Below, in pieces: positions 1 to 64,000 of a stretch of DNA of 64,000 bases; the stretch's first letter is position 1, and every line of letters begins with the position of its first letter. The notes under the pieces were generated by a model that saw only the letters and a list, made by a program, of their open reading frames with translations, was not told where the DNA came from and ran no database searches. Source of the stretch: Cliona cf. orientalis (taxonomy: Eukaryota; Porifera; Demospongiae; Clionaida; Clionaidae); NCBI GenBank assembly GCA_963930775.1, contig OZ005699.1, forward strand, positions 1,943,501-2,007,500. Direction: 5' to 3'. Both the position numbers and the translations under genes were made by a program.

Positions 1-1
1 A

Positions 2-1260
2 AGCAAAGTCCTGGAGCGTCATGTAAAGGAACTCATTGAAGTTTTCTTAGCAGATAATGCCCCAATTTCAAAACACCAATGGGGCTTCATGCACCACAGG
101 TCCTCTACATCAGCATTAATTTCTGTCTATCATGACTGGCTCAGTTCTCTAGATTCCGGTGAAGAAGTTTGCATTGTATTCTTTGATGTCAAGAAAGCTT
201 TTGACTCTGTGCCACACATTCCTCTACTCCAACAATTAAAGGATGTAGGTCTGGATCCCCTCCTCCTGAAGTGGATACAGAGCTATCTGACAAATAGGGA
301 GCAATTTACAGTGGTCAATGGCTGTTCTTCCAACTTGTTGCAAGTGCTATCCGGAGTCCCCCAGGGATCAGTGCTGGGTCCACTTCTCTTTATCATCTAC
401 ATTAATGATGTTGTAAATAAAATACATCCCGATAGTAACATAAACCTTTTTGCCGATGATATTGCCCTTTAGCTACAGAATCATTAGATCATCTGTCGAT
501 TACACCATTCTCCAAAAGGACATCACTGCTGTTAGTTCCTGTCTTGGATCAAAGCATCTTGAGCTTAATGCTAGCAAATGCTGCCACCTCCTTCTCTCCC
601 GGAAGAGATCACACTCTATTCATCCCCCTGTACTAATGCTGAATGATGTTCCTCTCAAATATGTGTCCAGCTATAAGTATTTAGGTGTCCTGATTACTTC
701 AGATTCGATGTGGTCATCACATATTTCCAAAATCTGCAATAAAACCAGAAGATTAGTGGGTCTGATATATCGTAAATTTTATAAGTATTCCTCATCTGAA
801 ACTCTCCTTAAGTTATAATTATACATCTTTCATCCGACCCCACTTGGAATACGCATGCATTGCCTGGGACCCCTATTTAAAAAAGGACATTACTGCCCTC
901 GAAGATGTGCAGAAATTTGCACTTAAAATGTGCACAAAATCTTGGGACCAGGATTATCAGACCCTACTAACTATAACCAACCTGCCATCTCTGGAGTCCA
1001 GACGACACCAAGCAAAACTTTGCCATCTTTTTAAAATAGCTAATGCTCAAACTTATTTTCCGGACGCCCCACTCACTAATCGGACCCACCATTATGCCGT
1101 AAGATCATCTCGAGAACATTCACTTATGCCAATTCAGTTCCATTCCAATCAGTTTGGCAAGTCGTACTTTCCCAGTACTATCAATGCATGGAACTCTCTA
1201 CCCTCAAGTACTCATTCCAGCACCTCAACTGCTGCTTTTAAGTTTGCTCTTAATCATTAA
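2..1260 (+). mobile_element. Decayed LINE (Jockey/CR1-like), reverse transcriptase 3' part
   Basis: The translation is open from the window edge in frame 2 and shows a non-LTR retrotransposon reverse transcriptase. Visible motifs are FDVKKAFDSV, SGVPQGSVLGPLLF and the catalytic FADD box near 450, then KYLGVLI and RPHLEYACIAWDP of the thumb and connection region. The reading frame breaks twice: at about 470, where it passes from frame 2 to frame 3, and at about 815, where it passes to frame 1. The last piece ends at 1260 and an (ATA)n-rich tail follows at about 1285-1300. The 5' part (endonuclease) would lie outside the window. The two frameshifts mean this copy cannot make a full protein. Clade assignment rests on motif style only. 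It appears to sit in the last intron of POLR1B. Confidence 0.9.
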
Positions 1261-1385
1261 CTTTAATTATTAGTGCATCATGTTATAATAATAATAATTA
1301 TAGGTTACATGCTGTGTACTAGCTTAGGCTATCTCATGTATCCTTGCATTTCATTGCAGAATAATTGCAGAATAACAATAGTAGA

Positions 1386-1840
1386 AATTTACTTTTCTGC
1401 GGATATTAGGTAATGATGACGTAATCTATGAGGTAATTGCCAGAAAATTCAGGGCCTCCGTGGAGCCTTCCTTTCTGAGACCTGAAAATCGGTATATATG
1501 TAGAGTATCTGACGCATGTATCCAGCGAATACATTATAAGCTGAGCGCTACTTTCTCTGTGAAGTACCGCCGGCCGAACTTCACGCGTTCTCTTGGCTGA
1601 CGTAATCCCGTGGATAAATAAAGCTAGCCTAGTGCTATATATAGCACGCACGCTGTGTGCTATGCCGCGACTAACCTGATGTTCAGAAGCTGTCGAGTTC
1701 GTCTCCTGTGATTGAAAATTGTCAGTGTCGAGGTCGAGAGTCGGCCGCGGTCGACTCTCAGACTCCATCTCTGCGATTGAGGCGCCAGTATCAATGTGTT
1801 TACGCACTATATTGACGACCTTTTACCATATGAACCATTA
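1386..1840 (-). repeat. Dispersed repeat A, copy 1
   Basis: The minus strand of this stretch matches 46165-46690 on the plus strand over most of its length, including AGTAGCTGCA, GGTAAAAGGTCGTCAAT, TAGCGCTCAGCTTRTAAT and the end AAAAGTAAATT. A third, short piece is at 36064-36115. The long minus-strand reading frame here is not conserved between copies, so I treat it as non-coding repeat. Confidence 0.75.
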
Positions 1841-1876
1841 TGCATGCAGCTACTAGGCAAGTGGTCAAGTTTTCAT

Positions 1877-2070
1877 AATAAGCAATAAATTAAATTAAGG
1901 AAACTACATGCCCTAGCTATATATAGTTTGATGCAGGTCATTGAATCATTCACTCTCACCCGCTAAACTTTCTCACTGATATCGATGTCAGCTGATCATG
2001 AGTGCATGAGTCTACTGGATTTTTTCTTATTGAAGCACATGACAAAAATAATTAATGATTGAATTGAACT
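1877..2070 (+). repeat. Dispersed repeat B, copy 1
   Basis: About 190 bases, from AATAAGCAATAAATTAAATT to AATGATTGAATTGAACT, are almost identical to 6321-6521. Differences are a few substitutions and a CAGCTG insertion in the second copy. The near identity suggests a recent copying event. Confidence 0.85.
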
Positions 2071-2100
2071 CTCTCTCTCTCTCTCTCCCCCCCCCCCCCA
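2071..2100 (+). repeat. (CT)n plus poly-C tract
   Basis: A simple repeat of CT dinucleotides runs into a C homopolymer. It ends about 25 bases before the POLR1B splice acceptor and may serve as its polypyrimidine tract. Confidence 0.85.
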
Positions 2101-2125
2101 CTCCCCTCATTATGTGTGCACACAG

Positions 2126-2341
2126 ACTCATATTTGCAGAACATGTGGCACTATCCTGTCCCCAGTCTTAGAGAAAGCTCCACCCACTGGCTCCGCCCTC
2201 TCTCACGTCCAATCAGAGTGGAAGTGCCGACTGTGTGAAGATCGTGGTCAGATTGACATCATCTCTGTGCCCTACGTATTCCGCTACCTCATAGCTGAAC
2301 TGGCCGCAGTCAACATCAAGGTCAAGCTTGAAACAAGCTAG
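2126..2341 (+). CDS. POLR1B: RNA polymerase I second-largest subunit, last exon (partial)
   Basis: This exon encodes the C-terminal 71 residues of RPA2/POLR1B, the second-largest catalytic subunit of nucleolar RNA polymerase I, which transcribes rRNA. It holds the end zinc-binding clamp motif (CRTCG then CRLCE) and finishes with SVPYVFRYLIAELAAVNIKV, which closely matches the known end of animal POLR1B. The acceptor is cacacag before 2126 and the exon is in phase 0. The stop is TAG at 2339-2341. No other POLR1B exon is visible; upstream sequence is repeat and LINE, so the rest of the gene is expected left of the window and the last intron exceeds 2 kb. POLR1A and POLR3B share the fold, but the ending fits POLR1B best. 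Confidence 0.9.
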   Translation, partial: THICRTCGTILSPVLEKAPPTGSALSHVQSEWKCRLCEDRGQIDIISVPYVFRYLIAELAAVNIKVKLETS

Positions 2342-2908
2342 TGTATAATAATAATAATAATATCATACTAAGCTACTCCATAGATTCATCAGTGATGCTA
2401 TTGTTATTCAATATTATTCCAAAGTTCGATCTGTGTGCCAATAACTATATGTTTGTCGGTCATCTATGTGATAGTGGAAAATTATTATTAATTTTTTGAT
2501 CTGGTCAGATCATATACCGGTATGTCATGACTAGACTATAGCCAGCTACAGCTGTTTCTAATATTCACGGTGGACAAATTATAATCATTGTGAGATCCCT
2601 CCTCCGCCCCCCTCGAGGCCTCACCCGACCCGGCCGGCCGAGCGCCGGCCCCGAGCTTCCTCATGACATGACGTCATCGCATGCACTGTGTATATGTATA
2701 TAATATACGTATATACGTGTACGTATACGTGTACGTATACGTGTGTGGCGTGGCTATGGAGGAGTGAAGTGGCAACGCAAATATGCAACCGAACCGAGTT
2801 AAGAGTCGGGGCTATCTCGCTATAAAAATTGTAGTCGGGAGATTCGAAGAATATCACTTCGATCATTGCAATCGCGCGACGGAGAATACTACACACTGAG
2901 CAGCAGCT
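2342..2908 (+). promoter_or_regulatory. Intergenic/promoter region of SF1 with CRE-like site
   Basis: The POLR1B 3' flank is AT-rich, then GC-rich from about 2600. A perfect CRE-type palindrome TGACGTCA is at 2669-2676, followed at 2690-2750 by an alternating TACGTATACGTG repeat that is self-complementary. This is the likely promoter of the first small-family gene, whose ATG is at 2909. No GGTAAAGGTCGTC module is seen here. Confidence 0.5.
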
Positions 2909-5801
2909 ATGGCAGACTCGAGCAAGGTTAGTTCAATTGCAATTAGTCGTGTGTTGGTATTCTATACGTATATGCGGTCTTGCCCCTCCCACCACTCCGT
3001 ACCACTGCGGCCTACTTATTGCACACATCAACACGCTGATTTTCATTTTAAAAGAAGAGAAAAAGATGTTGAATGGCATCAGATTGATTGCGAGTGCGGC
3101 GGCTAGGTCAGTCCGCGCAGGTGCATGCGCGCCGAGACCAGCCGGCAACCCGGCTGCAGCTGCAGGCCAGCGAAACCTCGTTGGATTTATTCGATACTTG
3201 GTATGTGTTCCTATAGTATGCATATTATAGATATCATCGCCTAGCTGTACATGTAACCTGATGCAGAATAATACCCCCGGTATTATGCGCGTTATTATTA
3301 CGTGCGCGTCAAGCAGGCCATATTTATAGCGTATTCAATAACGCACAAGCATTCCATTTGTAATTTTTGGCTGTCTCTAATAATATTAATTTACAGTCGG
3401 CTTCAAGCACATCAAAGGATGAACCGGGCGAGAAGATATGTATGACACATGAAGACGTAAGTTGACTGCAAGAAATTATCGTGACTCCCAGGGGCTGATC
3501 CATGCAGAGCGGGTGCCCCCCCCCCCCCCCTTCACCAGTTCTTTCAGTATGCAACGTAGTATTGGAGACATCCACCATTATCAATCAGCCACCTCCTTTG
3601 CACCAGTATAGTTAACTATGGGTAGCCACCCCACCAGCCACCTTCCATGCAGATTTTCTGGATCAGCGCCTGACTCCTCAGTCTGTGATGCATATTATTA
3701 TTACTATGGATTTCAGCTCGCTAGGAACATTAATATTATTAAAAAGTCTAAATTTGAAATTGTACTTACTAATAGATTAACAAACCAATAGGTGTAGTGG
3801 TCTGTTCTTTTTTCTTTTTTACATTGTCAAGTGCCTGAGCTGCAAAGTACAGTAGCTAATCATAAACAGACATACAAAAATTGACTACTCTACAATTTTG
3901 TCAAAATTTAATGATCAAATTTATTTTTAGCTTGCTTATTGTTTCTTATAGGTTGTTCAAGCGCTTAAGGTTGGACCACTGATGAGGGGAATTGAAGTCG
4001 ATGTGTCAAATAACTACCATCAGTGCTTCTTGGACACCAACGAGTTTTATATGCGCTACCAAACTCCACAGCAACCCTGGGCCTACGGCAATGTTTCATG
4101 TATGAATTCGGTTACATACATCTTAGTGATACGGCACATATATAGTCTCGTCGCAAATGCAGGCTGATTATTTTGGCATGCATACATGTGACATGCGTTC
4201 TTAGCTATCAATAATATCAAATTTTAACCTTAACCCTCGGGTGCCACTTGTTATTATCGATCAATCGTCTGACTTTACTCCCAAGCATAGCTGCCACACA
4301 TTGTCAAATACCATTGTAGAGTAGAAGGGTCATTGAGTTTAATCTGCATACTTTCACAGTTAATCAATTATATGCATACTTGGTCCGAAACAAAATTAAA
4401 TAACTGCTGTGAATGCATGCATTCATTTATGAATCAGGCCACCAAGTAGTCGAAATGAATTAAGGATCGAAATTGATCGTACATTAATTAATTTTTTGTG
4501 AATGCATGCATATCATCATCCACCATGCACATCACCACCACCCACTGCATGCTTTTCAGGGCTATAGCATCACCTACAGGCTAGGGCCAGGCATTTCTTG
4601 ATGGGGAGGGGGTGGGGTGTAGAAAAAGGATAGTGAGGTCAGATAACGAGTAAATCAGAAGAACTGCATGCAGTATTGCTCGGGACCTGAGGCCATGCAT
4701 GTCTTAGCAAATTACAAACCAGGGGAGTAGGAAGTAATCGCGTGTTGCAGGGGCCACCGATACAAGTTGTGGGTGTGGTTTTGATTACTGAATTTTATGA
4801 CCACAATTATTCTTTTGTAGAGGTGGCATTAAGTAATTTAAACTACGCTTTTACGAAGAAAGTCTGATATAATAAGAATAGCTACATACACATACACAAG
4901 GGTTTTGTATCAAGCCTGATTATTAGGGGGGCCAGGCCCCCCTTCTGAAATATTGGGGGGGGGCCAGCTAGTGGCCCCCCTGGCCCCCCTGGTTCCTACT
5001 CCACTGCAAACTGCATGAATGGTTTGTTTCCCAAGCCCTGAGGCTGTTCATGATTGTATAGCTAAGCACTTTGGTTCTTTTGAATCTCAGCCATATGATT
5101 TGGTAATTGAGTTGACGTTGGGATGGATGTTTAACATTTCCCCTTATAATGGAATTGGTCAGTGTGGTTGTTAAGATTAATAATTAACCCACTTGCACCA
5201 TGCAATTTTCATACAGTGAACTGGATATTCACACCTGATCCTGTTGACACATCTGCTTTCCTCCTCTCTAACTATGTGACGGAGAAGGCCAATGAATCAG
5301 GCACTCCTCCCGGCACATTCAAAACGTATTGCGAAAATGGAACTCAGTTGATGTCTGGTGGATACAACATTCACATTTTAGTAAGAAAATAACCTATATT
5401 AAATGAGAAAACTAGAGATAATCGTGGAGTAGTTACAGCATAGCTACACTAGTTTCCTCTGGGCAGGAAAACCGGTAGGTAGCGGGAGAACAGATAATGA
5501 TTCATAGAAATTAAGAAGGGGTGCAATGGCAATACATTTTTAATGGTGTGCATGCAATTAATAAAGTATACCATGCACGTATGCATACATGTAGGGATAT
5601 GGTGCCAAATTTTATTTTGAGATGGGTCCCGGTTCAACGACTGCTTTTGGCCTTTACACCTATCTCAACGAGACTCCGCCCGTTACCAAGTACTATCTTC
5701 AACCAGAGGCTGGGTCGAATAATCTCATCGTTAAAACTGGAGATCCGCAGTATGTCTTTCGAATTGTTTGGCCGCAGCCTCTTCCGTCTATCACCGCCTA
5801 A
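2909..5801 (+). CDS. Small-family gene SF1 (unrecognised family, 198 aa)
   Basis: Five exons can be read: 2909-2926, 3397-3456, 3952-4099, 5217-5380 and 5595-5801. Each is bounded by GT-AG, and the intron phases are 0,0,1,0, as in SF2-SF5. Exon 1 gives MADSSK. Exon 3 contains YHQCFLDT, exon 4 contains LSNYVTEKAN, and exon 5 begins GYGAKFYFEMGP and contains TYLNETPPVTKYYLQ. The protein has no signal peptide or membrane segment and few cysteines, so it is probably cytosolic. This is the most diverged member: its exon 3 lacks the GVGYF box of the others and its exon 4 has a different end (GGYNIHIL). I do not recognise a known domain. Exon calls rest on splice consensus and alignment with the four paralogues. 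Confidence 0.75.
3489..3672. mobile_element. MITE, CAGGGGCTGATCC termini, in SF1 intron 2
   Basis: Ends are CAGGGGCTGATCC and GGATCAGCGCCTG in inverted orientation, with a C-homopolymer inside. A relative in the opposite orientation is at 57318-57501, sharing GGGTAGCCACCCC-type internal sequence. CAGGGGCK ends resemble hAT-type termini; that assignment is inferred. Confidence 0.7.
4720..5006. mobile_element. MITE, CAGGGGAGTAGGAA termini, in SF1 intron 3
   Basis: CAGGGGAGTAGGAA at the left is matched by TTCCTACTCCACTG at the right. The interior includes runs of G and C (4927-4992). CAAAC flanks both ends, a possible partial target duplication. A related element is at 24660-24813. Confidence 0.7.
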
Positions 5802-6320
5802 AAGGATAGCACCAAACTCAAACACATTGGAATGAGAGCACATATGTAATAATACTATTATGTAGCAGACTATTGACTGTAGTACTAGTGTATATGTAGC
5901 AATGAATTATTAAATTGTAGCTTCTGAGACTTGTTGTACATGATAGAGAAATAGAAATTTAGTTTGAACAAGAATGCTATGGCTATTATAATAATATTAT
6001 TATTAGCATGAGCAGTAAAATTTAATTAGTCTTGTATGCATGCACAGCATTGTTGTGGTGTAGACCAAAAATTACAATGGAGTGTTTATCTTGTGGCCAA
6101 TCTAGCTACTCACGCTACTCACCCAGCTACTAATTTTGTACCATCCAGTACTCCGTTTCCTCATACAGCTATCAGACCATCTACATTCCAATAAGTCTCA
6201 GATCCACCCCTTATTGTTTGCTGGCTAAGCTGATTGGCTTATTCTTCTCAAAGCCTTTTGAGGAAAAAAACAACCATCAATTGGTGAGACACACAGTCTG
6301 TAATGGTTATGATTGTATGC

Positions 6321-6521
6321 AATAAGCAATAAATTAAATTAAGGAAACTACATGCCCTAGCTATATATAGTTTGATGCAGGTCATTGAATCATTCACTCT
6401 CACCCGCTAAACTTCCTCACTGATATCGATGTCAGCTGATCATGAGTGCATGAGTCTACTGCAGCTGGATTTTTTTCTTATTGAAGCACATGATAAAAAT
6501 AATTAATGATTGAATTGAACT
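6321..6521 (+). repeat. Dispersed repeat B, copy 2
   Basis: Near-identical direct copy of 1877-2070, with a small insertion (GCAGCT) near TGAGTCTACT. Confidence 0.85.
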
Positions 6522-7157
6522 AGCTATACTGTACAAAGATTGTGGTGGTCATACTAGTACTGTCCTCAAATCCTCACAGCCCATGGGCCAGTGATGAGCC
6601 TGTGCATTACTAAATCTAGTAGCATGGCCAGAGTTATGAAGGCTATATAAAAAATATTTTTTTAGTGTGGCACATTAGCTAATTCCTTATAGTAAGAATG
6701 CTGTCACTTCAATCTGAGTTCATTAATATAATTAGCATGCCTACTCACTATCCACTGCCATATTGAAAGAATGTGTATGACTAATAAAATTAGTGTATTC
6801 CAAATGGAGGAAACAAACGGTTCCTAGAAGTGTGTAGCCAAAGGGAAATACCAAGGGTCAACATACCAGAGTATTAAATGGGTGAGCACCATCCCCATGG
6901 GTAATAATATGGGCGAAACTACATCTTATTATACTACAATTTTCCTCATGCATAACAAAAATTAATGCTGATTTACCACCGGAATTTAATTAACCTTTGT
7001 TTGGCCACATCAGTATTATGCTTGTATTGGGCCATGCACTGAACATTATTATGTAGCTAATAGTGAAAAGTGTAAGTGACGCTGCTGGTTTGTTGTGAAG
7101 TTAGGGCATGGATTCCTCCTGAAAATTAATTTTGTTGATTGACTCTACCACAGAAAT

Positions 7158-7542
7158 ACCTGCTCTGAGAAAAGGGACCATTCGGGATATTTCATAAAAA
7201 TTGAGTTTTTAGCATGGATTGATAGCTCTGTGTGTGTTGAATCCAATAGTGTAAGTTTCATTAAAAAATATTGATCACAAGTGGAGTTATACACGCAGTT
7301 TGGAAAAATTTAATGTGCATATTAATAATTTTTGTATTAAATTGTCCAAGCAATTGTTTGCACCCATAATGATAATTTACATAATATTGCAATTATATAG
7401 CTACATAACATAGCATATCAATACGAAGCCAAAATTTTACATTTTTTGGTAGAGTAAAAAAAAAAAACAGAAAATTCCCCATGCACATAATTTTAGCGAA
7501 AATGAAATTTCATCCCAAGTGGTCTCTTTTCTCAGAGCAGGT
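7158..7542. mobile_element. MITE with ACCTGCTCTGAGAAAAG termini
   Basis: The left end ACCTGCTCTGAGAAAAGGGA is answered by TCTCTTTTCTCAGAGCAGGT at the right, giving terminal inverted repeats of about 25-30 bases around an AT-rich interior. No coding capacity is seen. Confidence 0.75.
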
Positions 7543-7712
7543 CACATGACTGATGACCTTACCTTGCATTCCAAAGTATGTGTAGGGGGAGGGGGCACTC
7601 CCCTGGAAAGTTTGAAATTTCTGATTCAAGTGTATATATAGCTCCTAGTTTGCATGTACTGTAGTGTTGCTACATACATAATATTTTCAGGCTTCAGGCA
7701 CTATCTGGCCAT

Positions 7713-7725
7713 GGTAAAGGTCGTC
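7713..7725 (+). promoter_or_regulatory. GGTAAAGGTCGTC module, SF2 promoter
   Basis: A perfect copy of the recurrent module lies 192 bases before the SF2 ATG. Other copies or close variants are at 12049, 12136 (reverse), 12162, 12789, 12839, 17616-17653, 27223, 38277 and 46210. Function is inferred from recurrence in gene-proximal positions. Confidence 0.45.
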
Positions 7726-7778
7726 AAATGCGCATAAGGGGGTGTGGCCAGTCGTCGCCCGCGCGCGCCGTTAACGCG

Positions 7779-7861
7779 TTCACGTGCTAGTCTCGCGCGC
7801 CAGCCCCTCCTACGCAAAGAGAGAGGAGGGGGAGGGGCTGGCGCGCGAGACTATTCACGTG
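7779..7861. promoter_or_regulatory. Long GC-rich palindrome upstream of SF2
   Basis: CACGTGCTAGTCTCGCGCGC (7781-7800) and the CAGCCCCTCC after it pair with GGAGGGGCTGGCGCGCGAGA and CTATTCACGTG (7831-7861), leaving a loop of about 20 bases. E-box CACGTG ends sit on both arms. It ends 44 bases before the SF2 ATG, so it may be part of the promoter or 5' UTR, or the remnant of a MITE. Confidence 0.7.
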
Positions 7862-7904
7862 CAGATCCGTATGTTTTTCTTCTGTAAGACTCTAAGAGCT
7901 AGAG

Positions 7905-10730
7905 ATGGCTGAATCGTCCAAACAGCTCGAGACTGCCGATTGTGAGGTCGGTACGGCTATTCTGATTTGTAATACCTATCACATCAATTTCTGAGTAGCT
8001 AGCTATAATTATCAAGTTCAATCTGCTATGGTGAACTTTGTCATAATAATAATTATTATTATTTTACAGCGACAGTCATCACAGGATAAAATACGTATTC
8101 CAGCCAAGAATTTGATTTTGTCATATACTAATGTAAGTCCATGCATGCATGCATCATACATACTTCCACTGTAGTGAAAAAATTATTTGTGACTCAGACA
8201 GTGAAATCCAATTAGCCTCCTACCCAGACTCGAGGGGGAGGCTCAGTACAGATAGCTAATTATAGTGATTTCTCTGGTTGAGTCACAAAAATATACTCAT
8301 CCTGGATATGAGACTAGCGAAATTACATGCTTAAAGAATGATAGACAGCTCTAGATCTGCTATCAAAAGCCTAGCTAGCTGCATTGTGTGAGGCAAGCAG
8401 CATCCGTTTTTTAATTGGCTTATCTGAGGCCTCCCAAGGAGTGGTTGACCACAAAACTTTAAGATAAGATTGAATGATAATTTGCGTAGTATAGTATTTA
8501 ATTATTATAGTATATATACAGCTTCCTAATTGGTGCCAGCTTCCTGTAGAAAGTAAAAGCAAGGGCTCGAGTCTAGGCATACGTGGCATAAAGGAAGAGT
8601 GGTCATATTATCATGTTAGCCTCGTTCCCAGGCCTTTAAAGAGGAGGAGGAGAAGGGCCTGGTACACACTGTACACGCATGCGTCGGGAGACCCCAGAAA
8701 AATGTGGGGTAATCGGATACGATCGTATACTCTCCGTTTATCGTCCATAGAACTGTACATCATGCAGAACCCGTGAACGATCACTATGGTAACACAACCG
8801 GTCGCTATGGAGACCCCAGCGCATGCGAGTGCAGTGTGTACCAGGTCCTTTCTCCTCCTCTTGAAGGGCCTGGGAACGAGGCTAGTGCCCAGTGGAGCCT
8901 AGTATAGTGTGCAGCTGTTGCAACTTGCCAGTCTGTGGCGCTTATCTCAATAACATAACTGATTGCCATTCTATGCTTTGCTGGTCAATTATCAATGCAG
9001 TGACAGTGTAAACAGGCAGTGGTCAGAGTCTCAAGTGCATACTTCATGTCACAGAGGCTTTCAGTTTATATAGTGACATATATAGCCAGGTGCCTTCCCC
9101 CACTGACTCTTAGATCACTGAACAGTACCAGAACCTTGTTCAGGTGCAGGATAAGTAGTTCAATATTGAAGTATTATACACAATGAGCCATAACGGCTAT
9201 AATAATAATATTATTATGCATGCATGTAGTAGTGAGGGTTCTGCACTCCTGTACATTAATTATTATTATATATAATCCTACGTATCAGATTTTTGCTGAC
9301 TTTGATGAAACCTCTGATGAGCCTAAACCGTTCCAGTTACTAGTTGACACTACTGGAAGCAGTAATTATCGCTATTGCTATTTGGATACCACAAATAATG
9401 GTGTGGGATACTTCAACACACAAAATATAGTCACCTACATGAATCTATCACGTAAGTATATTATACTGTGTCATCAGCTATGTATGAGATAGGAAATACT
9501 AATTAGTAATGCCTTGTGAGTTTGGCCCTGAGGACCATTTATACTCTAGTAAAGTATGACATTGTACATTACATGTATACGTAATTTTATAATACAAGTA
9601 GAGTAGATCATCGAAATCCGGACGGTTTTTATAAAGCAACCCATAACTTTCGGATATAACAATGATTTTAAATGATAGAGTACTCAATAGATAGAGCTAC
9701 CAGTCAGCTAACGAATGACACAAACCGTATGTCCCAATCTTTGTTGCAACGCGTGCAAATTGTGCTCAAAGATACAGTGTTACAAATTTATAAACCGGAC
9801 CTCCGCTTCAAATCTCGGACATGCTTGCATATTCTATCTTGGTGATGATCAGAATCGGCCAACGCTGCTACAGGTACATGCACTAGCAGCTACCTCCGGT
9901 CCACCATTTCGATCGTGTTTAGCCACGCCCACCAGTGGGACTCCACCCAATCATTTTCGATGAATCGGACGCAAATAGAGGATGACTACTGGCTAGCTCC
10001 ACTTGTAAGCTAAAGAAAGTTGTAGGAAGCATAGAATCATTTAGTATATGGCCTACCATGACTGTGATTCCGACCAAACTCATCTAAAACCGCATGTCCG
10101 GGATTCGACGATATCCGATGATTGGCAAATTACTCTATCTATTTACTGAAAATTTTGAAATAAAATTTAATGTTCACGAAGTTGAAAAAATTAATGTGCC
10201 TCATACATATGCAGTGATTTGGATGCGAAGGGATGTCATTGATGAAAAAGGTAATCAAGCCTTCCATTTCTCCAATAAGGTGACGGATGGAGCCAATCCC
10301 AACCCGCCTATTGGAGTACAAAACACATACATGATGCAGGCAAACCAGTATGCTTTTGGTGCATACAATCTTCAAGTGTTGGTATGAATCATAATCCAGT
10401 TGTAGTAGCTATAATAATAATAAGCTAACGTTATTCAGATTATGAGTCATGGTGCTTTATAGTTACCCATCACTAAATTTACCCTGAAAGTACTGATTGT
10501 AAGAAATCTGCATTAATTTTATCACACAGGGCGAAGCTGTTAGATTCTACCTGGAGCCAGACCCCACAAACGACAGAAGAATCGCCATTTTCACATATCT
10601 GAATGAGCAGCAAGTTGAGGCCAACAAGTACTATCTTCAACGCAATGACAATGATCGTGGCATCGTTGCAATAATTGGGTCTCAGTTGGGATCAGCGCCA
10701 CTCTACATATTCCAATGGCGATCTGCGTGA
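7905..10730 (+). CDS. Small-family gene SF2 (unrecognised family, 211 aa)
   Basis: Exons are 7905-7946, 8070-8132, 9289-9451, 10215-10381 and 10530-10730, with phases 0,0,1,0. Exon 1 gives MAESSKQLETADCE. Exon 3 carries YRYCYLDTTNNGVGYF, exon 4 FSNKVTDGANPNPP and QYAFGAYNLQVL, and exon 5 VRFYLEPDP, TYLNEQQVEANKYYLQ and the end APLYIFQWRSA. There is no signal peptide or transmembrane segment. The protein is probably a compact beta-rich cytosolic domain, but I do not recognise a known family. This is the cleanest member of the array: all splice sites are canonical and no frame is broken. Its promoter has a GGTAAAGGTCGTC module and a long palindrome. The 3' flank shares a conserved block with SF3-SF5. 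Confidence 0.82.
8617..8884. mobile_element. MITE with 65-base inverted ends in SF2 intron 2, TA target
   Basis: GCCTCGTTCCCAGGCC at the left is mirrored by GGGCCTGGGAACGAGGC at the right. The inverted ends continue through GAGGAGGAG, GGCCTGGTACACACTG and CGCATGCG for about 65 bases. TA borders both ends. Shorter relatives with GCCTCGTCCCCAGG ends lie in the first introns of two epoxide hydrolase genes. Confidence 0.85.
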
Positions 10731-12040
10731 AAGCTATTGACGGTATTCCACAGGACCATGGTTGAAGAGAGACTGTAAACTTATTATAAAATTAGTTTTG
10801 TTCACTGATTCTGTATAGTATGGTAGCTAGTGTAATAATAATTGTTGTATTAGCTAAATGGGCCAAATTTGTTAGTGCATATAAAATTATAGCAGTAGCC
10901 AAATATCACAGAATTATCAAGAGATCAGATGCATTATAGTAATAATAATAGCTAGCTAGCTTCCATGCTCACACTGTACTCACTTTCACTATCCCACGCT
11001 CATTAAGGTAGCATTAAATTGCGTGGGCGTGAGGTGGGGATATGACACCTAAACCACATCAAAGTCATTAGTGAGGTGCATGTTGTGTAACCACGCCCTT
11101 TTAATTGCACAGGTCTCAGGGGTGTGGCTGCTAGAGCCGGAAGTGTTCATTTAATATCCTCCATGGACCGGAAGCCGAGCCGGAAGGGAGGGGCCAGGCC
11201 ACGCCCAAAACAGCCCCACCCTGTTCCCCAAGGACCACCATTCTCAATCAAGTGCCTACTAACCACCGGATGTCCACCGGAAGCCCACAATCAATCCCAA
11301 TTAAAACACACAGCTTCCTCAAGGCCAAAACACACACAAACACTTGGAGGCCGTTCTGCCACACCGCCCACACAAGAGCTCACCTCATTTCCTGTGTGGG
11401 CGGAGTAACAACACGTCATCGCAACCACATCCGCTTCAAACCATCGTCAGCTTCCGTCCAGCCGTACGGTCCCCTCCATCGCACCGGCGTACAGTGCCTC
11501 ATTAACAGACGTGGCCTCACCTTTGACCTCCTGCCACGCCCCCAAAGCCTCCTCGCGGGGTTCAAAGGTCACCACCGCTTCCGGGACACGCCCACCTATC
11601 GCCGAGGCCAAGTCCCAGGCGCCGATATCCAAGCACTGGCCCGTGAAGCCACGCCCAATCGGAAGCAATAAAACCTGCATTAACGCACACGCACACACTC
11701 CACACAGTGCCAGGAACACGCCCACATGCTTAATTAGGCCTAATAAGGCTTTTTTTTTTTTTTTTTTTTTTTTGTCGTTGCGGTTAATAGTTAAGAAAGA
11801 ATGCTTTGATCTTGCTTTGAAGTGGGCAATTACCGGTGTTTTCTTCAGGGGCCACTTCCGGTCGCTAATTACACGCGCATAATCATCCCTGGCCGATTCT
11901 AGACACGCCCACTTTCGACCAAAAGCACTCGTATGGCCTCTTCGGCCACGCCCCTTCACGATTCGCTAATTGAATTAGCCAATCCTGACGCTCACGCCCA
12001 CGCACTTTAATGCTACCTTAATAAGGAGTAGCTCATTAAT
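10731..12040. other. Intergenic SF2-SF3, mostly transposon
   Basis: After a conserved 3' flank of SF2 (to about 10790), most of this interval is one inverted-ended element (11003-12023). I support no gene here; the overlapping reading frames in the element are on opposite strands and interrupted by a T homopolymer at 11750-11773. Confidence 0.6.
11003..12023. mobile_element. Non-autonomous DNA transposon, about 1 kb
   Basis: The left end ATTAAGGTAGCATTAAATTG followed by CGTGGGCGTGAG is mirrored on the right by CTCACGCCCACG and CACTTTAATGCTACCTTAAT. The interior is GC-richer than the flanks and full of CACGCCC and GGAAG motifs. Directly repeated flanks (CATGCTCACACTGTACTCAC and TATCCCACGCTCATTAA) occur at 10963-11002 and 12066-12106. 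I see no recognisable transposase. Confidence 0.65.
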
Positions 12041-12174
12041 AAGGAATAGGTAAAGGTCGTTGAGTCTTCCATGCTCACACTGTACTCACTATCCCACGCT
12101 CATTAACAAGGAGTACAGTGAGCATGGAAGACTCAACGACCTTTACCTATTCCTTGAAGCAGGTAATGGTCGCG
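12041..12174. promoter_or_regulatory. Inverted repeat containing three GGTAAAGGTCG modules
   Basis: AAGGAATAGGTAAAGGTCGT and TGAGTCTTCCATGCTCAC (12041-12087) pair with 12111-12155. The module is at 12049-12060, inverted at 12136-12147, and as GGTAATGGTCGCG at 12162-12174, followed by GATCGAAAAGTGC. Related compact modules follow SF3 (17616-17653) and SF5 (27190-27250). Confidence 0.6.
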
Positions 12175-12788
12175 GATCGAAAAGTGCTTTAGATTTTGGA
12201 TGCATGATCTGTAGACCATAATAATATTATGTGAGCGCATAGAGTAAAAATGGTTATGCATACTTGAACATTTTGGAGTTAATACCACTGCAGTGTTAAG
12301 CAACCATAGATGTCCAACTGTGCACAATTTCAATACCATAGCAAGTCAGAGTATATTTCTGGCAGATCGTGTACTAGTTCATTCCTACGTAATCATCATC
12401 ACTGGAACTGGGATCTGACTCACTAGAACTATTACCACTGCCATCATATATAGATGCTGCCACCTTCCTCTCTTTCAGAGCTCAAGGTGTCTTCATCCCT
12501 GAGTGGCTTACTCATGTTTCAACAATGGTATATAGGTGGAAAGTACCGGGAGGGGGCAACTCCCTTGAAAAAAGTAAAAATTCTAAGTGAATTTAGCTGC
12601 ACCTATTCTAATCTACATGCATTGTAGCTGCATGCATGTTTTCCAGCAGCAACAACTCTACAATCATATTGTGATATCTTTTGTGAGTTGACTCCAGGGT
12701 AGTGAGCTCATATAAATTGTTTCACTTTCTAGATACAACTTACATGAGCTCACTACCGACTCCAGAGCTATAGCTATGCTCTAGCCAT

Positions 12789-12851
12789 GGTAAAGGTCAT
12801 CAAAATTAATAGTGCGTGCGAGGGACTCCATGCATGCAGGTAATGGTCGTC
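12789..12851 (+). promoter_or_regulatory. Paired GGTAAAGGTC modules, SF3 promoter
   Basis: GGTAAAGGTCATC (12789-12801) and GGTAATGGTCGTC (12839-12851, followed by GATCGAAAC) lie 138 and 88 bases before the SF3 ATG. Confidence 0.45.
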
Positions 12852-12926
12852 GATCGAAACAACCTCGTGCCCAGCCGGAGCGCTCGCATTGAGCTATCTG
12901 TATTGTGAAGTAGCCTTTGTCTTCTG

Positions 12927-15900
12927 ATGGCTGAATCGGTACCGGCGGCGGTGCCCAAAATGACTGCCAGTTATGCGGTTTGTACGACCATTTTAAATTG
13001 AATAATTCAGAGTACAAGTCTAGCATCTATCAAATCAATTTCTGAGTAGCTATGATAAATCTGCTCAGTAGTACAGTATCAAGTTACATTAGTCTCATAA
13101 CAATAATGGGTGAATCCGAATGAAATGAATATCAAGTTGGCTGAATGTGTTACGCTATACGCTATGATAATTTCATTAGCTAATATTCAGATGCATAGCT
13201 AGTATAGGGCCAAAGATATACTGTATTAAAAAGTTCTAATTGCAACACCAAACAAATTAATTAATTCTTGGCGTTACCATTAAAAATTACTTAAGGCGCC
13301 AGTTTTCATGTCTCTGACTGTACTTTGGTGCTACAATTAGAATGATAACAATATTACGTATACCCAATGCCAAATGGTGCAGTGGTGCATGCTGTAATTA
13401 GAACTTTAACGTATCATAATAATAATTATTATGTTATTTTTAATACAGTCAAAGTCATCAGAAGCTGAGAGACGTACACCGGCCCGTACACCAGCTTAGA
13501 CTTTCATTTTATCAATAGATGATTTATGTAATCCCACTATAATAGTGATAGCTTATAATTAATTTTAGCTGAAATCGCATGCTGTAGAGTGGCACAGCTA
13601 AGCTATAAAAAGCCCGTTTTATAATTAATAATTACAGCACTCACTCCGTGAATTTGTTCTATTTATATTGCACTAACCTACTACTGGATTATCTCAGGAA
13701 TCTTTAAGAAGTGGGTGGTTACATGCACTTCGTAGTAGAGCTAAATATTTGGCAGATAATAATAGATGGAGTGATAACTTAGGCCACTCCAAATAAATTT
13801 CCTGTTTCCCGTCCTGGAAACAACTAATGTAGTATGCGGGCGGGCGGTAAATTCCATTATTTACATAGTAGCAAGGCCTACAGGACACACTTAAACTAAT
13901 TAATTATCACTCACTTGAAGCAAGTATACTACGTGTACAAAAGTAAATGCGGGTATTGCATACGTGCAACAGTACTAATAATGGAAAATTTTGTGACATG
14001 CCAGAAAAGGATGCAGGCGGTGGACGGGAAACAGGAAATTTATTTGGAGTGGCCTTAGTAGTATTATATGAGGCTTCCTTGGATGCCATGCCACCACTAT
14101 AAATCTAATTATTCCAAGTATATAGTACTATCACTTAATGAGTGAGTAGCAACAATATTATACGGGTGTTTTGCATTTCAAGTTATTAATTTTTAATCAT
14201 ACAATATTATACTTGCCACTGTGTGCATGCCTTGTGCTGTGCATCACAGAAAATTAATGTACTCTAGAGCATGTATCTTGCATGCCAGCAGTTCAGCTAG
14301 CTCTAGCTTCATCATTACCCGCGCGCGAGGGTGCTACTAAGGGCCTGAGGGTCTCTTAAAAGCATAGAGACCATTGGACAAGGTCTCTAACTGATTTAGA
14401 ATAATAATATTATAGCAACTGTAACCATGGTATAGTTGACCTGAGGACTAGGATACTATTGCAGTGGCAGTGTGTGTCTTTCTGTGAGATATAGATACCT
14501 GTCAGTAGCCAATCAAATTGCAGTATTTGTTACAGCTATGATTTAGAAAATAGAGACCTCTGAGTGATCGACCAATCAGATCACAGTATTCAAATGAATG
14601 TTAATATGATCCTATGCACATACATGTACATGTAGATTTATGATGGATTTGATGCTACCTCCGATAGTGCACCTAAAGCTAATCAAATACAAGTTGACAT
14701 TGGAAATGGCCAATTCCGTTATTGCTATTTGGATACCAGAAATAGTGGTGTGGGATACCAAGACCCACAAAATATAGTCACCTATGGGAATAAATCACGT
14801 AAGATTAATAATAATAATTATAATTATCAGCTATATACTAATAGGATAGTAATTTTTCATGAGTTTAGAGGACCGATTTATATTATTATAATACATCAGC
14901 ACTGTATTTAGGATTTCTGACAGGCAAAATAGTATGGCATGCTAAATGAAATGTAATGCTCATAAGTTGAAATGGGAATAATCTACATACACTTGTAGTG
15001 GTTTGGATGCGGAGAGGTGTCATTGATGAAAATGATAATAGAGCATTCCTCTTCTCGAATAAGGTGACGGACAAAGCCAATCCTCACCCACCCATTGGAG
15101 TACCAAATACGTACATGACATATGCAAATCAGTATGCATTTGGTGCATATAATCTTCAAGTGTTGGTATGAACCTAGTAATTAATATTATAACTAAGTCT
15201 TGTGATTTTGATCCACATTGGCAGGATAGTAAAATTTAATTTTGCATAGATAGAAGCTTGAGCTGCATACATTGATCCCCTGAGTGCATGATCACTTGAT
15301 TGTCTGGGAGTGGGCACTAGCTTACCCGGGACTCTATGGCACAATTTTCCAAGGTTAGGATTCTGCTGGCCCATACTGAATCCCCCAACCATCATTCCCT
15401 CATGCGTCTTTGCATGCTGAAATGTTGCATGTCTATAATAATAATATTTATGGAATCACTCAACTCACCCTCAGGCTGGAAATATCATAATAATAATTAT
15501 TATATACTATAATACTAATACTGTAATCTCATTGGTCAAGAACCGTTGAATAAATCGTCGTATTCAACATGCGCTACGAAGTGCGGCGCTGCGCCACGTA
15601 CACATCACCTAGCAACCGCTAAGCGTCAGTGGTTGCTATGCGTCGTTCAAGTATAGCATGGCGGCAGTTGAGTCAGCAGAGAGTCGATTTGCGAGTGTGA
15701 GCGAGGATGAAATAACAGCGTTACTACTGGACAAGGATAGCGTAAACACAAAACGAGCAACAAAGGTATCAGTTGGAGTTTTGCAGTTGTATTTGCAAGA
15801 AAAAGGCCAGTCAACGGACTTTGTGTCCCTTCCAGTAGCCTCTCTAAACGAGCTGCTAAAAAAATTTTATGTTGAAGCGAGGAGAAAGGACAAACAGCCT

Positions 15901-17392
15901 TACACAAAGTCGAGTCTCACAGCTATACGCTTTGGACTATGCCGTCATATCAAAAATAGCCGACCAGACGTGGACATCATAAACGGTCCAGAATTTGAGG
16001 AAGCAAATCGAGTTTTTAAGGCTAAGACAGTGGAGCTAAAGCGACAAGGAAAAGCCAAAGTTGAACACAAACCTCCTATTGCTCCTGAAGACTTGAAGAA
16101 GCTGTATAGAAGCCAAACTTTTGATATGGCCACACCCACTGGGCTACAAAACAAGGTGTGGTTTGAAGTGATGCTTTTTTTCTGTAGACGCGGACAGGAA
16201 AACCTTCGTGAGCTCAAAAGAGATTCTTTTAGATTTGGAGTGGATGCCTCAGGCAGGAGATATGCTTTTCAGAATAGAGACGAGCTCACAAAGAACAGAA
16301 GGGAAGATAGCGAAGCTGAAGAAGGTGGATTTATGTATGAGAAACAGGACGATCCAATGTGTCCTGTACGTTCCCTTGATATGTATATATCAAAATTGAA
16401 TCCTGAGTGTGATGCTTTCTTTCAACGACCTAAGAAACAAACCACTGAAGGATCCTTGGCATGGTACGATAAACAGGTGGTCGGTATTAACACTCTAGGA
16501 AGTAAAATGAAAGCCCTCTCAAAACAAGCTCAGCTATCAAGGGAATACACAAATCACTCGATCCGAGCCACTTCTGTCACTATTCTTGACCAGTATGGAT
16601 TTGAAGCACGTCATATCATGTGTATTAGTGGACATAAGAGTGAAACCAGCATCCGCAGTTATGCCAGCAAGACCAGCGATGGAGTTAAGCTTGCCATGTC
16701 CAGTGGTTTAAGTAATGCCTTATGTGATGTGCCAGACAAACTCCCAATAATAGGACACAACTCGACTGCCCCAAGAGAGCCCCTTCAAGATATTCAGAAC
16801 TCAGTTATCACACAGAACAAAACTGTTACTATAGATTCCACAACGTCGAGCAGCAAGAGCCAATTTAGCTTTTACAACTGTACAGTACACATCCTCAACA
16901 AGTAACCATCATCATCATCATCATCAATCATGAGCAATGTGTTATAATGTCTTCTAACATGCATGCTATATACATTATGCCATACAGTATTATCAAGAGT
17001 ATTATTTTGAACTCATGACTGGTATATAATAAAACGATGATTACACACTCCTTCATTGAATAGTGTGTTTATTACTACCCTCGGTGTTGATATTCCACAC
17101 CTCGGGTAGTAATAAATCACACTATTCAATGAAGGAGTGTGTAATAATTGTATATTACTGTAGAAATTCTGCATTTATTACACAGGGTGGTGGTGTTAAA
17201 TTCTACCTAGAGGCTGACCCCACGGATCCGGACAAAGAAAGAATCGCCATTTTCACGTATATGGATGAGCAGCCAATTGACGCCAATAAGTACTATCTTC
17301 AACGCTTTACAAATAATAGTAGCATCGTTGCTATAACTGGGTCTCAGTTGGGTTCAGCGCCACTCTACATATTCCGATTCCGATCTGTATGA
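12927..17392 (+). CDS. Small-family gene SF3, exon 2 damaged, Crypton in intron 4
   Basis: Exons match the family at 12927-12977, 13449 to about 13542, 14636-14798, 14999-15165 and 17186-17392. Exon 1 gives MAESVPAAVPKMTASYA. Exon 3 has FRYCYLDTRNSGVGYQ, exon 4 FSNKVTDKANPHPP, exon 5 VKFYLEADPTDPD and SAPLYIFRFRSV. Exon 2 is broken: an in-frame TAG at 13497-13499 replaces the AAG seen in SF2, and the donor gtaagt after GATGAT is lost. Exon 2 has phase 0 at both ends, so skipping it would restore an open frame of 195 residues. Otherwise this is a pseudogene. Introns hold two MITEs (intron 1 and 2) and a 2 kb insertion with a tyrosine recombinase (intron 4). Confidence 0.7.
13227..13412. mobile_element. 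MITE family C, copy 1, in SF3 intron 1
   Basis: Ends are AAAAAGTTCTAATTGCA and GCTGTAATTAGAACTTT. It shares CTTAAGGCGCCAGTTTTCAT and CTCTGACTGTACTTTG with 45553-45727. Confidence 0.75.
13782..14054. mobile_element. Harbinger-like MITE in SF3 intron 2, TTA target
   Basis: GGCCACTCCAAATAAAT at the left and its inverse ATTTATTTGGAGTGGCC at the right extend to about 36 bases, including CCTGTTTCCCGTCC. TTA borders each end (13779-13781 and 14055-14057). Three-base TWA duplications are typical of PIF/Harbinger. A relative is at 23769-23988. Confidence 0.8.
15658..16905 (+). CDS. Crypton-type tyrosine recombinase (DUF3504-like), 415 aa
   Basis: One uninterrupted frame starts at ATG 15658 and stops at 16903-16905. 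The N-terminal half has a core-binding region (LKKFYVEARRKDKQPY, near residues 60-80) like those of QRICH1, KIAA1958 and ZMYM proteins, which derive from Crypton recombinases. The catalytic half has an arginine in FFCRRGQENLREL (about 175), the HxxR box in NHSIRATSVTILD (about 300), a GHK box and a terminal Y in SIRSYASKTS (about 340). These match the R..HxxR..H..Y arrangement of tyrosine recombinases. Such enzymes cut and rejoin DNA through a phosphotyrosine link. It lies inside SF3 intron 4, in the same direction, and has no SF-family intron. The intact frame suggests a young insertion. Element ends are not certain. Confidence 0.85.
   Translation: MAAVESAESRFASVSEDEITALLLDKDSVNTKRATKVSVGVLQLYLQEKGQSTDFVSLPVASLNELLKKFYVEARRKDKQPYTKSSLTAIRFGLCRHIKNSRPDVDIINGPEFEEANRVFKAKTVELKRQGKAKVEHKPPIAPEDLKKLYRSQTFDMATPTGLQNKVWFEVMLFFCRRGQENLRELKRDSFRFGVDASGRRYAFQNRDELTKNRREDSEAEEGGFMYEKQDDPMCPVRSLDMYISKLNPECDAFFQRPKKQTTEGSLAWYDKQVVGINTLGSKMKALSKQAQLSREYTNHSIRATSVTILDQYGFEARHIMCISGHKSETSIRSYASKTSDGVKLAMSSGLSNALCDVPDKLPIIGHNSTAPREPLQDIQNSVITQNKTVTIDSTTSSSKSQFSFYNCTVHILNK
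17041..17144. repeat. Near-perfect 40-base-arm hairpin after the recombinase
   Basis: 17041-17080 (TTACACACTCCTTCATTGAA and onward) is the inverse of 17104-17144 with one extra base, and inner GGTGT/ACACC also pair. The whole forms a stem of about 45 base pairs, 136 bases after the recombinase stop. It may be the 3' end of the Crypton element or an independent foldback insertion. Confidence 0.85.
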
Positions 17393-17615
17393 ACTCAGAC
17401 TTGTTGGATATTCCACAAGCCTGACCATAACTGAAGACGGTGACTGTAAACATAATAATATTATTGGTAGCTAATAGTATAGAATTGTAGTTTTATGCAC
17501 TGATTCTATGAAGTATACGTAGTTAGTGTATTATTATTAATAATTGATCCTGAGTCTGTATTAAGTGGGCAAGGGAAATTTATAGCAATAGCCAGAGATG
17601 CTGGTGGAAGATTCA

Positions 17616-17653
17616 ACGACCTTTACCTACTCCAGGAGCAGGTAATGGTCGCC
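17616..17653 (+). promoter_or_regulatory. Inverted pair of GGTAAAGGTCG modules before SF4
   Basis: ACGACCTTTACC, a 13-base spacer, then GGTAATGGTCGCCGACC form an inverted pair, followed by AAAAAAGTGC. The same layout is seen at 12136-12185 and, weaker, at 27203-27252. It lies about 300 bases before the SF4 ATG. Confidence 0.5.
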
Positions 17654-17955
17654 GACCAAAAAAGTGCTACTTGGATGACATTGTGTGATTTGTAGCCCAA
17701 TGGAGCTGATGTACTATATAATTTATGATATTATGCCAAACATGACGTGATTTACTACTAGTTCACTAATTAAGACACACGCCCTTCCAAGGTCATCAAT
17801 GGCAATTAGTGTATGTGACACATTACTTAGGAATGCGTTATGTCATGCATAATATTATGTCATTGTATAATAGTAATTATGCAACTCCAATTGAACACAC
17901 CACTAGGAGAAGGGACAAGAAGAAGAGATCAGTTTCTGTGTAGAGGCAAACAGCT

Positions 17956-20900
17956 ATGGGAAACTCAACTTCATCTTGTTGCAGAGCTCAAGCTCAGCCA
18001 GAGGTAATGAATTTTAAACTGATATTAACACTCCAAAAATATTGCTTGAGGCAGATTACTAATGTATAGGAGTTTCATATACTACAAATGTATGTGGTGG
18101 ATGCATGTTTAATATGATAACACTGTTTTGCATACTGCAACCAGTGTACTGTCCTCTTCTCAATGGGCCAAGAATCGACAATAAGTTTATCTTAGTAGAC
18201 TAGCTAGCTATAGCTATAATTTATATAATTATTTCAACAGATCGATGTCATTGTCACTTGGTTTACATAAAATTATTATTATGCTAGCCTCGATACTGTG
18301 TGCACGTGATATATGCCATGCTGGATCTCAGGCTAGGCTCTCCAGGCGTCGTGTCTGCCAACATGCATACCAGCTGTGGGCGCGGTGCCATCCTTAACAT
18401 TACCACGAAGGGGGTGTAGCCTGTCATCCACGAGCACTCCATCCTGTTGAGCTATCTATAATAATTGTTAATATAAAGCAGCCTGTTTCTTCAACTCCTC
18501 TGACTTGCAGGGAAGGCTGAATCAAAACATACAAAGAATCTTGTCATTTAGTCTATTATGTTTTGTACGGTATGGCTCCATTTCTATTACTTATGGATGT
18601 TGGTACCATAATATCATGACAAATTTGGACCCCCCTTCTTTGGTTCCCTCAGTCCATATTATGTTTCAAAATTTAATATTAATTTGGCCATGGACTCCCG
18701 GGCCCTTATATTACTACAGAAAAAAATATGACTTGTGTATCCTCACGAGTGTGATCAACTATAACAGGGTTCAGAGGCTGGGTTCCGGGGCATAAATGGT
18801 TAGCAGGGTTAGTCTCTTGGCTAGGGTCAAAGTCTGTATAGGGAGGGGGGAGGCGGGGGGCATATAGCTACAATTCCATAGAGAATATATACACGGTACA
18901 TTGTAAGAAGTTTAATAATGTTACTATGCTATGTGAATATCTCAATTAGAAATTATGCTTTGAAGTCACACAGTGGAATACTGAACTTAAGATCTAATAA
19001 TTAACATGATGACCTAAGCCTTAAAGGCTTAATAAAGTTGCCACTGGCCATGGCGCATCAGCAGCATGGTTTAGATACTTGAGTCAGGATGCATGGACAG
19101 CTAGCTACATGATGTTGGTAGCAGTCATTACTCAGAGCCAGAGCCAGCTAGCATTTTTTAAGTGGTACGGCCATTAAAATTATTAAGGTGATTGGCAGGA
19201 CATAGACCCAGCGGGAGGAGGATGTCTCTCCTTCCGCACGGAGCATGGAAGCTCAAGGGTATTATGGTATATAGCAAAAATGCACTAATATGGCATAAAT
19301 CATTGCCTGGTTATAATAGGAGTAGAGTATGCAACACACAATGTCATAGTAGTAGTACAATCATCTCTTTCTAAATTTGACATCACAGAATAATAATATT
19401 ATCATGAAGCCATGAATGTTGTGTCAGCACCGTCCTATCAAGGGGGTTAAACCGTTTGATAGTAACTATAGCTCTGGCAGCTGCAGCTATACAGAATGTG
19501 TCGGACTCCATGGTTGCAACCTTTTAATGATCATGTACGAGGGTGGTTATGATGTAAAATCTGTAAGAGATGTTGACTTGTACTACTACCACTACTACTA
19601 TGAGTGTTGCATACTCCTGGCTCTAATGAATGGCTGTCACATGATAAATGATAGCACAATATCAAGATCACAGCTAGCTACAGCTGCATTTGTAGACAAA
19701 TGGGGTAGGATTTGCAGCACAATATCAATAATTATCTGATGATGATCACCTGTTAGCTGCATTTGCAGCTGAACTGACATGTACACCACATTTGCACACG
19801 CCATACAAGACTAACGGGGAGGGGTTTAAGTGAGGGGCGTGACTGGTATGCATTTAATGGAATAAACATTTGCAATGATAAGACCAAGAGGCACGTTTAG
19901 CCATATTATGCCATGCAAGGACAGACTTGGTAAGTGTCTTACCTTCATAAAAATCGGTACGTTCATGGCCATGCTGGCCGAATAGGAGGCACCAGCCCTG
20001 CTACTTACTTATTAACATATTATTAATGACCCTCTATCACCTCTAACTACCCCACAATTTGGGGGTTGAAAATTGTTGCTATGGTAACTGCTACCAAAAT
20101 TATTCAGTAAGTGGTGATAACTACCACTAACATTAGTCACACACATGTACACGACATTGTATAGCTAATAATTATTGTGAAGATCAAAATGTGGTTGATA
20201 CTTGTTAAACATCAAGTTCTGTGACTATAGCTGCTATGGTATACATACTTGCAAGTGGTATAGGACCGAAAATAATAATTATTATTCTGTACATTTTACA
20301 GTCAAGGTCGTCAAAAGATGAAATACCAGCTAAGAGCTTGATTTTGTCTGTACCTGATGTAAGTCTATGCATGCATGTGATAAATTTCATGACTCAGCCA
20401 GTGAAATCACTAATGTAAAGCTCTTACCCAGGCTTGTTGGAGGGGAAGACTAGTAATTTCATTGGCTAAGTCACTAAAATTTAATTAAAAATTTAATTTT
20501 ATCAACATAAATGTGGCTTATCTCGGGCATCTAAAGCGGGTGTCCCCTAATTGCAAAGTGGGGAATACAGAAATTGTGGGAGGTGGTAAAATTATTAAAT
20601 GTGTTACAGCCTAGTGGCGACTATATATAGTAATGGATTTGTAAACTGGTTACTACGAAGTTAGGGCATGTCCAAAGCATGACCATGAGGTTAATGTGGT
20701 GGGCTAGTGATGATATGGGTGCTTGACTGCATAAAATTAATGCCCAAATAATATTTTCAAGAAGAATAACTTGCCTTATGAACAAATACATGTATACATT
20801 TCCGTTACCCATATATAAAAATTAGTAACTGGTGGATAATTTATCAACCGGTCAATGTGGGGAGAACCCTGGGAATAGGTGCAAATTATATATAATAATA

Positions 20901-22365
20901 TAATCTTAATATGATAGTTATTATGATTATGTTATAGCATAGCCATAATCCTATACAACATGTCTATGTACACAGATATTAGCTACCTTTGATGCTAACT
21001 CCGATGAGCCAAAAAGGTTTCAGATACAAGATGACACTGGAAACAATAACTACCAATATTGCTATTTGGATACCACAAATAATGGTGTGGGATACTTCAA
21101 CCCACAAAACACAGTCACCTACATGAATCTATCACGTAAGAGTGTGATCTATTGTTGTCAGCTACCATATTATTATAGCGGGACATTTTCGTATGGTGCT
21201 AATTTTCGTATAAAATTATTTCGTATGCTCCATCCCGAAAATAAAAATTGCGAAAAATTGAATGTACGAAATTTTTTTCTTTTATGTGCGTGACCTTTGA
21301 CCTATACGCCTCCCACGGCTACACGTGGTCGCTAGCGGCAGGTGCTAAATGCAAGGCTAGCTCACTGAACGATGTCTCTTTATCGGTTCTTTGCCAAGGC
21401 ATCAAAACGGAGTGACCTTTCTGATCCCAGTGGACTGCTATCAGCATCGATTACGATCAAGGAAGCCAGTGATGCTAGCGTTACTGTATCCGCACATAAG
21501 TGCGAGCGCTATCAGCTGCACATGTGCGCAATCTCCTGCGGCAAGCATACGAAATTAAAAAATTGATTCTGAGGGAGTTTTGGTCAATCATACGAAAATT
21601 AGCATCAATGAAAATTTCCCGCTATACGGTTAGCTAATAGTCTTGTGAGTTGGAGGACTGGGGTTGGCGAATGTCTTATAATAAGGATCCGGACACCTCT
21701 AAAATGAGGACATCTCCCTTAATCTGCAGGACACTATGCATGGTCCGAGCTACATAGAGACTCAGAGTGTACAATTTTTACTACCCCTGAAATGAGGACA
21801 CCTCCTTTAATCAGGACACTTAAAACTGCATGTCCCAAGGGTGTCCGGACTCCAGAGTAGAGGTACTCATGATGGAAATCATGCATATAATACATGATAT
21901 TGTATATGTACACATGCAGTGATGTGGTTGCGGTGGGATGTCAATGATGAAAACGATAATCAAGCCTTCCTCTTCTCCAACAAGGTGACAAATGGAGCCA
22001 ATCCCAACCCGCCTCTTGGAGTACCAAGCACATACGTGACGCAGGCAAATCAGTACGCATTTGGTGCATACAATCTTCAAGTGTTGGTATGAACTACATG
22101 AAATAATCAAGATTATAATTATAATACATGTAACTGTAATCATTGTTCCACCTTTATCACACAGGGTGATGGTATTAAGTTCTATCTGGAGCCTAAGCCC
22201 ACGGACAACACAAAAATTGCCATTTTCACATACCTAAATGAGGAGCAAGTTGAGGCCAACAAGTACTATCTTCAATTCAATGACGGTAATAGTACCATCG
22301 TTGCCATGACCAGTTCTCAGTTGGGATCAATGCCACCCTACATATTTCAATGGCGAGCCGCGTGA
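17956..22365 (+). CDS. Small-family gene SF4, predicted N-myristoylated (210 aa)
   Basis: Exons are 17956-18003, 20302-20358, 20976-21135, 21920-22086 and 22165-22365, with phases 0,0,1,0. Exon 1 gives MGNSTSSCCRAQAQPE. Gly2 and Ser6 fit the N-myristoylation consensus and Cys8/Cys9 could be palmitoylated, which would put this paralogue on a membrane while the others lack such a signal. Exon 2 gives SRSSKDEIPAKSLILSVPD. Exon 3 has YQYCYLDTTNNGVGYF, exon 4 FSNKVTNGANPNPP and exon 5 IKFYLEPKPTDN and PYIFQWRAA. No frame is broken. The choice of first exon is inferred from its phase and splice site; a decayed MAES-type first exon remains at about 18513. Intron 3 holds an insertion (21174-21629). 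Confidence 0.75.
18446..18530 (+). pseudogene. Relic of an ancestral SF first exon and 5' UTR
   Basis: TTGAGCTATCTATA, TAAAGCAGCCTGTTTCTTC and AGGCTGAATCA follow the SF3 5' flank (GAGCTATCTGTA, GTAGCCTTTGTCTTC, ATGGCTGAATCG) in the same order. The start codon ATG has become AAG at 18513-18515. It lies inside SF4 intron 1. Confidence 0.5.
21174..21629. mobile_element. Inverted-ended insertion in SF4 intron 3
   Basis: TATAGCGGGACATTTTCGTA at the left is mirrored by GAAAATTTCCCGCTATACGG at the right, and ATGGTGCTAATTTTCGTAT recurs inverted just inside. The matching SF5 intron lacks it. A short frame (21372-21566, MSLYRFFAKASKRSDLSD) may be the remnant of a transposase N-terminus; I cannot assign it. 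Confidence 0.7.
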
Positions 22366-23601
22366 ACTCACAAACTCGTTGACAGTATATTCCACAAGAC
22401 CATAGTTGAAGAGAGACTGTAAACTTACTATATTATATTAGTACTATAGAAAGTCACTAGCTGATTCTACATAGTATACATAGCTAGTGTGTATGATATT
22501 TTGTCAATAATAATAATATTATAATGAGTCTGTATTAATTAAAGGGTTGGGAGACGTAGTGCATAGCAGCATATGGCCAAATATCACGCAATTATTCAGA
22601 GATGATCAAATAATTATTAATGCTTAAAGCCAGCGGTGGAAATAACATGTCCCCCATGCCACTTTCCACTGCTTAATATTATTATGATGGAAGGCCCATC
22701 TATATCTGACAACTGCAGATCGAACCAGGGGCGGATCTAGGAATTTTAGTATGGTGGTTGTAGGTAAATTGTGCGCCCACGCCCACTTTTAATGAGCCAC
22801 ACCCAGAGTGATCAGTACCACAGTTACAACACTAGGTAGAGCTTTACCACACCTAGCACCATAGCTGACTCTTGTGGTTTACAGGCGATTATTCATAGCT
22901 GAAGCCATGTTCAGGATGTACCACTAACCACCGTGCACCACCTGTCCGTTTGAGGCCAATTATCTACTACACATGCAGCTTGTCTGCTGCTATTATACCG
23001 TATGGCGGGAAACTTTCGAGGAAGAAACCCCCTGAATCCCCCCCCCCCCCCCCCCCCCCAGATCTGCCCCGGAGAACCCTTTTTATGTAGCAAATCTGAT
23101 GTTTCCCCTCAAGCTATAATTTAAGGCACGAAAGGAGGCTATAAGGTTTAGGTGGGAAATGTGACCACATAAACATCTTTAAAGTTTACCATTCCCACAT
23201 CAAAGACAATCTATACTGAACAAAGGCTGATATGCCTTAGTCATGATGGAGAGGATACTGTAGTTCAATCACCAGGGATTATAACAAGCTAGACGAATAT
23301 TAATGTGCAAACTTCATGGTACACAGATTTTTTATTATAATAATAATCATCCTTAGGCTACCATCCTATTATGTTTGCACTATTATGGATGTGTAAAAGA
23401 ATTTGTAGTTCCACCTCTCTGTCTAGACATACCCGCCTTCATAATAATGAATGGACTATACTCTATCATAATATCTTGAGAAGATTCATGCATTGAATAA
23501 ACTTAAAGGGGGGGGGGCTAATAACAACAGATGGTATAATATTATATATAACATTGTATAATGTCATATTTCCACACCAATCATCAGGAAATCGAACAGA
23601 G
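22366..23601. other. Intergenic SF4-SF5
   Basis: Begins with the conserved SF 3' flank (to about 22430), then a CAGGGGCGGATCTAGG-ended element (22726-23072). From 23073 to 23601 I see AT-rich sequence with a G run near 23510 and no gene. Confidence 0.55.
22726..23072. mobile_element. MITE, CAGGGGCGGATCTAGG termini, copy 1
   Basis: The left end CAGGGGCGGATCTAGG is followed by TAGTATGGTGGT and CCACGCCCACTTTTAAT, as in 58353-58591. The right end is CCAGATCTGCCCCGG after a long C run. The ends resemble hAT-type MITE termini. Confidence 0.7.
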
Positions 23602-26600
23602 ATGGCGAAGTGGCCTAGGTTGGAGGAAGACAACAGTCAGGTATGCCCATGTGCTAAATTTCTATGCAAATTGTCACCCGTAACCTTAAACAGCTTGGTA
23701 AACTGATTTTGTCCTCTACTAATTTTAGGTGAGTCGGCAAGATTGTGTGTATGCAAGGACCTTTATAAGGCCACTCCAAGTCAATTAGTTGTTTCTCATC
23801 CCCCCTTGATTTCCGCCCGCATGTATTTCTATCATATCATATCAGCATGAGCACAAGACTGCTGAACTTATGGTTTTGACGACCATTTCCCGTCAAACTT
23901 GTGATTAAACGACCATTTCCAGCCGCCCACCTGCATCAGTTTTTTGGCTCAGGGGGGATGAGAAATAATGAATTAATTTGGAGTGGCCTAATAATAATAT
24001 ACCCAGCAGTTTACAATTTATTTTCGCGAGTAACAAGCTCTTTGTATCTCCACAAGGAAAGCAGCTATGAAACGGCTGAAACAAAAACGAAAATATAGCT
24101 AAAACATGATGATAGAGACAGCTGTCATAACATTGGAAGTGACCTTCCCATCGCAATAGTCAGGCCATGGTCAGGCTATGGCTGCCACTTGTCACGAACT
24201 CTTGCGTCAAGTTTTACTTCGACAAAGGCTTCTAATCTACTTTCTACAGTGAAGTACTTAACTTACTCCAGTGCTGGACGGTTGGTTCCCAAATTCATAG
24301 AGCTTACATGTATATACACAGAGGGAAAGCTACACAAAAGAAGGTAATTTATGCCAAGCGTAGTGGCGCACCAGGTAATCAACAAGGCTGTCTAGCTGCT
24401 TTCTGACAGGTGGCCTTCAAATTTACACCAACTCCAGCCCAGCCTGCCCAGATGTCTGAGTAATAAGATAAACACTTCCTTACATCTAAAGAGAAGCCAT
24501 CAGACATGAAACTTGACTTATCCCAATTTGAAGTCACACAGTGGAATACTGAACTGAGATCTAAAAAATAAAGTTGCCACTGGCCATAGTGCATTAGCAG
24601 CATGGTTTAGCTACTTGAAAATCAACATTTTTAACTATCATATAGCAGACTGCATATTCCATAGGCGTAGGAACCATGGGGGCTCCGGGGGCTGGTGCCC
24701 CCGGTTTTCTGATAGTTACATAGCTAGGCTCAATTTTCTACACTCTGATCATACTCCCCTTGCCTATAGATCTATAGAGCACCCCTTTACCAAACCATCT
24801 TCCTACGCCCCTGTATTCTACGAAACGGTGAAGCTGCAAGTAGAATTATGAAACCAACATCTAACTATATATTTTGGTAGCAGTCACTAATGACCCTATC
24901 ACTAGTCTCACAAGCCAGACTGCTCCCACTGCAGCATTTAGTTCTTTCAGGATAAACAACTGAACGCTGCAGTGGGAGCGGTCTGGTATTGAGACTACTC
25001 TATCACCTCTAACTACCCTCACAATTTGGGGTTGAAAGTTATGTTGCTATGGTAACTGCTATACTAAATGTATCAGCGTGGTGATATACCATTAACATTA
25101 GTCACACACATGTACACGACATTGTATACCTAAGATTATAACCTTGTTCTGTGACTATAGCTGCTATGGTACTTCAAGGACTGTGTTAGCAGCTAAGCTA
25201 TGGCACATACAAGTGGTATAGGACTGAAAATTAATTATTATTCTGTACATTTTACAGTCAGGGTCGTCAAAAGATGAAACACCAGCTGAGAGCTTGATTT
25301 TGTCTGTGGATGATGTAAGTCAGTGCATGCATACCAGTGATAAATTTCATGACTCAGCCAGTGAAATCACTAATTTAAAGCTCTTACCCAGGCTTGTTCG
25401 AGGGGAAGACTAGTAATTTCATTGGCTAGGTCACTAAAATTAATTTTGTCAACATAAATATAGCTCATCTCAAGGGGGTGTCCCCCAAAGTGGGGAATAC
25501 AGAAATTTTGGGAAGAATAACTTGCCTTATGAGCAACTACATGTGTATATTTCTATGTATTTTAATACCCATAGAGTTAGCAACTGGTGGGTAGTTTATC
25601 AATTAACCGACCAGTGTGGGGAGAACCCTGGGAATAGGTGCAAATTGTATATACCATAGAATCCTGTTGGGGTGGGGGCATAATCGCGGGATTCTATGAT
25701 AATAATATTATACTAATCTTTGATATCATTCTATACATCATGTATGTACACAGATTTTTGCTGACTTTGAGGATGTTACATGTACCTCTGATAAGTCAAA
25801 AAGGTTTCAGATACAAGTTAACACTGGAAACAATAACTACCAATTTTGCTATTTGGATACCATAAATAATCGTGTGGCATACCCAACCTCACAAAACATA
25901 GTCACCTACAAGAATCTATCACGTAAGAGTATAATTTCAATAATTTTATTATTGTCAGCTATAAGATAGGAAGAACTAGCTACCTAATAGTCTCGTGAGT
26001 TGGAGGACTGGGGTTGGCGAATATTTTATTACAAGGACACCTCTAAAATGAGCACATCTCCCTTAATCTGCAGGATACTATGCATGGTCCCAGCTACATA
26101 TATATAGAGAGAGTGTACAATTTTACTACCCCTGAAATGAGGATACCTCCTTTAATCAGGACACTTTAAACTGTCCCAAGGGTGCCTGGAATAGAGGAAT
26201 TCCACTGTACTCATGACGGAAATCATGCATATAATACATGTACATGTACACATTCAGTGATGTGGATGCTAAGGGATGTCATTGATGAAAAAGGTAATCG
26301 AGCCTTCCTCTTCTCCAACAAGGTGACGGATGGAGCCAATCCCAACCCGCCTCTTGGAGTACCAAGAACATACTTAACACAGGCAGAACAGTACGGATTT
26401 GGTGCATACAATCTTCAAGTGTTGGTATGAACTACATGTAATGATCAAGATTATAATTACCGTAAATCGCGAATATTTCGATGTTAAAATATTTTCGGAC
26501 AGCATGGCTTGTGCGAAAATTAAACGCACGAAATACATACGCAATATTAACGATAATGCGGTACAGGGTCGTTTGTCCGAAAATTATTTAACACGAAAAA

Positions 26601-26894
26601 TTATCGCATGAAATATTTTAGACACGAAATATTCGCGATTTACGGTATAATACATGTAACTGTAATCATTGTTCCACCATTATCACGCAGGGTGATGGTG
26701 TTAAGTTCTATCTGGAGCCTAAGCCCACGGACAACACAAAAATTGCCATTTTCACATATCTAAATGAGGAGCAAGTTGAGGCCAACAAGTACTATCTTCA
26801 ATTCAATGACGGTAATAGTACCATCGTTGCCATGACCAGTTCTCAGTTGGGGTCCGAGGCATCACTCTACATATTCCAATGGCGAGCCGCATGA
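23602..26894 (+). CDS. Small-family gene SF5 (unrecognised family, 211 aa)
   Basis: Exons are 23602-23640, 25258-25314, 25754-25922, 26258-26424 and 26691-26894, with phases 0,0,1,0. Exon 1 gives MAKWPRLEEDNSQ, unlike any other member. Exon 2 gives SGSSKDETPAESLILSVDD. Exon 3 has YQFCYLDTINNRVAYP, with the usual GVGYF box altered, and exon 4 FSNKVTDGANPNPP. Exon 5 is nearly identical to that of SF4. The gene is the closest paralogue of SF4, including intron sequence, so the pair arose by a recent tandem duplication of about 5 kb. Intron 1 carries three insertions and intron 4 a 186-base MITE that SF4 lacks. No broken frame is seen. Confidence 0.77.
23769..23988. mobile_element. Harbinger-like MITE in SF5 intron 1, TAA target
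   Basis: GGCCACTCCAAGTCAATTAG at the left is mirrored by GAATTAATTTGGAGTGGCC at the right, and TTTCTCATCCCCCC recurs inverted. TAA borders both ends. The family matches 13782-14054. The interior has two copies of CGACCATTTCC. Confidence 0.8.
24660..24813. mobile_element. Short MITE, CATAGGCGTAGGAA termini
   Basis: CATAGGCGTAGGAACC at the left is answered by TTCCTACGCCCCTG at the right. Related in its ends to 4720-5006. It lies in SF5 intron 1. Confidence 0.6.
24905..24995. mobile_element. 91-base foldback MITE in SF5 intron 1, TA target
   Basis: GTCTCACAAGCCAGAC and CTCCCACTGCAGC are mirrored by GCTGCAGTGGGAG and GTCTGGTATTGAGAC, with TA on both sides. The matching SF4 intron (near 20030) reads straight through the site. 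Confidence 0.8.
26460..26645. mobile_element. 186-base MITE in SF5 intron 4, TA target
   Basis: CCGTAAATCGCGAATATTTC and its perfect inverse GAAATATTCGCGATTTACGG form the ends. TA flanks both sides (26458-26459 and 26646-26647). The SF4 intron carries the uninterrupted site ATTATAATTATAATACATG. The 43740-43931 element shares CCGTA ends and TA target. Confidence 0.92.
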
Positions 26895-27222
26895 ACTCAC
26901 AAACTCGTTGAGAGTATTCCACAAGACTATAGTTGAAGAGACTATAAACTTACTATATTATTATATATATTAGTACTATAGAAAGTCACTGATTCTACGT
27001 AGTAGCTATACGTAGCTAGTGTGTATATATGATATTATATCAATATATAAATGAGTCTGTATTAACTAAAGGGTTAGGAGACTTAGTGCATAGCAGCAAT
27101 GGCCAAATATGTGTATCATGCAATTATTCAGAGATGTACATGTTAAAGCCAGCCAGCAGAGGAAATAACATGCCCCACCTTCCCCTGCACATGGAAGACT
27201 CAATGACCTTCATGGATGAAGC

Positions 27223-27252
27223 AGGTAATAGTCGTCGAACAAAAAAAGTGCT
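27223..27252 (+). promoter_or_regulatory. GGTAATAGTCGTC module upstream of SF6 remnant
   Basis: GGTAATAGTCGTC, then GAACAAAAAAAGTGC, follow a degenerate inverted half (CAATGACCTTCATGG). The same order is seen at 12136-12185 and 17616-17666. Confidence 0.4.
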
Positions 27253-27467
27253 TATAATAATTATGCTCGTATGTCATGTTCCATGTGATCTGTAGGCCAT
27301 ATAAAATTATAAAATGGATCTAGCTTGTGGGATAAACCTAATATTAATAATAGGTAGCACCTATATACCTGTATAGCCATCACTTCACTAAGCCTGTGCA
27401 GACTCCTGGAACTACAATATCAGATTCTATATACCAATAAGAAATTTTGTATTAATTTGTCACACAG

Positions 27468-27690
27468 GGCGATGGTGTTGAATTCTACGTGGAGCCTGAC
27501 ACCAAGAGTGACAAAAACTTCGCCATTTTTACACATTTTTATGAGCATCCAATCAGAGAGGACAACGAATACTACCTTCAATGTCATGCAAAAGATTGTA
27601 GCATCATTGCCATACTCAAGTCTCAGTTGCAATAATTATTGAAATCAGCGCCTCTCTACATATTATTCTAGTTTCGATCCGTGTTAACTC
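27468..27690 (+). pseudogene. Orphan last exon of a sixth small-family gene (SF6)
   Basis: After an acceptor (cacacag) the sequence reads GDGVEFYVEPDT, FAIFTHFYEHP and EYYLQCHAKD, aligned with exon 5 of SF2-SF5. The frame stops early (TAA at 27632-27634), but traces of the normal ending (SAPLYI, TTTCGATCCGTG) follow in another frame to about 27690, and the conserved 3' flank follows (ACAAGACTAGTTGAAGAGAG). No exons 1-4 are seen between SF5 and this exon. It is a truncated duplicate. Confidence 0.8.
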
Positions 27691-28103
27691 ATAAACGTAA
27701 ATTGCGCTGGGTATTCACAAGACTAGTTGAAGAGAGGCTGTAAACTCCAATAGCTATTATAATAATATGATATTATAGAAAAAAATATTAGTCTTGACCG
27801 CATAGTAGTGCACACGTATAATAGTAGTAAATTTTTGCAGTGTCCATAAATTGTCATACAATGTATCTTTGAGAGAAAAGTTTCAAGTACCACAGAATTG
27901 AGAGTGTAAACGTTAATCAGTATATATAAGGTCATGACTTATATTATCCCAATCAAATAATAATTCTAGGTGCACTATTCACACAATATCATAAAAATTA
28001 ATGTATAATCATGTCATGCATATACACAGTGTTTGTAAGAGTGATACGGTTTGCCATCTGAAGCTACGTATATACATGCTGCGATATTAAACGTTAATTA
28101 GTG

Positions 28104-28229
28104 CTAACTTTCAGTGTTCTTGTTGTCTTCCCTGGCCCTGGCCAGCTCAGCTTCTAGGGCTGCTTCCTGAGCCTTCAGCAACTCTTGTGCCTGGAGTGAG
28201 GGAGTGAGGGAGGGAGGGAGGGGGAGGGA

Positions 28230-28307
<78 letters not shown>

Positions 28308-29155
28308 ACAGTTTGAAAGCTTAGAAAAAATTGTTTTGATTGCACACGTGCATGGGTACATTCAGGAATAGATTCTAAGGTCCGAGGAATGGACTGAAAA
28401 TCCTACAAACTAATTGATTAGCCCAATACCCTGTATTGATTGTGGTAGCCAAATGTGCATTAATCTTGTAACAAGATATATTCAGTACAAAAACTGGCTA
28501 AATTCTTCCAAGTGCAAGGGGGAGGGGGGGGGTCATTCCCATAGGTGCTGTTTCCAGAACTATGACTGCGGTCAAGATTTTGACTGTCTAAAAATGGCCT
28601 TGACCGTCGACCATAGCATATTTTTACCCTTGACCTGTTGATGATTGACTAACTGCACATGCGCAAAATCTTGGCCATGCCTCTTGGCCACTTATATAGC
28701 TATGCTGGAGATAGGGCCTAGAACACTGCTTGACCATTTGACCGATCCCCAAGAAGTGCCTGGACCGTTTGACTGTATTTTGACCGCAGTCACAGCTCTG
28801 GACACAGCGCCTATGGGAGTGACCCCCCCCCCCCCTTTGAAGTGTGCACGTGTCGTATACCTCCTTTTGCATTCGTTCGAGCTTCTCTAGTGTTACTGAC
28901 TTCAGTGGCAGGATCTTTGGCTTACATAGTACCTGTATGATAAATAAGTTGCTTGTGAGTGTGTGTATTGTGCAAGTCAGTTGGAGTGTTGTACCAGCTG
29001 CACTGTTTCTTCGGAGAAGAGTAGCCCCTGTTTTGGGAGAACCTCCTTGAAAGCTGGCAAATCTTTATCCTGTATGTTATAATAAGCACGATCAATACTG
29101 TGCTACAAATACAAGGGTGAAACCACAAATCTATGGTGAAACTTACCGAGGACAT
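28104..29155 (-). CDS. BBIP1: BBSome-interacting protein 1 (BBIP1/BBIP10), 80 aa
   Basis: Four minus-strand exons can be read, all phase 0: 29155-29147 (MSS), 29069-28995, 28932-28861 and 28190-28104. Exon 2 contains FKEVLPKQGLLFSEE and exon 3 VLCKPKILPLKSVTLEKLER. These match the conserved core of animal BBIP1, whose human protein reads VLPKQGPLFVED and CKPKLLPLKSLTLEKLE. BBIP1 is a small subunit needed for assembly of the BBSome, the coat complex that carries membrane proteins in and out of cilia. The C-terminal exon is a charged, alanine-rich helix (AQELLKAQEAALEAELARAR). All splice sites are GT-AG. The gene is divergent from epoxide hydrolase 1, with 131 bases between the two start codons. 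Intron 3 holds a (GA)n tract and a MITE. Confidence 0.92.
28203..28309 (+). repeat. (GGGA)n/(GA)n microsatellite in BBIP1 intron 3
   Basis: GAGGGAGG units run into about 40 GA dinucleotides. On the coding strand it is a CT tract just before the last exon acceptor, acting as an extended polypyrimidine tract. Confidence 0.9.
28520..28836. mobile_element. MITE in BBIP1 intron 3
   Basis: GGTCATTCCCATAGGTGCTG, then CCAGAACTATGACTGCGGTC, are mirrored by GACCGCAGTCACAGCTCTGG and CAGCGCCTATGGGAGTGACC. G and C runs lie at the outer borders. The interior is rich in TTGACC. Confidence 0.7.
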
Positions 29156-29186
29156 GCTGTACACATCTATTGTTGGTGCGCTTCAA

Positions 29187-29286
29187 TTAGAACACGGATA
29201 TTAATACTCGGCTATGGGCTGGGCCATGGGTACGAGACTAGTCCTCTTGCACGCATGCGCAGTCTGTCTTAAAGCAGCAGAAGAAA
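29187..29286 (+). promoter_or_regulatory. Bidirectional promoter, BBIP1 / epoxide hydrolase 1
   Basis: The 131-base gap between the two start codons holds CGCAGTCTGTCTT and the NRF1-like palindrome ACGCATGCGCA at 29251-29261. The same ATGCGCAGTCT block precedes epoxide hydrolase 2 (32205) and 3 (36431). Confidence 0.5.
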
Positions 29287-31795
29287 ATGGGACGCTTAGC
29301 CATCACTTTCAACCTGCTTAAAGGCTTTTTCACGGTGCTATGGTGCATCGTCACTGGATTGGATGTAATCTGGGGGATACTGAGGCACCCAGTTCGCAGC
29401 TTTCAGCGCAGCAAGAGAGACGTGCCCCCGGCTTGCCTGACTGACCCCGCGCTTGGCCGCCACGAGTACATCACTGCAAATGGCATCAAGTTCCACTGTG
29501 TGACCCTGGGAGAGAGATCTAAGCCGCTCATGTTGTTTCTGCATGGATTTCCGGAGGTGAGTGCATAGATTTTACTGTGCACAGCGGTGACGGTCAGACC
29601 GTACACCAATATCCTAGACTCGTCCCCAGGTCCTCTCTCGATCTCCCAGCGCTTTTCAAGTGCGTGCAACATTAAAATCTGGGAGATCTACTCGACGAGA
29701 GAGGGCCTGGGGACAAGGCTATCAATATCCGATATACAAATCTCACATAAATTGTGAGATATGTATAATAATCGGATATTGGTTTCGCTGGCTGCAGTGC
29801 ACATAGACTAGGTATCTGAGCTATCTCTAAACCTGTCCCTCAAGTAGATGCAGGGTTGACTATAGATGACTTAAGGCGTGACCGTTTAGCCCATTAACTG
29901 CATAGCAGCCGTTGCTATCCGCCATTTTGGTGGTCAAGCGGCAATACCACGTGTACTGCCGGTAGCTATATAAGCTTATGCCAGTGGAACTGCGGCTAGC
30001 AAAGATCGATCATGAGCAAGAAGCACACCGACATTTTGTCTAAAGCAGCCTGAGAGCATTACATCCGGAAGCTTCAATGCCTTTACTGTGTCGTAGGCAA
30101 GCTGAGAGACGAGAAATGCACTCGCAATCGTACGTTGTATAAAGCTATGGTAACGTTGACCACCAACATGTGCAGTTAATGGGCTAAACGGTCACGCCTT
30201 AAGTCGTCTATAGCAGGGCTTAGTCATCGTGGCAGTCAGATCATGATTAGGTAATTTCCGAGCAAACTTCCTAGCTATATTAATTTTGGTTACACAATAT
30301 TACAGTACATGAAAGCTAGCTAGCGGCAGCCAACTACAGCTTGATGATGCCTTAGTGCCATACACCTGTTAGCACCTGCAATAGTACCTACAATAGCACC
30401 TGCACCTATAGCTTCTGTTTCTACACATGAAGGTAGCACATGCTGTAGCACCTACACCTGCAATACCGTATTTTCTCGCTATTAAGCGCATGCACTTATA
30501 TCTCCACAGGCCCGTCAGCACAAAAATCACCAGATCTGGAGATCTAGGTGTCTGAGCGATTTGTAAGTAGGGATAGGTAATTTTTTTTGCCTATAATATA
30601 TGCTATTCTCAAATGCTAAAAAAAATCTCAAATAATGCTCATGAAGTGTATACCTATAATTCCCAATACATTTCCCATTATGCTCAAGTTGAACCGACTA
30701 TAATGTGAACAAAAACTGCTATGAAACATGAGGAGATTCAGTTACACTATCGTCAAATGCAGCCATTTCAGTTTTACGTGTGTTTGGATTCCAAAGTGGG
30801 TACCAGCTGATTGATCAACCCTTTACCAGTACATAATGTACATGTACCAGGTATGACAAAGGTCGATTAACAGCTACTTGCAATTGTGTGCCCTAAAATT
30901 CTCAAAATTATGCCAATAGATGCCTATAATGCTGGCATTATTCTCAAATGCTTACACACACCTATTATGCTCAAAATTATGCCAGCATAGTTTACCTACC
31001 CTATGATGTACACATGTATGCACAATCATACAGTTCTGGTTCTCATGGCGCCACCAGATGCTGGCCTTCAAGAAGGACTACTTTGTTGTCTCCGTAGATC
31101 TCCGTGGCTATGGTGAGAGTGACCGACCTCCCCTGACCTCCGACTATACCCTCTCCCACCTCTCTCGTGACATCATTGAGCTCATACCGGCTCTCGGCTA
31201 CACCAAATGCACTGTTCTGGTTGGTCACGACTGGGGAGGGACAATCGCCTGGGCTACGACGGCACAGCGTCCAGACCTCATCAAAAAGCTTATCATAATG
31301 AATTGTCCCCATCCTATGGTATTTTTTAAGACCATATGTGGTAACTGGGCACAAATGATGAAGTCTTGGTACATGTTCGTGACTTGGATCCCAAAATTGC
31401 CCGAGTTTATCTTCGCAATGAGGGATTATTCTTTCTTTAATGCTCTGTTTCAAGATCGGAGGGCAGGGGTGCGTAATCGTGCTGGTTTCCCGCCCGAGAT
31501 ATTGGAAGCCTACAAGTACATCTTTTCACAGCCTGGTGCATTGACTCCGCCTGTTAATTACATCCGCTGCATCCCCAAAAGCCTTGGTGAGGCTGATTCA
31601 AAGAAAATCGAAAACGAGACACTCCTCATTTGGGGAGACTGCGATGAGTTCCTTGAGAGCTCCATGGCCGACAACCACTCGGATTATGTGACCAACCTGA
31701 GTGTGAAGCACATCCCTGACTGCAGCCACTGGGTACAACAGGATGCCTATGAGAAGGTCAACCAACTCATGGCTGAATTTCTTGAGAAGTCATAA
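29287..31795 (+). CDS. Epoxide hydrolase 1 (EPHX3/4-like alpha/beta hydrolase), 343 aa
   Basis: Two exons, 29287-29556 and 31034-31795, joined in phase 0. The N-terminus has a hydrophobic stretch (about residues 5-30) that should anchor the protein in a membrane, as in EPHX3 and EPHX4. The fold has the oxyanion motif HGFPE (86-90), LRGYGESD, the nucleophile elbow GHDWGG with Asp156, the acid in WGDCDE (Asp294) and the base in CSHW (His322). Lid tyrosines are likely in EAYKY and NYIR. The enzyme family opens epoxides to diols through an ester with the Asp. The substrate cannot be read from sequence. It is the first of three tandem paralogues; intron 1 carries two MITEs. Confidence 0.9.
29617..29719. 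mobile_element. Foldback MITE in epoxide hydrolase 1 intron
   Basis: GACTCGTCCCCAGG and CGATCTCCCAGC are mirrored by CTGGGAGATC and GGGCCTGGGGACAAGGC. The same element is at 32568-32671 in the same intron of paralogue 2, so it was present before that duplication. Ends resemble 8617-8884. Confidence 0.8.
29865..30208. mobile_element. 344-base MITE in epoxide hydrolase 1 intron, TATA flanks
   Basis: GATGACTTAAGGCGTGACCG and TTTAGCCCATTAACTGCA recur inverted at the right (TGCAGTTAATGGGCTAAACG and onward) with one mismatch in about 38 bases. TATA lies on each side. The intron of paralogue 2 lacks it. Confidence 0.9.
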
Positions 31796-32240
31796 ACCTG
31801 GAGACTTCTAGTGACACAAACATAATAATATTATTATTATTATTAATGCATTGATTTTTGAAATTGAATAAAACTGCATTTTTAAATGTACACATGATAT
31901 ATTATATATATAGCTACATAGTTTTCAGGGCTGCCATAATTGTTTGACAATAAATCGTACACCACTGCACATCAACGAAGTAGCTAACAAGACCCAGTGC
32001 TGCCAAAGATTAGGATTTTTGAGCATCAATTTTGTTTCATTAGCATATGCAATTAGGAATATTAGGATTCTTTGGACAAGTGTTTTCCAGGATTACCTCG
32101 GGATTTGGGGTATGTCCTTTGTTAGTGGTAAGGGGTCGTCGCAATTAGAATACAGATATTACTCGGGACTACCTCTTTCTGTACTCTGGCCCTGGTCCCC
32201 TTGCACGCATGCGCAGTCTGTCTTACAACAGCAGGAGAAA

Positions 32241-35200
32241 ATGGGACGCTCAGCCATCCTGGCCATCACTTTCAAGCTGCTTGCAGGCTTTTTCACGGTG
32301 CTATGGGGCACCGTCACTGTGTTGAGGCTAATCTGGGAAATACTGAGGCACCCGATTCGCAGCTTTCAGCGCAGCAAGACAGAGGTGCCCCCGGCTTGCC
32401 TGACTGACCCCGCGCTTGGCCGCCACGAGTACATCACTGCAAATGGCATCAAGTTCCACTGTGTGACCCTGGGAGAGAGATCTAAGCCGCTCATGTTGTT
32501 TCTGCATGGATTTCCGGAGGTGAGTGCATAGATTTACTGTGCACAGCGGTGACACACCAATATCCTAGCCTCGTCCGGATCCCCAGGCCCTCCCTCGATC
32601 TCCCAGCGCTTTTTGCGTGCAACCGTGATGATTAAAAGCTGGGAGATCGAGAGAGGGCCTGGGGACGACGCTACCAATATCCGATATACAAATCTCATAT
32701 AAATTGTGAGCGGATTTTTATATCGGATATTGATATAGACTAGGTATCTGAGCTCTCTCTAAATCTGTCCCTCAAGTAGATGCAGGGTTGACTATACTAT
32801 AGCAGGGCTCATAGTAGCAGTCAAACATCGGATAATTTCCGAGCAAATTTCCTAGGCTGTATTTGGCAATTAATATAATATATAATATACATGCATGTAC
32901 ACCGGAACTTAATCATTTGAAATATCATTAGAATCGGAATAGCAATGAAATATTTGAATCAAGAGGTAGCTAGGGGATAAAAAAAAAAAAAAACAATGAT
33001 GAGGAACAGTAAAAAGTTCACTGAATTATTTATGCCCAAGTTAAAGGGTAGCTACCTTATGACGTGCAAGGGTTCTAAGCTGATTCATCCATATCTTCAG
33101 TCAAATCATCCAATCGTCACTCAGTTGATCAAAAGGGTCAATCTCCATATCATCACCACTCACTCAGATTGGCAAAAGGGTCTTCATTATCTGTTCACTG
33201 CAATTGTCGATGTCATGATTGGGATTCATCTGGTAGTCCTCCAAGCGGATTCTGAATCTTCCGAACCATCAGCAGCAATGGAGATTCCACATTTTTTGAA
33301 GCTTCTAACAATCATTTCCTTGTTTTTGCCAGATCTTCGATCCCAGGATTCTCCAACCCACTTTATCAGCATGATACGTCTCTCTCCAGCAGTAAACTTT
33401 CCATTGGGATACCCATCAAGATTGTCCTGAATATGCTGAAGAGCTGCAGACTCAACCTTCTTAAAAGGAGCAATATCAAGAGGCTGAACGATACTGGTAC
33501 AGTGTGAGGGATCGCGTAGCCGAAGTATTTAAAATTTCTTATGATGATAGTTTGAAAAGAATAGTCAATGAACAAAGATTGTACAGAACATAAGTAGTTA
33601 AATAGAAACTACAAACAATAAACCTAAAGATGGTTGAGCACAAAGACTGAGGCCTGTATTGTAGTACAGTCAAAAGAGTCAAAAAGGGCCCCAGCCTAAC
33701 AGTACAAAGCCTATAATTCTGCCTAGCCACTCAAGTACAAATCAATCTACGTAAGTAATTAAAACATGGTTACATAACATCAAAGCACAAATCAGTTATA
33801 TATTAACACTTCAGACTAAGTATAAACGCTATAATTAATTTACAATCATAATATTAAATAATCCACATCCAGTCTATATAGGCCTGGGTCAAATATTCCT
33901 TTAAATTTGCCCCATTATTCATTCCAATTCTTCACTTATCTACCCTATTATTCATGCAAGAGAAAGTTGCCCATTATTCTTAAAAAAAGCTGACAAAATA
34001 CAAATCAAACATGAATAGCTATGACCAGTATGTACATATACATTTTGGCCAACAAGTGCTGGATTACATGAAAATTTCTCTTTATTGTAAGTTCTGAGGC
34101 TAAAGGAACTTTTAGCACTCCCAAAAATAATTGACGACTAGTTATCTGAGTTGTTTGCTGTTTCAGGACTCATGTCACGTGACACAAAGTTTTCTATTTT
34201 AAGCACACATTGTGTATGTGCACTACTTCCTTGAGCAGTTGAAAAGCCCATTATTCAACTTCTTCCAGAAGCTGCCTATTACAAATATTTGGCCCAGGCC
34301 TAATCCAGTCCATCACATACAGCCAAAAATGGGGACCGGTAGTAGCTATGACATTCCCTAAGCAACTGCTTAACACGATTCGTCTTCTAGCTTTCTGTAG
34401 ATCCAGCACCAGGAGAATCTCCTCCTTCACGTATGGTTTCCATGATGTCCTTATCCACCGTTCCATTGCTTCTTCATTGCACCATGGATTGGGCTGAAAC
34501 TACATGACATTGTACTGTCACATGCTTGAGTTGCTCCCTGAGTGGTATCTGTTTCCTGGTTCCACTGAAGATGAGTAGCTAGTGGCTTGATCCTGGACTT
34601 TCCATCAGCAAAAATCATGAGCTGCATGGTACACTGACATTAATTTTGTCAAGTCCAGATAATGCATCACCTACCCAGACAGTAGAGGAATTGGTTGTCT
34701 CGTAGGTTGGACCACTAGTAAAAAAAAAAATTGTAGGGGCATTTAGTCAACGTTTAATTGCTATTAATTTTGATGGAATCCCAGGATTGAAATCGCTCTT
34801 TTTGAGGTCCACCCAACTTAGGAATTTATCGATGAAATTCTTGAAGAGCTTCCTGTAGCTGTACTTCATGATATCTGATCAAATTTTGAATATGTCTGAC
34901 CATTTCAAAAATATCAGGACACTTTGTCCTTGTATCTGACAAAGTTATACTATGAGCACTGCAGTAGATAGCATTAATTAAGGGGGAGGGGCTGTGAAAA
35001 GTGCAAACGTTTCTGAACACAGCCATAATATTAAACAGGTCTGCCCCTCCTCCTCTGCTTGCAATCCTGATATATTCCTGTACAGCTGCTAAGGTTTTCC
35101 CATAGTTTTCCCAAGCATCAATAAAAGTGAGGTTATATAATTTTTACCGATACACAATTGATTGCACACATGATGTGCATACACATGTATGCACAATCAT

Positions 35201-35924
35201 ACAGTTCTGGTTCTCGTGGCGCCACCAGATGCTGGCCTTCAAGAAGGACTACTTTGTTGTCTCCGTTGATCTCCGTGGCTACGGTGAGAGTGACCAACCT
35301 CCCCTGACCTCCGACTACACCCTCTCCCACCTCTCTCGTGACATCATCGAGCTCATACCGGCTCTCGGCTACACCAAATGCACTGCTCTGGTTGGTCATG
35401 ACTGGGGAGGGGCGATCGCCTGGGGTACAACATCACAGCATCCGGACCTCGTCAAAAAGCTTATCGTAATGAATTGTCCCCATCCTACGGTAATATTTAA
35501 GGCCGTATGTGGTAACTGGGCACAAATGATGAAGTCTTGGTACATGTTCATGTCTCGGATCCCAAAACTGCCCGAGTTTATGTTGGCGATGAGCGATTAT
35601 TCTTTCTTTAATTATCTGTTTCAAGGTCAGAGGGCAGGGGTGCGTAATCGTGCTGGTTTCCCACCCGAGATATTGGAAGCCTACAAGTATGTCTTTTCGC
35701 AGCCTGGTGCACTGACTCCGCCTATTAATTACATCCGCTGCGTCTTCAAAAGCTTTGTTACGGCTGCTTTAAAGAAAATCGAAAATGAAACACTCCTCAT
35801 TTGGGGAGACTGCGATGAGTTCCTTGAGAGCTCCATGGCCGACAACCACTCGGATTATGTGACTAACCTGAGTGTGAAGCACATCCCTGACTGCAGCCAC
35901 TGGGTAGCTACAAGATGCCTATGA
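32241..35924 (+). CDS. Epoxide hydrolase 2 (EPHX3/4-like), C-terminal frameshift, 332 aa
   Basis: Exons are 32241-32519 and 35205-35924. The N-terminal anchor, HGFPE, GHDWGG, WGDCDE and CSHW are all present, so the catalytic triad is intact. Just after CSHWV the sequence has one base more than its paralogues, which moves the frame: it ends ATRCL and stops at 35922-35924, losing the last 20 residues or so (the helix QQDAYEKVNQLMAEFLE of the others). Those codons remain legible downstream in another frame to about 35967. The loss is at the end of the last helix and may or may not spoil folding. The intron (2.7 kb) holds a decayed DDE transposase and two MITEs. Confidence 0.85.
32568..32671. mobile_element. 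Foldback MITE in epoxide hydrolase 2 intron
   Basis: GCCTCGTCCGGATCCCCAGG and CGATCTCCCAGC are mirrored by GCTGGGAGATCGAGAGAGGG and CCTGGGGACGACGC, with TA on both sides. Orthologous in position to 29617-29719. Confidence 0.8.
33050..34510 (-). pseudogene. Decayed DDE (pogo/jerky-like) transposase
   Basis: On the minus strand one reads, in order, NPWCNEEAMERWI (34500-34440), WKPYVKEEILLVLDLQKA, then after a nested MITE CTSIVQPLDIAPFKK (33510-33460) and KCGI with DGSED (33300-33240). These resemble the catalytic core and downstream region of DDE superfamily transposases with the usual CTSLVQPLD box. Several stops and frameshifts show it is dead. A further minus-strand fragment at 35026-34826 (YCSAHSITL) may be part of another transposase. 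Confidence 0.65.
33881..34300. mobile_element. 420-base MITE nested in the transposase relic, TA target
   Basis: GGCCTGGGTCAAATATT at the left is mirrored by AATATTTGGCCCAGGCC at the right, with TA flanks. The interior repeats CCCATTATTC. It interrupts the transposase relic, so it is the younger of the two. Confidence 0.8.
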
Positions 35925-36063
35925 AAAGGTCAACCAACTCATGGCTGAATTTCTCGAGCAGTCATAAACCTGGAGACTTCTAGAGACACAAACATTTTTA
36001 ATGCATTGATTTTTGAAATTGAATAAAACTGCATTTTACATGTACATGACATAGCTATAATAT

Positions 36064-36115
36064 GAACCCTTGACCATCTCCCCAGTAGCTGCACAGTGTA
36101 ATGGTGCATGTGGTA
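36064..36115 (+). repeat. Dispersed repeat A, 5' fragment
   Basis: GAACCCTTGACCATCTCCCC, AGTAGCTGCACAGT and GGTGCATGTGGTAAAAG match the beginning of 46165-46690. The match stops within the GGTAAAAGGTCGTC module. Confidence 0.8.
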
Positions 36116-36467
36116 AAAGTACATGTACATGACATAGCTATAATATTATACATGGTTTTCAGGGCTGCCATAATCATTAATTTACAATAAATCCTACACC
36201 ACTGCACATCAACAAAAGCAACAAAACCCAGTGCTGCTAAAGATCAATTAGGATTTTTTAGCATCTAATTTGCATTATATTATGCAAAAAATTAGGAATA
36301 TTTATAGGATTCTTTAGCCTGCCATAAGGTTCAGTGATTTGGGATAATGTTTGTAGTAAGGGGTCGTCGCAATTAGAATATTATGGATATTACTCGGGAC
36401 TACCTCTTTATGTGGCCGTGGTCCTCTTGCACGCATGCGCAGTCTATCTTACAACAGCCAGGAGAAA

Positions 36468-38141
36468 ATGGGACGCTCAGCCATCAGTTTCAAGCTGCTT
36501 GCAGGCGTTTTCACGGTGCTATGGGGCACTGTCACTGTGTTGAGGCTAATCTGGGAGATACTGAGGCACCCGATTCGCAGCTTTCAGCGCAGCAAGAGAG
36601 ACGTGCCCCCGGCTTGCCTGACTGACCCCGCGCTTGGCCGCCACGAGTACATCACTGCAAATGGCATCAAGTTCCACTGTGTGACCCTGGGAGAGAGATC
36701 TAAGCCTCTCATGTTGTTTCTACATGGATTTCCGGAGGTGAGTGCATAGATTTTACCATACAGCGGTGACACTTTGGTGTCGACCTGTTGACCCATCAGA
36801 TTTTTCGTGCTTGACCCTTTTTTGACCTCATAATTTGACTCTCCAGCATAATTTAGCCATGCCCCATCAGAGCCTAGTGAGGCTCTACTTGACATATTTG
36901 TCCAATTTCAACTTTCGCCTTGACCACTTGACCTCACTTGGACCTCAGTTGTGCGTATGGGTGGGAGTACAGTCACCTACATGTACATGTATCTGCACTG
37001 TTCCCTCCCCCCTCCTGCAAAGGTCACGTATGCATAAAGAGTGTGCTATGTGAGATTTGTGTATCAGATATTGGTTTCGCTGGCTGCAGTGCACACACAT
37101 GTAGATTAGGTATCTGAGCTCTCTAAACCTGTCACTTAAGTAGATGCAGAGGGGAAAGGGGGGTTTCAAATTCTGTGTAGCACGGCCATATTATTTAAAC
37201 AGGTCTGCCCCTCCTCCTCTGCTTATAACCCTGACATGTATAGTGTACACCTGCTGAGGTTTTCCCATAGTTTTCCCAAGCATCAACAAAAGTGAGGTTG
37301 TAGTAATTTTTACCCATAACACTAGCATTGATTGCACACATGCTGTACACATGTATGCACAATCATACAGTTCTGGTTCTCGTGGCGCCACCAGATGCTG
37401 GCCTTCAAGAAGGACTACTTTGTTGTCTCCGTAGATCTCCGTGGGTACGGTGAGAGTGACCGACCTCCCCTGACCTCCGACTACACCCTCTCCCACCTCT
37501 CTCGTGACATCATTGAGCTCATACCGGCTCTCGGCTACACCAAATGCACTGCTCTGGTTGGTCACGACTGGGGAGGGGCGATCGCCTGGGCTACGACGGC
37601 ACAGCGTCCAGACCTCGTCAAAAAGCTTATCGTAATGAACTGTCCACACCCGACATTGATGTTCAAGACCATATCTGGTAACTGGGCACAGCTGATGAAG
37701 TCCTGGTACATGTTCATGTTTCGGATCCCAAAACTACCCGAGTTTATCTTCGCGATGAGAGATTATTCTTACTTCAACGCTGTCTTTCGGGGCCGGAGGG
37801 CAGGGGTGCGTAATCGTGCAGGTTTTCCGGCCGAGATTTTGGAAGCCTACAAGTACGTCTTTTCGCAGCCTGGTGCAATGACTCCGCCTATTAATTACAT
37901 CCGCTGCGTCTTCAAGGTTGACGAAAGCTTTGGTGGAGCTGTTTCGAAGAAAATCGAAAACGAGACACTCCTCATTTGGGGAGACTGCGATGAGTTCCTT
38001 GAGAGCTCCATGGCCGACAACCATTCGGATTATGTGACTAATCTGAGTGTGAAGCACATCCCTGACTGCAGCCACTGGGTACAACAGGATGCCTATGAGA
38101 AGGTCAACCAACTCATGGCCGAATTCCTCGAGCAGTCATAA
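36468..38141 (+). CDS. Epoxide hydrolase 3 (EPHX3/4-like), 346 aa
   Basis: Exons are 36468-36737 and 37371-38141, phase 0. The anchor segment, HGFPE, LRGYGESD, GHDWGG, WGDCDE and CSHWVQQDAYEK are complete, so this copy looks fully functional. It has three extra residues (KVDES) before the cap-domain end compared with copy 1. The intron is the shortest of the three (633 bases) and keeps a segment also seen in the paralogue 2 intron (CTGCCCCTCCTCCTCTGCTT, near 35041 and 37205). The start codon was chosen because MGRSAI is conserved in all three copies. Confidence 0.9.
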
Positions 38142-38276
38142 ACCTGGAGACTTCTAGAGACAAAAACGTAATATTAATGCATTTGATTATGAAATTGATT
38201 GTGTAAAACTGCATTTTTAGTGTACACGACTATATATATACCCCATAACGTAATTTTGTTTCGACGATTGATGTGT

Positions 38277-38289
38277 GGTAAAGGTCGTC
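38277..38289 (+). promoter_or_regulatory. GGTAAAGGTCGTC module before the 38.4 kb gene
   Basis: A perfect module 133 bases before the start codon, followed by GCACAGGTGC. Same spacing class as at SF2 and SF3. Confidence 0.45.
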
Positions 38290-38409
38290 GCACAGGTGCA
38301 TGTGATGCGCTTTATTTGGAATAAAATTCAAATTCAGCGCGCGAAGGAAGCAAATATAGAAGAATAGACCTGGCATTTTCTTGGTCCAAATAGCCACTTT
38401 ATTTGCACT

Positions 38410-41400
38410 ATGCTGCGGCGAAGGAGATCTCTGGCGGATGGGAACGAGGGCGAAGTAAATCTCAGTCAGAGTGGTCTAGTGAAACGAAATAAGGAAGATG
38501 CTGAAAGGATGAAAAAGGAGAAGATGGCTAAACTGAAGATGGTACGGTTGTAAATCTAATAAGCTTCAAGGAATTAAAATGATTAAAAAAATCGCCAGAT
38601 TGAACTGAATTGTTTAAATATTCACTAGCCAAATTATGTTCTCTTCAAATTTCTAGAGCCCTTTTCCTGAAGATAGATTGAGAGGAAGCCTCGTCCCTCT
38701 AAGGGAGACCCAGAGGTTAAACCAGCTCTCAGACCTCAAGATGAGCCTAACCTTCACTGGAGCAGAAAAGGCCTCTCCCACACTTAACACCTCCGTGGTA
38801 GACTCTACTATCAAATCAGATAACGAACAGGAGTGCTACTCGTCAGAATCTCACGTGGCAGCTGCATTTAAACCAAGTGATATCATTGAGCTACAGAAGC
38901 ATGTCTCCCCAACGGTTGCCAAGCAACAGAGGAAGAATGATGTAACGAGTGACCTGACCTGTATGGAAGCTAATCAAGGTACACATAATTATTATTATTG
39001 AGGGTTTGTGGTACATGTACATGTATAATATACGACATGAGCTCTATCGTACATTTGTTGGTAGTTGCCTAGCAACCAAATTTTTTATAAGCAATTTGCT
39101 GGCTATGGGAAGGGGGTGGGTCATTATAAAGTAGGCCAATGATGAACAGAAGTCAACTACCAACAAAATAGTTATCTGACAGTACTTAATTAGGGTGCAT
39201 GAGATGCATGGTGGAATGCACCCTACATGTAATTACTGTCAGATAACTATTATTTAAACTGTTACATTGGTGTACGCGTACATCATTACGTGACTGTGAC
39301 AAAGGATGGTTTGTCGTTTTAGGTTGTGCATTATGTAATTCCTCCTAGCTTCACTTAATAATATACATGATATTATGCACATATCATTATTCACGTACAC
39401 ATTGTATGTATTTCAGCAGCCCAGGTTGATCGATCTGGCTCATCATCATCATCGTGTGATGAGGAGCAGCCCTCTGCCTCCATCAAGAGTATGTGGGACA
39501 ATGTTGTCTCCTGGATGAAGACAGCTGTTGACTACATTGCCTATGAGGACTCAGAGGATGCCACACTACCCACTGCACTCTCTCCTATTGGAAAGGTGAT
39601 ACAGTCCTCAAGACATTTTGTATATTTTTGCATGATCTACTAGGATTGCTGTACGTATAAATGGACAGATAAGTTGAAGATAGCCCCCAATATAAGAGTA
39701 CAGCCATAAGTACCATATGATTGATGGTTGGGACAGTATTTGGAGTTTATTGTACATAGAGTGGCAGAAACTAATGTGAATTGTGTGTCTAATTCGCAGA
39801 AACGTCTGTCAACTGAGAGTGGTCCGGGATTTCCTGATGATACACCAGTGGCCACTAAGAGAGCCAGAAACACGAGTGGAGGTGGAGAGAAAAGTGATGA
39901 GTCGACAGTGGGGAGTAAAGGTCATAGGGGGTCGTTTGGTCGTCAGAGGAGGAAGAGTGGGAGAAGAATGTCCTTTGGAGGACTCAGGAGGGCAGCAGCA
40001 GGGTGAGTGGGCGGATGCATGTAGGATGAGATAGAGGGGGCAGGGGAAGGAGAGAGAGAAAGGAGAGAGAAAATGTATATAAAATCCAAGAAAGTGCCTT
40101 GGTTTGATGTTGATCGGGTCAAAACATTTGCTGGCTTCCATCAATATGTGCATGTACATGGGAGGCATTGTTGCATAATATCTTGATGTATCCAAATAAT
40201 TCTCCGTGTAGAGCTGGAGGTGATGGTGGTTTGGGTGAGCTACTAAAACTGGAGCCTATCAAGGAGGCCTCTCACTCTCCCCCTCCTCCCCCCGGCACCA
40301 AGGACATCACCAAACAGACAACTTCAATCACCAACCCCACTACACATGATCCTAGTAGCTCATCACAAACACATAATGAGCTAGCCATGCAAGAGAGTGG
40401 TCCAGCCGTGCAAAAGACGAAGGATGTTACATCAAAAGTGAGGGACACCTTCAAATCGCCAACTGGCATCCTGGCTGGTGATTTGGGCAGGAACCTTTCG
40501 ATCATGTCTCCACCAGCTCTCCAGGCTACTAATAAGCTGACTGCGCTACCCAAGCACATGCAGGTAGTTCAGCTGGGATCCAAGGCTGTGAGGAGCAAGG
40601 GAAGCTCTCTGCTCACATCAACGGCCATGAGGTTCCACTCTGGAAATGATGGTCTCAATTCCATTCTGGATGGATCCCCAGACCCCATTCCAGGTATACA
40701 TTGCGCATGTAGTTATAATTATGCACTGCAGTGCTCTACATGTATCATTGTATACAACTGCACACTGTTTTCTGTTATGATTTTGTCACAGTTAGGATTT
40801 ATTTAAAGGGTGGGGGGGAGTACATGGGTTTGATGCCCCTTCAATGTCAAATAGGAATATGTATGTCTGGTTTCCTTCTCCTGAACTAGAAATTAGTGAT
40901 CCGATATAAATCCCTTTCTATTGTGCTTTTCTTAGACATAGAATACATCTACATACATGTACATGTATCTGCTGTTATTATCTCAGGTGTGGAGAGTGTT
41001 GGAGCGATGAAGAAGAAGAAGAGAATCCGCCGTGATTCTCTGCGTCAGTACTATGGTAACAGCATCAACAGCCCCAACCTGACCGAGGTACCCAGGGCAG
41101 TCATCAAAGTCAGGAGGAGCCCAAGACTCGAAGGTGAGAGACTTCAGTCACATTCTGTGAGCATGTGCCCAATCTATATTTTGCAATTTGCATACAGAAA
41201 TGGTACAGGATTGATATATTCTAACGTTCTTATAGTGCTTATTGCTGATGTTAGCGGATACAAAATTTTGTGTTTTTGGGCCAATCCATAGAAATACCTA
41301 TATTAAATGTTAGTACCCACAAGAAATAGTTACCCTAAGATATTCGTAGAAGATTTCCTCACTAGGTGGTATATAGCCATCTTTCATAGTAGCTGCACCT

Positions 41401-44400
41401 TCACTGTGACTGGATTTCATTGTTATTTCAGAGAAAGAGCATGGCCTCTCATCAGCAGGGTCCTCCACCACCGAGACAGCAGGATCCACTGGGGGGATCC
41501 CCCTCCCTCCCCCTCCTCCCCCCGTACCCTTCTCCCTCTCAAAATCAAAACCATCCGTGGCCCCCCAAACACCACTCGTTCCCCCTCCACCCCCACCCCC
41601 GACCCCCCAAAGAAATTTAGACGGAACGACACACGACTGTGAGATGTCTGATGCTTCCACCCTGTCTGATTGCAGAACCCCTGAGGCGATTAATCATTCA
41701 CGAGTCATGCTCCAGAACATGCAGAGTCGGCTGAGGAAGAAGATAAAGAAAAGGGGTGGAGCTAGCGGCAGCCAGGGGGTGGGGTCTAGTGGGGAGGCAA
41801 AGAGTGATGGAAAAGTTGATATAAGAGTAAGTTTCTGTAAATAACGGTGATGCAGAAGTTTAAAGGGATTGTTACTTAATAAGCACTTTTCTCCCATTGC
41901 CATTTTTTGTCCAGGTGAGGCAGTGGGCTGAAATCCAGGCCCGTAGTCGAAAGATGTCTCCAGCTGAATTTCTCTCTTTTGCTGAGCAGAAGAAAACAGA
42001 GCTGCAGACCACATTGAAGGTGAGACTGACATCATCATTCTTTTTTTAGGCATCGAGTTATTGGTTGATAATTAGACAACCACATAATATTGTAATGTGT
42101 GATTGATATCTTTTGCAGAGGTTGGAGAGTTCCTGTCGTCTTGATTCAGTGGAGGAGGTCAGTGCTGTTGTTGAGCTTCTTCAGGAGTCATCTCAGTGGT
42201 TCCCTGGAGGAAGCAAACAAATGAAGGTACCGCCAAGCCATTCCATGAGAGAGAGAGAGGAGGGGAAGCGAATGCTGATCATTTTTTGGTCACTATTCTT
42301 TCCCTAAGCCTCCCCCTCCACTTTGTTTTACACATAATACATGTGCATATACCTTAGGGCTATGATTATTTGTGGGTATATACAAATTTTAGCGGATTTC
42401 GGAAATAGCGCATTTATTCATTTTAGTGATTTTTTTTTCGAAATTAACATTCTGTTTATTCGAAAATGTTAATATTCGTGGATACAATTTTAGCAAAAAT
42501 CAGGCAAATTGCTAATTTCACTAAATTGCTAATTATCGAGTACATACTCCCCCTCTCAAATCCCTCTACTCTACCTTCTGTCATCTTAGGACACACTCCC
42601 ACTGTACAAGACCCTGGAGAAGAAGATGGAGGTGTTGACAGAGTTTGTTCAAGTGAGTGGAGAGATGCAGAGGTGCTCTCTCACTGCTCACCCCCTCACT
42701 TCACTCAACATCTCTACTGCTCTAAATCACATCAGGTAATACAGTACATGGATGTCATGCATTCTTAATTGCTCATAGTGCTCTTCCATGGTACAAATCT
42801 GAAGAAGCCTCAAGGGTGAAACGTTTTTCATAGTTTAATTGAGTTGATAGGGCTGATAATCAACCTGGAATCATAAAAATTAATGTCATGCATTGTAGTA
42901 GTTTTGTTCATAATAAGGGTGTTCTATGTATGGAAATTGTTCAACTATTGTGGCTGACTACCCTCCCTTGTCCCTCTCTTCTCTTTACACAGAGATGAGT
43001 TTGAGTCGAAGCACAGACACTGGGGCACCATCCTTACATCAAATGCAAGGTACATAAATACAATGTCACATATCCTGGTCCACAACGCCTGCTTGCATAC
43101 ATGCACACACACACTCTCAAACTCTCATACTCTAATACTATTTAGATCACCAATCTACCATGATATCATGGCATTTCTGCACTGATTAAAATTAATGTAC
43201 CCTTGTATCCCCCCTCATCATCCAGTTCCTGGACAGAGCTTCACCTCCCCGTGTGCCACGCCCTCCTGCTGAGGTCTCGCTGCTACCTGTGTAGTCTGGT
43301 GATGAGGTTTGCCGAGCTAGCAGTCAGTGAGGCATCCAAGATCACTGGCATACTTGTCTCCATCAAGTGTGCCAGAACTACACAGGTACACACAACCCTA
43401 AACTCTATACAGCATTGTATGATAATTAGAGACAAGCAAGGGGTGCTCCACCCTGTTTATGAGTGGCAAAGTGTTGTGGGTATCTTTGGCTTCCCACAAT
43501 CAGCTCAGAGACACACTACTAGTAGCTTCGGCGCCAGGCTCTCCCACATGAAAAATTAAGGAAGAGCCAGGGTTTCAACCTCTGAGACTGTTTCTGGTGG
43601 CTTCTGAGCACTCGGATGGGGAAAGCCTGTCGGTAATATCCACTGATTCCCCTCTATTTCAAGTCAAATGTTTGCAAGGATGTGGGATGTGTCTCCTACC
43701 GTGCGTAGCGCGAAGCTTCAGCTAATTTACCGTATAGCCGGAAATATTGGCGGGCATTAAATTTGGCGGTTGAGCTCAAAATCGCTATTGCAAGAATATT
43801 GGCGGATTTAAATTTGGCGGTTCGGTACGGGATCGCCATACGTATATATGCGAGTAGGAAATTTTGGCGGTTGTAATATAGACCGCCAAACCGCCAAATT
43901 TAATTCCCCGCCAAATTTTCCGGCTATACGGTATGGGTTAAAATGAGCAAAACTGCCGCTTTCACTTTCACCGTTTAAATATTTTACTTATACATGTATT
44001 GCATGTATGGATGGTGGCTACTCTCAAGGGGGGGGGCAGCCAGCTTCCAAGGGGGGGGGGGGGGGGGGCGAGTGCCCCCTCCCACCCCCCCCCCCCTAAA
44101 TGAAACCCTGAGAGCAGGAGAGCCTGGCATGAGGCTACACTACTAGTACTCTAGTGGTTAATTGTACTAGTCTACACAGCACATGCACACATAGTATACA
44201 CAGTGTGCACATGCGAAAGTAAGCCTGCAAAAACAAGTCATTCCCTCTTCATAGCAAATATATCCATAATAATATTCAATGATAGTAATGCACTCAGCCA
44301 CCCTGTTTGAATTCAGTCCTAGAGGAAACACTGCTTTGTCTTACCTACACTAATCTCCTAAATTTTATGGTAATTTCGAAATTTTCTGTAGAATCAGAAA

Positions 44401-46112
44401 TTTTTGGACTATCACACGATAATAAAAATTGTATGTCCCTTTGAAATTTTCTGTCTGTACGAACTTATCAATGGCAGAGAGTGGCTACTAGTGCACATAC
44501 ACATGTGCATGTCATAATAATCATGATGACAGAATGAATTCGTAATGTCGCTCTAACACTTTACTCTAGGCAAAGGAGAAATTGAAGGAGTGTCTTCAAC
44601 TAATGCACACAGCACTGCCGTACTTCCCCCAGGCTCCTCCCTCCTCTGTAACCATAGAAACCGACTACAAGTGTTCCTGTCAACACTGTCTGGCGTCCGG
44701 AGATGATATCATCGAATATTCATCATCCTATTCCCAGGATTCTCTGGTGATGTCAGCAGCACAAGTGGCCCTCTCCTATGTCACTGTAGCACAGGACCAG
44801 TTCAGTGGTTTTGTCTGCCAAGCTGGAAGACAGGTTGGTTATTGCTCTGTGATGGATATGATGTCGTAATAATTACAATAATATAAGCGTGCATGTGTGT
44901 GATACCTTTGCTTCCTTCCTAAATAATGGAGTAACTACATGCATGTATGTGGCTTTGTAGGCAGCCATTATGTTACAGGGAGGGATGGGTGATATCACCA
45001 AATTCAGAGATTTAGTATTAATATTATTACGAAGTCATGTATTTCTGATGCTCCGTATTAAGAAATGTCCCGTTCCCCTCCCCCTAACCAAATCGTACCA
45101 GTTCCTAATCATTCATATAGCCCTGTGCTCACACTTTATAATATTTCTCAGGAGGTGTGTGAGCATTTTGAAGGCATTCTGAAGATGATGAACCTGTTGA
45201 AGCAGCTGGTGTCCAGCCGTATCCCTGCAGGTGTTGGCAGCCACCAGCTGAGGAGCAGTGGTGTTCTAGCCCTCCTACCTCCAGCTCCAGGGACTGCAGC
45301 CAGTGAGGGGCTAGGCTCAGCCATCCACTCCTCCTGTGTGGAGCTGATTCAGCACATTGTCAGCCAGGCCCAACCCTTCCTCACCGGCCTATCTCCACAC
45401 AGCAAGGAGAAGAAATCAAAAGAGGTAGATAGAGAATAGATGGGTAATTACATTGTCACTTGGATCCTGAGAGGGAACCAGAAACTAAAGCCTTTGATAT
45501 CAGTGGTGCCTGTCTAGAGGGGTAGTGTTGCCAGCATAATAAAGATTTCTGTAAAAGTTTTAATTACAGCGCCAAAAAAATAATTCAGAATCGCATTTGG
45601 TAGTCCATTAGAACGTTTAAAAGTTACTTAAGGCGCCAGTTTTCATATCTCTGACTGTACTTTGCACTATAATATTATCCAACGCCAAGTGGTGCTTACA
45701 TTATGTAATAATATTAAGACTTTTACGGTAACATGACATCTACAACATGTATTCAACTCCCGTAAGCTATTGTTGTGTTAAATTTGATATTACCAAGACA
45801 ATGTATGCTGAGATAAAGGGTATCTTGGGGGGCCCTTGATTGAAGAGTGCTATGGCTGTACAATAGATTTTATTGTTCTTGACAACAATGGTTGTATATA
45901 CCATAGTATGGAGTTCCATGTAGACAATATGCAGGCATGATATGTAATGATTATCCATTATTAATTTCTCACAGATAATGCTTTGGATGATGTTTGGTTG
46001 TAAGTATGTGAACCAGACTCTGGAGGCCCTAGGCTCTGACCACGCTGACCAGAGAGGAATCGTGCAACTGCTAAATGACTTACAACAAATGGAATGCCTA
46101 TTGCCTGACTGA
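38410..46112 (+). CDS. Unrecognised 16-exon gene, about 1,054 aa, basic and proline-rich
   Basis: Exons: 38410-38541, 38657-38978, 39417-39595, 39800-40002, 40212-40693, 40987-41133, 41432-41826, 41915-42019, 42119-42226, 42590-42735, 42993-43049, 43226-43385, 44570-44833, 44961-45014 (less sure), 45152-45424, 45975-46112. All join in frame. The N-terminus is basic (MLRRRRSLADG). Residues about 150-210 include SMWDNVVSWMKTAVDYI. Then come Ser/Arg-rich segments (GRRMSFGGLRR, RRDSLRQYYG, KVRRSPRLE), which look like nuclear and phosphorylatable sequence, and two polyproline runs (LPPPPPVPF, VPPPPPPPTP). The last 450 residues are helical and without low complexity, ending QLLNDLQQMECLLPD. I do not recognise the family. 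The 3' exons are duplicated as a pseudogene at 56.5-57.8 kb. Confidence 0.75.
43740..43931. mobile_element. 192-base MITE in intron 12, TA target
   Basis: CCGTATAGCCGGAAATATTG is mirrored by AATTTTCCGGCTATACGG, with TA flanks at 43738-43739 and 43932-43933. Internal ATTTGGCGG repeats occur in both orientations. Same CCGTA-ended, TA-targeting group as 26460-26645. Confidence 0.88.
44030..44100. repeat. G/C homopolymer cluster
   Basis: A G run of about 20 is followed by C runs within 60 bases, in intron 12. No further structure is seen. Confidence 0.8.
45553..45727. mobile_element. MITE family C, copy 2
   Basis: AAAAGTTTTAATTACAGC starts it and TTAAGACTTTT ends it. CTTAAGGCGCCAGTTTTCAT and CTCTGACTGTACTTTG are shared with 13227-13412. 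It lies in the last intron of the 38.4 kb gene. Confidence 0.7.
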
Positions 46113-46164
46113 GTCTGATAGTAATTTTGTTATGATTTAATAATATTCAGTGTTGTCTTATGAA

Positions 46165-46690
46165 CCCTTGACCATCTCCCCAGTAGCTGCACAGTATAAT
46201 GGTGCATGTGGTAAAAGGTCGTCAATAGAATGGGCCCCAGAAATCATGGAGATGGCGTCTAAGATCGACTCTCAACCTTGATAACGACAAGTTTCGATGC
46301 TTCAATCACAGAGACGAACTCGACAGCAGAGTATTCCTTCCGAACTTCAGGTTGGTCGCGCTACTGCAGTCTTGCGCGGGCCAGCCCCTTGTGACAATGA
46401 TGCGTGCTATATATAGCGCAAGGCTAGCCACCGCATTACGTAAGTCAAGAAAACACGTGAAGTTCAACCAACAGTGCTTCTCAGAGAAAGTAGCGCTCAG
46501 CTTGTAATCTATTCGCTGGATACACGCGTAAGATACTCTACATATTTACTGACTTTCAAGTCCCAGAAAGGCTCCAGCGAGGCCCTGGATTTTTTCATAA
46601 TTACCTCATAGGTTGCATCATAATTTCATCATAATTTCATCATAGATTACACCACAATTACCTCATAACCACAGAAAAGTAAATTGCTAC
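46165..46690 (+). repeat. Dispersed repeat A, copy 2
   Basis: Matches the inverse of 1386-1840. It begins GAACCCTTGACCATCTCCCC, carries GGTAAAAGGTCGTC at 46210-46223 and ends near CACAGAAAAGTAAATT. Both copies have a TATATATAGC core next to a CG-rich stretch. Confidence 0.75.
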
Positions 46691-47238
46691 TGGGGAGATA
46701 ATTATGAACAACTTGGAGACTACGTCCAGAGTCCCTCATGAAAGTACCACATCGCGCTACTGTACCCGCCATAATTCGAACCAGGACAAGTCGACAGACT
46801 GCGCATGCTCCGTATATTGAGGCGCGCGGCTTGAGCCGGTTGACCCGGACGTGACCTCCACCTGCCATGTGCTAGACTGAATAGGGAAATCCCCCCGAGT
46901 GCGTGCTCGCCAAAGAAAGCGAACTGAGAGAATCGCCATATCTCATCGATAGTCCACGATCTCTTCTACGCTAGGTTCGAATTCTGGGTCCCAACACCCT
47001 CTCATGTGAGCTAAACATTTTGAAGCAGTTTTCACCCAATTTCATCATAGGTTTCATCATCATTTCATCATAGGTTTCATCATCATTTGTCATAATTACC
47101 TCATCGCGAGGCCGAATAGCGATTTGTTGATTGGGACTCTGGACGTAATAAACATTTGTTTGCTGCACACGTACTTTTATTGCGCATGCGTAGAAGGCTT
47201 CGCTGGTCACATGCTTCATGATTTTCCAGTGTGCCACA

Positions 47239-47470
47239 CCCTCCAACTCCGATTGGGGGTGTGTCGCGCGACTACGAGTGCCTTGACAGTTGAGTGATCG
47301 ATCTACTTCGTAACTATCCGTGCACTCGTATTTGGGAATCAAATTAAAATAAGGTGAGGGATGAGATATTATATTATAGCTATAGCGTAGCATTCAACGC
47401 ACTATGCAGGCGCTGATTTATTAAATTTGTTGGTGAATAATTATTTATAATGCTATATATATTGGCCCCA
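47239..47470 (+). repeat. Segment duplicated at 57872-58060
   Basis: CACCCTCCAACTCSGATTGG, GGGTGTGTCGCGCGAC, AACTATCCGTGC and AATAAGGTGAGGGATGAGAT occur in the same order in both places, marking the segmental duplication upstream of the two ANK-ROCO genes. Confidence 0.8.
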
Positions 47471-47590
47471 CCCTGTGACGTGCTAAAGATACTTACGTAT
47501 TACTATAGACATGTTTCGCTGATCAAAGGCGTACAAATTAAAAACAATATAAATTAACATCAGTCACCTTCTATTTGGCATATTTTAATA

Positions 47591-48009
47591 CACTGTGTCT
47601 ACTATACCGGCACCGGTACCCAAGATTTAGTGCTAGCTTTGAGTACTGGCAACTATTCAGATCCCAGCTCCCTTTGGGGGCTGGGATCTATAGCTATACT
47701 AATAGCCACTGAGTGCTAGACGGCTAGTGAGGCGTTTGGGTTTCGGTTACGGTTGGTGACGAAGGATTAGTATTATAGTGGTGAGGTATATAAAGTTGGC
47801 AAAAAAAAACGGCATCCAGCAGCGGCGAGCTGGGTTGGCTGAGGGTTTGGGGTTGGCGGTACGGTGGTCATGGATTTGAATCCAGCTTGATCTTCAGAGT
47901 TTTTTTCTTCCACTTTCGAAAATATTTTAAGTTTTTTGCCGGGCCCTAGTTTGCCAGTACTCAAAGCACTAAATTTTCAGTACCAGTGCTGGTACGGTAG
48001 ACACAGCCA
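47591..48009. mobile_element. hAT-like MITE with 8-base target duplication
   Basis: CACTGTGTCTACTATACCGG at the left is mirrored by GGTACGGTAGACACAGCCA at the right, with the inverted ends continuing through TTTAGTGCT and TTTGAGTACTGGCAA (about 55 bases). TTTTAATA flanks both sides (47583-47590 and 48010-48017), an 8-base duplication typical of hAT. Confidence 0.88.
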
Positions 48010-49992
48010 TTTTAATAACATCAGTCAGCTTTGTGAGCCAGACCATCTCACATAATATGGCAAACCGTACAGTGTTTAGTTCTTTCAGGATATTTAAAAC
48101 ACATGGAGGGAGGGTTTGATCCACTGCCTATAGCTACTTTGGATCCATATTGACTGGACAATCAGATTCATGGAAAATGATTATTTCACATTACTTGTTA
48201 TTTATCACTACGAATATTATTAATATTACTAGTAAACATGGCTAAATATTTTGCCATGCACTCCATGCACAGATAGCCATATTATACCATGGTACCCTCT
48301 CCTTCAAATTGGTTCCATTCACTGACAGTTGCTTGGATATCAATATTTAAGTTTTGACTATAATGGTGTAAAAAATTTAATGCAAATGCATGCGTTGAGT
48401 ACAGCTGGATATAACATAACATGTACCATCACCTTTTCAGAGGGCATAATACATGACATTGTAGTATATGACCCACTATGGCAAACAAAAATTGACCAAT
48501 CGCGAATTATCATGAAAATCGTGTTTTGGATAGCATTCAATATTAAATTTTCCGTTTATACACCCTCCGTATTATAATACCACACGGATTTTCTCACCAT
48601 AATGAATTTTCATCTTGAGAAGACATCGAGAATAATGATGGACTCTACATTAATTTTGTAAGTTGTACGATTTTTGCATCTCCACTAATGCATGTATTTT
48701 AACTTGGTGCTTATTCTTACTATTAGAGTTTCTCTCTTCCTCTCTCCCCTCCCTCTGAATCCCCTCTTATAGATTCCTTGAGTCCTCAGAAAGCTCAAGG
48801 CAGTGTTGTGCTCTGGGATAATAATTATTATAGGCTTCCTCAGGCAGGACTGCACTGCTGCTGAGTATTGAGCTCTATTAATCAAATAGATAATATAGTT
48901 AGGCAGTAAATTTTGGTATATAGCAATTTCATTCATTTACTACAATACCATAATTATGGTGTGAGGTAGAAAACTTTCACGAATTTTGCAGTTTTAGAGC
49001 CACCCACAAAGATTTCGAAATTTTGGCATGCCATATAAACCTTATTAATAGATTTAGCATTCTGCGAAAATTTTCTCCCTTGAAAGTTTCCTGCTAATAT
49101 ACGGTATATATTATAACTGAAGTGCATGTGGAGTGGATGGTGGAGGCTATCTTCCTCCGTTGCTGTGTGTTACTGATCTGCTGTGTTTGCTATGTTCGCT
49201 GTAAGCATGGACATCATCATCGTGATCAATTGCAGCTTGTGTAATTGTAGGTGTCTGCAATATTAAATACTGTAACTAGTCTGTTCACGGAGCTATAGCT
49301 AATTGAAATGCCGTTTGAGTAATTATGTTATACAGGCACAGAACAAGGTCGAATCATGTTAAAATAATTATTATACGACTGGATGGATACAGGATTAATT
49401 AAAGAAAATAATCTTGCGTTGAAATATTGAACCTTCTACTGCAAATTCATAATAGTAACTAGCTCGAGTGGTCAATTTGTTCATAGCTGGCCACATGTGC
49501 TAACCTTTATTTCATGGAAATTAAATTTTAAATTAATGTTCACAAGCGTGAAGAAAACGTTGGACTGGGTATCTAAGATCATACAAGATCGGTGCATTGG
49601 CTAGCTACTCTAGATCTAATATAATATATTATAAGATCTTGGGATATTTAAATGCACCTGCATCTGCTATGATTATAATATACTATATTATTATACTAAT
49701 GTTACTGTTACTATCTATGAAGAATATACGAGTGTTAATTATTATTAGTCAGTTATAAACTGGTTGTGGGTACAGGTCGATCACGTGCACCTTTTTAACT
49801 TTTTTTACATCAATCCCATGCATCATATACAGTCTTACCGTGATCAACCTTGCTATCAAAGTGAAACCTGTATCTTGTATCAAGTTTCTTGCAATCACTT
49901 CAACACATCCTTTGCTCATACTAAAGTGGGTGTGAATAATAGGAACATAACTATATTGTAGGGCCAACGAGGTATGGCCTCTCCAAGTGAGA

Positions 49993-52900
49993 ATGATAGC
50001 CGGCCCACTTCACTCTGCTGTCAGGCAGGGTCAGTTGGAAGAGGTTAGAAGGCTCCTGGATGAACCAAATGTCGACGTAAACTGTGTTAATGCCAACCAT
50101 GAGACTCCTCTGCACTTGGCTTGTGCTCTAGATTACTCAAGTATTATTGAGCTCCTTATAGCATTTGGAGCCAATTTGTTCATAAAGGATTCTGATAATA
50201 AAGACTGTTATGGTAGAATGAGTGGTTGTGAAACTTATATTTCAGTGAATAGACTATTATACAGTCAGAATCTTTGGTTGGAAGGTCCAACATTTACTGA
50301 AAAAGATGGTCCACTTCATAATGCCGTAAAACTTGGTCAGTTAGAGACAGTGCAGGATATCCTGGATCACAAGGGAGTGGGTATCAATGACAAAAATTCA
50401 GTCCACGAGACTCCACTACACGTTGCCTGTGCAGTGGGACATGAAGGTATTGTACACATGCTAGTAATAATTAATGGAGCTAGTGTGTGTGAACGAGATA
50501 GCTATAACAATGCTCCAATCCACAGGGCAGCTGCCATGGGACACATTGATATTGTGGATATGTTAGTAACGGAGTTGGGCTGTGATCCAGCAATCAGAGG
50601 TTATCAAGGAAGATCATTGCTTCATTTTGCCTGTGGTACTGGGAGTATCAAGCTTGTTGAGATTCTGGTTCATAGGAGGCTTCTTGATCCAGTCAATGAT
50701 AGGGATGCTTGTGGACTCACTCCTCTCCACATAGCTGCTCTCTGTGGTCATGACAAGGTTGTAAATATGCTCATTGGTACATTCAACTGTCCAGTGGATT
50801 GTCAAGATAGAGGCGCTCATACACCTCTTCATTTGGCTTGTATTAGTGGCCATATTAACATTGTCAAGCTGCTTGTGTTAGAGCATAATGCTAACATAAA
50901 TGTTTGTAATCATCAAAACGACTTGCCCCTCCATCTAGCTGCAAAATTTGGGCACTCAATTGTTGTTAAAACTTTGATTGAGGACTTTAATTGCGATCTA
51001 AATGAAAAAGGACATGAAGGTACAACAATCCTTCACAGAGCTTGCAAATATGGACATATTGAATTAGCAGAAACTTTGATCATAGACTTTGGCTTAGATC
51101 CCATGTGTGTGGACGATAGTGGATTTAGTTCTCTCCACTATGCTGCCTGGGGTGGTCAGCTCAATGTTGTCGATATGCTTGTGTCACTCCACAATGCTGA
51201 CGTTAATGCTCGTAATAATCAAAATGAGTTACCACTACACGTAGCAGCTAAGAGAGGGCATACAATACTTGTGAAAGCCTTCATTGTTGATTTCAACTGC
51301 AATCCATATGAAAAGGGATTTAAAGGTAAAACTATCCTTCACGAAGCGAGCGTATATGGTCTGGTTGAATTAGCAGAAACTTTAATTACAGATTTTGGCT
51401 TAGATCCCATGTGTATGGATGATCATAAGAACGCTCCTCTCCACTATGCTGCCTTTAGTGGTCATCTTAGTGTTGTCAATCTTCTGTCATGGCACAATGC
51501 TGATATTCATGCTCGTAATAATCAAAATGAGTTATCACTTCATATAGCAGCTAGCAAAGGACATACACAACTTGTTAAAGCCTTCATTATTGACTTTAAC
51601 TGCAATCCATGTGAAAAGGGATTTAAAGGTAGAACTATCCTTCACGAAGCAAGTGTAAATGGACACATTGAATTAGCAGAAACTTTGATCACAGACTTTG
51701 GCTTGGATCCCATGTGTGTGGATGATGATAAGTACACTCCTCTCCACTCTGCTGCCTTGGGTGGTCATCTTAGAGTTGTCGAAATGCTTGTGTCACGGCA
51801 CAATGCTGATGTTAATGCTCGTAATAGTCAAAATTCATTACCACTCCACCTATCTGCCAGTGGAGGTCATACAAAACTTGTTAAAGCTTTTATTAGTTGC
51901 TTCAATTGCAATCCATTTGAAAAGGGATTTAAAGGTAGAACTATTCTTCACAAAGCGAGTGTAAATGGACATGTTGAATTAGCAGAAACATTGATCACAG
52001 ACTTTGGCTTGGATCCCATGTGTGTTGATGATGATAAGTTCACTCCTCTCCACTCTGCTGCCTTGGGTGGTCATCTTAATGTTGTTGATATGCTTGTATC
52101 TCAGCACAATGCTGATGTTAGTGCCCGTATTTGTCAAAATGCATTACCATTTCACATAGCAGCTAGACGAGGACATACAGAACTTGTGAAAGCCTTCATT
52201 AATGACTTCAACTGCACTCCAGATGAAAAGGGATTTAAAGGTAGAACTATCCTTCATGAAGCGAGTGTAAATGGACATGTTGAATTAGCAGAAACGTTAA
52301 TCATAGACTTTGGCTTAGATCCCATGTGTGTAGATGATGATAAGTACACTCCTCTCCACTTTGCTGCCTTGGGTGGTCATCTTGATGTTGTTGATATGCT
52401 CATATCTCGGCACAATGCTAACGTTAATGCTCGTAATAATGAAAATGAGTTGCCACTCCATGTAGCAGCTATCAAGGGGCATACAGAATTTGTTAAAGCC
52501 TTCATTAATGACTTCAGTTGCAATCCAGATGAAAAAGGATTTAACGATAGAACTATCCTTCACGAAGCGAGTGAAACTGGACATGTTGAATTAGCAGAAA
52601 CTTTGATTACAGAATTTGGCTTAGATCCCATGTGTGTGGATGATGACAAGAACACCTCTCTCCACTTTGCTGCCTACAGTGGTAATGTGAAGGTTGTTGA
52701 AATGCTTGTGTCACGGCACAATGCTGATGTTAATGCTCGTAATAATCTAAATGCATCACCACTCCATCTAGCAGCTAGAGAAGGCCATACAGAACTTGTG
52801 AAAACCTTCATTAATAATTTTACTTGCAATCCACATGAAAAGGGATTTAAATCTAGAACTATCCTTCATGAAGCAAGTATAAATGGACATGTTGAATTAG

Positions 52901-55900
52901 CAGAAACTTTAATCACAGACTTTGGCTTAGATCCCATGTGTGTGGATGATGATGAATACACTCCTCTCCACTATGCTGCCTTGGGTGGTCATCTCAATGT
53001 TGTCAATATGCTTGTATCGCAGTACACTATTGAAATAAATATTTGCAATAATCGTGCTGTTTCACCACTTCAGTTAGCATTTAGGGAAGGACATACAGAT
53101 GTTGTAAATATGATGATTAATGAGGTGAATCACAAGGAATATCTTGAAAGATTGCAGTCTCGAGCTGGTTTGACTGCTTTCTCTCAAGCCTGTAAAGAAG
53201 GACATCAGGATTTAGCAGTAACACTGATTACAGATTTATCTCCATTGTCCGCTGATAGTGATGGTAACACATTACTTCACATAGCAGCTATGCATGAAGA
53301 GGAGGACTGTGTGGCTTTACTATTAAATGTATACAATGCTCCAGTTTATGTAAGGAACAATGCTGGAAAAATAGCAAGAGAAGTTACGAAATCTATTTTC
53401 ATTAGAGAAATATTTGACAGTTACTTGAAGCAAAATGTAGGAAATATTCAAGACATTTACAAACAATTGCAGCTATTGTCATCAAAAAAGTACTCTGGTG
53501 AGCAAAGACTTACTAGAGTGTTTGTGGTAGGCAACATCCTATCAGGTAAGAGCACTTTAATTGAATCATTGAAAAGAGAAGGTTTCTTCACTTCTTTTGG
53601 TCAAGTATCTGAAAATACAGTTCCATTACATACCAGCGGAATTATTCCAAGTGTTCATGATAGCAAAACTATTGGGAGAATTCTTTTTTATGACTTTGCT
53701 GGAGACCCACAGTATTACTCTTCACATTCGGCAATCTTATCGAATGTAACACAGTCCAAAGTTGGTACGAATGTATTCTTGGTCGTTTTAAACTTCAGCA
53801 AAGATATTAGTACAATCCAAGAAGAGCTAGGATACTGGTTATGTTTCATATCTTATCACAGTAAACGGGCAAGTAAAAGTAAATTTGCTGTCACAGTAAT
53901 GATAATCGGCAGTCATATTGATCTCATTACGATTGCTGACAAGAATAGAAAGATTAATGGCATATCCAAATATATACAAGTACATTTTTCCAAAGTATCA
54001 CCTGACTTCAGATTTTATGATGATAATTTAACCTTGAATTGTCGACAACCAAGATCAACTCAGGGTGTACGAGATGCAATATTTCAGATATCCAAAGACA
54101 CTCAACCTTTCAATCTATCCCCTGAGGCTGCTATTCTTCTTGGCCTGTTAGAGAAAGATTTTAAGAATGTCGTTAGTTGTGACGTTCAAGGCCTACTGGC
54201 ACATATTTATTACACTCATATCTGTTTGCCAACCACCGTGGAAAACCTGTATCCAGTGCTGGAACAACTTCACGATGTCGGACTGTTGATGATCATTGGA
54301 AGACACAGTGATAAATTTGAGGACCACATAGTATTGCTCAATATATCTAAACTGACAAATGAGGTGCATAAATTGCTATTTTCCAATCCGGCCAATGATG
54401 ACCCAAATCTGCATGCTCAATTAAGTATGGGAGTTCTACCCCAGAGTTACCTCGATGATATCCTGCCTGAATTTATAACTTCAGATTGTCTTATTCAACT
54501 CCAGTATTGCCAGTCTTTTGATCATTTTGAGGTTAAATTTGATCATGTAGCACCAGCAAATTATGAATGTAGTGATTCCACGTTACTCTATTTTCCTGCA
54601 CTATGTAAATCAGAGAGAAAGGAATCAATTGTAACTCCAGATGGCTTCAATTATTATATTGGATATTTTGCAGAATGTGAAATAAACGTGGAGTATTTCC
54701 CTCCTCGGTTCTTGCACCTTCTTTTTCTAGGACTTGCATATAGCTATGCACTTCAGGCAGCAGAGAAAACCACGGTCACGTCAGATGTGGATGCTGTCAC
54801 TTTATTGCAAAAGTATAATCGTCGCTGTACCATGTGGAAGAATGGAATTCACTGGCTAATGCAACAAGGAGTGGAATGCTTTGTTGAAAGTGTTAATAAC
54901 AGTAAAGCAATTGTAGTTATCACAAAATCTAATGAAGAACGAAAATCTACGTGCTCAGAAATGCTTTTTAGGATTCTTAGAGAATTTCAACAAGTAAAAG
55001 ACGAAGTGTGTGAAACTGTTGCTCTTCAACAGTATATACTTGATTCCGATAATCCATCATCTTATAGTGATTGGGATAAACTATTTGAAATGAGTCAAGT
55101 TGAGCAAGTATTGAGAGAAGGAATGCCTTCTATAGTTAGTGTCAATGGAAAAGGACATATGGATGCAGAAAAGATTGTCCAATTTATAAAGTGTACTCTT
55201 TGGGGTGAGTAGTATCATAATGATGTACAGTATTAAGTTTAACAATGTAACTTCATAATCAACTTATATTTACAGGTCAGTTGTTCCCTATTAGCACTGA
55301 TGATGTTCTCAAGTATATCGTAAGTATTGTTGAAAACTGGGAAGTGCTAGGGACACAGCTGAGTGTACCACAGCGCATTTTGGACGAGATCAGAGCCAAC
55401 AATCCTCGCAATGTTGTGGCCTGTAAGACACAAATGATCTCAAAGTGGATGGATAGTGAGTTTTTGGCCACACCTACCTGTTGGTGGTCACTAGTCAAGG
55501 CAGCCAAGGATATGGATGAGAACTTAATAGCACAAAACATTAAAAATGATCATAGTAAGTATACCCGCAGCGGTAACTGATGTATACAAACAAAAATAAA
55601 GTTTCCATAATAGCAGAGCATACGTATAAATGCATAATATTATATAGTGATTATAGACTCCATAGTACACAATCACAATACTGTAACTTTTGTTTGGGGG
55701 GGGAGGGGGATAATTTCTGTGGAAAATCAGAGAAACTCTTTAGAATATGATTTTAAATTTCATGGCAGCACTCGACACAAAAAAATTACCATCCATATGG
55801 TGCCACGTGCACCTTTTATGTTATAGATGAAGCTGTTGAAATATAAGGAAATCTCTTGGATCCCCGTAAATCTCACTTGAAACCTGACAATGTCAACGGA

Positions 55901-56119
55901 TTTTTACAAATATTTGCAAGAGTTGTGGGGAACCACTGGCCTCACCTTGCATCCCAGCTCTCCCTCTCCACCAGAGACATCATGGAGGAGCTGAAGAGAA
56001 GAGGGAAATCATCTCCAGCAGACCAAGCGCTGTATATGCTCCAAAAGTGGAAGTCAAGGGAGGAAGCCACTTACGGTCTGCTCTGCGAGAGGCTTAGGAC
56101 AGTCTTCGTAATGCTGTGA
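49993..56119 (+). CDS. Ankyrin - ROC GTPase - COR - Death - Death protein, about 1,920 aa
   Basis: Exon 1 (49993-55204) encodes ankyrin repeats over residues 1-1130, a ROC P-loop GTPase (Walker A GNILSGKST near 1180, DFAGDPQYYSSH near 1234, GSHIDL near 1306) and a COR domain (from about 1376). Exon 2 (55276-55554, phase 1) encodes a Death domain (STDDVLKYIVSIVENWEVLG, QMISKWMD). Exon 3 (55848-56119) encodes a second Death-like domain (VVGNHWPHLASQLSLSTRDI, YMLQKWKSREEATYGLL). Without a kinase, the layout recalls DAPK1 lacking its kinase, and suggests a signalling or innate-immune scaffold in which ankyrins sense and Death domains recruit. The start is ATG 49993; the duplicate gene starts MASPSENDSPLHS, and four extra bases here put that upstream ATG (49973) out of frame. 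Ankyrins form seven near-identical units of about 102 residues. Confidence 0.85.
55820..55850 (+). promoter_or_regulatory. Two splice acceptors 21 bases apart in the ANK-ROCO gene
   Basis: TTATAG ends at 55826 and ATATAAG at 55847. Using the first gives NEAVEI and then an in-frame TAA (55844-55846). Using the second skips that TAA and joins exon 2 in frame to RNLLDPRKSH and the second Death domain. Confidence 0.6.
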
Positions 56120-56542
56120 TAGCTATTGTAGTGTTAACTCTCCAGCTAGCTATGAAATTTAATCATTTCCATACATTTCATATTCATGACACTGTAGGCT
56201 ATAAAATTAATGATCCTCAACACTAGATATTATTTATAACATAGTTTAGCAAATTAGGCAAAGTGGATAATACTTAGATCTAGCTGATAATTTATGCCAG
56301 ACTCAGAGTCTACTTTATATTATTAAATAGCTATACATGTATTAGTATCTGTTAGTTTATGATATATATAGTTGAAGTTATTAAAACTTGGACTATTGTT
56401 TGCTATTAGTGTAAGAATTATTGTATTGTGCATATGGTTACCAATTCAAATAAAAAATTGTGTATGTGTGAAATGTTTTTACTATAATAATATTATAATT
56501 TTATTATGACAATTATGAAGCACAATCACATGCAATATCCAG
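56120..56542. other. 3' flank of ANK-ROCO gene 1
   Basis: AT-rich, with AATAAA at about 56448 as a possible poly(A) signal. No gene seen. Confidence 0.5.
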
Positions 56543-57757
56543 CTAGACGCTCTGGCTGAATTTCTCTCTTACTGAGCAGAAGAACTTAATTGAAACAGAA
56601 TGTTGTAACTAGCTATATACAGACTGCATTGGAGGTGAGATCTTATTAGATTTTAAGAGTTATTTTTAGCAACACAGCTTGATTGGGAATGGTGATATGT
56701 ACACAAAACACAATGTTACAAGAAATAGTTATTGGTTGGTGTATTCTATAATAATTTGTAGTGTATATATGCAATTATGTTGACAAGAACTGTCCCTCTA
56801 AACCACCCAAACACCCAACAAATCATCCCGGGCCTATAATTCATACACCCTGCACACACACTTCATGATAATATTTCACAGGAGGTGTGTGAGCATTTTG
56901 AAGGCATTCTGAAGATGATGAACCTATTGAAGCAGCTGGTGTTGAGCTGTGTCCCTGCAGGTGTTGGCAGCCACCAGCTGGGAGCAGTGGTGTCCTGGCC
57001 CTCCTACCTCCAGCTCCAGGGACTGCAGCCAGTGAGGGGCTATAGGCTCAGCCATCCACTCCTCCTGTGTGGAGCTGATTCAGCACATTGTCAGCCAGGC
57101 CCAACCCTTCCTCACCGGCCTATATCTTCTCACAGTAAGGAGAAGAAATAAAAAGAGGTATAAATGTATAATGCATGCCATGCAGGGAAAGCTTACAAAA
57201 TCTTGTAGCCATTTCTCAAAGATGCCGACATTAAACGAAGGTTGTACATACATAGGAAATAATGGTGAACATTGGCTACTCAATCCAGGGACTATTGTAG
57301 CCAAAGTGAAGCATACACAGGCGCTGATCCAGAAAATTTGCATGGAAGGTGGCTGACGGGGTGGCTACCCATAGTAAACCATACTGGTGCGAAGGAGGTG
57401 GCTGGTTAATAACGGTGGACATCTCCTATACTACGTTGCATAAAAGAACTGGTGAAGGGGGTGGCTAGCCACCCTATCCACCCCCTCTGGATCAGCCCCT
57501 GATACAGTAGAAGTGTGTAGTCATGATATATAGAATCTTTGATACCAGTGGTATCTGTAAGCCCTTGGTGCTATCTACAACATACAGATTAATAATGATT
57601 ATTTTCTCACAGATAATGCTTTGGATGATGTTTGGTTGTAAGTATGTGAACCAGACTCTGGAGGCCCTATAGGTTCTGACCACACTGACCAGAGAGGAAT
57701 CATATGCAACTGCTAAATGACTTAGTACACCAAATGGAATGCCTATTGCCTGACTGA
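56543..57757 (+). pseudogene. Truncated duplicate of the 38.4 kb gene's 3' exons
   Basis: 56543-56633 is a damaged copy of exon 8 (GCTGAATTTCTCTC, GAGCAGAAGAA). 56882-57157 is a copy of the GAGGTGTGTGAGCATTTTGA exon with base losses and frameshifts. 57613-57757 is a copy of the last exon (GGATGATGTTTGGTTGTAAG) with a stop within GAGGCCCTATAG. The exons between exon 8 and that exon are missing. The order and splice sites are kept, so it arose by DNA duplication, not through RNA. Confidence 0.88.
57318..57501. mobile_element. MITE, CAGGCGCTGATCC termini
   Basis: CAGGCGCTGATCC at the left and GGATCAGCCCCTG at the right. Inverted copy of the family at 3489-3672. It lies in the last intron of the truncated duplicate and is missing from the parent intron (45425-45974). 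Confidence 0.75.
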
Positions 57758-57769
57758 GTCTGATAGTAT

Positions 57770-59813
57770 TGATTTATATTCGGTGTAACATTTAATATCT
57801 GTACTATGAATATAAGATTAACTTTTGTTTAGTCTCGAGATCTCGTCCCCAGACCCCCACCCCCAAAACACCCTCCAACTCGAATTGGGGGTGTGTCGCG
57901 CGACAGAAAAAGTTAAGTGATCAACCTTTGTGTGTTTGTCTACTTCGAAACTATCCGTGCGCTCGTTATATTTGGGGATCAAAATAAGGTGAGGGATGAG
58001 ATTTTATTATTATATGTAATACGCTGATTTTGTCGGTGAAGTTTTAAAATATCGGCCCCACGCACGTACATACAATTCCTGATCTGATCATAGATCTCGG
58101 ATCATACTTACACAGATTCGGGGAATCCCTTGATCATCGTTGGTAAAAATGATTGCTTTTACAATCATGTCTTCTATGCAGGGATTTAATTAATTTATGG
58201 CAACGTAAACCGCCCTTGTCATCGGGCTCCTTGCTGCGCACGCGGGGTAAATATAATGATTATAATATGTCTGTATGGTCTACCATGGAAGGGGAGCAGT
58301 GGATGAATGTTAAACAAGTTATAATGGAAAAGTACACTCTGGGCGTATTTAATAGGGGCGGGTCAAGGAATTAAGTATGGTGGTGTTGTAGGTATATAAT
58401 TGCGCGCGAAGCGCGCGCGAAAAAATTTCGACCACGCCCACTTTTAATCACCTATGCGCGCGCCCCAGAGAGTGGCTACTATGCCAAGCTATCGTAGGCC
58501 TTGTATATAAGTGGGAGGGGCTGCTCAAAATCATTTTGGGGGGGGGGGGGGGGGATTGCAACCCCCTGAACCGCCCCTAGATCCGCCCCTGTCACAAGTT
58601 AAATGCATGTGCCTGATATTAAATTACTAGATTTAGCCATCACAGTGAATAACAGATTGCTAATTTTGTAGTCTTGAAAAATGCATTGATTGAGTACACT
58701 GTCAGTTGGATAATAATACTGTCAGAGGGCATAATAATAATAATAATTGAGTGACCCGCTATTAAAAAATATTGACCACTCACAATAAATTATGAAAATT
58801 CTATTTTGGATATGGATCAAAGCAGGTTTTATACTGTAGAGTTTGACATTCTAGGCTAAAAATCCCAAGCTGAACTATGGCAAAAACGGGTATTAACATG
58901 ATCCGTGCTTCAATTTATGATTTTATTTCAGAAATGGAGTCTTTTTTACGTAGCTACATAGCTAGTTCAATGTTCAATATATATGTGTTCTGTATTATAC
59001 CACTTGCCATAATGAATTCGTGTCTTGAGGAGAAGACATCAAGAGAAATGATGGACTATATACACTCTGTAAGTTGTCAAATTGTGTGATTATATGATTT
59101 GTGCATCTCCGTGCATAGCTATATTATCCCTTCTCTCTCTCTCCCTCTCCCTCCCTCTCCCTCTCCTCCTCTCTCCTCTGGCAGGACTGGACTGCTGCTG
59201 TTGAGCTCTGGTCGTCTACATAGAGTACTTATTTAGGCATTAATATTGATTTTAATACATTTTCATTCATTATTATACGCACAGAACAAGCTTAAAATTG
59301 TAGCTACGATTGGATGGGCAAAAGAACAATATCCAAATTCAAAAAAATCTATTTCAGTTAATGTTGAGTGTACATGTTGAGCCTTCTGCTGCAAAATCAT
59401 CATTAATTTTAATTTACTTGAGTGAGTGGTCAATTTTTTCATAGCGGACCGAAGATACAAATGCATAATTTATTCAATATAATAATTATTATTGTGCAAT
59501 AGTGACGCATTTATTATTATGAGTGTGCATCTAGAGATGTTGCAAACCGGCACATGCAGCTGCATGTTAGCTAATAGATGGGTGTTATAACTATTTAGTC
59601 TGATGCAAACTGATTGTAGGTACATGTCTGTCACATAATATATTACACATTATTAATTTTTTGATAACTTTTACATCATACAGTGTTATAGTGATCAACC
59701 TTGCAGTAACTGTCTAAGTGAAACCCCATTTTCTTGTATCAAGTTTCTTGCATCACTGCAACACGTCCCAGGCCCATAGCTACCATAGCTTGCCGTCGTG
59801 GGGCCATTGAGGC
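57770..59813. other. Intergenic before ANK-ROCO gene 2
   Basis: Holds the 47239-47470 duplicate (57872-58060), a hAT-like MITE (58353-58591), a CTCCCT-rich tract (59131-59178) and shared sequence with 48530-49990 (for example CATAATGAATT, GAGAAGACATC, ATGATGGACT). I support no gene in it. Confidence 0.6.
58353..58591. mobile_element. MITE, GGGGCGGATCTAGG-type termini, copy 2
   Basis: TAGGGGCGGGTCAAGGAATT at the left and CCCCTAGATCCGCCCCTG at the right. The interior shares TAGTATGGTGG-like and CCACGCCCACTTTTAAT with 22726-23072 and includes GCGCGCGAAGCGCGCGCGA, a perfect short palindrome. Confidence 0.75.
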
Positions 59814-62800
59814 ATGGCCTCTCCAAGTGAGAATGACAGTCCACTTCACTCTGCTATCAGGCACGGTCAGTTGGAAGAGGTTAGCCATGAGACTCCTCTG
59901 CACTTGGCTTGTGCTCTAGGTCACTCAAGTCTTATTGAACCCCTTATAGTGTTTGGAGCGTGAAGGACTCTGATAATAAAGATTGCCATGATAGTCTAAG
60001 AATGATTGATCCTGGAATTAGTGAGTTGGTAAATGGACTGTTATTCGGTCAGAAGCATTGGTTGGAAGGTCCAACATTAAATTTTACTAAAGAAGATGGC
60101 CTGCTTCACAGTGCCGTAAAACTTGGTCAGTTAGAGACAGTGCAGGATATCCTAGATCAAAGGAGAGTGGGTATCAATGACAAAAATTCAGCCCATGAGA
60201 CTCCACTGCACATTGCCTGTGCAATGGGCCACAATGGTATTGTACATATGTTAATAATTAATGGTGCCAGTATGTGTGAACGAGATAGCTATAACAATGC
60301 TCCGATCCATAGAGCAGCAGCTATGGGACATACTGATACTGTGGATATGCTAGTAATCGAGTTGGGTTGTGATCCAACTATCAGAGGTTATCAAGGAAGG
60401 TCATTGCTTCATTTCGCTTGTGGTGGTGGGAATACTGAATTTATTGGGATACTACTTCAAAGAAAGTTTCTTGACCCAGTTAATGATAGGGATGCTTGTG
60501 GGCTCACTCCTCTCCACATAGCTGCCCTCTGTAGTCATGAGGAGGTTATAGATATGCTTATTGGCAGATTTAACTGTCCAGTGGATTGTAACAGTAGTGC
60601 TGCTTTGACACCTCTTCATATGGCTTGTATTGGCGGTCATATTAACATTGTCAAGCTGCTTTTGTTGAAGCATAATGCTAACTTAAAAGCTTGTAATGTT
60701 CAAAATGATTTCCCACTCCATCTAGCTGCACAATTTGGACACACAAGTATTGTAAAAAGTTTGATTGAGGAATTTAATTGCAATCAAAATGAAAAAGGAT
60801 ATATAGGTGCGACAATCCTTCACAAAGCTTGCAGAAATGAACATGTTGACTTAGCAGAAAGTTTGATCACAGACTTTGGTTTAGATCCCATGTGTGTGGA
60901 TGATGGTCAGTACACCCCACTCCACTATGCTGCTTTGGGTGGTCATCTCAATGTTGTCAATATGCTCACATCACTGTGCAATGCTGATATTAATGCCCGT
61001 AGTATTCAAAATGCATTACCACTCCATGTAGCAGCTAGCAGAGGACATACAAGACTTGTAAAAGCCTTTATTAATGACTTCAATTGCAATCCAAATGAAA
61101 AGGGAGTTGATGGTAGAACTATTCTTCATGAATCGAGTTTAAATGGACATGTTGTATTGGCAGAAACTTTGATCACAGACTTTGGCCTAGATCCCATGTG
61201 TGTGGATGATAATAAGTACACTCCTCTCCACTATGCTGCTTTGGGTGGTCACCTCAATGTTGTTGATATGCTTGTATCAAGGCACAATGCTGATGTTGAT
61301 GCTTATAATAATCAAAATCAGTCACCACTCCATCTAGCAGCTAGAGGAGGACATACAAAACTTGTTAAGGCCTTCATTAATGACTTCAATTCCCATCCAA
61401 ATGAAAAGGGATTTAAAGGTAGAACTATCCTTCATGAAGCAAGTTTGAATGGACACATTGAATTAGCAGAAACTTTAATCACAGACTTTGGTTTAGATCC
61501 CAAGTGTGTGGATGACGATAAATGCACTCCTCTCCACTATGCTGCTCGGGGTGGTCATCTCAATGTTGTCCATATGCTGGTGTCAAGGTACAATGCTGAT
61601 ATTAATGCTCGCAGTAATCGTAGTGCATCACCACTTCATGTAGCTGCTAGCAGAGGGCATAAAAAACTTGTCAAAACATTCATTAATGATTTCAATTGCA
61701 ATCCAAATGAAAAGGGACTTAAAGGTAGAACTATTCTTCACCAAGCAGCTGTAAATGGTCAGCAGAAACTTTGATCACAGATTTTGGCTTAGATCCCATG
61801 TGTGTGGATGATGACAAGAATACTCCTCTCCACTATGCTGCCTTGGGTGGTTATTTTAATATTATCGATATGCTTGTGTCAAAATACAATGCAGATATTG
61901 ATGCTTGTAATAATCAAAATGAGTTACCACTCCATGTAGCTGCTAGTAGAGGACATATAAAACTTGTTAAAGCCTTCATAAATGATTTCAATTGCAATCC
62001 AAATGAAAAAGGATTTAAAGGTAGAACTATCCTTCACCAAGCAAGTGTAAATGGTGATATTGAATTAGCAGAAACATTAATCACAGATTTTGGCTTAGAT
62101 CCCATGTGCATGGATGATGATAAGTACACTCCTCTCCACTATGCTGCCTTTGGTGGTCATCTCAATGTTGTCAATATGCTTGTATCACGGCACAATGCTG
62201 ATGTTAATGCTCGTAACAATCAAAATGCATTACCACTCCATCTAGCAGCTGAGGGAGGACATACAAAACTTATGAAAGCCTTCATTACTGACTTCAATTG
62301 TAATCCTTATGACAAGGGATCCAACAGTAGAACTATCCTTCACCAAGCAAGTGTAAATGGTCACATTCAATTGGCAGAAACTTTGATCACTGATTTTGGC
62401 TTAGATCCCATGTGTGTGGATGATGATAAAAACACTCCTCTCCACTATGCTGCCCGGGGTGGTCACGTTAGTATTGTCAGAATGATCATGTCGCGGGGTA
62501 ATGTTGATATAATAACCAGGCTGACTCACCACTCACATTAGCCACCAGGAAAGGATATACAGACGTTGTAAAAGTGATGGTAGATGAGCTGAATTATGGG
62601 ACAAGTGTTGAAGGATTGCAGTCTCGAATTGCGTTAACTTCTTTCTCTCATGCTTGTGCAAATGGATATCAGGATTTAGCTGTAATACTGATTACAGATT
62701 TAGTTTGCCTATCTCCATTATCCGCTGATAGTGATGGTAACACACTGCTGCATATAGCAGCTATGCATGGACAGGAGCGATGTGTGGCTTTGTTATTGAA

Positions 62801-64000
62801 CGTATACAATGCTCCAGTTAAATAACGCTGGAAAACTAGCAAGAGAAATTACAGAATCTAGTCACATAAATGAAATACTTGACAGTTATTTAAGGCAAAA
62901 TGTAAAAGACCTTCAAGACAATTACAAGCAACTGCAGCTATTGTCATCAAAAAAGTATTCGGGTGAACAAAGACTTACTAGAGTGTTTGTGGTAGGCAAT
63001 ATCCTGTCGGGTAAGAGTACTTTAATCGAATCATTGAAAAGAGAAGGTTTCTTTACTTCTTTTGGTCAAGTATCTGAAAATACAGTTCCATTACATACCA
63101 GCGGAATCATTCCAAGTGTTCACGATAGCAAAACTATTGGAAGAATTCTTTATTACGACTTTGCTGGAGATCCAGAGTATTACTCTTCACACTCGGCAAT
63201 CATATCTAATGTAATACGATCCAATGTTGGTACAAATGTATTTTTGGTTGTTTTGAATTTCAGCAAAGACATCAGTAAGATTCAAGAAGAACTAGGATAC
63301 TGGCTATGTTTCATATCTTATCACAGTAAATATATAAGTGAGAATAAATGTGCTGTCACAGTGATGATAATTGGCAGTCATGTCGACCACATTACTAATG
63401 CTGACAAGAACAGAAAACTTAATGGTATATCTAAATTTATACAAACATATGTTTCCAGAATTTCACCTGACTTCAAATTTTATGATGATACTTTGACCTT
63501 GAATTGTCGACAACCAAGATCAGCACAGGGTGTACGAGATGCAATATTTCAGATATCCAAAGATACACAACCTTTCAATCTGTCCCCTGAGGCTGCTATT
63601 CTTCTTGGCTTGTTGGAGAAAGATTTTAAGAATGTCGTTAGTTGTGATGTTCAAGATCTACTCGCACACATTTATTATACTCGTATTTGTTTGCCAACCA
63701 CAGTGGAAAATTTGTACCCAGTGCTTGAACAACTTCATGATGTTGGATTATTGATGATCATCGGAAGGCACAGTGATAAGCTTGAGGACCATATAGTATT
63801 GCTCAACGTATCCAAACTAACAAATGAAGTGCATGAATTACTTTTTTCTGATCACAGAGTTGATGATGACCCTAATCTACATGCTCAACTGAGTATGGGA
63901 GTTCTACCCCAGAGTTACCTGAATGATATCCTGCCCAAATATATAACTTTAGATTGTCTTGTTCAACTCCAGTATTGCCAACCCTTTCATCATTTTGAGG
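59814..64000 (+). pseudogene. ANK-ROCO gene 2, duplicate with four frameshifts, open at the right edge
   Basis: Starts MASPSENDSPLHSAIRHGQL at 59814. The ankyrin region is broken by a 10-base loss at about 59951, another 10-base loss at about 61757, a shift between 62510 and 62570, and an 8-base loss at about 62818. Frames in order are 59814-59962, 59960-61774, 61771-62541, 62574-62825 and then 62821 to the edge. The last piece is open for 1,180 bases and keeps the ROC P-loop GNILSGKST, DFAGDPEYYSSH, GSHVDH and the COR start (SPEAAILLGLLEKDF). It has six of the roughly 102-residue ankyrin units. The Death domains would lie beyond the window. As one protein it is dead; expression of the ROC-COR part alone cannot be excluded. 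Confidence 0.85.

Follow-up and report, generated by a model that had tools for sequence, protein, structure and literature searches.

A modest tandem array of related genes, apparently uncatalogued among the collections searched, in the sponge Cliona cf. orientalis

A row of similar genes in the sponge Cliona cf. orientalis raises three questions: what family the genes form, how many of them are intact, and where in the cell their products would act. Here we analyse the window, a stretch of 64,000 nucleotides (C11:1943501-2007500) from a genome of 217 Mb in 149 contigs. Sequence reading together with splice models revealed head-to-tail related genes at positions 2909-27690 on the + strand, with five units in the window, in which the exon borders are GT/AG, the intron phases are 0,0,1,0 and the encoded protein has about 200 amino acids. 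The array is a genuine, modest tandem family that is apparently uncatalogued among the collections searched.

The initial annotation had described five five-exon genes and an orphan exon. The array, its borders and its phases stand, but only g1 and g2 are secure five-exon genes within the window, and the orphan exon, from 27468 onward, carries stops and is a dead remnant (g6). The gene models are as follows.

2909-2926, 3397-3456, 3952-4099, 5217-5380 and 5595-5801, + strand: g1, five exons, an open frame of 198 amino acids with its splice borders and phases
7905-7946, 8070-8132, 9289-9451, 10215-10381 and 10530-10730, + strand: g2, five exons, an open frame of 211 amino acids
12927-12977, a broken exon 2 from 13449, 14636-14798, 14999-15165 and 17186-17392, + strand: g3
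17956-18003, + strand: proposed first exon of g4 (MGNSTSSCCRAQAQPE), with an in-phase GT donor; its link to g4 is conjectural
20302-20358, 20976-21135, 21920-22086 and 22165-22365, + strand: g4 exons 2-5, open, with phases as in g1 and g2
23602-23640, + strand: proposed first exon of g5 (MAKWPRLEEDNSQ), with an in-phase GT donor; likewise conjectural
25258-25314, 25754-25922, 26258-26424 and 26691-26894, + strand: g5 exons 2-5, open, with phases as in g1 and g2
27468-27690, + strand: last-exon remnant of g6, with stops

The joined frames of g1, g2, g4 and g5 contain no inner stops, those of g4 and g5 being built with the proposed first exons. In g3, exon 2 is interrupted by an in-frame TAG and lacks a GT where the donor should be, and exons 1, 3, 4 and 5 are open; because exon 2 is of phase 0-0, the g3 frame stays open when that exon is skipped, giving 195 amino acids. 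Related genes do occupy the previously given extent of the array, 2909-27690, but the array continues upstream beyond the window, where a complete copy, g0, lies at C11:1940211-1942951, 0.5-3.3 kb upstream of the window, and shares 92% identity with g1 across exons 3-5. Counting g0, the array comprises the remnant and six copies whose core (exons 3-5) is open, five of these copies lying in the window. The conserved blocks listed earlier for the protein are present in g2-g5, whereas g1 does not contain the exact blocks FSNKVTDGANPNPP and QYAFGAYNLQVL.

For g4 and g5 the proposed first exons are conjectural, and comparison with the corresponding exons of g2 and g3 lends them no support. When the g2 and g3 first exons were compared with the region upstream of g5, they scored 23 and 20, and the shuffled maxima were 29 and 32 (200 shuffles each). 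Upstream of g4, one stretch reached a score of 30, where the best of 200 shuffles reached 28; this stretch resembles the promoter side of the g3 first exon, barely above the shuffles. The start-codon match next to it, which has AAG for ATG, scored 20 and did not exceed 200 shuffles.

We searched the sponge's own genome by tblastn, in which only top candidates are scored, with g2 and g1 as queries. The g2 query yielded 15 matches at E<=10. Thirteen of these, with E from 1.1e-37 to 1.9e-9, correspond to exons 3-5 of g2-g5 and to the g6 remnant; the other two are g2 exon 2 (8.1e-5) and a weak g0 match (0.24), and g1 is not among the matches listed. The g1 query likewise yielded 15 matches, comprising eight exons of g0/g1, six exons of g2-g5 (E between 0.0011 and 0.4) and, on a different contig, a single stray match (E 0.075). 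BLAST scores therefore connect g0/g1 only weakly with g2-g5, and the firm link is structural, being carried by 34-41% identity over exons 3-5, by the shared phases and by 43 columns that are invariant in exons 3-5 of g0-g5. The expansion proposed for this locus is modest in size: the two tblastn searches, scoring only top candidates in the genome, turned up a single locus and a weak stray match.

The synonymous distances give the history of the family, which is an old split between g0/g1 and g2-g5 followed by two recent duplications. Between these two groups dS is 1.4-2.3; it is 0.44-0.54 between g3 and g2, g4 or g5, about 0.3 between g2 and g4 or g5, 0.12 for g4/g5 and 0.07 for g0/g1. Over exons 3-5, none of the 15 pairs reaches an NG86 dN/dS of 1 (range 0.28-0.83), and the family core is under net purifying selection. 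Fourteen pairs lie at 0.28-0.56; the fifteenth, g4/g5, at 0.83, shows little constraint. This last pair, the uncertain starts of g4 and g5, the broken exon 2 of g3 and the dead g6 could all be taken as signs of a decaying array made up mostly of pseudogenes. We regard that reading as quite unlikely, given that g0, g1 and g2 keep GT/AG borders and a frame open throughout, and that the other 14 ratios are low.

The locus had been put forward as an unrecognised family, and the collections searched bear this out. Pfam, queried with g1-g5 and the remnant (g0 left out), returned weak chance rows and no credible match. Among these rows, PF21428 appeared for two of the six members (best E 0.0091), and PF04057, PF04634 and PF07495 for one of six each, all below the Pfam cut-offs, as well as PF02872 for one of six (E 0.11); we judged all of them to be chance. 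There was no match in NCBIfam to g2 or g4, and none in the PDB to the g2 sequence or a six-row profile. In PHROGs, g2 and g4 found no credible match (phrog_15997, at E 0.13, was judged chance). No relative emerged from plasmids queried with g3, where a Paracoccus plasmid match at E 6 was judged chance, and phages queried with g2 gave no match. Scans with short patterns also found no relative, either in prokaryotic genomes (a single pattern, 18 stretches) or in viral contigs (72 and 111 stretches). Rfam gave nothing at the gathering threshold within the window, and the titles and abstract openings listed by literature searches contained no description of this family. The eukaryotic sequence covered was the sponge's own genome only. 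We give close to an even chance to the reading that other sponges or early animals have an annotated version of the family, which is merely uncatalogued in the collections used here; the depth of the split between g0/g1 and g2-g5 suggests an old family, which fits this reading, whereas the lack of a matching model in Pfam speaks against it.

A distant kinship with a bacterial family was also weighed, in which the array would be a diverged eukaryotic branch of the PixA/AidA (PF12306) inclusion-body proteins that kept the fold and lost the sequence. Membership was suspected from motif order: by eye, NP.PP.G...Y...G.YNL..L.G..VKFY...IAIFTYL in exons 4-5 parallels P..PTGI...FM...GQGTADL.F...GD.VSF...AVIVYGI in PixA, the two families having a comparable order of P/G, Y/F-M, G-x-L, G-x-V-x-F and I-x-Y motifs and being alike in length (about 175-186 amino acids in the members fetched). 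A profile alignment limited to a region chosen by eye scored 17.6, against 15.0 for the reversed profile, and 13 of 200 shuffles reached that score. At full length, however, 34 of 200 shuffles did as well as the profile, the reversed profile scored higher (19.0 versus 17.6), and hhalign gave P 0.32 against one PixA protein and P 0.19, at a different region, against 30 aligned PixA proteins. In that alignment, L075 was dropped as the same gene as L070, and L077 and L078, which overlap at one locus, were replaced by one trimmed protein. The PF12306 profile matched none of six family members, and a PF12306 scan of the sponge genome gave no match, nor did any control in that scan. The model itself works: it found PixA in one of 12 plasmid records (0/5 and 1/7) and in all six genomes chosen for holding PixA; further members were gathered by similarity. 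The profile search and the profile-profile tests (30 members) led us to reject membership, and we consider a PixA/AidA branch very improbable. The two families also differ in that their sequence relation has no statistical support and in that the fetched PixA/AidA members are bacterial, single reading frames.

The six cytosolic forms of the protein have masses of 21.8-24.2 kDa, pI values of 4.4-5.4 and one to three cysteines. Across the seven modelled proteins (g4 and g5 with their proposed first exons), the highest 19-residue Kyte-Doolittle mean is 0.71-1.24, and hydropathy revealed no signal- or membrane-like hydrophobic segment. By hydropathy, then, the proteins do not show the signal peptide or membrane segment looked for as a mark of secreted recognition proteins. 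From their composition, the family proteins are probably intracellular and soluble.

A beta-sandwich fold had been suggested as something structure prediction might reveal. The AlphaFold2 model is strand-rich but is not interpretable, having very low confidence (mean pLDDT 39.9, pTM 0.29) and an input made up of g4 exons 4-5 with the short intron read through, so that it includes 26 artificial residues and no exon 3. This strand-rich pattern, together with a closing FQWR reminiscent of the QxW motif, gives at most an impression of a sugar-binding family, such as a beta-trefoil or another lectin-like fold. Pfam and the PDB yielded no match, and no three-fold repeat stood clearly above shuffles: exon-versus-exon scores were reached by 62, 40 and 252 of 300 shuffles, and exon-versus-exon hhalign gave P 0.25, 0.09 and 0.64. 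We consider a lectin-like identity improbable. An internal repeat between exons 4 and 5, hinted at by a MAFFT misalignment, was likewise not supported by shuffles or hhalign.

The amino-terminal ends of the proteins vary, and intron 1 of g1 contains a candidate alternative first exon.

3066-3200, + strand: candidate exon 1b of g1, 45 codons from ATG to GT, phase 0, within intron 1

Exon 1b joins exon 2 in an open frame, and its 45 codons encode six K/R and no D/E. It looks, by eye, like a mitochondrial presequence in both g0 and g1. The exon is kept in g0, where two substitutions are silent, one alters an amino acid and a 3-base deletion leaves the frame intact, a conservation judged from two recent copies and three substitutions only; unlike this frame-keeping change, the surrounding intron differs between g0 and g1 by indels of other lengths. 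Exon 1b has two matches in the genome, both inside the array. The proposed first exon of g4 carries a stretch resembling an N-myristoylation/palmitoylation signal.

Tentatively, and at somewhat less than an even chance, we favour a lineage-restricted tandem family in which the proteins are soluble and intracellular and the first exons serve as address tags. Such a family would have grown by local tandem duplication, perhaps within a restricted lineage. Its proteins, of about 22-24 kDa, would combine a variable amino-terminal tail (exons 1-2) with one conserved core (exons 3-5), putatively a small domain that binds a partner within the cell. The first exons would be interchangeable, directing the core to different places: a plain cytosolic tail (MADSSK, MAESSK) may be one tag, exon 1b of g0 and g1 a mitochondrial-type presequence, and the proposed exon 1 of g4 a possible lipid anchor. 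A bolder version, in which a new animal domain is sent as paralogs to cytosol, mitochondria and membrane by first-exon swap and acts, for example, as a lineage-unique intracellular organelle sensor or protector, we consider unlikely. Lineage-restricted tandem orphan gene families of animals in general resemble this array in local duplication, shared intron phases and the lack of database relatives; the array differs from them in its candidate mitochondrial-type alternative first exon, present in two copies.

As things stand, the array is another orphan tandem family, and its interest will stay modest until its structure or expression is known. Exon 1b would offer a simple, testable case of paralogs being sent to a different part of the cell by gaining another first exon. 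Should the core turn out to have a new fold, or to be a hidden offshoot of a bacterial family, the toolkit of early animals would grow by one domain.

Besides the head-to-tail paralogs g0–g5, the following features were recognized; positions are those of the window, except for the copy on L016, a separately numbered stretch.

1–1260, reverse-transcriptase-like remnant of a non-LTR element, recognized by eye only
about 2121–2341, last exon resembling the end of the RNA polymerase second-largest subunit, before g1
L016 4360–4581, last exon of the same kind, before g0
15658–16905, intact tyrosine recombinase open reading frame (ORF) of 415 residues, inside intron 4 of g3
29287–38141, tandem alpha/beta-hydrolase genes of the epoxide-hydrolase type, recognized from exons by eye and an Abhydrolase_1 match
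49951–55212, very long open frame (1753 residues) with ankyrin repeats
59939–62541, second very long open frame region with ankyrin repeats, resembling the first by eye

In a profile scan, the recombinase ORF, which we take to be Crypton-like, matched DUF3504 (E = 1.8e-11) and Phage_integrase (E = 5.8e-5, under the family's cut-off). A genome search gave 104 matches at E ≤ 0.001 among the matches listed, its own locus included, and two of the other matches are 98–99% identical to it across 367 and 305 of the 415 residues.

In the hydrolase region, three N-terminal exons that resemble one another were discerned by eye, as was a set of three mutually similar C-terminal exons; one C-terminal part matches Abhydrolase_1 (E = 2.5e-23) and shares up to 42% identity with bacterial plasmid hydrolases. 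By eye, the 1753-residue ankyrin frame also contains a P-loop GTPase-like stretch downstream of the repeats.

The two RNA polymerase-like exons form a near-identical pair by eye, and the L016 copy, the only one scanned, matched PF04560 with an E value of 9.6e-6, under the Pfam cut-off. This last exon seems to have been co-duplicated with g0 and g1.
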